Assembly: GCA_023634235.1 (NCBI GenBank)
Contig: JAMKCF010000016.1
Coordinates: 3,936,501 to 4,000,500, forward strand
Direction of reading: 5' to 3'
DNA length: 64,000 bases
Source: Pisaster brevispinus
Taxonomy: Eukaryota > Echinodermata > Asteroidea > Forcipulatida > Asteriidae
In this document: positions 1 to 64,000 of the stretch, piece by piece
Layout of the letters: each line of letters opens with the position of its first letter
How positions within the stretch are numbered: position 1 is the first letter of the stretch
Notes under the pieces: generated by a model
The model's database searches: none
What the model was told of the DNA's origin: nothing
The model's input: only the letters and a program-made list of their open reading frames with translations
Program-made: the position numbers and the translations under genes

Positions 1-424
1 GTAGTGGTGGGGGTGGCATGGGTAACAAGTGTGTAAAGCGCTCGCCTCTCACTACTGTGGTCCAGGTTCGATTCCCGGCTAAGCCATAATGTGAGTAGAG
101 CGTTGGTTCTCTCCTATGCCACGAGGGTTTTCCCCCGTGCCCTCTTTCTTTGCTCTCTCCAAAAAATCAGCACTTTCGATCTTTTGCTCCGTGGCCATAA
201 TGAGGCTGGCTGCCTAAAAAGACACCCTGCTTGCCTGGGGTTTGAACTTGTTGTAGCCACATCCTTCGCAATTCAGCTTCTCAGTTGCTAGTAAGGAAGA
301 TTAGTCTCCAAAATTATTACTAAACTACGATTATACACTCTAATTACTAATTTTAAATTCAACAATTTAAAGGGTGCATTGGGTGACAGCTTTTGTAAAG
401 TTAAATTCAGCAGAGTTACAACAT

Positions 425-492
425 AGGGCTAGATAGCTCATTATTTCGGTACGTTAATCCGGAGACCATTGGTTCAAGTCCCGCTCCAGTCA
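425..492 (+). repeat. tRNA-derived SINE head
   Basis: An A-box-like TAGCTCA is followed at tRNA spacing by a B-box-like GGTTCAAGTCC. The same head recurs at 4.9, 8.1, 12.4, 15.3, 23.2, 30.6, 34.3 and 63.7 kb, so this is a dispersed repeat and not a tRNA gene. Confidence 0.7.
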
Positions 493-1989
493 ATTTGTCT
501 TTGTTTAAACCCATTATTAAAAATTTACCCACTCAGTTTCCCTTGTGGTTTTTTACTTGATCATTATGGTGTGTTCGATGTAACTTTGACGATGCAATTT
601 TATATGTTCCTATTAGTAAATCTAGAGTGGTCACTGACTGCACCCTTGTGTGAAGTCACTACGATAGTTTTAAGAGTGTAATAGCTTATTGTTATATAAT
701 AAAAGTATATAATGTCTTCATCTGTGAATAACGTGAATAAATCACAGGCAAAGTATTCCTTTGAAACCGTTCGATTGTTTAAAGCCTAGACAAATGTAGA
801 GATATACGATAAAACCAACCTGTAAAATTGTCAATAAAAAATGTGTGAGAGTGTTGTTTTTGAGACATTGCCAAAAATCTGGAACGGTAGGCCTATGTCC
901 ACACAGGAAAAAATAGTAAGTTCGTAATTGAAATACTCCATCTCAAAAGAGTGTCTCAGATATAAAATATTTTTGTATCCTTTTCTCTAATACCACATTC
1001 CTTGTAGAAGGGAATTGATTCTCAAAATTGTATACACTATCAACAGCTGCAGTGTGTGCTTCTTACCATAAGTTTTCTTTTATGGTAAAGCATTATTTGG
1101 AGTAATTACCCAAGGTATTGCCCACGATTCCATTTAGCTTTAGCTTCAACGCATTGCTCTCTTTTTGGAAAAATAAATAAATATAAATAAGGTATGGGCT
1201 TTAACCTCTTACTTCCCCCGCATTAATTTTTACAGCCCATTTTATAAATTACCTTTCATATATAGAAATACAACAGAAATACATAAAGAAAATGTAGAAA
1301 AGACAGTGCATGTTATTTTGAGACTAGCTCTATCAATTTGTTCTCATTTTAGCTTGTTTACTGTTTACGAATTTTTACAAATTATACATTTGCTGCACCA
1401 TTTTGGTAAAACCTGCTCCAAAAAGTAGGGAAGGAGGGGGAATAATCTGCTCAACACTGGAATTTACGCCCTAAACGGCTAAGCATGGACGATGTACCTT
1501 TAAAGTTGAATTGCTGGTATTATCTACGAAGATTTGCAGGAAGCACAGACATCGTTTTAGACAATATTGCCAGGTTTTCATTGCCAAAACCATTTCAAGA
1601 AGCAGGCGTAGCTTGCTTCGTACTTGATACTTATGCCTCCTTTGAAGTGTTTTTTTTTCATTATCCCTTTGTTCCATTTCACAGTAGAATACCTTTTAAC
1701 GGTTTGAAACGGGAAAGGTTTTTGTGGAGATGTTCTTTGTTCCTTCTATGTGACCAAATTCATGACAAAAGGAGGATTTTTTGCTCTGTCTTTACTTTGA
1801 TTATTTTTATTTTTGAACGACGAGAAACAAATCTTCACCGAGTCGTGCTCTTCTTTTGTTCTTTTTTCGTATTTTATTTAATAATAAAGCAGTTAATCCC
1901 TACGCCTTCCCGCCAAACCCTCTGCCGTTTCGCCAGAGCTAAAAAAGACCCAGTCTGCTGACAGACCTTGCTCTAATTAAGTCTGTGGT

Positions 1990-2145
1990 CGTGATTCTCA
2001 GAGCCTACCAATAAAACACGAATATTGACTGCATTGAGTGTTATGGTTAAAAACTACGACTAGCGGGAGACCCTCGGCATGTTTTATTTTCTCGAGGCTA
2101 AGCTGAGGAAAAATGTACCGCTCCGGGGATCGCGTCAAGGAGACC
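1990..2145. mobile_element. Fragment of a non-autonomous terminal-repeat element
   Basis: It contains AATATTGACTGCATT, a GTTATGGTTAAAA block and a CTCCGGGGATC block. The same blocks, in either orientation, occur at about 50.66-50.72, 53.06-53.11 and 53.30-53.45 kb. It looks like one arm of a short DNA transposon family; no protein is encoded. Confidence 0.5.
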
Positions 2146-2369
2146 ATTCTAATCACTAGTTTTTATTCCGTTTGGGGCATTCGAAGTGATTTAATGTTCC
2201 TACAAAATCCTTGACATTTGCTATGTTTCTTAAGGTTATTATAACGTTATAAAAACTACCACAAAGGGAGAGACCCTTCAGTAGCCGCCATCTTTGATGA
2301 CAAACAATGGAAACGTGCACGCGTGTACACGCTGCACACAATTCTCAGCCAATGATAGCTGTTCACCCG

Positions 2370-2880
2370 TGCGCAATGGGAGACTTTGAAACGCTAGGTG
2401 GCATCAGACTTACACCCGGTTCAGACAGGCGCTCCAGAGTTGCGCCGAACAAAATTATTGAAATAAGTATGTGAAAAGTTTGACGTCTGAAACATTTAGG
2501 AGCGACCGGACGTGCTGGCAACCGAAAGTTCGAGAGTTGCAGTCATTTGAAACGACTCTTGAGCGTCTTGGTCTGAGAGGTTGATCTTGTCATCGGCAAA
2601 ACGTAATGTACATGATAAGTTAAGTTCGCCTGTCTGAAACCAAACTTTATTTGGGTCGACCTTGAATCGCTCTTAATCTATTTGGTTCGGCGCGACTCTG
2701 GAGCGCCTATCTGAACCGGGTGTTACCTGGTAAACTGGTAAGTCTGCTGCCACCACGCTCAGAACTACGTAAAGACTATAGTCTATAGTGTTCTGAGCGT
2801 AAAGTTCTGAGCATGCGCAATTTTCTGAGAACAATAGATTTACCTGGTAAGTCTTTTGCCACCCTAGTGTCACCAAGGGC
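2370..2880. mobile_element. MITE interrupted by a second MITE (nested)
   Basis: The outer element begins with GGGAGACTTTGAAACGCTAG and ends in the reversed form. Its uninterrupted relative is at about 14,597-14,741. Inside it, at about 2415-2724, sits a second element with inverted ends CACCCGGTTCAGACAGGCGC and GCGCCTATCTGAACCGGGTG, directly flanked on both sides by TTA. A 3-bp TTA target duplication is typical of PIF/Harbinger elements; that assignment is inferred from the ends alone. Confidence 0.65.
2415..2724. mobile_element. Inner Harbinger-like MITE with TTA target duplication
   Basis: Terminal inverted repeats of about 38 bp with only a few mismatches extend past CCAGAGTYGCGCCGAA on each side. 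TTA stands immediately outside both ends. There is no coding capacity. Confidence 0.6.
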
Positions 2881-3123
2881 TTCCATTCATCAGCGATGGC
2901 GGCAAATATACTCTTTACATTGGCCGCCATCGTCGATGAAACGTGCACGCCTGAAAGGCTGTTATTGGCCATTGTTTGTCGTCAGATGGCGGTCAATGAC
3001 GTCATGAGCGAGTCATTTGTGCAAGGAGTCTATTGGTTGTATGGTCATTTTAAATTAACTTATTTCTCTAAAAACCAACTGATGTATCCCTAAATGATTG
3101 CTTTCTAATGTGTTTATCAACAG

Positions 3124-3264
3124 TCTGACAACCCACAGGGGGCGCTACGTATTCTGTACAACCTTGCGTATTCTGGTCCACCGGTCGTTGCTGCATTTGG
3201 ACCAAGTTTACCCTCAGAGGCAGCCATAGTCAATCAAGTAGCTGCAAGGTTTAATATCGTCCAG
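3124..3264 (+). CDS. GABA-B-like receptor, visible exon 1 (ligand-binding lobe)
   Basis: Acceptor TTTATCAACAG, donor CAG/GTTGGT, phase 0 at both ends, 47 codons. It encodes VVAAFGPSLPSEAA, typical of the first lobe of the amino-terminal domain. Confidence 0.88.
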
Positions 3265-6200
3265 GTTGGTGGCACTTTTTCATATTCATCAAAGTCCTAA
3301 ATCTGATGCAAATTGTGTACCCACACACAGCAGACCTACGTTGATATATTAAAACGTTATTACGTTATTCAGACGATGACGATGGAAACATTGCATAGAC
3401 GTCAAACTGACGTTGAACCAACGACATTTCTGCACCCGACGTTGGCGTCATGAGAATGTCAACACCAACGTCTAGCCGACGTGGGATACTTACTGTAAAT
3501 TAAAATGATACATCCACTCAATGAAGCCCGTGGAACCTTTTTTCAAAATGTTTTTGCAGACTAGATCTCCACTACGGTCGCTTTAAAGGGACATAAAACA
3601 ATTTATTATAGTTACGTTAGATATTCACGATTTGTGTCCCATGCAAATCGCAAATATTCAGGTAAATATTTACCACACGACCGATGAACAATGTCTGAAG
3701 AGTTATGTGCAACTTGGGGGACAAATAGTGAACTTTTACTTAAACATTTTTTTATTTGTAAAAACGTACGTAAATATTCGCGAAACGGTCAAAACTGTGA
3801 ATATTCACGACGATATTGAGGTGAATAACGATTTGCGGGCACAACGCGTAATAGCTACGTAAATATTTACGTAAATATGTATGTTCGATGTCCTTTCAAA
3901 GCCACCACAGATCCCTAATAAGTTTCTAGCACTGTATTTGCAGACCTTACCTGTGAAGGGGGATACAATGTTTAGTTTAGATGTCAAAGGAAAACCCCGG
4001 TGGAGTAAGCTCATACTGTCATCTAAAGACCGTACTCAACATGAAGTAAGCAATTGGTTTGGTCCTAGGTGGGATTCGTATCGGTTAAACAAAGGAGATG
4101 ACAGGCCCAGATATACTTGCCAATCCGGTACCATCAAGATCTGACCAGTCGTTCGACCGAGTCATAACGTTGCCCATTGAAGGCAATCAGAATAGACTTA
4201 TCGAAACGTCGAACAAATACCTGTTCTTTTCAGAACCTCAAACATTTGATAAAAGACTGTGTAATATCAGTTGCAATTTGCCACTTTTTTTGACAATCAT
4301 AACCTTTTACACACCGTATAATCACGTGTATTTAATTCTCAGTGTATCGCGTTAGAGCTTGATAGTTTTCATGTAGGTACATGTAAACTATATATAGAGT
4401 GGGATTTTTCTGTAAAGCTAATTTGGCTTCAGAATTCTTTTGTTAACTTTTTATAATTGACAACTGAAATGCAGGTTGGTCTGGCAACTGGATCCACGCT
4501 TCCGGACAGGTCAGTCTATCCGTACACTGTGAGAGTGTTTCACGTCGCCCGAGAAGTCCACAACGCCAGGGCCGCGTACTTTAAAAAGATGGGTTGGAAA
4601 CGAATCGCGTTTATCTACGAAGACAGTTTGTCGTTTCGAGAGGTAAGTTTGTGGTTATTGGTGGACCGCCGCCGTGTTATAGTTTGCAAAGTAAACTAGG
4701 GATGCGTGAAATATTATGTTCGACTTTTAAAACATCTTTTCAACCATGTGTCACCTTTATTGATCAAGATAATCTTTGAAGATTAGTGTGTACGCACGTC
4801 CTCAATGGATTTGTGTCTCTCGATATTTTTGCTTTCAAAAAGAATGGCTATCAAGTAATAAACCACAAGGGAAACTGACGGGGTAAGTTTGTATTAATTT
4901 CGGGTTGAGCAAAGACAACTTTACCAGAGCTGGGTTTGAACCAACGACCTCTGGATTATCGTGCTGCTGTCAGGGGGAAATCTGTCTCCATTCTGTCCCC
5001 TGCATGGGAAACTACATCAGCTGGAGCAGGTTCATTCAAAAGAGGGCGCTATCAGATGATACTGGCGCTCAACCAAAACTGAGCTATAGGCCCATGTTGG
5101 CCGTCAACAATTTAGCATAATATAAGCTTAGCTTTAACGGTACCACTTGGCACTGGTTGAGAAATGTAAATCCTGTTACAAACATCCCGTTTTTTCATTT
5201 TTGATTTGAATTATTATCCTCGGGTGTTTTAAGGAAATTAATCAATAGTAAAACACAACAAATTTGAAATTATTCTCTCTGATCCCTGATTTCACCCTTA
5301 TATTATTAATCATCGCAGTACATGACGACATTACAAAGTGTACTTGAAGCTAATGATATCCAGGTTCTGTTGTCAGAGGGCGTTCAGAACGTCAGCAAGT
5401 TTGATATTCACCTTCAAAACCTCAGGGTAAGCGGAAACTTATCATACTCCAGGTCAATTAGTTTTCAGTTGGGTGTCAAGTCGAGACAAGTTGTAATTGA
5501 GTACTTCGGCCATTGAGTAAGTCCGTGTTCGAGTATCGACTATTCTGATAGATGAGTTCCGAGATGAGTACCAAGCAAAATGGATTATGAATACATTTAT
5601 TAGTTTTTGAATAATTTCTAGACGAAAATTGTGGGCCGTGATGATTAATTATCTTTTAAACATAATTCACACAACTTGAACACTTAAACTACACTTTCAC
5701 ATTGCTTTATTTCTATATCCCATGCATTAACGCACATTTAGGAAAGCGGAAAGGGGTATAGACATTTTGACTATGAGTACAGTGGCGTAGCTAAGTGGGG
5801 GAGGGGCACGCCCCCAATTGATGTCAGTGCCCCCCGGGTGCCCCCCCCCCATTTGAAACCCGCCATTACGTAGCTCAAGATCAAGATTTTGTAAAAGTGC
5901 AAATGGAATCTAAAATTGGTTTGCCAGCAGTGCATGCCCCCCCCCCCCGATAAAATGGTACCACCTAAAAAATTACCTTTGGCGCTGTATGAGTTTTTCA
6001 AAGACCATGGGTAATTCAAATCAGAGTCTGTATAGATGACTTCGAGTACAGATTTTGTTCAAGTCGAATACCAAATATGGACTTCGAGTACGAGTATTTT
6101 GTTGGTCAAGTACGAATTATAGTACCGTCAAAACGGAAATCGAATGGTACCCGAATGCGAGTACAGAGTGTAATTTAAAAAAGCAGAAAGTCTATGTTGA

Positions 6201-9200
6201 TAAAGAGTAGGCTATGATTTCCCTTTTTGTCTCATTTCAGCGTCAAGACGCAAGAATCATATTCGTGGGATTCTACAAGTTTGTATCATTGAAGCTCTTT
6301 TGCGAGGTAAGGATGTAAGTTCGTAGAACCTCTCTCGTAGTTGACCTGACCCATTTCCGGGTCAAGCAAGGGAAAAATGGGAATTTTACTAGGATTCTGC
6401 GTCATTTCAATTCAATTCTGCGCCATTTCAATCCAATTCTGCGTCATTTCAATTCAATTTTGGGTCATTTCAATTCAATTCTGGGTCATTTCAATTCAAT
6501 TCTGGGTCATTTCAATTCAATTCTGCGTCATTTCAATTCAATTCTGGGTCATTTCAATTCAATTCTGGGTCATTTCAATTCAATTCTGGGTCATTTCAAT
6601 TCAATTCTGGTCATTTCAATTCAATTCTGCGCCATTTCAATTCAATTCTGGGCCATTTCAATTCAATTCTGGGTCATTTCAATTCAATTCTGCGTCATTT
6701 CAATTCAATTCTGGGTCATTTCAATTCAATTCTGGGTCATTTCAATTCAATTCTGGGTCATTTCAATTCAATTCTGGTCATTTCAATTCAATTCTGCGCC
6801 ATTTCAATTCAATTCTGGGCCATTTCAATTCAATTCTGCGTCATTTCAATTCAATTCTGCGTCATTTCAATTAAATTCTGGGTCATTTTGACACAGACTT
6901 CGGGTCATGCTGACTCAGAAATGAGTCAGGTCCCCCTTTCGGGACCTGGATCCGGGTGTTTCTGACCTGGCAGATTTTAGAGTGGTTCCGGAGGATGAGT
7001 GCTCGCCTCAGCACTGCCTATTGACAGCTAACCACTCCCAATTAGTAATGGAACCTGATTGCAAATATCTTTAATAGAAACCGGTACATAGGCGTGGGTC
7101 GTCCTGTTGCTCTCTTATGTTTCTCCTCCAGCTATTAGCCCACCACAGAGCAGAGCCCAATTTCAGGGTCCCTTGGGATCCTCCCACCATTCATTCTTTG
7201 CAAACGACCCAAACAGAGGAGTTTGGGTTCGAGTCCCGGTCGTGACACTTGTGTCCTTTAAGAAGCAAGACACTGAACCATTGTTGCTTTGTCCTACGGA
7301 CGTAAAGCCGTAGGTCCCGTGTGTTGTGTAATGCGCGTAAAAGAACCCAGTGCACTTATCGTAAAGAGAAGGGATTCAACCCGTGTTCCATGTTTGGTTG
7401 GCTGCATATTGCGCCACAGCACCTTGTCAACCTATTACATGGTTGTAAGGAAATATGCGTCATATTTCAACTGTAGCTCCACATACCTTGTAGGAAAATA
7501 CTGACAGCGCATACGGACCTCATGGTAAGATGTGCTATATAAGAATGGTTTATTATTATTATATTAAATTTTATGCAAATAAAAGTAAAATATATAAAGA
7601 AGGTAGCAACCATGCATACTACCTTTGTTTTTGCAACAGGTGTATCAGTCAGGAATGTACGGCCCGAAGTATGTGTGGATTGCACCATTTTGGACGAGCA
7701 ACGTTTGGTGGGTAACTGCTAATCCGTCACTCGTCGAACCCTGCACACAGGAACAAATCAATGTCGTAGTCAACTCGACTCTTCATTTTGACGGGAACCA
7801 ACGACGGGAAGAAGTACTAAACCTAGACTTCAATGGAGTGGTAAGATCTTGCTACTGATGCTTTTATTAGAGATTTTATTAGACAGAACGGCAACCAGTC
7901 ATCTCACCCTTAGCAAAGTATCCCCGTTATACGTTGTCACTTCAGCAAAGTCGTCCCCTAACGAAGTCGCGCCCACAAACGTTATCTAATTCCCGAATTT
8001 TGTTCCCCATTTTAAATCTGCAAAATGCTACTCAAGGTGTTGTGGTGGCGACTTTGATAAAGGACGATATTTTAGAAGGGGCGGCTTTGCTTGGGATGAC
8101 TTATCAAATTTACTTTTGAATTTGGGTTGAACAAAGAAAGTTGACAAGAGCGGGACTTGAACCTGCGACCTTTCTGTTCCCCCGGATATTCTGTCCCCCA
8201 TACGGCGAACTATTTCTCATAGCGGCCTCTTTTGAAACAACCTCCTTCAGCCAATTATTCCCATGGGGGCTGAATTCCAGGGGGAAGATTTCCTTATGGC
8301 ACCGGTGCTCTACCAAAGCTGAGCTACCTAGCCCTAATAATGGTGGTCTCCCTATTAGTCAATATTTTTGTTCAGGGGTGCCTGTCAGAAGCCATACAAC
8401 TATTAGGTGCCGTTTAGCCAGGGATCACAGCCAAGTTTTACGTTACAACATTGGAAGCAGACTTTTGTCAATTTTTGTGTGCGATTTTGTTCCGTTTTTG
8501 TAATTTTGTCTCAATATTGTTTGAATGTTTTAGTGCACACCGGGAAAACAAGTTTTACTTGTCAACTGTGATGAAATAAATAAAATTGATTTGAATTGAA
8601 TTGAATTCGTTTGTTATGGCTATGACCGCCCTTTACGATAATATATTTATTCCAATTCTTTCAAATTGTTGTTTAACTTTTTTGTATTTGCAATAATGCA
8701 AGAGTTATAAAGATAGGTTAAAGTAACTATAGATGATGGGCTACTTGTTTGGATCAAAAGTATTGCTTTGCTCCCAAGTCTTTCGGAAGAAGAACAAACT
8801 GTTACAAACAGACGAGCTTTCAACAAAAGGCAACCATATGGCATCTACAATATAAATAATCTTCTGCACTTGATATCAGTCAAATGAAGCACACATCAAT
8901 CATACAAATCATAATAGCGCAGCACAGTAACTTATGATTTATGCTTTGCTTAATTACTGTAGAAGCCGTTACCCGAGCACTATGACTTTTATAACAGCGA
9001 GCAACCTGACAGTGATACCCTACCCTACACGTATGACGGAATCATTGCCGTGGCGTTGGCCCTCAATGCTTCCATAGCCGACCTGCAGCGTCTTGATCCT
9101 CCTCGACGACTCGAAGATTTCAGCTACTCTGATGAGGAGATGGCCAGAGTCATTCTGAAGAACGCTGACAACCTCGACTTCAATGGATTACTGGTAAACA

Positions 9201-12200
9201 ACAACAATAATGACGACGCCGCCGCTGCTGCCGCTTCCGCAGCCGCCGCCGCCGACGACGACGCCGACGAAAACGACGACAAAAACATTTTGATTCTGCT
9301 TTTGTATTAATAAACGTGATCTTTTATACGGAGCCCCTAAAGGGACATTATCATTAAACAATATATAAAAGTTAAGGAACACAGTCAAACTAATTAGCTT
9401 TGCATTTCGTGCGCTCGAACTCGTTCTGTGCTCACGAAATGATTTCGTGCACTCGAAATAAGTAACTTTGAAGTATGTTTTGTAGGCACGAAAAAGTTAC
9501 TTCATGCCCTCCCTCAAAATTATTTTGCAATAAAGAGCTCAATTTATTTCTATGTTCATTATTTTTTCTCCACTGGGAACTAAACATCTTCCATTTTTCC
9601 AGGGTCGTTTTTTGATTGAAAATGGATCAAGACAGACTGAATCAGTCTACATAGAGCAGGCGAGAGGTAATGTTAAATATGTGCATAATAAATTCGTACT
9701 ATTTAGTTTGTGAGATTGCATGTTTTCCTGTAAGTTTCAGCAATTACTCTTTTCAATTTCATTAAAACTCATTCAAATTCACGCACTTTTTCCTTAAGTC
9801 GATCAAACTAAGGTTTCGTTGTTGCTACCTTTGCATCCAGATCGTTTTTCTTGAACACATGGTTTTGTTTTTGTCACTTTTGCTCGATTTAGTAATTACG
9901 TAAATCCTTATTATTTTATAAAATGCCACATTTTTCTACAATTACAGGAACAAGTCTGGAGACAACGTCGATTTACCAGGTGAAGACGAAACAAATTGAT
10001 ACCGTCTCAGAGCCTTTGTGGCAGGGTAAGACTTGAGAAAAACATCAGACCACTTGGTCAAGGAAATTAAAGGCCACCAATTCGTGCGTGACGTATGACT
10101 TTTCATCATACGGCCTTTCAATATGTCCAATCCTATTCTGATTTTCAAACTTATGCCCACCGTTTAGCTCGTTTTGTGTTCAACATGTCCGACAACATAT
10201 TTGGTTCGACAACATGTCCGACAAAAGATGTCAGATTCATTATGTCCAGCAAAACAATATGTCAAACCCACCGTGTCCAACAAACCAGTAAAGTCCCAAC
10301 ATTATGTCCGACCCGTTGGGCCAACCCATAGACATTAGGCGCATGACGTCATTTGAGTACGGCGCTCTCGGCTGGAGGTCAAATGAACGTTGCTAACTGG
10401 CCCATCCTGTGCACTGCAAGTACAAAGATGTGCGTTTCCATTGTTGCATCATCGGTTTACCTCTAAGATGGCGGCTTGATGACGTCAATGCACAAGGTCT
10501 AATGTTTCCATTTTAACAATTACGTCCGTGCATATGACGCCACAAGCCCAAAACAGCCCCCTCTTTGTTGTTTGTACTGTTAAACACTATAAAATAAAGG
10601 GTAATTTCAATGATACTAGTTTTAACTCTTGAAGTGCAAACTTTTAATAAATAGTATCATCCCGTTGGTTATGATTCCTTCCGGGAATGAGGGTGGAAGG
10701 GGGGAGGGGAGTGTTAAAGCTGTGCTTTAATTTCACAAAATGACACGTTGACCCATCTCATATCTAATCTTTAAAATATATACCGTCACAAGAACTGTCA
10801 TGTTGAGAGGAAATTGTATCCCAAACTGTTATGGTGTAGTTCATTACTCAGTTGGTGCTCGATATACCCAACTCATATTGTGTCTTTCTTGTAAAAATTT
10901 GAGGAATTTATTATTTTTTTCCTATTTTTTTGAAGCGGGGGAGGGACGGTGCACTTCTATACAAAATGGGGAAAGATTGTGATTTATATATGGGATCATT
11001 TGGAGGGCGGTTGGGGGTTCCTTTTGCCAAATAGGTGGCGCGGTATATATCACTACCGATCTTTCATCTTTACCTTCAAACGTAAACATCCACTTATCCA
11101 GGAGATCACGTCCCAGTGGACGGTATTACAAGACGGACAGTGAACCAGAAGATATCTTCAACAGCTCGTATCACGCTCTTCGCTCTTGCCTCGCTTGGCT
11201 CCGTCATGGGTTTGACGTTCCTCTTCATCAACATCAAGTACAAACACAGAAGGTATGCAATAAATGCGTTCATTACAAACTTGGCTCAGATTCGGTCCCA
11301 AATGTTTCGCTCGTACTACGCACCAATGTTAAAGTTAAACGGTCTTGAGATTGGTCCTTGCCATCGGCTTGCTTTCATCGATCGATCGCTGAAAAACGCT
11401 ACGCGATTGATGCAAAAAACAAGTTAATCGATGCAAAAGAGCGATCGATTGATGCAAAAGACTGATCGATGTGTTGCTTGAAATGTACGTCTCTTTGGCG
11501 TTCCATAGGACCTTCACAGGTTTGTGTATAATGGAGAACATTGGTCCGCTGCCGATAACATAGTGGCATATTAAAAAACGTTCAGTTCGGTTCGACTATT
11601 TTTTATTTAACAAAATCTAGGACCAACAAGAAGTTCTTGACTAAACGTGTGTCAAACAATAACTTGTTTATATCAAAATAAACTAAACATTAAATAATTA
11701 GTGTTTATATTAGTTCCCCTGAACGATAGCATATTTTATACATTTTTTTCAATGTTCAGCGCCATTCTTGATTGGACAACTCATGTTAAATCAAGTTATC
11801 ATTCGACATAATTGGGTCAGACATCGCTTAGTCTGATACAAAGGTTCGACAAAATGATCCGAGTCGTCTACCGGACATTATATTCTGCAACAAAGGTTAA
11901 AATCAAATTATAGCATGAGGAGTTTTACTGCTTTCGTTTGAAAATTTAGAGCCATCAAGATGTCGAGTCCTCCCATGAGTAACCTGACTGTAGTCGGTTG
12001 TCTGCTTCTCTACGCCTCAGTCTTTGTCTCGGGATGGGACAAGACTAACCTCTCTGACACGGCCATCGTCATCAAGTGTCATGTAAGTTTAGCTTCTATT
12101 TGCGCATGACACCCAAAGCTATCGCCTCTGTGAGTGTTCGGTTTGGTGGCTATGGCTACGGCTAGGCTTAATCGACATGCCATCATGCTTGGAGATATAG

Positions 12201-15200
12201 GCTGTCCGTAGCAACACCCTTAGCAACGGTCGTAGCCGTAGCCGCAAATTCAGATGCAGCCTGAGTCCGAGTTCAAATTACACCGAGTACGAGTGCGTAA
12301 TGGACAGTGTACAGGGCCGAGTGGGAGTCGGGTGCTGTACAAAGTAAAACATAAATGTAATATAAGTTATGCACGTTTTCCTGCCCACTCGGACGAAAAC
12401 AAATTAGAGCACTAAATTTGAACCTGCGACCTCCGGATTACCTTGCCGGTGTGACAAGAGATTTTGTCACCGGAAATTCTGTACCCCATACGGCGAATTG
12501 TGTAGGAATTTCTCTGTTGATTTGGGTGACATTTGTTTTACCATCATGCATTTCATGGCTAAATTCTAAGTTCCCATTGTCATGATATAAACGCTAGCGT
12601 CATAAGCTACGCTAGGACTGAACTTAAATACTTGAAGAAACTGAAGTTTGAAAACGCCGAGACTTGCACAGTCAATTTACATGTTTTTTTTAGCCCCCTT
12701 ACGCTCTTACAATAATTTGTTTGGTCAGATCGAGAGGATGTTGATATCTCTTGGATTATCTCTGGCCTTCGGTTCTGTCTTTATGAGGACATATCGGATA
12801 CACGCGATCTTCACACTAGCCGTCAAACGCTTCAAAAAAATTGTGAGTATAAAAGAAGAAGAAAAAGAAAAAAACGTTTTGTTTATCATCGTTATCATCC
12901 GGGTTGGGATGAAGGTCTGGGCTTGTTTTTATAATCAGGCCTTCTTCTCAACGGCAGTACAACCCTAATGTACGATTTGAGTCAAGATTGCAGCACTGCA
13001 GGATGCTGGAAAAAAATATGGAGGTTAATGTATGCATATATAGTTATAAGTAATCAATCAAGAGTGTATATACTTTTTGAGGCTTTGCATGGTGAGGTAT
13101 CAATGTATATTCGGTTTGCGGTAACACCATGTGAATATCTACTAGCTACGTAGATGTGTTCTTAGAGAACTAGGTCTTGCTTGTTATTCTACTGCCGCAG
13201 AGTAGATTTGGAAATCGGGAGACTACTTCAATCGGGAGACTACTTAGTTCTGAAAAGAACTGTCCATCTTATTAACTTCTCGTTATTAACTTCACTGCCG
13301 CGGAGTGATTTCTTAATTGGTCTCAACGTTTCGACTAGCTTGCTCTGGTCATCCTCAAGAGACTGACGATGATTGACGGGAGACTGACAGTCTCCTGACG
13401 ATGACTAGAGCAAGCTAATCGAAACGTTGAGACCAATTAAGAACTCACTCCGCGGCAGTGAAGTTAATAACGAGAAGTCCCCTCGATCCGATCCACCATT
13501 AAGCTAAAGTAGTAGTCCCGGCCGATTTCTTACCCTCCGCCCAGGTAGTAGCTAATATTGCTGGACAGTTCTTTTCAGTACTAAGTAGTCTCCCGAAGTA
13601 GTCTCCCGATTTCCCAATCTACTCCCCGGCAGTATAGAATTAAAAGCAAGACCTAGTTCTCTAAGAACACATCTACATAGCTAGTAGATACACACATGGT
13701 GTTACCACAAACCGAATGTACAATCAAGAATGATTGATGATCAATTATGATCATCAATCATTCTTGAAAAAAAAGATAAACAATCAAGAATGATTGATGA
13801 TCAATAATGATCATCAATCATTCTTGAAAAAAAAAGAGATAAACAATCAATAATGATAGGTTATCAATTTAAAAATATATATATATACCCCTATCTCTGT
13901 CCTCAGAAAATGCCCAAAATGAAAACTGTCTCCATATAGACTAGGTTAACTTTGTTTACAACAATGTGACCTTGTACATTCTAGGGTCTTTCTGGCAGGC
14001 AAGATACTGCACTGGCCATATGGCAATTTTGACATTTTGTGCCAATAATTATCTCCACATAATTTCAATACATTCTGCTTTCTGCTCTGAACCGACAGTA
14101 TATGTTGGTAAATGATATTTGTGACCGATTTATTCTTAAACATATTGTATATGTTATTAATTTATAAGGATCTCCCGGACTGGAAGCTGATTGGTGGAGT
14201 AGTGATGATTGTTTTCATCGATGTCATAATTTTTGTCCTTTGGATAACTTTAGACACGACGGCTGTTTACAGACGGTCACTCCAGCCATACGTAAGTTTT
14301 TGTGTATTATTCAGAAATGGCAGAACGTGTTAATTCAAAAAGTAAAAGGGTTAACCACAAAATTCAAGAGATATTTGTGTGGATCATTATATTGTACTTT
14401 TTAAACATACTTCTAACCATAATTCATTTCATATCCAAGGCAATGTGTTCCTAAATGAAGCCCACTTGCAAAATTAATTAGTTTAGACAGTTTTATCAAT
14501 CAATGCTGTCATTTTAAAATGCTATAGTATACAACGCAATGTTTGCTAATTGAGGAATAACCTAAACACAAAACAGTACCCGATTGAGACAATAATGGGA
14601 GACTTGGAAACGCTAGGTGGCAGCAGACTTACTATGTAAATGTCCATTGTTTACATAGTTCTTAGCATGCGCACAATTCTAAGAATAATTAATTTACCTG
14701 CCAAGTCTGCTGCCACCTAGTGTCCCAAAAAGTCTCCCATCGAGTAAACCCTTTCTTTTCAGCTGGATACGACTGCACCGGAGAAAGAGATATTTGACGT
14801 ACCGGAAATTAAATATTGCAGTAGTGCGCATGCGCAGTACTTCACCATGGCCCTCTACGGTGTAAAGGGGATACTGCTTACATTTGGTCTGTTCCTAGCA
14901 TGGGAGACAAGGAACATATGTGTTTCTGAACTGAATGACAGTAAGTAGTTAGTCAAAATACTTTGCCTAAAACCTGCCAAATTTATCGACAATGATAAGT
15001 TTTCCGGTGAACTTTTTCAGGGATGGTGTATTTAATCTAATTGGTTCTTTCTTGATGGGCGCATGCTCAGAACCGTTCTTGATGAAAATACCGGCATGAC
15101 ACTTTTATCCTCTGATTTCTCAGAGATAAAATACACTGACTTCTATTGTACCTTTCTTTCCAATTCTGCTTTAAAGCAGCAATACGTTGATCAAAATTAA

Positions 15201-17505
15201 GACCCTTCCTTTAAGTCTGTTGCAAGTCAACGTCTTTGAAAAAAATACCTGTTTCACAATTCGAGTATAACGAACTACAAGGGAAACTGACTGCGTAAAT
15301 TTTAAATAATTTTGAGTTAACAAAGAACAATTGACTAGAGGTAGACCGCCAACATAGGGCTAGAAAGCTCATTTTATAAAAAAGTTGGCACGTTAAACCG
15401 GAGGTGGTTGGTTCAAGTCTCGTTCTCGTCAATTTATCTTTGTTCAATCCTAAATTGTTTCAACATTCTTACATTCCCTTTAATCTATGTTTCAGCAACG
15501 AAAATCTAACAATTATATGTGACAAGAATTCCAGACCTTTGTCAATTTAGATTTCATTTATAGCTCTCTGTGCATGCAGGTAAATACATCGCGGCTTCTG
15601 TGTATATTGTCTGCCTTACCATCGCTCTGACTGTTCCAACAATGCCAATCTTGGGTGATGACGTCAATATGACGTTTGTGATCTCTGCCTCCGCCATCTT
15701 GCTTGTCAACACCTCAATGCTTTGCCTCAATTTTCTCCCAAAGGTGAGTAGTTTGGCTTCCTAAGTAATCCCCCAAATTGGAGCCGTGAACTTTCAGAAG
15801 AAATATTAATTCAATGGTATATTGAGATTGGATCAGTGTGGTTTAGAAGCCTGTATGTTTACGGGTAATAACAACGTGTGAATATAAGACATTTGATAAA
15901 TTTAAGGTGATTTTTTTTCTGATGGCTGGCAATTTGTATATTTGTGCAGAAGAATAATGCGTTCAGAAAGAAGGGTATTTATTAAGACGAGAATCGCACA
16001 CTTGAGATTTTTTTCCACGTCCGTCAGATCTTGTTAATGTGATAAAATTAACATTTCGCAGTTTATTTGTAAAATTTCCATCTGTAAATGGGCAGTTATT
16101 GGGTGAAAGTTCATAATACCATACACAGTGACAGGACTGCTTTGATCACGACGACACAGCCACATTTAATAACACCATTAATTTTTGTAAACATAATGTA
16201 TATGTTCGATAGACCCAAGGTTGCATTGGCTGCCATCGCAATGGAAACATACGCGCCACGCACGACTCTCAGCCAATGTTAGGTTATCCTTTGACCTCCA
16301 TGAGGGCGCTGTTTGAGCTTCTGACGTCACATGCAATTGGATTTATTGACATGATGTTTCCATTGTAATAGTTGCATCTGCTGATGACGGTGGATGAGAA
16401 GGACTTCCGTGTGAGCATGATGCAGTCCATGGGGTATGGAGACTCGTCAGGAACTCACACTTCGACCACAAAACGAAAGTCTAAACTTACAGGACTTCGG
16501 TCAAAGCTTGAAAAGGTAAACCTCAAACATTTGCAAATAATCCTCTTCCTTCTATCATTTTTCCAATAAAAAACCCGACACGATTTTGTACTGAAAAGCC
16601 GCTCCGAGAACCACACATTCTAAAAAACCAGTGGTCTTAACTGACCCGATTCCGGGTCCAAACTGACCCGACTGCGTCAGTTTGATCCATTTCTTGGTCA
16701 TGTTGACGCAGATTCCGGGTCAAATTGACCTCGAATTTGGTCAGGCCCGGGGCACACGGATTCCGACTCAATTATGAACCGGGAGTTTTTGTGTGTGAAT
16801 GACAGTGTTTAAGTAAGAAATGTTTAACATGGGGAGACTTTGTGACACTAAGAAAGCAGAACACTTTTAATAAAAGCCTGCTTGTATGTGGATCAGCCTG
16901 TGCGACTGAAACAAGGATCGTACAGGAGAACAAAATCGTCTGGTCAATCTTGCGAACTGCTCGCTGCGACGTCAATACCAATTTGTAATCAATGAGAATC
17001 TAAAATGCGAATAAAAGCATGCTTCTTGGAAAATAAATTATATATAAAAAAAAGTAATTGCCTGGTCTTTTAATGGAAACAAATAAATGTTCCATTGAAA
17101 ATAAGTTAGCTGTTGTTGCTATTGTTGTTGTCGCTGCTGCTGCTGCTGTTGTTGTTATTGTTGTTATTGTTGTTGTTGTTGCTGCTGCTGCTGTTGTTGT
17201 TGTTGCTGTTGTTACCGTTGTTTTTGTTGTTGTTGGTTTTTTTTTTATTAGTGGCTGGGCTTTATTATCGCTCTTGTAAATCATGCGGGGCTTATTGTAA
17301 TATTTTGTGGATATTATGCACATTGACAGTCGAAACGATAGCTTAGCCTTTACTGCGTGTGAATAATACGATGGTTATTATGGGATTAATAAAAACTTGT
17401 ATCTATAATGCATTTTCTGTGAAGTTTTGATCGGTATTTTGAAACTCTTGTTTACAGAAAGAAGCCAAACTTCAAGAATTGTGTAAACAGCTCAACTCTA
17501 AATAG
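3124..17505 (+). CDS. GABA-B-type class C G-protein-coupled receptor, N-terminus outside window (16 visible exons)
   Basis: Coding exons: 3124-3264, 4475-4642, 5319-5426, 6241-6306, 7640-7840, 8963-9193, 9603-9666, 9948-10025, 11102-11252, 11950-12082, 12729-12842, 14169-14291, 14763-14940, 15580-15743, 16372-16515, 17458-17505. Phases match at every junction, giving 703 residues. Exons 1-8 form the extracellular Venus-flytrap lobe (PYTYDGI, ALNA and FNG motifs). Seven hydrophobic segments follow, starting with ITLFALASLGSVMGLTFLFI. The family hallmark FLAWETRN precedes the sixth, and Cys in VIKCH and YCSS can form the usual TM3-ECL2 bridge. Family members are plasma-membrane receptors that sense GABA or related ligands and couple to Gi/o. 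The tail is much shorter than in vertebrate GABBR1/2 and ends in a brief coiled coil (LRSKLEK, KLQELCKQL). I cannot tell whether it is subunit 1-, 2- or an orphan-type. Confidence 0.93.
4475..4642 (+). CDS. GABA-B-like receptor, visible exon 2 (ligand-binding lobe)
   Basis: 56 codons, phase 0/0, donor GAG/GTAAGT. It encodes the strongly conserved core FKKMGWKRIAFIYED, the beta strand of family-3 periplasmic-type folds. Confidence 0.92.
4905..5095 (-). repeat. tRNA-derived SINE head with an internal insertion
   Basis: Read on the minus strand, the A-box region (CTATAGCTCAG) and B-box region (GGTCGTTGGTTCAAACCC) are separated by about 90 extra bases at 4970-5062. The extra bases belong to another dispersed repeat (CTGTCCCC...GGGAAACT...AGGGCGCTATC). 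Confidence 0.65.
5319..5426 (+). CDS. GABA-B-like receptor, visible exon 3
   Basis: 36 codons, acceptor CATCGCAG, donor AGG/GTAAGC. Contains a possible N-glycosylation site, NVS. Confidence 0.88.
6241..6306 (+). CDS. GABA-B-like receptor, visible exon 4
   Basis: 22 codons, acceptor CTCATTTCAG, donor GAG/GTAAGG. It encodes DARIIFVGFY, the usual 'ARIIF' strand of the lobe. Confidence 0.9.
6401..6890. repeat. 21-bp minisatellite in a receptor intron
   Basis: About 23 copies of GTCATTTCAATTCAATTCTGG with point variants (GCGTC, GCGCC, GGGCC). Two shortened copies near 6608 and 6776 and their flanks repeat at about 167 bp, so there is a second-order period of eight units. All three forward frames are largely open only because the unit is a multiple of three and has no stop. 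Confidence 0.95.
7640..7840 (+). CDS. GABA-B-like receptor, visible exon 5
   Basis: 67 codons, phase 0/0, acceptor TTTGCAACAG, donor GTG/GTAAGA. It contains GMYGPKYVWIAPFW, matching the G-hinge strand of GABA-B lobes, and one NST glycosylation site. Confidence 0.92.
8130..8335 (-). repeat. tRNA-derived SINE head with the same internal insertion
   Basis: The minus strand reads TAGCTCAGCTTTGGTAGAGC, then about 130 bp of the CTGTCCCCCATACGGCGAA element, then GGTCGCAGGTTCAAGTCCCG. The interruption lies at the tRNA anticodon-arm position, as at 4.9-5.1 kb. Confidence 0.65.
8963..9193 (+). CDS. GABA-B-like receptor, visible exon 6
   Basis: 77 codons, acceptor AATTACTGTAG, donor CTG/GTAAAC. It encodes YTYDGIIAVALALNAS, the best-conserved stretch of the lobe-2 region. 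Confidence 0.92.
9200..9280. repeat. GCC/GAC-rich trinucleotide tract after a receptor donor
   Basis: Imperfect GCC, GAC and AAC triplets just inside the intron. The apparent coding continuation is readthrough of low-complexity DNA. Confidence 0.7.
9603..9666 (+). CDS. GABA-B-like receptor, visible exon 7
   Basis: 64 nt, phase 0 in and phase 1 out. It completes the FNG-x-GRFLIENGSR strand pair at the end of the ligand-binding lobe. Confidence 0.85.
9948..10025 (+). CDS. GABA-B-like receptor, visible exon 8
   Basis: 78 nt, phase 1/1, acceptor ACAATTACAG, donor CAGG/GTAAGA. Encodes the linker to the membrane domain, including SEPLWQG. Confidence 0.82.
11102..11252 (+). CDS. GABA-B-like receptor, visible exon 9 (TM1)
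   Basis: 151 nt, phase 1 in and phase 2 out. It contains ITLFALASLGSVMGLTFLFI followed by NIKYKHR, the first transmembrane segment and intracellular loop. Confidence 0.92.
11950..12082 (+). CDS. GABA-B-like receptor, visible exon 10 (TM2)
   Basis: 133 nt, phase 2/0, donor CAT/GTAAGT. It begins with IKMSSPPMSNLTVVGCLLLY, matching 'IK.S.P..N.L...G' of GABA-B receptors, and ends at the conserved Cys before TM3. Confidence 0.92.
12400..12520 (-). repeat. SINE head fragment joined to the CGGCGAA element
   Basis: TTTGAACCTGCGACCTCCGG (B-box side of the SINE) is followed by the same CTGTACCCCATACGGCGAA block that interrupts the copies at 4.9 and 8.1 kb. The A-box half is missing. Confidence 0.5.
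12729..12842 (+). CDS. GABA-B-like receptor, visible exon 11 (TM3)
   Basis: 38 codons, phase 0/0, acceptor TTTGGTCAG, donor ATT/GTGAGT. Encodes LGLSLAFGSVFMRTYRIHAI, equivalent to the 'GFSL-F/Y-GSMF-K-WR-H' signature. Confidence 0.92.
13105..13721. mobile_element. Foldback element with long inverted arms
   Basis: Left and right halves are inverted copies over roughly 250-300 bp each. The ends are GTATATTCGGTTTGCGGTAA and its inverse CCACAAACCGAATGTAC, and the centre is near 13,375 (CTAGCTTGCTCTGGTCATC against GATGACTAGAGCAAGCTA). No coding capacity. It lies in the intron between TM3 and TM4 exons. A decayed relative is at 18.24-18.58 kb. Confidence 0.85.
13725..13826. repeat. Twin perfect palindromes, 60-bp period
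   Basis: CAAGAATGATTGATGATCA, a 4-bp spacer, then its exact reverse complement (13,725-13,766). The whole hairpin is repeated at 13,785-13,826 with spacer ATAA in place of ATTA. A third, degraded start follows near 13,842. Confidence 0.95.
14169..14291 (+). CDS. GABA-B-like receptor, visible exon 12 (TM4)
   Basis: 41 codons, phase 0/0, donor TAC/GTAAGT. TM4 is LIGGVVMIVFIDVIIFVLWI after the conserved 'DWKL' lead. Confidence 0.9.
14597..14741. mobile_element. MITE, about 145 bp
   Basis: Ends read ATGGGAGACTTGG and AAAGTCTCCCAT, with inner inverted blocks CTAGGTGGCAGCAGACTTA and AAGTCTGCTGCCACCTAG. It is the uninterrupted form of the outer element at 2370-2880, and lies 20 bp before a receptor exon. 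Confidence 0.8.
14763..14940 (+). CDS. GABA-B-like receptor, visible exon 13 (TM5 and FLAWETRN)
   Basis: 178 nt, phase 0/1, acceptor CTTTCTTTTCAG, donor ACA/GTAAGT. Contains the ECL2 cysteine, TM5 and the FLAWETRN motif that marks the GABA-B family. Confidence 0.95.
15348..15432 (+). repeat. tRNA-derived SINE head
   Basis: AGGGCTAGAAAGCTCA, then GGTTGGTTCAAGTCTCG at B-box position, with extra T/A-rich bases in the D-arm region. Same family as at 425 and 63,650. Confidence 0.65.
15580..15743 (+). CDS. GABA-B-like receptor, visible exon 14 (TM6-TM7)
   Basis: 164 nt, phase 1/0, acceptor GTGCATGCAG, donor AAG/GTGAGT. Encodes TM6 and TM7, ending at LNFLPK. Its phase-0 donor is compatible with either downstream tail cassette (16,372 or 20,658). 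Confidence 0.92.
16372..16515 (+). CDS. GABA-B-like receptor, tail exon 15, proximal cassette
   Basis: 48 codons, phase 0/0, acceptor ATTGTAATAG, donor AAG/GTAAAC. Encodes a DFRVSMMQSMGYG block, a Ser/Thr/Lys stretch and the start of a coiled coil (LRSKLEK). Confidence 0.85.
17110..17250. repeat. TTG/GCT trinucleotide tract
   Basis: Mixed GTT and GCT triplets in the last receptor intron. Overlapping open frames here are low-complexity artefacts. Confidence 0.9.
17458..17505 (+). CDS. GABA-B-like receptor, terminal exon 16, proximal cassette
   Basis: Acceptor CTTGTTTACAG. Encodes KEAKLQELCKQLNSK and a TAG stop; continues the heptad pattern of exon 15. Confidence 0.82.
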   Translation, partial: KEAKLQELCKQLNSK

Positions 17506-18239
17506 ACAAGAATAACAAACAGTTGTCTGACACTACAAGGAAGGCTTGAATTCACCACAGTCCGTGTACTCGATAAATATCATGGAGTTAGACATGAAAC
17601 AACTGCGAAGGCGCTGACATAATTGTGGCTTCTAAAGACTCAAGAAACGAGATTGGAGGTGCATTTAGGTACACAATTGATCGGGTAACATTTGGGTTCA
17701 AGAAGGACTGCATTTACACTCTACCAGGTCAGAATTGAAACGATTCTGGATGGGTAGGAGTGGGTGAGGGGCTGAACCGTTTCTGGGTCAGTGTGACCCG
17801 GAATCTGTGTCGAAATTACTCAGAAATTGGTCAAACCGAATCTGGGCTGAATTCCCTTTTTAAACCAGTTTCCTGGTCAGCTTGACCCGAAAATTGGTCA
17901 GCCCACCTGAGACCCGAAATTCGGTTCAATCGGGGTACAAAGTGGAGCGACACTTCAGAAGTCGGGCAACATTAAGGATCCGCACAAATAACAGTACTCA
18001 CTGGTTTGAGACTGTTTTCAGCTGAACATAAAAGCTTCGCTACTTATCAAGCTCCAAGCACCCCACATCTCCTTATACACAAAACCCCCCAGCAGCACCA
18101 CCGATAATGAACTTAATATACTATTGCACAATATTCATCAGAATTAATGGTAACCTGCCATTTTTGTAAATCTGTTTTTTTTTGTATGGCTAAAAACGCA
18201 TTGGATTTATTGCATTGCTGCACTTTTTGTTAATGGGTT

Positions 18240-18580
18240 TTGAGTCATTGCATGGTATAATTTCGTCTATTCAGTTTGCGGTATCACCATGTGTAATCTA
18301 CTTTTCTGTCTAAACGTAATTCTCGTTAACTTGTCTGGCATTTTTAGTCTAATGCCGCAGAGTACATTTTGGAATTGAGGAAAACACATTAGTTATGAAA
18401 AGAACTGCTTTACCGGTTGGGGTGGGGGGGGGGGGTTAGGAAATCTTCGATGACTACTATTCCTTTTGCTAATTGGATCAAGGGGAAATTTCAGTATAAA
18501 CTTATATAAAGGGCCTATGTGAAGTCAACGTTTGTATCGACGTTTCATCTTGCATGCTCTAGTCATCTTCAGGAGACTGA
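18240..18580. mobile_element. Degraded relative of the 13.1-kb foldback element
   Basis: Shares CAGTTTGCGGTATCACCATG, TGCCGCAGAGTA, AAAAGAACTG and the central TCATCTTCAGGAGACTGA blocks in the same order, but the inverted right half is absent. Confidence 0.7.
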
Positions 18581-19204
18581 AGAGCATTTCAGATGCTGGT
18601 CCCTTTGGATTCAGGGATTTCAGTGTAGAGTCAGTCACTGCTCTGATTGGTTCTTCTGAAAGAGGAATTATGGCTGGTGGGTTCAGAGTCAATTTTGTTC
18701 ACTAAAGTTTAAATTTGTGGCACAAACTTAAACCCATCAAAGTTGACTTTGTTTTTTGAACACAAATTCTCATCGTCGTTATTAAACACAATTATTTTAG
18801 AAAATATTGCTTTGTACTTTTTGTACGTTTTGCAGGGCATCTAAATAAATTTAGAACGAAGCCTAGACCTTAATAAAGTCAAAGCCTCGTACGTTAATGA
18901 GGCCTGGGGTCGATTTTACAAAGAGCTAAGATTGATCGTAACTGTGTCTCAATATTGATTGCTAATCAAAGTATGACGTCAAAATACAAATCACTATGGT
19001 AATACTGACAACTCATCTTAAGATGAACCTTGGTGCTTCGTGAAATCGACCCATGGGTACAAAATGTAGCTCAGTGTACATATAGGTTTTAGATTACATC
19101 AAGCTGACACATTGTTATTTTATTCAGGTTCACTGAAATACGATTTTTTCAGCGATAACAATGTACCATGATATTTCCAAGTATTTATTATTATTAGCAA
19201 ATAA

Positions 19205-19290
19205 TGGCGATCGCGCCTTTTCAGTAGCCGCTCCCACACTCTTGAACTCTTTACTACAAAAATATCCGAGCTGCTATGAATATAATTTCT
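19205..19290 (+). mobile_element. Fragment of a LINE 3' region
   Basis: TTTTCAGTAGCCGCTCCCAC then ACTCTTGAACTCT and ATATCCGAGCT match the end of the LINE at 24.9-26.9 kb (FSVSAPTLWNSLPLHIRA). It reads FSVAAPTLLNSLL. Short and frame-broken. Confidence 0.6.
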
Positions 19291-20657
19291 CAATACTTGA
19301 GTTTTTCCACTTTTCCGTTTTTTTATTTTGTAGTTAGTGTGAAAATATCTCTTCAATTTGCTCTTAACTACATACTTTGACAGTCTAAGTATCTTGTAAT
19401 GTTTGCTTTTCTTACAAAAAAAAAAAATAAATCCAGCGCCTCGGAGTGTTTTTGGTAATAGATAATTGGGATGTAAACAATGTTGTACTATTAATTTCAT
19501 TATTTTTTTAAAAAATAATCATGGGCCATAATCGCATCGAGGTGTTTTGTGGGCGAGCCGCCCCACTCACTAAGCGTGGGCCGTCCAGTAGCGGTTTGTC
19601 CCATAAAAACTGCTCAATGTTTTCTCACCAACTAGCAACTTAACTGGTTTTCATCTGTAAATTGGTAAACATTGTATCTATATAGTGTAATTAACGTACG
19701 AATAAAAGCATCTAAATAACATATACAAACATTACATGCAAGTATTAAAGAAATTACAAGTTTTGAACTGTTTTTTTGACGATCCAAAGATATAACGATA
19801 CGACCTAATCCACCAGAGGTAACTACCCACTGTTTGGGAGGGATATCCAAATGTTAAGTTATGTAAATGCACCTTTGACTGGTCATGTTACCTACCACTG
19901 AAGCTCTACTATACACAACGGCAAGTACTTAGAAATTCATGTTTTAATTTAATAAACACTTGGCTCGCCCTCCACGTCCAGCCCGAAACCATTAAGAAAA
20001 CGACCCAACGTCACTTCCCTTGGTTAGTCACGCCTTCATTTGACGACTGATTCCACCCAATAAGAAATTGAAATTGAGATACGCCCAATTATGATGAAAC
20101 ACCATCATCAATTCAGATCAACGTTGAAGAATAGGACTTCCCGGTGATCCAGAAAATAACAGAGCACTTTGCTCAAAACATTTTGCGAAAAGGTTTTCAA
20201 AAGTTTGCTTTAATCATTGTTAAATGCTGCATTATGTCATTGTACGAGTACAAGGTCGAAGTATCTCTCTTAAACACAAACTAAAAAACTGTTAAGTGTT
20301 TTCTCTATTTATCTCATAAAAAAATAAAATAAAAAATAAAAAATTAAAGCAGTTTTGGCTTTCGCGGGGGGTCAAACTCAACTTTACTAGCTTTTTGTAA
20401 TGCGAGAACAGCAAGTAAAGTAAGATACCTGGGTTTGTTCAAGTTGGTCTTTCACGTCACAAAGAGTTGTTTGTGAAGGCGGTTGGTACTACACTTTATA
20501 CTTAGTCACCCACTGGTCGCTGTGGTCCTGACGTCCTTGCATAAGTACACCGGTGACGTAGGTCGGTTTAATTTTCAACTGAACTTTGACCTCGACCTGA
20601 TGATCCCATCTAATCATCACCCAAGTTAGTTTGTCAATCAATTTATTATTTCACTAG

Positions 20658-20774
20658 GTGTATCTGCTACTTACTCTAGATGATCAAGGCATTCGTGTGA
20701 GTATGATTAACCTACAGGGATACGGCAACAAGTCAGAAAAGCAGGCGTCAGAACTACGCTCAAATCTTGAACAG
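20658..20774 (+). CDS. Duplicated tail exon 15', distal cassette
   Basis: 39 codons, phase 0/0, acceptor TTATTTCACTAG, donor CAG/GTAGAA. It parallels the exon at 16,372: 11 of the first 23 residues are identical, including RVSM and GYG, and it ends LRSNLEQ against LRSKLEK. It is open and spliceable from the exon ending at 15,743, so it could be an alternative tail. It could also be the remnant of a second receptor copy; no duplicated membrane exon is seen between 17.5 and 20.6 kb. Confidence 0.78.
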
Positions 20775-21543
20775 GTAGAACAGAACCTTTGCATAAATTA
20801 CTTGTAGCAGCTTTCTTTCTGTGTCTACACAATAACAATTTTATAAAAAAAAAATCCAGAGATCTTTGGGCTTGTGAGGTAGCATTAAACAAAGGATCAT
20901 GATCGTTTAGGCTATAATCAAAAAGTACTTGAGGACACAGAAGGGAAGTTAACCCCGACACGAGTGCTGACAAAGTTCAATATAGAGCAGCATGGTAAAA
21001 ACAATTCTGGTTGCCCGGTACAGCAGCCAAATGAAAATTAAGATGATGATGACTACTTCGGTTGTTCAAATTGACATTGATCACCCTGTATTTCAGAGGC
21101 AGGGTAAACGTTTGGTAATTCTCAAAAAATTGTATCCTCACTTGTTGTATCCCAACATATCCCAACATAAACTGAAAAATATGTTACAATTTGAGTTCAA
21201 TTTGTCATCGATTCTGCAAGAAAATGCTATAAGAAAAACAAGTCTTGTTGCAAAGACTGTTGTGCTTTCAGATGCCTGAAAAAACTTTCTCAGATCCAAA
21301 ATCTTTGGCTGAAAATAACTTATTTTTTTCAAAAAATGTATTGCTTCGAAGGAGGTCGTTTCATACAATGTTTTTTTAAATATAAACAGCTCTCCACTGC
21401 TTTTTAAGAAGTAAGTTGTTATGGTAATTAACTTGTGGAGTAATAATCAAACGTACACCCGTTCTTTAAAGGGGGTAGGCAACAACAGACAAGTCAAGTT
21501 TTTTTGACCTGACTGTATGGTGTTTTTCGTCTTGTTAGTTCAG

Positions 21544-21594
21544 AGGCAATGGGAGCTACAGCGGCTGTGTGCAAAGCTGTCAAAGTACGAGTAA
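21544..21594 (+). CDS. Duplicated terminal exon 16', distal cassette
   Basis: Acceptor CTTGTTAGTTCAG. Encodes RQWELQRLCAKLSKYE and TAA, parallel to KEAKLQELCKQLNSK of the proximal cassette. With the distal tail exon the protein would be 695 visible residues. Confidence 0.75.
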   Translation, partial: RQWELQRLCAKLSKYE

Positions 21595-23492
21595 AAAATG
21601 ATCCAGGCTGAGTAAGATAATTGTCACAATGAGACAATTTCTTTAAATTTGACAGTCGTAAAGCACAAAGCACAGAGAACTTTTAGTAGATATTGTACAA
21701 TTAGCTAAAATCTTACAGCGTATGTAATCAGTATAATTAATGTTGATATTGACGTGAATAAGATTGAATGTCACAATTTGTTTTTGTTGTGATTTGTCAC
21801 TAATTATTCAAATAACTTGCCGATAGTCCAGTGCTTAACTCGCTCGTGTCTTGTTTTAATTCGGTTAAATGCACAAGGAAACAAAACAAAATTCAACGTT
21901 ACTAATTAACATTATTGATATAGGGTCGTCTTAAAAAGTATAATAGATTCACTAAAGAAAAAACAAAACACCCTTTGTAAAATAAGCGAAAATTAGTTCT
22001 TATAGTCACTAAAATCGACGATTTAGTGAGGCCAGAATTCTGTTTTCTGTGATCCCAGAGATTTGCACGGAATGAGGGGCTATGTTCGTAAGTTTTGTTC
22101 TGTCGGACATTTCAGGGTGACGAAAGATCAGAAACGAAAGAAAGTCACTGTATGAAAAATAATTTTTTTGGTTAAGAAAAGTAACTCTAATACTTAGTTC
22201 AATCGTGGTTCAACCCTACTAAGGGATTTCAAAAATTAGAACAAGAAACAAAAAAGACAAAAGCCGTTCAACAACTCGGTCCCGAGAATTGCTTGATTAA
22301 ATTCGTATTAAAAATGCATTCTGTATTATTCGAGCAAATAAGCCAATCTTTAAGACTTACATTAAATTGGTAATCTTGGGCTCTTTGCATCTTCTTTCTT
22401 TTCAGTGTTCAATACATGAAAAAGTATATCCCTAAAGATTGGGAATAAAACAATATACAAAAAATAGTTATAGAAAATAAATAATGCAAAGAAAAAACAC
22501 ACACGTCACAAAACGTATTCCCTGCGAAGAATTAATCTGATTTGTTTATTTAAAATCTGAACCAGTGAAGGATGAACTTCAGTAAAAAAAAATGGGGTTG
22601 AAAATCCCAAACTTAGCAGTCTAACTTTGCAACAATATTATTTAGGCATCAATAATTTGTTTTATTGTCTGTGTTTACACAAACTCGCCCTGGAGTAGTT
22701 AAACGTACTATGAATCAGTAGTACAAATTTGACAACATAGAGTTTGATAAACACCATTTCTTTTACTAGGTATACAATGGGTTTGTCAGTGAGTTGTTTT
22801 GCATTTTGTTTCTGTCAAGGTGTTGACAAAATAATCCTTGCTGTCTAATCACCTAACTACTGTAATCGTTAATTCGTAGGTCGTTGGTCTGACTCTCACT
22901 GTAGTTAACTTTTCCTTGTTCAAAACCAAAACTAGTAAACAATTTACCCAGTCAGTTTCCCTTGCGGTTTATTACTTTTTATTTGAAATATAACAAAATC
23001 GCATCCCTTTTCAAGGTTATCCTTTGGCTGTCGCTTCCCAGGTTGTACCACAAGCTTGGTGTGATCCCTGGTTACACGGCAGTTACAGGTTGTATGACTT
23101 CTGGCTGGCAGCCCGAACAAGGATTGACTAAGGGTAACCGCCAACATTATACGGCTGTAGATAGCTCAGTTGGTAGAGCATCGGCACATTTATCCGGAGG
23201 TCGTTAGTTCAAATCCCGCTTAAGGCAACTTATCTGCGTAAAACCTAGATTTATTCAAACATTACCCCGCCAGATTTCTTTGTGGTTTATTATTCAATTT
23301 TTATTTCTTTATTTATGTGGTTTTTATTTTATTGTTTGACTATTTCTCTTAAAGTATAAACCAGCATTACGCTGAAGATTTATAAAATAATTGGCAATGT
23401 CAAAAGTGGGTTGTATGCAGAATCCATAGTTGTTTTGCACTTTCTTCAGCAGTGTCAACAATTGTTGACGTAGGAGATGAAATCATTACATT
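21595..23492. other. No gene recognised apart from a SINE
   Basis: AT-rich sequence between the receptor's distal cassette and peptide gene B. The only recognisable item is the SINE around 22.93-23.25 kb. Confidence 0.55.
23140..23230 (+). repeat. tRNA-derived SINE head with near-canonical promoter boxes
   Basis: TAGCTCAGTTGGTAGAGC (A box) and GTTAGTTCAAATCC (B box) are well preserved. Flanking sequence (ACCCAGTCAGTTTCCCTTG upstream) recurs beside other heads, so it is a SINE rather than a working tRNA gene. Confidence 0.75.
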
Positions 23493-23572
23493 TTAACCGG
23501 CGCATACAAGGAAACGGCGGGCTCCTTTCTTTCGCTTATCACAAGTGCAAATTTGTCCGTTCCTCTCGCATT
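23493..23572 (-). CDS. Gene B exon 3 (cysteine exon)
   Basis: 80 nt. It joins in phase 1 to exon 2 and ends in TAA. It carries all four cysteines of the product; the spacing between third and fourth is 12, against 14 in A and C. Confidence 0.8.
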
Positions 23573-24881
23573 CTGCAAAAAAGAGGGGGAAAATAGAATC
23601 AAATTAATAAGAAGAAAAAATAGAGAGAGATAGAGAGAGAGAGAGGAGGAGGAGAGAGAGAGGGGGGGGGGGAGAGTGGAAGAGGGGGAGAGGGGGAGAG
23701 AGGGAGAGGGGGAAAAGCGAGAGAAAAAAAGAAGAAGAAAAAAGTGGCAAACGACTCTTTAAAAAATGCTCAAGAATACATTATATGTTTAGCCCTAACG
23801 AAGAAATAAGTGAGTTTTGACGCACTGACTTTACACTTTGCTCTATGGAGACCGAAGACAATAGGAAAAACAGAACTCCACATGGGAATTTGAAATAGAC
23901 TGTGGGATGATATTAAATACAGAATAGAGAAAAGAACCAATGAAGTCTCCGCAGAAATGTATATTTGTGAACGGGTGTAACCAGTGTAAGCTTTTAGAAT
24001 GCAACAAATGGATTTATTGTTTGACAACTATTGAAACATACGAAGGCAACTTTGTCTTTCAAAAATACCGCCAATTGCTGTTGTTAAATTTCGATGCTTA
24101 TTACGCACGAGCGCCATCTTAAAAAAACATACTGCAATGCATCTTGGGAAACCAAGTAAGTACAATTAAAAAATAAATCGAGCTGCCGAGATGGACTTCT
24201 AGCTGTAGTTCACATGTAACTCTGCCAGGTTTTATAGTTGTGCATTTCACCCCGAATCCTTTACGTGACGATCATGCGCACTGGGACTTTATAGGCTCTA
24301 GTAATAATAAACCCACATTATTGTTAAAAAACATATTTAAAGGCTTGCGCAAAAATATGCTAAAATATAATTCACAACATTGCAAATATAACTGCGATTA
24401 ATTGCGCGAATATTTGCAACAAAAAATCCATAACTTGCGCAATTGCGAAGAACTCCCCCACCACGAAATTTAGAATTTTCTTCGCACAGTTATTTGCGAA
24501 AAATTTCACGATATCGCAAATAATTTATATGCAAACTCTTGCTAGATACTTCAAGAAAACAAAGAAACGCACATTTGCGATATGCCATGCCTCCTTCAGG
24601 GCCATCCCACTTACTAGAACTTAACACAATAAATTGCGAAATTGTAAATAAGGCAAATACTCAGAAATATATCAAGATTTGATAGACCATAACTTACCTT
24701 CCATGTCTTCCAGTGTCAGAGGGCCGAGCTTTTTGTTGCCGCCTCTGTTTCTTCCTTTGCCTCGCTTCACAAACTCCAGTAAATCATCCACGGGCAGGTA
24801 GTCTTCATCATTTTCATATGCCATGACAAAAACCGTCATAACGGCTAACGCCATCAAGACTAGGAACAGTTTGGCCGCCAT
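23493..24881 (-). CDS. Peptide gene B: secreted four-cysteine prepropeptide, 87 aa
   Basis: Coding: 24,881-24,698, then 23,572-23,493 on the minus strand. The first part encodes a signal peptide (MAAKLFLVLMALAVMTVFVM then A), an acidic pro-segment (YENDEDYLPVDDLLEFVKR) ending in Lys-Arg, and a basic linker (GKGRNRGGNKKLGP). Donor GAAG/GTAAGT, phase 1. The second part begins after TTTTTTGCAG and encodes ECERNGQICTCDKRKKG and then FLVCAG-stop, giving C-x6-C-x-C-x12-C. Acceptor before the ATG is TTTGTAGATTTCCAG; the leader exon and TATA lie near 27.8 kb. The product should be secreted, cut after KR, and held by two disulfides; the predicted mature piece of 47 residues is strongly basic. I know no matching named family. 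Function is unknown; a peptide hormone or host-defence peptide would fit the layout. Confidence 0.85.
23620..23730. repeat. GA-rich simple repeat
   Basis: Purine tract of AGAG and GGGGAG units, just upstream (minus sense) of the last exon of gene B, inside its intron. Confidence 0.9.
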
Positions 24882-24885
24882 TGCT
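24698..24885 (-). CDS. Gene B exon 2 (signal and pro-segment exon)
   Basis: Begins four bases before the ATG, as in A and C where the ATG also follows closely after the acceptor. 61 codons plus one base, donor GTAAGT. Confidence 0.87.
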
Positions 24886-24914
24886 CTGGAAATCTACAAA
24901 AAGTGGAGACGAAT

Positions 24915-26868
24915 TGTTTAAGGGGAGTTTAAACCAAGCTACCAACTCACAGGGACACTATGGGATTGGCTGAGAAATTCAGTGATTACTTCATCACCAA
25001 GATAAGAAATCTTCGGACTGATCTTGACACATCCGTCTCTACTCACCCTATCAGTGCAGGTACATACGAGTCTAACCCCAATATCCCTACACTCGACAGG
25101 TTTGAACCGGCCTCTGAAGTTGAAATCATAAAACTGATAACTTCATCACCTTCGAAATCTTGTGACATTGATCCCATCCCAACTTGGCTGATGAAAAGGC
25201 ACTTGTCTGTCCTGTCTACCCCTATCACCAAAATTGTCAATTTGTCGCTTCATAATGCAGCTTTTCCTCAGCGTTTCAAAAGTGCTATCGTCACTCCACT
25301 CCTTAAAAAGCCATCGCTAGACTCAGAAAATCTCAAAAATTTCCGCCCAGTTTCCAACCTCTCATTTATGTCGAAAATAATTGAGAAAGTAGTTGCCGCC
25401 CGTCTGACTGATCATCTGTCTGAACACAATCTGTATGAGCCCTCTCAATCTGCATACAGAAAATATCATGGGACAGAAAGTGCATTGTTGCGCGTACATA
25501 ATGATATTCTTCGCACTGTGGATGATAAACGTGGTGTGTTCTTAGTCCTTTTAGACCTTTCCGCAGCCTTTGACACCATAGATCATACTATCCCTCTGGG
25601 ACGCCTGAAATCTTTGGGTGTCAAGGGACTAGCTCTCCAATGGATTGAATCTTACATCAGCAACCGATCTCAAGCCATCAACATTAATGAAGTTTTATCA
25701 TCACTTGCCACGCTCTTGTTTGGTGTTCCCCAGGGATCTGTCCTTGGGCCACTCTTCTTCACCATTTACTCTAAACCAATAGCTACAATTGCAAGAAACC
25801 ACGGACTCCATGTACATTTGTATGCAGACGATACTCAACTGTATCTTTCTTTTGATTTAAATTGTTCTGATGAGCATTCTGAACGCAAGCGTTTTGAGCA
25901 ATGTGTTTCTGATATAAAGTCATGGATGACCAATAATAAATTAAAACTCAATGATGATAAAACGGAACTGCTCATAATAACGTCTAAACATAACCAAGAC
26001 AAAATAATCAATCACCGGATGCAAATTGGCACTGCTACTGTAACATCATCTGCAAATGCTCGCAATCTTGGGATCATGTTTGATAGCACAACGTGCATGG
26101 AATCCCATGTGAAGAAAATTTGTCAATCTGCTTTTTACCATATTAGAAACATTAGCAGCATTCGTAAAATCCTCAATAAAAAGTCTGCCTCTATCCTTAT
26201 ACATGCTTTCATTACATCCAGGCTTGATAATGGAAACTCATTGCTTTATGGTATTAACAAGCATCTTATCAGAAAACTGCAAAATGTCCAGAACGCTGCT
26301 GCTCGGGTATTATCTAAAACACGTAAATATGATCACATCACACCTGGTTGAAACAGCTTCACTGGCTCCCAGTCTGTCAAAGAATTAAATTCAAAATCAT
26401 TTTGCTTGCCTGGAAAGCTTTGAATGATAGGGCTCCTCACTATCTCAAAGAAATTTTCTCACCATATACGCCAACTCGCAATCTTCGCTCTACAAACCAA
26501 CTTCTTTTAACTGTCCCTAAAACAACCACTTCCAACGGCGTTCGCGCTTTTTCTGTATCTGCACCCACACTCTGGAACTCTCTTCCTTTACATATCCGAG
26601 CTACAAAGTCTCTGGACATTTCAAAACATTGCTAAAAACTCACCTATTCAATATTTCTTATGATTGACTTTCTGTTTTGTTTTTTTTACCACTTGTTTTT
26701 GCCGACACGTTTAAATGTAAATCTGTTTTATTCAATGTGCTCTTATTTCTTTCTAAGCTACGTAATTTGTTACTCTGTTTTTTGTTTGGTTTTTTTATGC
26801 GCCTCGGAATAAGTTTAGTCTTAGATAGATGGCGCTTTACAAGTTTTAATTATTATTATTATTATTAA
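24915..26868 (+). mobile_element. 5'-truncated non-LTR retrotransposon (LINE, CR1/L2-like)
   Basis: A reverse transcriptase frame runs from 24,960 to 26,351 with ordered motifs: FRPVSNLSFMSKIIEK, VLLDLSAAFDTIDH, GVPQGSVLGPLFF and HLYADDTQLYLSF (the catalytic YADD is intact). A frameshift near 26,345 separates the conserved C-terminal part (LKQLHWLPVCQRI, FSVSAPTLWNSLP, 26,348-26,635). No endonuclease domain precedes it, so it is 5' truncated. The 3' end is a short (ATT)n tail at about 26,848-26,867, usual for CR1/L2-type elements. It sits inside intron 1 of gene B in the opposite orientation, about 30 bp from the exon-2 acceptor. Confidence 0.92.
24960..26635 (+). pseudogene. LINE reverse transcriptase, frameshifted
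   Basis: The finger/palm/thumb core is open over 463 codons. One frame jump is needed at the conserved ITP-LKQLHWLP junction, so the copy is dead unless the shift is a sequencing error. Encodes RNA-directed DNA polymerase for target-primed insertion. Confidence 0.9.
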
Positions 26869-27779
26869 GTTGTGTCACTGTTTAATGCTTTTCTTTAAGC
26901 CCATAGGCCCTGCATTTCCTTCAGCACAACAATTTCAAAACAAAACAACGTGATGGCAAACACTTGATAAAGTTAGCATTGTACAAATAAACATACTTTA
27001 TCCTTCATATAAGATGTACATCTTTGGTCCCGACGCGTAGATCCTGTCAGCACATGCATCTACAATTTTTCTATATATAAAGCTAGGTTTTTTTTTGGTA
27101 ACAATCCCCGAACACGATTGTCTATTTCTATCCAAAAGCTAACTTGTTATAGAGATGAAAATGGTACTAAGTATATTACGAAATATGTTGGGAAAAATAA
27201 ATAAAAAACAATGGTTCGGAATTTTGAATGTGTGAAGGCTGCTGCCAGAGAGGCGGTTGACAGCCTAACGGCTACCGCCTTGCCAATTTGACGTTCTTGG
27301 TGAAAATGCTTGGACTTTGCTATTTTCTCAACAAGTACAAACTGTATTCAGCTCAAACTAAAAATGTTTACTTTTATTGTATCTGTATTTTGACAATTTC
27401 ACAACTTTGTGCCAAAAGACCCATCTATTGTCGACAATGTTTGCGAACAATTTCACGATTTGTACCTCAAGTTGTGAATACTGACGCCAATATTTACGAC
27501 ACTTTACATCACTGAAAACTTCGATGCACACGCACGTTTACGTCACATTTTGTTTGCGGACGTTCATGCTGTTAAGATCAACTCATTGAAGTCATTTCAA
27601 AGGTATTATCTGATCTTATCGTTTCTACTTCACAACTTAATTTTTTTTTTGTATTGCTGTTAAATTGCCCCATCCCAGGATTGCGTGCAGGCCCACCCAT
27701 TTTTACAACAAGCTTTCATACAGGTTTAAAAAAATGATACGCATATGAAGTTATTGAATAACATTACAAAGAAACTTAC

Positions 27780-27866
27780 CCTGGGCTGAGGCAAATTCTT
27801 GACAACTGTCTTGAAAACACCACCAGAAGTGAATAACCTGTACACCCTTACAAGCTCTTTATATAA
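27780..27866 (-). promoter_or_regulatory. Gene B TATA box and leader exon 1
   Basis: On the minus strand TATATAAAG (27,865-27,857) is followed about 80 bases later by a donor, CAGG/GTAAGTTTC, at 27,780. The stretch between is a plausible untranslated exon 1 beginning near 27,830. It points toward gene B exon 2, with an intron of about 2.9 kb, about the same size as in gene C. Confidence 0.6.
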
Positions 27867-28612
27867 GATTTTGCGAAGTAGGAACCATATGGTAAGTAAG
27901 CCCATAAGCAATAGCGCGTATCTCTCACTGACACCCTAATCAATTACCGTTTAACAATTAATTCAAACTTGTTAACCACAATTAAATTTAGACCAGGCAA
28001 ATCCGTTTTTTTTAATTAGTTCTGCTGTTGGGCATTGGCCATGTCGTATTTTTTTTTTTTACGTTTAGATTTTTATTAATGTTTAATGCACACGGTTTAT
28101 GGTCGACATCGCAACTTCAGTACCTTATGACCTAAACATTCTGTGTCCTTGCACTCGAGAAGGAAACGAAATGTGAAAAGTGTTCTAGCAATCTGGCTAC
28201 ATATTAAAACCCAGCAGCGAGGGACATGTTTGGTTGTAATGTCCATGTGTTACGTTGTCAGCAGATCCTATCAAGGTTTTTTCCATAGGTTAAGAAAGAC
28301 TGGTTTGCATTTTTCAACAATTATTTTATCTGTCAGAGTGTTGTTAACATGTGCACTTATTATCTGGGCTAATTAACTAAGGTTACTTGTTTTATTAATT
28401 TTGATTTAATTTACCAGTGACAATTGCATACAAATGCATACCACCCTCTGTGACCTCTTTTTGCAACACCGAGACAAGAAATACCCACAATATGGTGGGC
28501 AGCATTCAGCTGTTGGTTGCACTTCATTGTTGGTTGATTTTTGGAAACCTTAGTTTTAATGTAAAATCTTGTAACGATAAATTAAAAAACGACCAGACCT
28601 TGGATGAGGATT

Positions 28613-28800
28613 GGGGTCCCAGTTCCTGTCCGATTCCCAAATTTCCCTATTAAGGGATCTCCTCGCACGTCAACGAAAAGATAACTGAATATTTCTATGT
28701 CATCTTCTCTAGAGATTGATCTTTAGGCTCACGGAAAAAGTGAGGGTTTTTGAAGGTCCCTTGATTTCATTATCACGAATATACAATGGAAATAATGTTG
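28613..28800. repeat. Left arm of an inverted repeat pair
   Basis: Includes CAGTTCCTGTCC, TTTCCCTAT, CTCACGGAAAAAGTGAGGG-type and AAGGTCCCTTGATTTCATTA blocks that recur inverted at 31.28-31.455 kb. Confidence 0.75.
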
Positions 28801-29989
28801 GATAATTTTTTTTTCGGTTCAAGTAGAGTTTATTGCCACCAATCATTCTCTATTTACAACAGGTGGTGCAAAAACATACGGAAACGTACAAGAACACATG
28901 AAAAGGTTAAACATTTTAAAACAAGATAAATTTAAAAGCAAAACAAAAACATAAACATGGATTGATTTTATTATCACAAGGAAACGATTTATTGTTTTAT
29001 TCCAGGAGGAACAAACCCCAATCCTTTTGGAGGAATACACCATTTAAATTAATACAATAGAAGTTTACATCATGAAGGAAGAGTTTGCACAAGCATCCTG
29101 TTTAAATTAATTATTCGTATAGCATTGACATCTATATATACTTGGATAATCAATACACAATACTTTTTTCCTAAGAGGTCATTATAATATTGTGTCTTTC
29201 CGATACCTGACTTAATTCAGCATATACTCTATGACGAAAAAAAGCATTGATTTTTATACTTGCCATGGCCAGGGGTCACCCTGTCCAGTATGTAGTGCAT
29301 ACATATCTTGAGAAAAAAACCTGCATCCTGTGTTATTTAATTTCGTCCCCCATTGATCTCATCGAGTTTTATTGGGATTTCGCATAAAATGCTAAGCTAG
29401 GTTAAGGTCATAAACCAGACGCTAGAACGAGCACATTGACGTCTTCAAACGCATTTGTCTTCTTCTGTGATGATTTACTACGCAGTACTAATTACAAACT
29501 GTAACACTAACAAAGTCGCTTGTGTGCACTCGAAAAGAGTTTCCGGGTAACAATTGACTTGAATTCGAGTCCCCGTTGGACCTCTCCCGATTGTGGGATC
29601 AGATTGCTCCAGAATCTGTTTCAAATTGACACAGAAATGGGTTAAGTTGACGTATAATCTAAGTCAAATTAAGTTTCCACCACTTCCTGGTCAACTTGAC
29701 CCACTATGAGTCTCTGAAACCAAGAACTGTCAAGCTTTGGGGCTAGAGTAATCATTTATCCGGAGAGATTATTGCTTAACGCTTTAAGAACAGAAATAAG
29801 ACAACCTTGGGAATTATTAATCACCCGGAGATGGAACCACCTGTGCAGATCATTTGACAGTGATCATTATTCAATGTTTGCGCGTTAATAAAAAATAATA
29901 AATTAAAACCAACCCCTTGGGTGATTATTGATACTTAATTAACAACCGGTCCTGCTTAATTGATGAAGGTGATTAGGCTTCTGATGGGC

Positions 29990-30083
29990 GTGGCCTATTT
30001 TACTGAATAAAAGGGAATGCATTGACTAAGTAGCCGTTTATCGTCAAGATGATTTTAGATGCTAGGTCCAATTTCTACTGCAG
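29990..30083 (+). promoter_or_regulatory. Possible promoter and leader exon upstream of orphan exon D
   Basis: GAATAAAAGGGAATGC resembles a TATA element; about 70 bases later comes CTACTGCAG/GTAAGT, a good donor. Direction and position would suit a first exon for the orphan cysteine exon at 33.59 kb, but no signal-peptide exon is seen in between, and the site lies inside the 28.6/31.3-kb inverted repeat. Weak call. Confidence 0.3.
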
Positions 30084-30604
30084 GTAAGTCTTTTTGGATA
30101 ATCGTTTTATTTATTTATATCATGACAACTTTAATCCAATCGATTGCAGAGCGTTTGGAGGGAAAACAATAATAATAATAATAATAAAAAAATCAAATTA
30201 AACAATGAAGTATAAGAATGATGGGCATTTCATAATTTTGCATGATGGTAGCAGGGTTCTTACCATGACCATGTTACAGGCTCTCAGATTCAACTCATAT
30301 TTTCTTGTGCCACTTTTGCAAGAGGAAAAAGCGTTAATTACTTAGACGATCTTTATATGTTTATGATTTGTCTACATTTTTATAGTGTTCATCATAAAGT
30401 GCAATTTGCATCTCTGTGACGTCATGAATGAAATGCACGGCTAAACCCAAGATCGCCCTGAATATCGTTTAATGTTTCACTGCCCTTCATTTCGGGAAGT
30501 GCATGGCAAATCGGTCCGAAGTCAACTCTAAAAAAGAAAAAAATAATTAATGTCGGACTCCCGATCGCGACATTCACACACGTCAGTCAGACATGGGCGA
30601 ACAA

Positions 30605-31130
30605 TAATTTGGGTTAGAACAAAGACAGGTTTACTGGTGCGGGACTTGAACCAACAACCTCCGGATTCGCGTAATTGAGCTCTACTGACTGTTGGAGGTC
30701 TCCCTAACCAATATCGGGGTGCCAGTCAGAAGCCATATAACTGCTATAAGCTTCCGTGCTATTTAAACTGTCACCCAGTCAGTCTCCCTGTTGTCGATTT
30801 CTATTTAATATCAAGTGTACATGTGACATGTATTTTGAGCATTTTGTTGTTGCAGATGCGATTAAGTTTGAATGTGTTATTACACCTTTGAATATGTCAA
30901 AACCATTGGGCACGCACCCCGTGGTCTATCGTCCAGGGGCGTGAGTGCCGGTGTAGCAGGATATTTAATTCACTCGGAGATTCTGTCCCCCACACGGCAA
31001 ACTGTGCACACATTTCCTGTGATAGCGCCCTCTATTGAATCAACCTCCTTCAGCCCATTATTAACTTCCCACATGGACATAATCTCAGGAAGACAGATTT
31101 CCCCAAGATACCTGTGCAAATGGCTTCTAT
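30605..31130 (-). repeat. SINE head followed by the CGGCAAA element
   Basis: GCGGGACTTGAACCAACAAC at 30.64 kb is the B-box side of a SINE. Then 30.97-31.12 kb holds a fuller copy of the dispersed block (GATTCTGTCCCCCACACGGC, GATAGCGCCCTCTATTGAAT, GAAGACAGATTTCCCC) that interrupts other SINEs. Confidence 0.6.
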
Positions 31131-31279
31131 AATTTATTTATATGTTTGTCAATTGTAGCTATGTATTGAAACGCAGTTTTTGTGCCAGAGTGTATTTACT
31201 TACGTCCCGGGTTAAATAACTGGTGTATTACCTCCAAAGGGATTGAGGTTTGATCCTTCTGAGATAAAACAAGAAATCA

Positions 31280-31455
31280 ACCACTTATTATTATCATTGT
31301 TTCTTCGTGGTAATGAAATCAAGGGACCTTCAAAAACCCCTCACTTTTTCCGTTAGCCTAAAGATAAATCTCTAAAGAAGATGACGCAGAATTCTTCAAT
31401 TTCCTTTCTTTGACGTGCAAGGATAGGGAAATTGGACAGGAACTGGGAACTGGGA
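31280..31455. repeat. Right arm of the inverted repeat pair
   Basis: Inverse of 28.61-28.80 kb (AATGAAATCAAGGGACCTTC, CCCTCACTTTTTCCG, GACGTGCAAGGATAGGGAAA). Its outer end directly abuts the pentanucleotide satellite. Confidence 0.75.
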
Positions 31456-32722
31456 TATTACATATGATATGATAAAATATGATATAATGTGATTGACAAG
31501 ATATGATATGATATGATATGATATGATATGACATGACATGACATGATATGACAAGACATGATATGATAAGATATGATATGATATGATATGATATGATATG
31601 ATATATGATATGATAAGGTATGATATGATATGATATGATATGATATGATATGACATGACATGACATGATATGACAAGACATGATATGATAAGATATGATA
31701 TGATATGATATGATATGATATGATATATGATATGATATGATATGATATGATATGACATGACATGACATGACATGACATGACATGACATGACATGACATGA
31801 CATGACATGACATGACATGACGTGACGTGACGTGACGTGACGTGACATGACATGACATGACATGACATGACATGACATGACATGACATGATATGATAAGA
31901 TATGATATGATATGATATGATATGATATGATATATGATATGATATGATATGATATGATATGACATGACATGACATGACATGACATGACATGACATGACAT
32001 GACATGACATGACATGACGTGACGTGACGTGACGTGACGTGACGTGACATGATATGACATGACATGACATGGCATGACATGATATGACATGATATGAAAT
32101 GGCATGACATGACATGATATGACATGATATGATATAATAAGATATTATATGATATGATATGATATGATATGATATGATATGACATGATATGATATGATAT
32201 GATGTGATGTGATGTGATATGATGTGATGTGATGTGATGTGATGTGATGTGATGTGAAGTGATATGATATGATATGATATGATATGATATGATGTGATGT
32301 GATGTGATGTGATGTGATGTGATGTGATGTGATGTGATGTGATATGATATGATAAGATATGACATGACATGACATGATATGATAAGATATGATATGATAT
32401 GATATGATATGATATGATATGATATGATATGATATGATATGATATGATATGATATGATATGATATGATATGATATGACATGACATGACATGACCTGACAT
32501 GATAAGATAAGATATGATATGATATGATATGATATGACATGACATGACATGACATGACATGACTTGACGTGACGTGACGTGACGTGACGTGACGTGACGT
32601 GACGTGATGTAATGTGATATGATGTGATGTGATGTGATGTGATGTGATGTGATGTGATGTGATGTGATATGATGTGATATGATATGATATGATATGATAT
32701 GATATGATATATGATATGATAA
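31456..32722. repeat. Pentanucleotide satellite (TATGA/CATGA/CGTGA/TGTGA)
   Basis: About 1.26 kb of 5-bp units in homogeneous runs: ATATG, ACATG, ACGTG and ATGTG blocks. Longer blocks are themselves repeated (for example 31.53-31.62 against 31.66-31.74 kb, and 31.74-31.93 against 31.95-32.05 kb). The minus strand is open in all three frames over hundreds of codons only because no unit contains a stop. Confidence 0.97.
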
Positions 32723-33586
32723 CAGTCTTTAGACTCAATTAAACAATTTCCAACCTGTCAAGCCGTCTTAAAGCATCTCGTTTTTTGGTACGAGATTGAA
32801 AAACCATCCTTCGAACCCCACGGTAAACTGTATATCAAGTACTGCAGTACCGTGCCAGTATTTTTTTGCTACATGGTGAATTCAAAGCGGGGTGCTTGCG
32901 TAAAGAGCCTTGGACAAGGCTTACCCTAACGGACTGTTTTCAAACAGTAAGTTTTATTATTAGAATTTCATTACTAGAAAGCTCAAATACAGAAAGGAGC
33001 TCAAATGAAACATCCTTTCCGTCTGAAAACTCACACTTGTTAAATCCATGTTATTGTTTTTAGACAGTGGACATAATTGGATCATGCACAAACCAATAGT
33101 GCAGCCCCTGGCAGCTTAACTGCTCATCCATAAAGTTTATTGGGCCAGCTAATTCAAGGTAAATACAACTAATGGGTGAAATCATTAATATTTTTCAAGT
33201 TTTTGAGGCCCAAACTCAGCAATTCTTTAATTTGTATCTTTAATTGACCTCACAATAAAATTCTTTGTTCAACCTGGACCCACTAGAGAATTCTTTAGAA
33301 AAGGGAATAATAGAACACCACAGGACCCCTCAAACCAGATCCGTTATGCTTGTGTGTTAATTACCTTCACAGAACACATATGCTTTAAAACCTATATTTG
33401 TGACACCAATATCTAGGTACAACTTTGGGGCTACATTTAGGTCGGGCGACATTAAGGGCTCGGGCTACATTTAGGTGCCGCACAAAAGATTGAAGATTAT
33501 GCCATGTTTGGAGCGAACCTGCATATAAAAATGCAAAATGAAATAAAGCATTTCATTTTTTACTTTTGTTTCCCCCCAAAACCCAG

Positions 33587-33750
33587 CTTGCGACAAAATG
33601 GGCCAAAGATGCGTCTGTGATAAACGGTTGCCACTTACTAACGACAGGCGTTTCCTCGTCCGCGGTGAATATTTAAACCAACAGTGGACCTGGATGACTG
33701 GACCTAACATCTACCGAGAAGCTATATATATTTTAGTGTCTTACTTTTAA
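33587..33750 (+). pseudogene. Orphan cysteine exon D of the peptide family
   Basis: After a CCCCAAAACCCAG acceptor, phase 1 as in the family, it reads A-CDKMGQRCVCDKRLPLTN and then FLVRGEYLN. The fourth cysteine is Arg (CGC for TGC), and the frame runs on to a TAA at 33,748, about 20 residues beyond the normal end. The following 200 bp resemble the 3' UTR of gene A (CTTACTTTTAAATAATGCCA, GGCATTTGTGTGAACAAATT). No signal exon is found upstream. It stands about 340 bp before the TATA box of gene A, so it is a tandem neighbour that has lost its front half and probably its function. Confidence 0.7.
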
Positions 33751-34089
33751 ATAATGCCAAATAATTTATAATGCTTCAAAACTATACTTGTTTCAACCAA
33801 AGATGAATTGCTGAACTGAATTTGTGTTGTTTTGGGGGAAACCAATTATAAAAATGATTTAGAGGCATTTGTGTGAACAAATTGTCAATGTGCTGGAGCA
33901 GGCACATCTGACAACCTTTTTATGAAATCCCCGTCATAACCCGAGCCTCATAAATAAGCAACAATCGCTTTGTATGGACGGTGAAGTTACAATTGTTATT
34001 GGAATTTGTGGTTTGTTCGCAGCAGTGTTTTGATACGCGTTACTTCACATGATGTTGGTGATACCGGATGTTTCGGAGCATGAAACCCC

Positions 34090-34186
34090 CATATAAGGGG
34101 GGACACTCTGGACAAACAACAGCAAGCACAGACTCAACTCACCTACCTGAAGCAACTTGACTTGTTCTTCTAAGTATACAGTACCG
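34090..34186 (+). promoter_or_regulatory. Gene A TATA box and leader exon 1
   Basis: CCCCATATAAGGGG (TATA 34,090-34,097), a likely start near 34,120, an untranslated leader (CAGCAAGCACAGACTCAAC, CTGAAGCAACTTGACTTGTT) and donor ACCG/GTGAGT at 34,186. The same arrangement, in inverse, is at 63,855-63,947. Confidence 0.72.
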
Positions 34187-34290
34187 GTGAGTACATGCTT
34201 CTCTTTATGCTAACAGAAATGCACATTCGTTCACATTGAGTGTTGTAACGCAGTAAACCGAAGTAAACAATTTTGGGTTTTACAAAAAAA

Positions 34291-34362
34291 CATTGACTAT
34301 AACGGGACTTGAACCTGCTACCTCGGGATGTACAGGCGCTCTACCAATCAAGCTATCTTGCA
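34291..34362 (-). repeat. tRNA-derived SINE head in gene A intron 1
   Basis: ACGGGACTTGAACCTGCTAC and GCGCTCTACCAATCAAGCTA are inverse B and A boxes. Its counterpart in the other arm is at 63,645-63,720, so the insertion predates the duplication. Confidence 0.75.
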
Positions 34363-35676
34363 CTATGCTGGCATTATCCTTTAGTTAGTATTCTCACTAT
34401 TTTGTCAATATTCGTTTTATTTGTTCTACATAATATCAATCACAAATTTACGCGCCAGTTATTCTTGTTTACTATTATTTGATAACTTAAGTTAATGTAG
34501 GACATTGCAAGTTGATTCTGTTTTAGCTCATAGAAATGTTTATATAACATGTTTTGGTATCTTGTTGAGTATAGTTTAGGACAGAGAGTTTACATCCAGT
34601 TTATGGTCGTAGACAGAGTTCATCGTAATTATTTTAAGCTTTTGCCGAAAATGAAAGATTTTTTTAGTTTCGAATGCTCATCAGTTATAAAGGTATTAGA
34701 AGTACTTAATCTTTCAAGAAGTACCTACTGCCTATGTTGAGGAAACAGCTTCTGGGCCACCTTTGGTTATTGATTGCGGCATTTAAAACTAATTTGATGA
34801 TTTTAGTGCGAGAAATATTCACAGGTTTTTGCTGTGTGTGTGTGTGCTCTCACTTCTGGTACCTTATGGAGACCAAGGACAAAACAAAAATAGGAAAATA
34901 AAAGGACTCCACATTGAAATTCTAAAGACGGGGGTGCTCCACAAGGAAATTTGTGTACAACGTCTAAGGGAAACTGTTAAAGTGCAGGGACAAAGGAAAG
35001 AACAGAAGAATGCCCCACAAGGATGCATTTTTGAGAATCTGCGTGTGTGCGTGTGTGTGTGCCCTTACACGTGCCAACTTACGGGGTATTTTTAACAATA
35101 GAACAATGCTACCCCACAAGGTTTTCTTTGTTCAAGTGGTACCCCACAGAGGATTTCTTTAGAAAAGGTAATAATAGAACAACAATGGAAGTACCCCGTA
35201 ACTGCTATATGTAAGGTTGTGTGCGTGTTTTCTGTAATTGTTGTGAAGGAGGCTGACGAGCCCAGTCGAGCTCAGTCTCCCCTTTCTAAGCACCACGCAA
35301 TGTTTTACACTTTGTTCCTGGACAGAACTTTTACTCACTAACTTTGTTAACTAATCATGCACTTTGCGCAATAGAAAACGAAATGTAACTCAAAATTTCG
35401 CAACTAAACAGAAGCTGAAGTTTCCAGTTTTCGCTAGTTTTAAATTAATATTAATTTCGTTTCAATTGCTTATCATTTAACGTATGTCTAAACTATTTTT
35501 CAGCCAATAAATATGTTGTAAGCCCGTTGCTAACAAAATATGTAAACATTTAGTCGGAAATAACGATCTCAAACTCCTTTCTAGATTTTGCAAGAGAGAG
35601 AAAAATATATCGAAGCTAGCGTTTCGAGATTGTTTTAAGAACGTTACGCCCCGCCCGAAAAAGCAAACAAAACACC

Positions 35677-36451
<775 letters not shown>

Positions 36452-36497
36452 CTGTTCCCTTCTTTCAATGAATATTCATGTATTGTTTTTTTTTCAG

Positions 36498-36682
36498 AAA
36501 ACAAAACTTAAAAATGGTTTCAAAGATTTTTCTGGCTGTCATGGCTCTGGCCGTTCTGACCACATTTGTCCTGGCCGAGGAGGAGAACTACGCTTTCGAT
36601 AACCTAATGGAGCTTCTGAAGAGAGCTGAAGAGATCAATAAAAAGAAAACGTTGGACCTGATCCCAGCTGAGGACGTGGAAG
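36498..36682 (+). CDS. Gene A exon 2 (signal and pro-segment exon)
   Basis: Sixteen untranslated bases, then 56 codons plus one base. Almost identical to gene C exon 2 in the signal region; only Ile/Val differs in the first 21 residues. Confidence 0.88.
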
Positions 36683-37694
36683 GTAAGTAACACGTCTTAC
36701 CGATAGATAGGCATGGAGCACACCTGATCTTATTAGGGGTTCATTTTCCATAAACTCTGAGAATTTATTGGGTTAGTAATGAACAATGACACAATTCGTC
36801 GCTCCTACCACGAAGTGACCTATCTGTAAAAATCACAACTTTTTTGCAAGTATCTTTTTATTCAAATTAGTAATACACTCGTGGCTGTTACCATTTTCAG
36901 CAAGTCTCGATATCTTTTATGTAATACTTTCGTAATAAACTAATTAGTATAAACTAAGTATCACTGGATTTACCATTTTTATTTCCACGAAGTGACCTAG
37001 CTCTTTACGCAAACCCTACAGCGCAGTTCAGGCACGAGTGTATGACAGTTTGCATTTTCTCAAAGAGACCTATCTGGAAGCCTAGTATTCCACGCAATTT
37101 GTCTCATTAATAAGCGTTTGTTTGACGTATGTGTTTTGAAAATATTTAACTTTTTAATTCTAGTCCCAGTAATGAAAACGCGTTGAAAAATCTGCACGAA
37201 TTTATTTTTTGGCTTTAAACTAAATAAAACTTCAACCACGATCTACTACTACACTGTTGTTATTATTATGAATATAATGTTTGTGTTTTATATATTTGTT
37301 GACAAGAAAAGTCACTTTCTGGTACGAGCGACAAAAAGAGGAAAACAATAAATACATTTAATATTGAAATACTCAAAAAAGGACAGTTAAAGCTGTCCGA
37401 CGTTTGTAAGCCTCAAAATCAACTTTACACATTTCTGCATTAATTCAAAACAAACTCACTCTTACTATATTTGCAGTACACGTGCTGACCTCATGTGGAA
37501 TAACATAAAATTCTTCCACTGAAGATTAAGCCATTTTATATGTTAAATTGCTAAGCTGATAAAACATTTCTGATTTACCCTTTTTTCCCACAAATCCAGC
37601 TTGCGACACAGAGGACCAATATTGCATCTGTGATACCCGGCTGCCAGTTACTCATGCCGATCATGTCATCGTCTGCGAGGATTTCAAGAGATAA
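36514..37694 (+). CDS. Peptide gene A: secreted four-cysteine prepropeptide, 87 aa
   Basis: Coding: 36,514-36,682 and 37,600-37,694. Exon 2 follows TTTTTTTTCAG; the ATG was chosen because it starts the hydrophobic core (MVSKIFLAVMALAVLTTFVL) and matches gene C, while an in-frame ATG at 36,478 lies before the acceptor. After the signal comes AEEENYAFDNLMELLKR with a Lys-Arg site, then a linker ending DLIPAEDVE. Donor GAAG/GTAAGT, phase 1. Exon 3 (acceptor CACAAATCCAG) encodes ACDTEDQYCICDTRLP and HVIVCEDFKR-stop: C-x6-C-x-C-x14-C. The predicted mature part is acidic, unlike that of gene B. AATAAA stands at 38,350. Secreted, disulfide-bonded peptide of unknown function. Confidence 0.88.
37600..37694 (+). 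CDS. Gene A exon 3 (cysteine exon)
   Basis: 95 nt: two bases completing the split Ala codon, 30 codons and TAA. The flanking intron end (GATTTACCCTTTTTTCCCAC) is shared with gene C. Confidence 0.86.
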
Positions 37695-38349
37695 CTTGAT
37701 CTAACATAGTGCCTTACTTTTAACTAAAGCCACATACTTTGTAATGCTCCAAAACAACTGACTACCATTTCGCAAGGAACTGCATACTTGGAAGTTAAAT
37801 TTATGGTTTTCAACCAAAAACTGAATTGCTGTCAAACCTAAGCATTGGTACTTTTTTGTTTTGTCTTAAGAGAACCAAGTTTAACTATTACTAGACATTT
37901 GTGTGAACACATTGGGCATGTGTTACAGTGAGCACTTAAACTGTATGAGTTAAAAAAAAAGTGTAGGCAATTCAGGAGATGACTTTATGCAATTCAGTAA
38001 AATTCGAGACTGCGATCAACAACAGACTGTCTTAAATTTATAATAACAAGGTCAAACCTTACCCTTTGACTAAAGGTTATATTTAGGAGGTCACTGAACG
38101 CTGTTTTTCATTCGCCTTGAACATTTAAGGATTTTTACAATGCATAGAAAATGCAAAACCCAAGTGAAACTTGATGAAGTTTCATTTCATCATCTGTCTT
38201 ACAAACAGGAGAACATAACAAAGACTGTTCAGCTCACTCAAAAAATGTTCAATGCCACTATACTAGGCATTACATTAACACAAAACAAAGACTCGAAAAG
38301 TAAAACAACTGTCGATGTTTTTTTTTTGCTCTTACTTTTGTTTTGTACA

Positions 38350-38355
38350 AATAAA
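38350..38355 (+). terminator. Gene A poly(A) signal AATAAA
   Basis: AATAAA about 650 bp after the stop; the inverse copy for gene C is at 58,536-58,541 in the same aligned position. Confidence 0.5.
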
Positions 38356-38399
38356 ATATTATAAATTAATTATCAACGAATGAACTGAAGCTCTAAATC

Positions 38400-38640
38400 T
38401 CTTGATTATGAGTTGGTTTTTGTTTATTTGTTTGTTTGTTTGTTTGTTGGGGTGTTTGTTTGTTTGTTTGTTTGTGTGTTTGTTTGTGTGTGGGGGGCTT
38501 ACGGGAGCAATGGGCCCCACAATATAATTTCTTGTTCAATCTGGACCCCTCAAGAGATTGCTTTAGAAAAGAAAATAATATAACAACAATGGCATGACCC
38601 CACAAACCGGATCCGTAAGGTTGTGTGGGCGTACGAGAGA
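38400..38640. repeat. TTTG repeats and a 'TGTGGGGTCC' dispersed repeat copy
   Basis: A (TTTG)n tract is followed by an inverse copy of the unit that is tandem at 57.7-58.35 kb and 61.5-62.0 kb (ACCCCACAAACCGGATCCGT). Confidence 0.75.
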
Positions 38641-39552
38641 TACATTGTTGGGTGAGTTTTAGGTAGGAACTGTAGTTGTTGTTGTTGTTTTGTGTGTGGA
38701 CTTTGTGGCGTTAAGCCCACAATGTTTTAACTGAAATATTAAATAAAAGAGATCATAGACAACACCTGTGGAAAGCCCATCACAATGTAGCGCTCCTAAA
38801 GAGGGCTGTCTGTCTGGTCTGTCTGTCTGTCTCTCAGCTGTTTGTGTGTTTGTTTGTTTGTTTGTTTTTTTATCTAGATATCGCCTTATATCTCAAAGCT
38901 GGGTCTCGAACCTACAATCTGCTTCTGAAAAAAAAATAGTTGCGTATATTTACAGGAACACGTTGCATTCGGAATAGGTGCTTTAGGCTATTACAAGCGA
39001 ATGTTATAAAATGAACATGTTTGGCAAGGAAAATATAAAGACTCACACAAATATACCTCGGAATTGTATGGTTTCCTTTTTACTTCGTAAACTAGCACAA
39101 AATGACAGATTGTGTTAGACACAAAGTAAAAGGAAAGCCACACAGTTTGAAGGGAAACTAAACATTACTTTCGTGTGAATCATTATATTCTACTTTCAAA
39201 ACATCTTTCCAACAATCAATTTATTAAAAACGCTTTTATATCCTAAAGCATTCAATTGAATGGCAACGTGTCCCTTTAATAATGTTAATATTGTTGCTGT
39301 TTGTGAATGTACACTCTTAGTCATCTTCTCAAAACTTTTCCAGGATAACTTGCGGATAAACTTCTCTACGGTTGATTCTCCAACCCGCAAAATATCCCTT
39401 AGCAGTTCAAATGTACTGTGGTTAACTTTTGATTGAATTCATAACGAACCAACTCACCAGAGAGTCGCCCGGAATCCACACCTCTGCTGGACCTATTAGA
39501 AAACAAACTTGATCTAATTTCCCTGGAAACCTGGACATGGAAATTGTTTAAC

Positions 39553-39637
39553 TTATAACGTTAAAAAGGCACCAGAGTGCCAGCGACCTATGCGTTTGAT
39601 GGCGTAAATAGGAACCACCCGCCCCCCCAAAACCCCC

Positions 39638-39676
<39 letters not shown>

Positions 39677-40120
39677 CTCTGGAAGGATCGGCAATGGCGT
39701 ACTGGCTTAATCTGCCTGAGGGGCCAGGGTAAAGAAAGAGCGTCGGCCATACCAATATTTACGCCTGTAATGTTGACCGCTTTGAAAGCAACATTAAAAC
39801 TCAATCATTCTTAAACAATTAAACGAATAAGTTGCTTAGCCTTTGGGCACTGCAAAGACAGACTGTTGACCATGTGTACAACTGTGACGTTGTCAGAACG
39901 AAATTTTACCTTGCGGTTATAAAGACCCCCAGCAAAGTGTAGCAACCATGCAAAAAAATTTCTAACGATGCAATGGATGGTTGAGACGCAAAGTTTGAAG
40001 GCCAGCGGCCTTGCAGCCACTTCCCTCAAAAAAACGCACCAAAAGCCAATGGAACCCCCTACATCAGTACAAAAGTTTCAGTGTGTCACACGACTCCCAA
40101 TCCTGTGGGAGATAGGTGGT
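39553..40120 (-). pseudogene. DIRS/Ty3-like RNase H fragment, left-arm copy
   Basis: The minus strand reads CTDVGGSIGFWCVF (degraded form of the TDAS-type RNase H start), KVKFRSDNVTVVHMVNSLS (catalytic Asp strand), CPKAKQLIR and FKAVNITGVNIGMADALSL, the 'ADALSR' end typical of DIRS and Ty3 elements. Frames are broken. The same fragment is in the right arm at 56.1-56.3 kb, so it was present before the inverted duplication. Confidence 0.72.
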
Positions 40121-43100
40121 CATCCGTTAGTAATACGCATCTTATGCTGAGGGTGTCGTGGGTTAAGGCCTTAAGCCGCCGTGTGAAAGCCCTCCCCGGC
40201 ACAACTGCCTTACAACAGTTAAGCAAACCAATCAGGGACTAAATTTGGAATAAGGGGGATGTGGGTCTACTGTGCGTCCCTTCATTCCATCTAATGATTT
40301 GAGTGATTTGTCAACAGGAACTTTGACCTGGCAGGACACGGTGTCAATGACGAGCCCCTGCTCTCACTGTTCGAAAACTGCCGTTTTTGTAAAAGAAAAA
40401 TCGCTTTGATATATTGGCTGGAAAACAACCCTTTCTTGCTCGATCTTGTTGGGTTTAAAGCCCGTTTTGACAAATTGTATCCCCCGAATCCAAAACACGG
40501 ATTGGACACAGCTTACTGTTTACCCAACTTAATGATGTGGAATGACAGACAATAATTTTTAGATGGTTGTTGTAGAAAAAATCATCAAAAATCACGTAAT
40601 TAACGAAAAATGTGGAAAAAACGAAACGCGGTCAAAGGTCAGCTTGTATGCTTTTCCAGTCGTTGCAACTGTCAAGTTTACGGGACAATGTTGCGCAATG
40701 TTGTAAGTAGACTGTTGCTCTGTTTATGTATTAATTATAACAATGGCGAGGTATGAGGATCCAGACTTCATATCCATCAAGCACATATTCACGTGTAAAT
40801 AAAAAACAGACATAAACGGACGTCAGTCCTAGTTGAAGTCCGATCGCAGTCGTAACCAATAACTGTTTCGGTTGAACTTGCCATTGAAACAGTAATCGGT
40901 TACGACCACGAAAACCCACTCCAACCTGTATTAAGTGTACGACGAACTGGACGAACCTACTTGCAATGGAGAACGTTTCTTCGAAATCCAAGGATCGGTA
41001 CAAAAAACATCGCAAGGAAAAACACCCAAAAAGGTGGTCCAACGAAAAGTAAAATGTAAAAAAACACGATAAATCCAAAGGGAACGCCAGCAAAAGCAGC
41101 ACCGCGACCACAATTTTTTTTTTTTTTTTTTTTTTGCGGCGATTTGGGGGGGGGGGGAGTGGGCTTTGTGCAGCTATCATAGATGTACACCAGCTGTATG
41201 GGATAAACATTCCCCGTCGTCGTCCCGCGTGTGAGCGCTCCCTTACCCCTCCGACAAGCTCCCAAACTCATGGCTAGACCGGCAAGCTGGGGAGTTCATG
41301 CCCCGGGGTTTGTCTCTCTTTCCCCACGAGACACGGCACCAGCTGTATGGGATATGCCCCAAGGTTTAAGTTCCGCTAGCTCCCACGCTGGTGCGCCGTA
41401 AAACACGCTTCGGTTGCACGGACTCTCTGAATGCGAATCTTACGTTCGACTTTTCATCATTATTTACAAATTGTATCAATAATCTGAATACTTAGTCTTT
41501 TCAGTCAAATACTCATGAATAATTGTAAAAGCGAAACAGATTTAAATTTGGTTCAGTATTTTTCTTTTATATGGCTGGAAGTAAAACTTACTAACTATCC
41601 TAACCACTTTTTTGGTTCGGATAAATCACGTGACCTTCGTTTTTGAAAAATACTCGAAACGGCAAAATTTGATGATTTCTTTTAGTAACCATTCTTCTCC
41701 ATTCCTGGAAGACCTTTGGAGTCATATTTTAGCCTATTTTGTAGCCCAAATAGCCCAACGAAGCCGGTGTGCCCCTTTAAAACACCTTGGAAATGGCTGA
41801 AAATTGTTTCTTTTTTGCACCAATCCTTTTTTATACAGCTTATTGGAAATGCCTTGTTATACAACCTTTCGGAAATGGCTGGAAATGTGCACCGTCCATT
41901 TCCTAATCTTGTTAAGCCTTGAAGGTTGCTTGGGATGGTGTGTAAATGGCCACAATAATGTTGTGCCAAACCCTACACCTTGATAGTGCTTCGGCTTAGG
42001 AAATCACCATCCTTCAGTGAAACACATTTTAAAACGCTATTTAAAAATGCAAGTTTCCTGTTGATAATTCTTCCGTCGATCCCAATCTACAGTTACAATA
42101 ATACACACTGGAAGGCAAACTTTACTGTTGAAGTTAGTTAACAAACATAACCAGTTGAACTACAAGGACCAGTTGAACTACAATAAATTTGTTCTTAATA
42201 TACAACATAACTTTTAGGGTTTTTAAAATAAAATATAAGCAAAGTCAGAATGTGCAATTACAATGTCAAGTAAAAAAAATAGTGGCACAACATTGCTGCC
42301 TTAAAAACTTCAGTGGCAAAAGTGAGGTAGCAAAGTAAACGTTACAAAACAAACGAAACTTAATATCAAAAAGCGGACCAAGACCCAGTTTTTACACTTG
42401 GGCAAATGCTTTAAGTAAAATCTCATCTGTTTTTTTTCTTTTAAACCGACTATCAATTCTTTATGATTTAGACTTTGCACCATATTATAAGAACACTTTC
42501 AATCAAACTTGTTCAGACCTTTAAAAATAGTAGGCATACTTGCTACAATCATTGCTACAAATTAATACGTGCCTCAAAAGTTCCGACTTTACAATTATGT
42601 AAAAAATTATATTCATAACTTGTCACGGAAACTGTCACAGTTTACTGATTGGCCAAGTTTAGCCTACCAACAACGATTTAAGGTGGACATTTAGAAGAAT
42701 CATGTCTTTTGTTCTTGTTTGTGACTTCCAATAGGTGAAGTAAATCGTATCTATTAATCTTTGATTCAGAGGTAGTGGTGCAGTTCGAAGACAGTATCAA
42801 GGCAAAGGCACGACAAAACTGGACGTGGGAAGAAAACAAACATAGGTTCGTTTTCTGAAATAACTATCTAAAAATCGCTAAACAAGTGTCGAATTTCGCC
42901 GGAGGTGTTTTTTGTTTGTTTGTTTGTTTGTTTGTTTTTGTTGGGATTTTTTAAGCGGGGTGGGGGGGGGGGCTGATGATGTTGTTTCAAAATTTAAAAT
43001 ATACACAAACATTCGCATATTTTTATGCAACGGGCAATACCGAAAATGCAAGTAATAACGTGCAAATGTTTTACACATTGTTTAAGGAAGTGATGTGAGT

Positions 43101-43650
43101 AGCCCGACAGTAACTCTTTTTGAAATTAACTAAACCACTTGGCTTTGGCGGATTGCTTTTGTGCATCAGGCCTACTTCAAATGAAAGCAAACTTTTTCGG
43201 GTCTGTAGGCGTAAACGATAAAAGAGCTAATTAAAATTCGAACCTAAACGTTGGAGTCAAATCGGTAAACAAATCGGACAAGGGCTTGATAAGCAAAACG
43301 TAGCTTGACCTCACGCAATGAGAACATACCGCCCTCCTTTGCTTCCAATAGTGTCCTCTCTAAAAATGTGCTCCATTCTTGCCTGGGTACTCTTGGCCAC
43401 TATCTCGGATGCTTAATCTTTTAATCTTTGCAGCACAGATTTCATCCACTGAAATAAAAATGTTTTTAAAATAGTAGGTTGACAAACCTATATGCAAACA
43501 ATTTCAGTTTTTAGATTTACCCAATTGTAGGCTAGGCAAACTCCGTCTGCTGACGGAGTGAAGAGCAGACGGTATTTGCAACATCATGTAACTTGTTGTT
43601 ATGTTTTCTTAGATCGAGCTCCAGAGGCTGTATATAAAAGAGGCTGAACT
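40121..43650. other. Gene-free spacer, first part
   Basis: No coding region supported. Contains poly(T)/poly(G) near 41.12-41.16 kb, a twice-seen CACCAGCTGTATGGGATA motif (41.19, 41.34 kb), GGAAATGGCTGGAAA repeats near 41.8 kb and (TTTG)n at 42.9 kb. Confidence 0.5.
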
Positions 43651-43699
43651 TAGAAGAAACTTAATCCTCCAAAAAAACCGCAATAATTTGTTACATTTC

Positions 43700-44070
43700 A
43701 TTTAAGCCAACATTGGTCCTACCTCAGAAACCATCACATTGCAGATATTGCTTTCCCACTAACAACCATTGTAGGCCCAACATTGAGTGCTGACGAAAAA
43801 ACAGTATCATTTTTTGACCTACAGCCAACATTGGCCCAACATCAATACCCCAACACAATGCCAAATATTATGTTTTTTTTTACTAAAAAAGCTTATTTTT
43901 GACGTAAAGACATTGTGTATATGCCGACCTACAGCCAACATTGGCCCAAATGTCAGAAGCAAACATAATGCCAACACCGATCATGGCAACGTAGTGCCAA
44001 CATGGAGCCAACGCAAAAAGCCAATACAAATCCAACGCCAATGTTGCAGACAAAAGCCAACTTTGGCCCA
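43700..44070. repeat. Imperfect 'CCAACATTGGCCC' minisatellite
   Basis: ACCTACAGCCAACATTGGCC recurs at 43.82 and 43.93 kb, with looser GCCAACA-containing copies between and after. Irregular spacing; no protein meaning. Confidence 0.65.
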
Positions 44071-44305
44071 TTATATGAATGTTATATGGGAACCATCTTG
44101 CAAAATCCTTGGTACTGTTGTTAGTCACCCCTGGCAGCATTTACATCTTCTCCAATCACTTATTTTTGCATTTTGACGTAACGGTCCTTCTTGTTTCAAG
44201 CTTTGCCTGTTTCAAGTTATTACTGCTATGGACTTGGTTTTGAAGCCATTTTGGTTTCATTGTGTATTTTTCTATGAAACTGTGTTTTAATTGTTAAAAA
44301 TAATT

Positions 44306-44334
44306 GTTGTTGTTGTTGTTGATGTTGCTGCTGC

Positions 44335-44367
<33 letters not shown>

Positions 44368-44369
44368 AG

Positions 44370-44403
<34 letters not shown>
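44306..44403. repeat. TTG/CTG trinucleotide microsatellite
   Basis: (GTT)n then (CTG)n, about 100 bp. Confidence 0.95.
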
Positions 44404-44405
<2 letters not shown>

Positions 44406-45219
44406 GATAAAGTCTAGAAAGAGAGAGTACATTTAGAGAAAATATGTGAGAATATGCGGTCTGCATGTATGACATTTTGAGTGAGGCAACCAGGCAAACT
44501 TGGTTTGTCTGATGGATCAGGGTTCATCTAGGTGAGCATATATTTACAGGTTGCTTGTTAGAGTACAGTGTTTAGAAATTCTTCAAGTACACATATGCCT
44601 ACAAAACTAACTGTCACTTTAGTATAATTCTTATAAACAATAGAACATTCAGTTTAACAGTTCAAAGCTAATTCTGAACAGTTTATTTTGGTCTGATATT
44701 TCTTAATTGGCTTGAATGTTAATTTTCCTTCATTAAAATCATGTTTGTTGAACGTTTTGAAAGAAAAAAAAAAGATCCCGGGGCTTGGTCTTTGAAAAAA
44801 GAGGAGCTTATTGTACACTCCTGGGTTGAGAGGGTAACTTGAATCTTTTGATCTTTGACTAAAAACCGTTTAAAAGGTAAAAGTAATACAGAAATTAACC
44901 CTTTCTTTTGATTGAGATTGACAGTTGCTTTCATGTTCCACTCATTTCGGACAAAATGACGAAGCAAGGTAATTTAAAAAATCTGCTGAGAAGTTCCAAC
45001 CTTCCACAAATAATGCTAAAAGGGAATCCCATAGGTTTTGTTGTTTGTTAATGCTGTGCTGGTAAGAGTTTACATGATTCCTGCGTCACAGCTTCAGCCA
45101 ATTTGGTTTGTTTTCTCTTCGGTCGTCATAGACTGTATTAGTAGATATGAGGCTCTGTGTTGCACAATAATTGTTCACTAACAAGGTAAACAAGACTTTG
45201 ACCTTTACTCGTGTCAGCT

Positions 45220-45890
45220 TTCAAAATGTATACATGTATTTACTGGTTAACTGAACACGATAGTGTCTAGACTCCGAATTATGTAGTACATCCCTTGTAC
45301 CAGAATAAACCATTTTAAGCAGTCACGCGACAATTCATGGTTGTTAAAATTTATTACACATTTTGTCAACGTGTCTATAAAACTTTGAAATGTAGTGAAT
45401 GTATTTACTGTATATATAGACTTCGAAGTTTATTGTAGTACATACATTGTATCAGAATAAATCATTTTAAGCAGTCACGCGACAATTCATGGTTGTTAAA
45501 ATTTATTACACATTTTGTCAATGTGTCTATAAAACTTTGAAAAGAACTAAATCTATTTACTGTATATATATACTTCGAAGTTTATTGTAGTGCATACTCT
45601 GTATCAGAATAACCCTTGCAAGCAATCAAGCGACAATCCATGGCTGTTAACTTTCTTTGCCCATTTTGGCATTGTATTTAACAACTTTCAAATGTACTTA
45701 TGTATTTACTGGTTAAATGTACACAAAAGTGTATATACTTCGAAGTTTAATGTAGTGCATAGATTGTATCAGAATAAACCATTGCGAGCAGTTGCGAGCA
45801 GTCATGTGGCAATTCATGGCTGTTAACTTTCATTACACGTTTTGTCAATGTAACAGTGAAACTTGCGAGTATGAACTGGTTAACGTCTAG
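45220..45890. repeat. About 150-bp tandem repeat, four copies
   Basis: CAGAATAAACCATT-type cores at about 45,301, 45,452, 45,605 and 45,770, each followed by GCAGTCACGCGACAATTCAT-like sequence and preceded by ACTTCGAAGTTTATTGTAG. Confidence 0.85.
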
Positions 45891-45899
45891 TGTCTAGCA

Positions 45900-47390
45900 C
45901 TTTTTAGGGCTTTGGTTTTTATACACACATACACAATTCGCATTGAGTGACGTCATGGGGACATCGTCCAGCGTTTTAGGCCCACAACAAAGTTATATAT
46001 TATCCCACAGGTATGTAATCAAAAACATTTTGAAGATCGGACCTAAACCTTTCGAGATATGGTTGTCTCAAGATTGCCTAATTAATTATTCGTGTCTTTA
46101 TAACTAAGTCAATTAAATAATGATATTGAGCTAATTGTGTTTGTTGGTACCTTCAAGACCTAAGCTTTGATAGGATATTGGATAGGAGGAAACATAATTC
46201 ATGAATAAGAAAAAGAAAGAGATTAATGGGGAAGAAACACAAAAACAAATATCGAAAAAAAAACCCCGAAAAAACCACTGTTCCGACTGTAGGTCGGAAC
46301 AGCTAATTCCAGTATTTATGTTTTGATCTTAAAATCGTAAGCTTTGTATTTTAGTCTGTATTGGTGAATTATTTTTGTTTAGACCATTAATGTTGAAAAG
46401 TTCCAGCGCAGCTCGTTGTGATGTTTTTTGGGATATTTATTAGCTAACAACTTAGGCCTAATGTTTGCAGCACAACCAATGTTTGCTCTCAATTTAATTG
46501 TTTATATCGGCTGTCATGGATAAAGTATGCACTTGGGGAGCATCCCTATCACAGGGCATTTAATGATCTATCTGAAAAGTACTAGGCCTAATCATTTTAA
46601 ATCCCTTTCATGTGCAAACTTTTTTTAAGTGCTTTGGAAAAAAAATGTTGTTGGCTTTAGGATCAAATTGGGTAGTAAAAATCATACGAGAGTTTGTTTA
46701 AAATCCGTTGGGAAGTTATTCACATGTCCTCCTTTGTGGACACTGCGTAGTTGTGACAACAAACCAGCAACATTAACAACACACTGTACACATGCCTATA
46801 TACTAGTATAGTGTGCTGCAGTGTTTATTCAAGAAATTTGACTCTCCATTCTCCCTCTTCTACCCTCTCCCCTCCATACCCGCCCCCTCCCGTCCCCAAA
46901 GCACAATATTATGACACTAAATGGCTGCTGTGCTTTTTTTCTTTAAAAATTCGATTCTTCCTCCCGTCCCCTCCCCTCCCATTCACTCCACCTCCTTCCC
47001 TCCCCGCCCCCTCACCAACCCCGTTACAGTGGTACGTGCATAGATAACTTCAACACTACTGCACAGTGGCCTCATATGAGGACGTGAGGGCGTTTTTCAC
47101 ATTGCGCTAGTTATTGTAAGTACTGCGCAGTGTCCTCAAATGAAGACGTATATAAATCGAAGAAATCCTCAACAATGTGAAATTAATTGAGGTAATTTTG
47201 TTAACAGATAGATTCTATAGATTATTCTCAGACGACACCCCGAAATAATATAATAGCAAAAACATTACTTGACTTTTCGCACAGCTTCAACTGCTTTTAT
47301 TACTAACAAGATCTGGTCAATTACCAGTTTGGTAAACATGTACGAGAATACAATAAAATGCAGTACTTATTAAACTCATGACATAATCGT
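45900..47390. other. No gene recognised
   Basis: AT-rich sequence with a C-rich stretch at 46.85-47.03 kb (CCCTCCC units). Open frames there are compositional. Confidence 0.5.
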
Positions 47391-47399
47391 GACTTAATG

Positions 47400-47720
47400 A
47401 AGGGCAAATGCCCAAGAGCAGCTTGCCCATCAAAATGTATCGAGCCCGGTTTACTTGTCAGCTTGCCATAGAAAAAAAGAGGGGGCAGCTTGCCCTGCCT
47501 CTATATGCAACACTAATTAAACAGCATCGACTTGGCAGCTTGCCATAAATAAAATGAGGGGGGCAGCTTGCCCAGCCTCTATAATGAGGGGGGCAGCTTG
47601 TCCAGCCTCTCTATATAACACTAATTACACAGCAGTGTTTTAAAATAATGACATAAAAGCCTACCAGACTTATTGTCAATTAAAGAGGTGGCAGCTTGCC
47701 CGCCCATATAAAATACTAAC
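47400..47720. repeat. GGCAGCTTGCCC repeat cluster
   Basis: GGGGGCAGCTTGCC-like units with GCCTCTATA tails repeat about seven times at irregular spacing. Confidence 0.75.
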
Positions 47721-48839
47721 AGCAATGTTTCTAGGCAATGCTATAATTACATAATCATACAAGGTTTAAAGTGATTCCACCGCTGGTACATGCGGTGGGA
47801 TTACATGAACTAGCCCCACCTGAACAAGAGGGTGCTAGTGTTACCAAAAATAAACAACACAACGTTCACATTTCAGACAAACCCCCATTTATTTGTTTGA
47901 CCCAAAGCAGTCAAGTGGTAGTCCACTTCCTTAGAAAATAATGCCTTTGAAAAATTGAATATAAAATAACCTATAAAATATATAATAAAACCACCCCTTT
48001 CCCCCAAAGTATTTGTTCCCACACTTGGCAGAGGAAAACCCCCCAACTTTAAATAAGAGGCCAAATTGGGGATGGTGGCGGGTTTTGAAGTAAATGTTAA
48101 TCTCAGTACCATGCTTTTGTTACGCAATCTAAAATAAAGGTCAATTTGACCACACACACTTTGCATAAATGTCAGCCTTGCTACCCCGGGAAAGTTAGGT
48201 TACCTTTATGGCTTACGTCCAAACCACTACAAGGAACGTCACCAAGGCAAGCCTAACAACATTATTGCCCAACAACCATGCAGCAGAGGACGCCAATATC
48301 CAAACTGTCAGCACCGTGTGTTGCAGCACGGCCTGGTACACTGCGGGGAGTCTTCTGCGGCGAATAATGTATTTTATCGTTTATGCGATAAAATGAAGTA
48401 TATCACTTTCAGTACCAACAGATACTTGCAACTAATGCAGTAGTGACCAAAGAAATTCCATCACCATGCCTACTTGGTTACCGAAAGTTTTCTGTCAAGT
48501 CTTAGGTTACAGCGCCCTCACAAGGCAGATTGGGGTTAGCCTAGGTTCTAGACACAGAGGGCAACTTGAAGTATAATGATGAAATGACTGTTTCATTGGG
48601 CATATTGCCTTTTAGTAATTAATTGTCTTGTGACATCATGCCTTATACATATATTGTAGGTTTGGTATTATGACCAATAAATACCAAATTGAGTAGTTTA
48701 AATGTGAAAGCTTAACATTTCTATAGTCGATATTCATACAAATCTGCCTGAAAATCATTTCCCTCTGAAATGTTGTTTCTGAATCCTAAACTAAAGATGA
48801 TATTGGTTTGATCATTTCCTTCTGCCCCCTCCCCCGCCT

Positions 48840-49290
48840 CATTGTTCGAAACTTTGCTTAACGCTCAAGGGATTCAACATTCAATAGTGCCAGAAATAAA
48901 GACAATAATTAGAATTAATTATGAACTGGTACAAAATCACTGATCAAACCCAAACTTTTATTCGTGAACACCTTTTATGAAATGAGCTGTACAAATTTAC
49001 ACCTGTCTTGAACCAGTATGTAAATAAAGAATTCCCAAAGTGCCATGTTTTTACTTTCAAAGCACCCCACCCCCCCTCAATGTTGGAAACTTTTGTTGGC
49101 TCAAGGGTTTCAACATTCAATAGTGCCAGAACTAAACAAAATAATTCGGATTAAGCACAATATGAACTTGGACAAAATCACTGATCAAACCTTATTCGTT
49201 AACACCTTTAATGAAAAGAGGTGTACTTTGGTTGGCGCTCAAGGGATTCAACATTTAACAGTGCCAGAAATAAAGACACCCACATATCAT
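48840..49290. repeat. Direct repeats flanking the piggyBac remnant
   Basis: GGATTCAACATTCAATAGTG, CCAGAAATAAAGACA and CACTGATCAAACC blocks appear three times (about 48.87, 49.11 and 49.24 kb). They may be duplicated 3' sequence of the adjacent element. Confidence 0.6.
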
Positions 49291-49359
49291 GTGAGTTTGT
49301 TTTCCTTTGAACCACTTGCTACCTGCTTTCTCATAAAATTGGGGATCAGCTCACCTTTT

Positions 49360-50405
49360 CATGGGGAACTTCTTGGGGTTTCCAACATCGGGATTGCCTA
49401 GGATGGTATTTCGCACAGTTCCACAAGCTCCGAATCCTAGCTCAGACAACTTGGAGAACAGAGCCGGGGCTAGTAAACCAATTGTCCATGAAGATGCAAT
49501 GTCATTTATGTTCGAGTACCAGCAAAAGGTTCAAGACTACCTTGCCTGATGCTCCAAGCTCGGATGGATGGTGTGTTTCAGGATCACATGCGAAGTCCCA
49601 GGCACATGTGTACCCTGTGTCTGATTCGTTTAATGAAAAACATTTCAATCCCCATTTGGCCGCCTTTCGTGGCATGTACTGTTTGAAGCGGAGTCGTCAT
49701 TTGAACTTTACCATAGTCTCGTCTGGGGAAAGGTTTTGTCCAGGCTGGTACACCCGCAGGAATGATGGTAGTACAGTGTCTAACAGTGGGCGTACTTTGT
49801 GAAGTTTGTCGCGGGGAGAGTCCTCCTTCACATCTTTGTTTTTGGTGAGGTGAAAAAAAACCCCGAAGGATTAAAGTAAATCGGTTACGAGCCATGGTTG
49901 CCGAGTACAGGGGACTTCGTAGAACTTCAGACCTGGACCAATGCATGGAGTAACGAGGCCTTTTGTTGATTCCCATGCAAAGAAGTAGGTCCACGAATGC
50001 CATCATTTTGGGTACATTAGTTGGTCTCTAAGCACGCTGATTTTCGGCACCCGCAGACAAAGTTTGATCAGCATAACGATTGGTCTCATCTACCATCATC
50101 TGCCACACTGCTGGACAAAAGTACAGTTTGAAGATTTGTATGGGTGAGAACTCACTGAAATCTTCGGTAGCCCCGGTGTTTGCCGAAAAATACACGGGCG
50201 GTTGCCGGTTGTAAGACTTTACTTCACGCCATCCACACCGGAAATTCAGTGTCTTCTTCTTGGATGAACATGATGTCGATGTGGAGGCGATGGGCTCATC
50301 ATCACTGTCTTCTTCCGACACGTGCTGAATCATCGTCAGAGAACATGTCGGACCCGCTATCAGCAAAGATTTCTTCCAAAATTCTAGCATTTTCATCGGC
50401 CATCA
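49360..50405 (-). pseudogene. piggyBac-type transposase, multiply frameshifted
   Basis: On the minus strand, in order: acidic N-terminus (MMADENARILEEIFADSGSD), FSPIQIFKLYFCPAVWQMMV, DETNRYADQ, YWSRSEVL-like and MARNRFTLILRGF, then RFKQYMPRKAAKWGLKCFSL, DTGYTCAWDF, DNWFTSPALFSKLSELGFGA and CGTVRNTILGNP. These are the successive blocks of DDE_Tnp_1_7 transposases, spread over at least four frames, so the gene is dead. Terminal repeats and TTAA sites were not identified. Confidence 0.88.
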
Positions 50406-50523
50406 TGTCAGAATCCGTGACTGAAGTAGCTAAGAGTAAGATGCTTGCTGCAAATGCCAGGGGGGAGGGGGGGGGGGGACTCGGGCCGGCTTATTTAAAG
50501 TTGCCGGGATGCGAATTTTTGTT

Positions 50524-50638
50524 CCTGAACCTTTCGGGCAGTACAGTGTACATATGTACGTTGGCCAGAAAGCGGTATTATGTGACGTTCCTCGCTCTGA
50601 TTGGCTTAAACTCCGTGTCACTGCCCGAAAGGTTCAGG
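50524..50638. mobile_element. MITE, 115 bp with perfect 19-bp inverted ends
   Basis: CCTGAACCTTTCGGGCAGT and its exact inverse. A second copy is at 53,451-53,570. Both lie inside longer repeats with CGGGGATC and AATATTGACTGC blocks on one side. Confidence 0.88.
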
Positions 50639-50892
50639 AAAAAAAAATCGCCTCCGGGGATCACCTCGGGAGTCGCAGTTTTAACCATAGCACTCGAAGC
50701 AGTCAATATTTGTATATTGTGTTTACTTTATTTTGTTGTGCGTTGGCCTCACTTTGTATACGCGCGCGTGAAGTTATATATGCAAATGATATAGAAAAGC
50801 TGTATACGTAAACCACTGAAAATAATTGTTAGACGCGCACACTTTAACACTACCGGGTGTGGTCTTAACAGTTGTATCACATTACTACAAGA

Positions 50893-52535
50893 ATGGCCGC
50901 AATCCCGAAAGAGAAGGCGGTCCGAAAACCGAATTTTTTCAAGAAAGAAAAGTTGCTCCTCTTGAGTGAATGGGAGAAGAGGGCAGATGTTCTCCGACCA
51001 AAGTTTTCATCGAAAGTAACGTCGCAGGTAAAACATGATGCGTAGAAGCATATTGCACACGCTTTAAATGCACAGTTCACGTCGGACCGTCGAGATGTTC
51101 CAGAGCTGCAGAAGAAGTGGCAGAATATGAACAGTAAAATGAAGGAGGAAGCCTCAAGATATTGAAAGGAATCAGTGAAAACCGGTATGAAATACTAATT
51201 TAAAAACATTGTTTTAATGGATTGTACTGTATACAACAGATGAGTACAGCTTGTTACAATTTAGTAAATAAGACAAAAATAATTAAACAAACACATATAA
51301 AAACAAAATAAACAACCAAACAAACAAACCAATGAACAAATTAATAGATAAATAAACAAACAAACGAATACATAAAATAATACATAAATGAAGCTGTAAA
51401 GCTTCAAAGCAATAGAAAAAATGAACGAATAAATAAATAAATAAATAAATAAATAAAATAATAAATAAATAAATGCATTGCTTAACAAATAGCTTCATTC
51501 ATTTATTCTTAAATAAGCAAGTAAGCGTATTATGCAACAGTTTAAAACATATGAATTGAAGACCAACTACATTGATTAAGTATTATACACTTTAATTTGT
51601 GAAGACGTTAATAACATTTACTCAAATAAATGTATGACAAGTCAATCAAAAACATCACTCAATTAACATTTTTACAAATTATTAAAACTTTTGATTAAAA
51701 CAAGTTTTGAAAGAAACGTCTTTTTTGAAATTGTGTTTGTAACTGACAATATTAAGGTTACAATTCAGTATTTGGCTACAAAATTGTTTGACGAGTGATA
51801 TTAACATAAACTTGTTTATTTGAAGGAGGAGGACCTGCACCACCTGAGTTGTCTCTTCTCGAGACACTGATAGGGGAAAATTCCCCAACTCTATAGGCAT
51901 CAGTGGTGGAGTAGATAGCATAATAAGCCTACCTGATGATAAGCCTGCAGTGGCCGTAATTGATCATGGTTTCATTGCGGAACCTCCGGATGACAGGTGA
52001 AGCGGGTCATTTGTTGAACTGCTGAAATTCTCGTTTTTAACCAAACCACTTTATTTATTTATTTTTTTTTTGAAGTGAAAAGATAATACCCTCAAAGTCT
52101 TTGAAATCGCCTTGAGCAGATACATTATTTGTGGTTAACCATAATCGCAAACATGCCAAACGAAAAGTCATTTGATGCATGACAAGACATCCATGTCAAA
52201 AGGCTATAAATTGAGATTCAAAAACAAAAAAAATAAAATTAATGATAAATGGTATCCTAGTAGTTATTACTTGCTAAAAGCAAACAAGAAAGCAAATTAC
52301 GAATTATTCAAATTGTTTTTTACATAGCACAGTATTGATGAGTTGCCGGATTCCAACATCGTCCCATCGTCAGATAGGCATTACCATCAGGAGAGGTCAA
52401 CGATTGTGCCTAAAACAGGAAGTCAGATGAAAATGATGAAGAGTATGGGAAGCTGATTATGCTTGAAAAAAGAAGAAGTGAAATCGAAACAAGAGGAGCG
52501 GAGGTTGATATTGAGAAGCTTCAGTTGGAGTCGCC
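50893..52535 (+). pseudogene. SANT/Myb-like DNA-binding protein gene (NAIF1/FSBP-type), broken
   Basis: Exon 1 (50,893-51,184) encodes RKPNFFKKEKLLLLSEWEKR, DVLRPKFSSKVT and ELQKKWQNMNSKMKEE, the Myb/SANT-like fold seen in NAIF1, FSBP and Harbinger-associated proteins. It has an in-frame TAG at 51,043 where family members have Trp, and a TGA at 51,163. Its donor ACCG/GTATGA joins in phase to exon 2 at 51,826 (KTG-GGPAPPELSLLETLIGE), the usual 'KTGGGP' linker. Exon 2 has a frame slip near 51,885 before GISGGVDS. Exon 3 (about 52,337 on) ends with a Lys/Glu-rich helix (KRRSEIETRGAEVDIEKLQL). Not functional as read, yet splice sites are preserved, so decay may be recent. Confidence 0.75.
51420..51475. 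repeat. (AAAT)n simple repeat
   Basis: ATAA/AAATAA units inside the SANT pseudogene's first intron; minus-strand Tyr/Leu-rich frames are artefacts. Confidence 0.9.
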
Positions 52536-52548
52536 CTCTGGAAAGCTC

Positions 52549-53030
52549 TCCGGGAAAATGGGGTTCCTGAACATCTTCTTAACCTCATTAAAGATCTTCA
52601 CACTAATACCACTGCGAAGATCCGCCAACAGCTCATCGTCAAGTTTCCCCACACAAGATCAGGGGTAAGACAGGGATGTATGTTGGCTCCATCTCTCTTT
52701 CGCTGTTCCATGGATTGGATCCTCGACCGGGCAATGGTAAACCAACTCCATTAGCAACACACTCGACTTGCTCCGGCAAGAGGCATCCTACCTTGGCCTC
52801 ATGATCTCCTGGCAGAAGACCAAACTTCAAGACCTACCCGGGAAAAATAGTCCTGCATGGTCACTCCATCGAATTTGTCAATGACTTCATGTACCTCGGC
52901 AGCAAAGTCTCTAACACTGGAAGGAGTGAGCCAGACATTCTCAGGAGGCTTGGTCTTGCCTCATCAGCCATGAACAGCCTACATAGAGTTTTGAAACTGA
53001 GGAGTCTCAAACCCGCCACAAAACTAGCAA
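52549..53030 (+). pseudogene. Non-LTR reverse transcriptase fragment
   Basis: Reads ALRENGVPEHLLNLIKDLH, then GVRQGCMLAPSLF-CSMDWI-LDR (RT motif B region), and later VNDFMYLGSKVSN, EPDILRRLGLASSAMNSL. Frames change and the YxDD region is missing, so this is an internally deleted relic. Different family from the LINE at 25 kb. Confidence 0.75.
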
Positions 53031-53294
53031 GATAGGGAAGATAGGCGGCTCCGGGAATCACCGAGAGTGACTAGTTTTACTACGCCACGAGACAAAGCAG
53101 TCAATATTTGTATACTAGAAACCCGGCGGCCGTGTGATAGTCGTTTGCCATGTAATTGTCGACTATTACATGGCGCGTGCAGTACCCAGACGTCTTTTTT
53201 TACCCACCTCGAACCCAATAAGTTGTGCATCTGTGTATCTGAAATGCGCGTACGAACGTTACGTGTACGAGGATGATAAATAGTCTGTTGGGGT

Positions 53295-53620
53295 GTTATA
53301 AAACAAATATTGACTGCATTTACTCGTGCTATGGTTAAAACTCCGACTCCCTCGGTGATCCCCGGACCGTTCTATTTTCCCTCGGCTGCACCTCCGGAAA
53401 ATAGAATGCGCCTCGGGAAAATAGAACGCTCCGGGGAGCAAATTTTTTTTCCTGAACCTTTCGGGCATGCAGTACAGTGTAAATACGTACGTTGGCCAGA
53501 AAGCGGTATTATGTGACGTTCCTCGCTCTCATTGGCTTAAACTCCACGTACACTGCCCGAAAGGTTCAGGAAAAAAATTTCGCTGCCGGGATGACACCAC
53601 TGATCTCTATTATAGAGATC
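53295..53620. mobile_element. Longer terminal-repeat element carrying the 120-bp MITE copy
   Basis: AATATTGACTGCATTTACTC and GCTATGGTTAAAACTCCGAC at the left, CGGAAAATAGAAC-type repeats, then the MITE at 53,451-53,570. Related one-arm copies at 2.0, 50.66 and 53.06 kb. Confidence 0.6.
53451..53570. mobile_element. Second copy of the CCTGAACC MITE
   Basis: Same ends as at 50,524, with a 5-bp insertion and a few substitutions in the core. Confidence 0.85.
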
Positions 53621-54440
53621 AGTGGGTGACACACGCACTCAGGCATGCATGCGACTGAGGGCGCAATTTACATTTTCAGAGCTTACTTTTGGCGTTTGTG
53701 CCTGTCAGCCTCCATGGTTTCCAAGCGAGGAAATAGTTCAGTGCCAAAAGGATTCAGTGGTCACGAAGTGTGATGCCTTTTTGAGCACATCTGGCTCGGC
53801 GGTACTGAAAGGGATACTATGTTCCCCCATAACACATTTTTACCTGCTAATCTTTGAAAGAACGATTAAAAACTACAGTTTTTCGATGTGCATAGAAAGT
53901 GCACTGACTACAATAAACAATTTGCTTGCTCAACGATGCTTAAGTTCTATCAGTGAGTCACAAATAGACGCAGGTGCCCTCACTTGAGTAATTGGTGTAA
54001 GAAATACAGTCCTATCCTGATTTGATACACTTTTTAGTTAAACAAACAGTATCCATCACCAACTGAGGACATTGCGAACGAGAGGGTTTAATTTTAACGG
54101 CGCTGTGTAGGGAGGGCTTATATCCCCACCTGTACAGCGGCATCCCAAGCTGTAGACAGAATCTTCTGGAGAAACATTTTCCCCTGATAAGATTGTTTAT
54201 CATCACTTAGGTCGTTTTGTCACCCACTTTAAACTTACCGTTTAACCAAAATTTGCTACTTTGTGTTTCAAAGACACTTTCAAAATTTAAATGACTTTTT
54301 TAAAAGTACTATCTATTGTGTTTTCTTTTGAAAAACAAAGACCAACGTTTCCGTATATGTATCATAAGCTCATCGTGCCGCATTAAGAAGCGTGCGGAAT
54401 GCTGCATGTCTATGAAAATGTACATGGTGGCAAACTTCGC
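53620..54440. other. No gene recognised
   Basis: A 121-codon open frame (53,622-53,987) shows no domain, signal peptide or splice context I can recognise. Confidence 0.45.
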
Positions 54441-54445
54441 AAGAG

Positions 54446-55330
54446 TTAAGGGATAAACATGTCAGTCTGAAAGAGTTTTGACAAGCAAGAAACAAAGGAA
54501 AATCTCACAGCATTCAGTTTTCTTATGACGTGTATGTCCACCGGAAACTGGACAATAATTAATTGCAGCAGTGAAGTTGGCCAAGTGTTTCCGACACGCC
54601 TCTTTGGCGGGAGCAATGGACAGAACACCATCCAGATAATGTGTAACGTGGCCAACTTGCGCCATCTAACAAATCCGGAACTCAAGAAAAGTGCCAAACT
54701 CCTCAAAAAGTACTTATGAAATAGAGCATCCCATTGGAGGACATTTGTCACAAAATTAAACTCGTTAGCAAAAATAAGCCCCAATAGCTCATATAGTCCC
54801 TTGGTGAAACCGGAAGAAGGTGAAAATCTGATTTAAAGTCAGATTTTGAAAGCCAAGCCACTTTCCCCGATTGCACCACTAATTGAACTGCAGCATAAAA
54901 TTCTGCATATTTGACCTTGCACTGCCTTTGTCAAAAAATCATGAATAGCACAACATTGTGGAAATGACGAATGGTGAATCAGACGAAAGGAGCCTGGTTC
55001 CCTTTCTCACACACGCCCAACATGTGAACATTAAAGCTGTTGAAGGGGTCGGGACGTGAAAGGCCCCGCTATACGCTCAGCGTAAACGTCCTTAGCAATT
55101 TTTTCAAAAACAATATTGGGATGTGCCAAAGCTGAACGTAGACACTCCGATTCCCTGAAGACCAGAGAGCCAGTACATCCTAATGCAAATCCCTCTGTAA
55201 AACACTGCAATAAAATTGCTTTGTCACCGGCGTTATCAAATTTCAACTGGGAAACAATTACATAACAAATTTGATGGTCGGGGGCTTTCCCTACAATTCC
55301 TGGAAAATATTGACCAACATGAGGCATACG
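54446..55330 (-). pseudogene. DIRS1-like reverse transcriptase, frameshifted
   Basis: Minus strand, in order: FDNAGDKAILLQCFTEGFAL, HPNIVFEKIAKDVYAERIAG then PFTSRPLQQL, a degraded region, then KSDFKSDFHLLPVSPRDY and HYLDGVLSIAP. This is the order of DIRS-type RT blocks. The catalytic YLDD reads YLDG, and several frames are needed, so it is inactive. DIRS elements use a tyrosine recombinase; none is seen here. Confidence 0.78.
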
Positions 55331-55429
55331 AAAAGATACTCCGGCACATTAGCTTCGTTTCTTTACGTAGGTACAATTTACATACATATGAACAAAGTAA
55401 AGGAGCTACGGTAACCAGTGTCCTAGAGA

Positions 55430-55620
55430 AATCTGTCCCCCTGAGATTAACATGGGCTGAAGGAGGTTGATTCAAGAGAGGGCGCTATCCGAGGAAATGA
55501 ATGCACAGTTTGCCGTGTGGGAGACAACATTTCCGAGGGGATTGAATCTCCTGCCACCGGCACTCGCGCCTTTGGACGACAGACCACGGGGTGTGTGTCA
55601 AAATGGATTTGATACTGCGA
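55430..55620. repeat. Copy of the CGGCAAA dispersed element
   Basis: Inverse of 30.94-31.12 kb: GGCTGAAGGAGGTTGATTCA, GAGAGGGCGCTATC, CAGTTTGCCGTGTGGGAGAC, and an outer CGACAGACCACGGGGTGTG shared with that copy. Confidence 0.75.
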
Positions 55621-56137
55621 AAAGTATTCAACTGTGTAATAAAACATCCAAACTTAAACTGGGTACATTTGGCATACAGTTACCATTTAATCAAATGATA
55701 CTATTTCATTCCATAATAACTCACTAACATGTAAAAAGTTGCATGGCGCGATGCTAAAAAGCAGAATCTAAGTTTTGGTAATAATATTTGCAATTATATA
55801 TATTAATATTATTAAGTTATTTATATTAACTTTAGTTATTTATATTAACTTTTATGTCATCTGTACGTCATCAGACTTGGCTTCCAAGACTTAAAAATTT
55901 TGCACAGCGTGACCTCAGTTGACTTTGACTTCCAGTTCAAACCGAAAGCTAAAATTCTTACCTCGTTTGACCTAGACTTCCGGCTCATACTGGAAGTTGA
56001 AATTTCATATAAAAAAAAGAAAGCTTCAGATCTAAACTTAACAATTCTTTTTTTACAATCTGTACGTCGTTTGAAAATCAGATGACAACTTTAAGCAATG
56101 ATACACAGAATGCTCATGTGGCTCACATTCATCCCAT

Positions 56138-56330
56138 ATGATAAGGAGTCGTCTGACATACTGGAACTTGTGTACTGATGCTGCGGGTTCCATTGGCTTT
56201 TGGCGCATTTTTTTGATGGATGTGGCTGCAGGGCCGCTGGCCTTCAAACTTTGCGTCTCAACCATCCATTGCATTCTTACCCTGGCCTCTCAGGGAGATC
56301 TAGTCAGTACGCAGTTGCCGACTCTTCAAG
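56138..56330 (+). pseudogene. DIRS/Ty3-like RNase H fragment, right-arm copy
   Basis: YWNLCTDAAGSIGFWRIF keeps the TDA-GSIGFG-like start better than the left copy; the middle part (SDN strand) is deleted. Confidence 0.65.
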
Positions 56331-57679
56331 AGATTTTTTTTCTTTCTTGGGCGGGGGGGGGGGGGGGAGAGGGGGATATCTATTTACGCCATCAAAAGCA
56401 TAGATCACTGGCGCTCTGGTGCCTTTTTTACGTTATAAGTTAGGCGATTTCCATGTCCAGGTTTCCAGGGAAGTTAGATCAAGTTTGTTTTCCAATAGGT
56501 CCAGCAGAGGTGTGGGTTTCGGGCGACTCTCTGGTGCGTTTGGCAACCCATGCGTTGGCAGTCCCGGCCCAGGTTCGTTGGTAAGTTTAAATTGGGGTAC
56601 AGCCCCACGTTATTCCCCGGTTGCCTGACCAGGTGGGTGTGGGACTCCCCAAATAACTATGCTACATATTGGGTCTTATGATTTGGCCAGCGTTTTTCTT
56701 CACGCTTCGACTGAGGATAATTTGGGCAATTGCGCAATGCAAGGAGCAATTTATAGTGTACACGCTGGTATGGTCAGATCTTTACTTCCTTGCATGTTTT
56801 ACTAGGGCGCTGTTTCGCAGCCTTCTTTAGAGCGGGTTCGTTATGAATCTAACCATAAGTTAACCACAGTACAATTGAACTGCTTAGGGTTTTTCTGCGG
56901 GTTGGATAATCAACCGTAGAGAAGTTTGTCCGCAAGTTATCCTGGACAATTTTTGAGAAGATGACAAAGTGTGTACATTCACGAACGGCAACATTATTAA
57001 CATTATTAAAGGGACACGTTGCCATTCGATTTTAATAAAATGATGGTTGGAAAGATGTTTTGAAAGTAGAATATAATGATTCACACAAAAGTAATGTTTA
57101 GTTTTCCTTCAAACTATATGGCTTTCCTTTCACTTTGTGAACTTACACAATCTGCCATTTTGTACTAGTTCACGAAGTAAAAAGGAAACCATACAATTTC
57201 GAGGTATATTAGTGTGAGTCTTTGTATTTTCCTTGCCAAACATTTTCATTTTATAACGACCGCTTGTAATAGCCTAAAGCACCTAATCCGAATGCAACGT
57301 ATCCCTGAGAATATACGCAACTATTTTTTTTCAGAAGCAGGTCAGGGGTTCGAGACCTAGCCTTGTGATATTAGGCGATATCTAATTGAAAGAACAAACA
57401 AACAAACATACAAACAAACTGACAGACAGACAGACAGACCAGACAGACAGCCATCTTTAGGAGAGCGACTATGTGGGCTTTTCCTAGGTGTTGTCTTTGA
57501 TCCATTTTCTTTAATCTTTCCTGTTAAAAACATTGTGGGCTTCACCCCACAAAGTAAAAAAAAAAAAAAATAAAAAAAAATAAACACAACTACAGTTCCT
57601 ACCTTAAAATCAGCCCACAATGTCTCTCTCGTACGCCAAGACAGACAGACAGACAGACAGACACACACACACACACCCA

Positions 57680-58360
57680 CGCAACCTTAAGGATCCGGTT
57701 TGTGGGGTACTGCTATTGTTGTTCTATTGTTCCCTTTTCTAAAGAATTCCCTTGTGGGGCCCTATTGTTCCTATTGAAATTGCCTTGTGGGGTCCATTGT
57801 TCCATTGTTAAAAGTACCCCGTAAGTTGGCATGTGTAAGGGCACACAAGTGTGTAAACACCTCCAATCGGGGACCTCCCATTGTCCCTCTTTTGTTTGGA
57901 CTCTAACTTTTTGGCAACAGCTCCCATTGGTTTTGTACACAATTTCTAACTGGGGACCTTTACCCAACCGGGGACCCTATTGTCCTCTTTTGTTATAGGT
58001 CCACGGTTTGAATGTGAAAACAAACTCGCACACACAACCTTACGGATCCGGTTTGTGGGGTACTGCTATTGTTGTTCTATTGTTCCCTTTTCTAAAGATT
58101 TCCCTTGTGGGGCCCTATTGTTCCTATTGAAATTGCCTTGTGGGGTCCATTGTTCCATTGTTAAAAGTACCCCGTAAGTTGGCATGTGTAAGGACACACA
58201 CACACACCCACGGCACCCACAACACCTCACGGATTGGGTTTGTGGGGTCCTGCCATTGTTGTTATATGATTCCCTTTTCTGAAAAATTCTCTTGTGGGGT
58301 CCAGGTTGAACAACAAATTATCTTGTGGGGGTCCATTGTTTCATTGTGGAAAAAGCCCAA
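57680..58360. repeat. Tandem 'CTTACGGATCCGGTTTGTGG' units with (AC)n
   Basis: About 165-bp blocks (ATTGTTGTTCTATTGTTCCC, CCCTTGTGGGGCCCTATTG, AAAGTACCCCGTAAGTTGGC) at 57.68 and 58.04 kb, with a partial third at 58.22 kb. Further copies at 61.48 and 61.86 kb and inverted at 35.1 and 38.5 kb. Confidence 0.9.
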
Positions 58361-58535
58361 CAAGCCGGGGCACTCCCGTAACCCCCCTCCCACACACACA
58401 CAAATAAACACGCAAACACCCCAACACACCAACAAACAAACAAACAAACACCCCAACAAACAAATAAACAAAAACCAACTCATAATCAAGAGACTTAGAG
58501 CTTAAGTTCATCTGTTCATAATGAATTCAGAATAT

Positions 58536-58541
58536 TTTATT
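58536..58541 (-). terminator. Gene C poly(A) signal AATAAA
   Basis: Aligned inverse of the gene A signal at 38,350, about 630 bp after the gene C stop. Confidence 0.5.
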
Positions 58542-59170
58542 TGTATACAACCAAAGAAAGAAAATGAGAAAAAAAATCGAAAGTTATTTTATTTTTGACT
58601 CTTTGTTTTGTGTCAATGTATTGCCTAGTACAGTGGCATTGAACAAGTTTCAAGTGAGCTGAACAGTCTTTGTTATGTTGTCCTGTTCGTAAGACAGATG
58701 ATGAAATGAGACTTCATCAAGTTTCACTTGGGTTTTGCATTTTCTATGCTGTGTAAAAATCCAATATAAAAAACAGGGTTCAGTGACCCAAATACAACCT
58801 TGGTCAAAGGGTACGGTTCGACCTTCTTATAATAACTTTAAGACAGTCTGTTGTCGATCTCAGTTAAATCATACCGGTATTCTTTTTAACTTCCTGCAAT
58901 TTTGTTTTTTACTTACACAGAATAAGTGCTTACTGTAACACATTCCCAATGTGTTCACACAAATGCCTAGTAATATTTATACTTGGTTCTCCTAAAACAA
59001 AACAAAAACAAGACCAATGCTTAGGTTTGATAGCAATAACATTTTTGGTTGAAAACCAGAAATTTAACTTAAAAAGTATTATGCAGTTAATGCGAAATGG
59101 TAGTCAGTTGTTTTGGAGCATTACAAATTATGTGGCTTTAGTTAAAAGTAAGGCACTATGTTAGGTCAAG

Positions 59171-59265
59171 TTATATCTTGTAATCAAAGCAGTTGAGGAC
59201 ATACTTGTCGTGAGTATCTGGCAGCCGTTTATCACAGAGGCACCTTTGGCCCAAATAGTCGCAAG
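59171..59265 (-). CDS. Gene C exon 3 (cysteine exon)
   Basis: 95 nt, ends TAA; all four cysteines present. Exact positional counterpart of 37,600-37,694 in the other arm. Confidence 0.86.
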
Positions 59266-60897
59266 CTGGATTTGTGAGAAAAAAAAGGGTAAATCAGAAA
59301 TGGTTTATCAGCTTAGCAATTAAACATCAAACATGGCTTAATTTTCAGTGGAAAGGGTTAAGTTATTACACAGGAAGCCAGCACGTGTACTGCAGATACA
59401 GTAAGAGTGAGTTTGTTTTGATTTAGCAGAAATGTTTAAAGTTGATTTTTAGGCCTACATTTGTTGGACAGCATTCACACTGTCCTTTTCTGAGTATTTC
59501 AATATTAATTAGTGTTTCTTTGTTTTTGTCGCTTGTACCAGAAAGTGACCTTTCTTGTCCACAAATATATAAAACAAAAACATTATAACCACAATAATAA
59601 CAATAAGTAGTAATAGGTCGTGGTTGAAGTTGTATTTCTTTAGTTTTTAAGCCAAAAATAAATTCGTGCAGATTTTTAAATGCGTTTTTATTACTGGGAC
59701 TAGAATTAAAAGGTTAAATAATTTCATAACACATACGTCACTTCGTGAAAAGGAAAAACAAAATTGCCCGCAGTGCGCTATGTACAAACAAACGCATATT
59801 AACCTGTCGTGGTGCCATGGTACTGCAATCAACAGTCCGTTTTTAATTAAATAATCAGTACTCCGCCATTTATTATTTTTGTTATCTAAAAAAATCCAAG
59901 TTCCTCATCTACACCTAGCCAAATAGCATGGACAAAGTATTGTTCCCATCCGGGGTCTCTTTCACAGACACAAAATCCATCAATGACCAGCTCTTCCGGA
60001 ATTCCCATAGGAATTGTACAGCAATTATTTATCATTGGGGCCAATGGACACTGCTAAGTGAATTGAACCATATGGTATACAATCTACAGAAAAGACAAAT
60101 GTGGGCTGATCTAAAAAACAAATTGTGCTTGAATATGTTTGATTTAGTCAAAAGGGTCTATATCTAAAGGTTTTGGGCCATTTGCAAGTGATTGGGCTAT
60201 CCGCAAAAAAAAAAAAAAAAAATACAAGCAAATACAAACGGACTGTTGATTGCAGTCCGATGGCGTAAATGTGTATACATTTTTTGATGGGGTCACGCAA
60301 GGTTTTAATGAGACAAATTTCGTGAAATACTAGGCTTCCAGATAGGCCTCTTCGAGAAAATGCAAACTGTCATACAATCGTGCCTGAACTGCGCTGTAGG
60401 GTTTGCGTACAGAGCTAGGTCACTTCGTGGAAATAAAAATGGTAAATCCAGTGATACTTCGTTCATACTAATTAGTTTATTACGAAAGTATTACATAACA
60501 TATATCGAGACTTGCTGAAATGGTAACAGCCACGAGTGTATTACTAATTTGAATAAAAACATACTTGCAAAAAAGTTGTGATTTTTACAGAAAGGTCACT
60601 TCGTGGTACGAGCGACGAACTGTGTCATTGTTCATTATTAACCCAATAAATTATCAGAGTTTATGGAAATTGAACCCATTATAAGATCAGGTGTACTCCA
60701 TGCCTATCTATCGGTAAGCCGTGCTACTTACTTTCAATGTCATCAGCTGTGATTGGGCCCAGCTTTTTCCTTTTCTTGCCATTACCATCTCTCTTTACAA
60801 ACTCCATTAGGTCATCGAGAGCGTAGTCCTCCTCGGCCAGGACAAATGTGGTCAGAACGGCCAGAGCCATGACGGCCAAAAAAACCTTTGAAACCAT
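59171..60897 (-). CDS. Peptide gene C: secreted four-cysteine prepropeptide, 86 aa
   Basis: Coding on the minus strand: 60,897-60,732 and 59,265-59,171. Exon 2 encodes MVSKVFLAVMALAVLTTFVL then A (signal), EEDYALDDLMEFVKR (acidic pro-segment with Lys-Arg) and DGNGKKRKKLGPITADDIE. The donor is GAAA/GTAAGT, still phase 1. Exon 3, after CACAAATCCAG, encodes T-CDYLGQRCLCDKRLPDTH and YVLNCFDYKI-stop: C-x6-C-x-C-x14-C, as in gene A. The linker KKLGPIT resembles KKLGPLT of gene B more than gene A. The three genes therefore share signal, cleavage site, intron phase and cysteine spacing while the released peptide varies. Function unknown. Confidence 0.88.
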
Positions 60898-60913
60898 TTT
60901 TAAGGTTCGTTTT
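60732..60913 (-). CDS. Gene C exon 2 (signal and pro-segment exon)
   Basis: Acceptor TTTTTTTTAG, sixteen untranslated bases, then 55 codons plus one base. Too short to stand out as a long open frame. Confidence 0.88.
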
Positions 60914-60984
60914 CTAAAAAAAATAAATAAATAAATAAATACATAAATAAATTAGTTTTATTTGTAGAATATAGACAAAAGGGA

Positions 60985-61157
60985 ACAGGCGTTGTTGCTT
61001 TGTTGTTGTTGTTGTTTTTTGTTTGTTTGTTTTTTTGTCGTCGTTGTCGTTGTCGTCGTCGCCGTCGTCGCCGCAGCCGCCGCCACCGTCGCCGCCGCCG
61101 CTGTGGCGGCGGCTGCGGGGGCTGCTGCTACTGCTGCTGTTGCTGTTGCTGCTGCTT

Positions 61158-61208
<51 letters not shown>

Positions 61209-61215
61209 AGTTACC
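60985..61215. repeat. Mixed GTT/GTC/GCC/GCTGTT trinucleotide tract
   Basis: Lies where gene A has the pure CAA tract, in the equivalent intron of gene C. Poly-Ala, -Leu, -Cys and -Gln frames here are artefacts. Confidence 0.93.
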
Positions 61216-61449
61216 TTTCGTTTTCTATTGCGCAAAGTGCATGAACAGTTCAGTGAGTAAAAGTTCTGTCCAGAAACAAAGTGTAAAACATTCAGCAAGT
61301 TAATGTTATCAGAAAACATCAAAATAGAGTTGCGTGGTGCTAAGAAAGGGGAGACTGAGCTGGACTGGGCTCGTCAGCCTCCTTCACAAAAATTACAGAA
61401 AACTTAAAAGTTAGACTTTAATCTTTAATCTGTACAAGTATATCTTTTG

Positions 61450-62040
61450 TGTCTCTCACACACACACACACACACACAACCTTACGGATGCGGTTTTTGG
61501 GGTACTGCTAATGTTGTTCTTTTGTTCCCTTTTCTAAAGAATTCCCTTGTGGGGCCCTATTGTTCCTATTGAAATTGCCTTGTGGGGTCAATTGTTCCAT
61601 TGTTAAAAGTACCCCGTAAGTTGGCATGTGTAAGGGCACACACACACACCCACACACACACACAGGTACAGCACTCCTATACATTAGAGGACACCTATTG
61701 TACTTTCTGTTGTTCCTGTATTGAAGCAATCCCCATTGGTTTTTTACACAAATGACTAGTGAGGACACCTGAAAACAAAGAACCGACTAGTGAGGACCTA
61801 TTGTCCCTATTGTAAAATGTCCTCGGAGGGTTGGCAATACAAACACACACACACACACTCACACCCTTACCGATGGTGGCTTGTGGGGTCCTGCTATTGT
61901 TGTTCTATTATTCCCTTTTCTAAAGAATTCTCCTGTGGGGTCCATAGTTCCACGAAGAATTCCCTTGTGGGTCCATTGTTCTGTTGTGCTTTGGACCCCA
62001 CAAGGACCGGTGGGCGTGCTAACCCTTAATTCTAAATCCC
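61450..62040. repeat. (AC)n and two more 'TGTGGGGTCC' units in gene C intron 1
   Basis: CAACCTTACGGATGCGG at 61.48 kb and CCCTTACCGATGGTGGCTTG at 61.86 kb start two blocks of the family tandem at 57.7 kb. Confidence 0.85.
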
Positions 62041-62849
62041 GCAAATCGATGACTTCTCTTTGTTCTCAAATTACTTGGACTTATTTTTTTTTTTACGTCT
62101 TCATTATTATTATTACTATTATTATTTTACACCAAAACAAAGTGAGGACGTCATCACTCTGTCAAACACCCGGATCCCATTTGTCAAAAGTCAATGGTTT
62201 CAACGGGTAGACACGCTCACACACAGCAAAAAAATATGTGCATTTTTTCTCGCACTAAATTCATCAAATTATATTTAAATACCGCAATCAATATTCAAAA
62301 GTGGTGTTGTGGCCTGCAGAAGCTGTTTCCTAAATTTTGACTGCAAGTATTTCTTGAAAAAAATAAGTACTTTTATTACCTTTATAAATAATGAGTATTC
62401 AAATTAAAAAATCTTGTATTTACAGCAAAAGCTTAAAATGTTTACGAAGTACTCTGCCTAGGACCACATACTGGACGTGAACTCTCTGTCCTTAACTGAA
62501 CTAAACTCAACAAGATACTAGTAAAATATATTTAAACATTTTAATGAGAACAAGTTCATTTTTATTTTATACATTTTTTGTTTTTATTTTATTTTATTTT
62601 TTCAAATTTACGGCATAAAATTTTCATTATAGTCCGAAAAATGATATCAAAACACGAATAAGCAACACATTTTTCTTTTATCATTTTCTCCTCCAAATTA
62701 CAAAATATAAATACATAAACATGCTCCAGATTTTACGAATCAATCAATTTTTTCTAGGCAAAAAAAAAGAAGAAAAAAATGATGAATTCCAGTTATTTGT
62801 TATCAATGTATTGCACATTTTGTCATATTTGAGTTTCAAGGATAACAAA

Positions 62850-63115
62850 ATATATCCCCTCCTCTTTTTCGCTTGATTTGAGCAGCAAAAGATAACCAAA
62901 TCTATCCCTTCCGCTCTTCGCATAGAGTTGAGGAACAAGGGATACAAAATTCTACCCCCTCCTCTTTTCGGCTAGAGTTGAGGAACAAGGGATAGACAAC
63001 TATATCCCCAACTCTTTTCGGCTTGGTTTGAGGAACAAGGGATATACAATTCTATCCCCTCCTCTTTTCGGCTAGAGTTAAGGAACAAGGGATATCAAAT
63101 TCGATTCCCTTACGA
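62850..63115. repeat. 50-bp tandem repeat, about five copies
   Basis: Unit contains CCTCTTTTCGGCTAGAGTTG and AGGAACAAGGGATA; copies near 62,880, 62,930, 62,980, 63,031 and 63,080. Present only in the right arm. Confidence 0.9.
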
Positions 63116-63644
63116 AAAGTATTACCACTCGAACCACAGATAAACTCTTTTTGGGGGCCAGCTTTCCAAATAATGAAGTATACAGTGTAAATAAAAAACA
63201 AAATACGTACTTTTCTCTGATATTATGATGTAATAAGAGTTTGCAGTACAATATGTTGCACATTTTTTTGATAACAAAAAAGTATACATACAAAAACTGA
63301 TACAAATATTTTAAACAGTGCACCCGATTCTTACTTTATTCCTCCAGCAATATTCTTCAATATTAAGAAAAACAGCATGATTTTAACATTTTGAAAACCA
63401 CTTTAAGAAAAGTTGCTACACATTACCCCCAAAAAAGGAAAAAGGAAACATTTTAGTTAAAAATGAACCTGTTTGAGCTTATTTATTTATTTTTTTAATG
63501 CAATGTCCGACATTACTACAAGTTACCAAGAAATACAAACAAGAGAAACGGGCTGGGTAAATGTGTAAATGATGTTAAAGTTTAACAAATAAAACAATTA
63601 TTGACAGACTAGTGAGAATGCTAACTTTAGGATAATGCCAGCAT

Positions 63645-63720
63645 AGTGCAATATAGCTCAGTTAGTAGAGCGCCGTATATTAATCCAGAGGTAGCAGATT
63701 GAAGTCCCGCTACAGTCAAA
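63645..63720 (+). repeat. tRNA-derived SINE head in gene C intron 1
   Basis: TATAGCTCAGTTAGTAGAGC and GCAGATTGAAGTCCCGC; paired with 34,291-34,362 across the duplication. Confidence 0.75.
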
Positions 63721-63854
63721 GGTTTTTTTTTTTTTTTTTTACAACTCAAAACTGTTTTCTTCGGTTGATTACAACACAACACTTCAATTGACTTTATTCT
63801 AAGTCAATAATAACGAATGTGCATTTCTGTTAGCATAGAGAAGCATGTACTCAC

Positions 63855-63947
63855 CGGTGCTGTACTAAGAAGAAAAAGTCAAGTTGCTTCAAGTAGGTGT
63901 GTTGAGTCAATGCTTGCTGTTGCTCGTCAACAGTGTCCTCTTATATG
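63855..63947 (-). promoter_or_regulatory. Gene C TATA box and leader exon 1
   Basis: Minus strand CCCCATATAAGAGG (TATA 63,947-63,940), leader CAGCAAGCATTGACTCAAC and CTTGAAGCAACTTGACTTTT, donor ACCG/GTGAGT at 63,855. Closely matches gene A and is followed by the same intron start (GTGAGTACATGCTTCTCT). Confidence 0.72.
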
Positions 63948-64000
63948 GGGTTTGCATACTCCGAAACATCCGGCGTTACCACCATCATGTGAAGCAGCGC

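Follow-up and report, generated by a model that had tools for sequence, protein, structure and literature searches.

Three genes for small secreted cysteine-rich precursors lie within one 64,000-nucleotide stretch of the Pisaster brevispinus genome (hereafter the window), and they raise the question of whether this starfish carries a peptide family of its own or a local expansion of one already known, and why the mature parts of its members differ so much. An earlier note, made from the sequence alone, had proposed a clustered family of secreted four-cysteine propeptides with variable mature parts, possibly undescribed and with a cysteine spacing recognised from no named family. Our analysis supports a cluster of secreted, probably processed four-cysteine peptides with variable mature parts, and places it differently. 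With a probability of about 85%, we regard genes A, B and C as clustered host-defence peptide genes of the CrAMP type (PpCrAMP-like) that arose through duplication, the pair A/C through an inverted one.

Gene models of A, B and C

Gene A lies on the forward strand. Its first coding exon (36514..36682) encodes a signal, an acidic pro-part ending in LLKR and the start of the mature peptide, and its second (37600..37694) carries the four cysteines and the stop codon. Genes B and C lie on the reverse strand. Exon 1 of B (24698..24881) encodes the signal, an acidic pro-part ending in FVKR and a cationic start of the mature peptide; exon 2 (23493..23572) contributes the four cysteines, a C-terminal glycine and the stop. 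The corresponding exons of C are found at 60732..60897 (signal, acidic pro-part, FVKR, start of the mature peptide) and 59171..59265 (four cysteines, stop). In each of the three genes the phase-1 intron, placed directly before Cys1, is bounded by a GTAAGT donor and an AG acceptor, the frame stays open across it, and the two coding exons yield precursors of 87 (A), 87 (B) and 86 (C) residues. The junctions proposed for these genes were thus exact, and the claimed lengths were reproduced together with the acidic pro-segment ending in Lys-Arg. For the cysteine pattern, the range C-x6-C-x-C-x(12-14)-C given beforehand resolves into two observed spacings between Cys3 and Cys4, namely 14 residues in A and C (C-x6-C-x-C-x14-C) and 12 in B (C-x6-C-x-C-x12-C). 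Tryptophan is absent from all three precursors. In each gene an AG behind a pyrimidine-rich stretch is located 12 to 16 bases 5' of the ATG, and a noncoding first exon upstream of the start codon is therefore likely.

The signal exons had been called near-identical. This is correct for A and C, whose signal parts agree at 60 of 63 bases, but not for B, whose exon 1 shows a protein identity of 41% to A and 56% to C. In tblastn searches of the window, exon 1 of A matched C at E 9e-18 and B at E 2e-9, and exon 2 of A matched C at E 2e-8. At position 63947, where the earlier note had set the end of the cluster, the only feature found was a block shared, through duplication, by the upstream sides of C and A.

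Relatives in other starfish and an orphan exon

Searched against the protein database, C gave three matches up to E 10. The best of them (P0001), an Asterias rubens protein that UniRef calls CrAMP-2 and NCBI LOC117301867, is 60% identical over 92% of C (E 6e-24). After this match we rejected the notion of an undescribed family: the match is strong, and the family to which it leads is described, though thinly. PpCrAMP of Patiria pectinifera is presented in one review as a cysteine-rich antimicrobial peptide with a predicted beta-hairpin and as the sole one known from a sea star (PMC11767717); another lists it with antibacterial activity (PMC12466427), and in reviews PpCrAMP is treated as the prototype of an echinoderm peptide family. 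The original paper on PpCrAMP is that of Kim et al. 2018 (Dev Comp Immunol 86:203, doi 10.1016/j.dci.2018.05.002). The kinship of the window genes with PpCrAMP runs via the database name CrAMP-2. Kim et al. 2018 reportedly described PpCrAMP as a peptide of 38 residues with two disulfides (four cysteines) and a C-terminal amide, encoded by a gene in which an intron is said to separate the positively charged part from the cysteine-rich part. The intron placement reported for PpCrAMP is the same as in A, B and C.

Profile searches with four and then eight sequences retrieved 10 and then 11 proteins up to E 10, with CrAMP-2 ranked among P0004 to P0007. Five of the 11 relatives are full length (P0001 and P0004 to P0007); in the other six the first exon is present and the cysteine pattern is missing, as would be expected if they were unspliced readings. 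All five full-length relatives exhibit C-x6-C-x-C-x(12 or 14)-C and a mature charge of +4 to +8. CrAMP-2 shares with the window genes the signal, the acidic pro-segment, the KR site and a linker of the GPLT-DDM type, and with A and C the pattern C-x6-C-x-C-x14-C; it differs in having 84 residues, a mature charge of +4 and a Cys4 followed by a single residue, against five in A and C, which also have a lower charge. Two Asterias amurensis proteins listed as uncharacterized and without a family name, P0005 and P0006, have the same architecture, with 12 residues between Cys3 and Cys4 as in B, and are 76% and 66% identical to B, respectively. The nearest protein match to B is P0004 (84/87 residues identical, 97%). 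Since P0004 reads across the exon junction, it supports the splice, whether it represents a transcript or an independent gene model. No protein identical to A, B or C occurred among the protein database matches, and no Patiria protein was named among the matches of the three protein searches. The contig sizes listed for several relatives coincide, with P0009 and P0011 both on contigs of 18890 and P0001, P0005 and P0006 all on contigs of 15767093; equal size is no proof of one contig, but it hints that relatives are clustered elsewhere too.

Among known echinoderm peptides we also considered the strongylocins of sea urchins, which are likewise cysteine-rich antimicrobial peptides. According to reviews they have six cysteines and a brominated tryptophan, whereas the window genes each encode four cysteines and lack tryptophan, and this assignment was rejected on the six-cysteine motif. 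Domain and structure collections returned no family. In Pfam, A and C had no match up to E 10, B matched only GYF_2, below the cut-off (E 0.12; 12.6 of the required 25.8 bits), and none of the eight members of family alignment A2 matched at E 0.1. B had one match among solved structures (E 2.4). A profile search of the same structures gave five matches up to E 1, none of which was credited; the best, 8erw_A (E 0.0074), was discounted because the match spans positions 10-42, that is, the signal and pro part. Rfam had no match in the window at gathering scores. Among the listed titles and abstract openings, with subscription journals mostly outside the coverage, no publication on a CrAMP gene cluster or on its selection was found.

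The window was then compared with profiles of outside relatives, built without A, B, C and P0004 (the latter being near-identical to B), with 20 windows shuffled in two-base blocks as noise control. All three first exons were found, at 58.8, 80.8 and 110.1 bits (best shuffle 8.8). For the second exons, B scored 48.4, C 22.2 and a further copy, D, 36.6 bits (13.9 for the best shuffle). Exon 2 of A, at 13.6 bits, stayed at noise level; what places it in the family is therefore its similarity to C (E 2e-8) and the genomic setting, not the outside profile. With A, B and C included, the profile detected first exons at three places in the window and second exons at four, and the next scores were 8.2 and 7.4 bits.

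Exon D (33587..33747, forward strand), a fourth copy of the second exon, is absent from the earlier note. It has an AG acceptor in front and keeps Cys1 to Cys3, but an arginine occupies the position of Cys4, so that the four-cysteine pattern is broken, and the frame runs on to a later stop. The profile search found no first exon on the forward strand upstream of D within the window. We rejected D as an alternative last exon of A because it lies upstream of A and no forward-strand first exon precedes it. D is a probable relic.

Divergence within the inverted pair A/C

Genes A and C are embedded in the two arms of an inverted duplication, each composed of matching blocks rather than a continuous match. 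The A-side arm extends over 34037..39637 (forward strand) and the C-side arm over 56354..64000 (reverse strand), where it reaches the end of the window. Besides the signal part (60/63), A and C agree at 379/399 and 389/439 positions in two intron segments, the middle of the intron (longer in C) being left out of this count, and at 257/290 on the 3' side (300 bp). The corresponding values are 41/56 for the N-terminal mature segment and 67/93 for the code in exon 2. Taken together, the mature code is identical at 107/148 positions (72%) versus 272/295 (92%) in the abutting noncoding DNA (Fisher p 9e-8, with sites taken as independent). That the mature code is less alike than the noncoding DNA next to it suggests selection for change, and we consider the mature parts of A and C likely to be under such selection, on a branch that is not fixed: outgroup polarity assigned eight of the mature differences to A and four to C (p 0.39), and 16 of 28 were not assignable.

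The same contrast could arise if gene conversion had kept flanks and signal similar, the mature code going back to an older divergence, with no selection for change. Some of the numbers lean this way. By the Nei-Gojobori method, the mature code has dN 0.437 and dS 0.205 and the signal dN 0.022 and dS 0.121, so that dS in the mature code somewhat exceeds that in the signal; the excess of dN over dS in the mature code (39.5/119.3 versus 5.5/30.7) is not significant alone (Fisher p 0.19), and identity is uneven along the A/C duplication. However, identity drops at the edges of the exons, to either side of the intron: it is 92% over the first 100 intron bases, 89% over the last 98 compared and 96% over the 97 bases that open the 3' side, with 72-73% in the mature code. 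Across 133 overlapping noncoding windows of 93 columns, none was as low as exon 2, the lowest being 78%. Conversion tracts have no reason to end at exon edges, and this step therefore counts against conversion, which we consider an unlikely explanation of the A/C contrast.

Charge, processing and proposed function

The mature net charge (K+R minus D+E after the KR site) is +6 in B, +1 in C and -7 in A, compared with +4 to +8 in the full-length relatives. A cationic mature peptide is thus found in B; C is weakly cationic, and A is not cationic. Because it is anionic, A belongs to the family as a relative by descent and not as a typical CrAMP member, and on its composition it is unlikely to act as an antimicrobial of the cationic type. 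Either A has a new role or it is decaying. As a tentative reading, selection may have driven its mature peptide from cationic to strongly anionic, with signal, intron and 3' side staying much alike, and the peptide would have acquired a new target or a role as a partner. It is also possible, though doubtful, that A (and D) are decaying copies and that A lost its charge through relaxed constraint rather than in a new role. The charge of -7 and the noise-level score of the cysteine exon of A fit such decay, as do the relic D 2.9 kb before A and a large AAC repeat next to the 5' side of the gene. Yet A retains an open frame, four cysteines, the KR site and both splice sites, and its mature part has diverged from that of C beyond the adjoining noncoding DNA, which is more than loss of constraint alone predicts.

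For B the proposed course of events is that of the family. The signal peptide of the precursors would be removed in the secretory pathway, and the acidic pro-segment would offset the positive charge of the peptide up to cleavage behind KR by a proprotein convertase. Two disulfides would link the four cysteines, as expected from the family. Mature B would then comprise 47 residues with a net charge of +6, possibly amidated with loss of the last glycine: among the window genes only B has a C-terminal glycine, which is also present in P0004 and P0005 and suits amidation. By analogy with the family, the mature peptide may damage microbial membranes at epithelia. Secretion, cleavage after KR, disulfide bonding and antimicrobial action are most likely the fate of B. 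An AlphaFold2 model of P0004 with five sequences (mean pLDDT 55.7) placed a helix at 57-65 and strands at 72-77 and 80-85, a possible hairpin; given its low confidence, the model speaks neither for nor against the published hairpin prediction.

A signal, an acidic pro-part, a KR site and a cysteine-rich peptide are a plan also found in hormones, and the C-terminal glycine of B, an amidation signal common to P0004 and P0005, would suit a hormone as well. A, B and C might accordingly constitute a peptide hormone or neuropeptide family in which KR and disulfides serve receptor signalling and not the killing of microbes. We regard this as very improbable: a relative is named CrAMP-2, the prototype is antibacterial according to reviews, B is strongly cationic, and A and C have diverged more rapidly in their mature parts than in their introns, which would be unusual for a hormone with a conserved receptor.

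A CrAMP-type cluster of host-defence genes adds no new kind of system. The family itself is already known, and what is new here are the members of the cluster, the D exon, the inverted duplication of A and C and the reversal of charge. Starfish antimicrobial peptides are little known, one review (PMC11767717) naming PpCrAMP as the sole sea star example, and A, B and C supply peptides for testing. In this physical cluster of CrAMP genes the members of an inverted pair differ more in their mature parts than in their introns, which makes it a tangible example of rapid change in the innate immunity of echinoderms.

Upstream sides of genes A and C

A 74-base block lies upstream of both A and C, the two genes for precursors of the cysteine-rich antimicrobial peptide (CrAMP) type that form a pair within the inverted duplication, and its two copies (35227-35300 on the A side and 61330-61403 on the C side) are 96% identical. 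On both sides a GTAACT donor-like site lies some distance past this block, which is a candidate promoter or noncoding first exon. Immediately upstream of gene A lies an AAC repeat of ~262 copies (35666-36448), and at the corresponding position gene C carries a CAACAG/CAA-type tract, perhaps located within a 5' intron.

Mobile elements and other tandem repeats

The 5' side of gene B, the third CrAMP-type gene, is abutted by a retroelement, with a reverse transcriptase ORF on the plus strand (24960-26351; Pfam RVT_1, E 8e-32); the first ATG of this ORF and the start codon of gene B, which is on the opposite strand, are 79 bases apart. A DDE_Tnp_1_7 transposase fragment lies on the minus strand at 49584-50006 (Pfam E 2e-8). 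Tandem repeats elsewhere in the window include an array of a 5-base unit (ATATG; ~250 copies, 31462-32721, 91% matches) and a minisatellite with a 21-base unit (~24 copies, 6394-6888, 94% matches).
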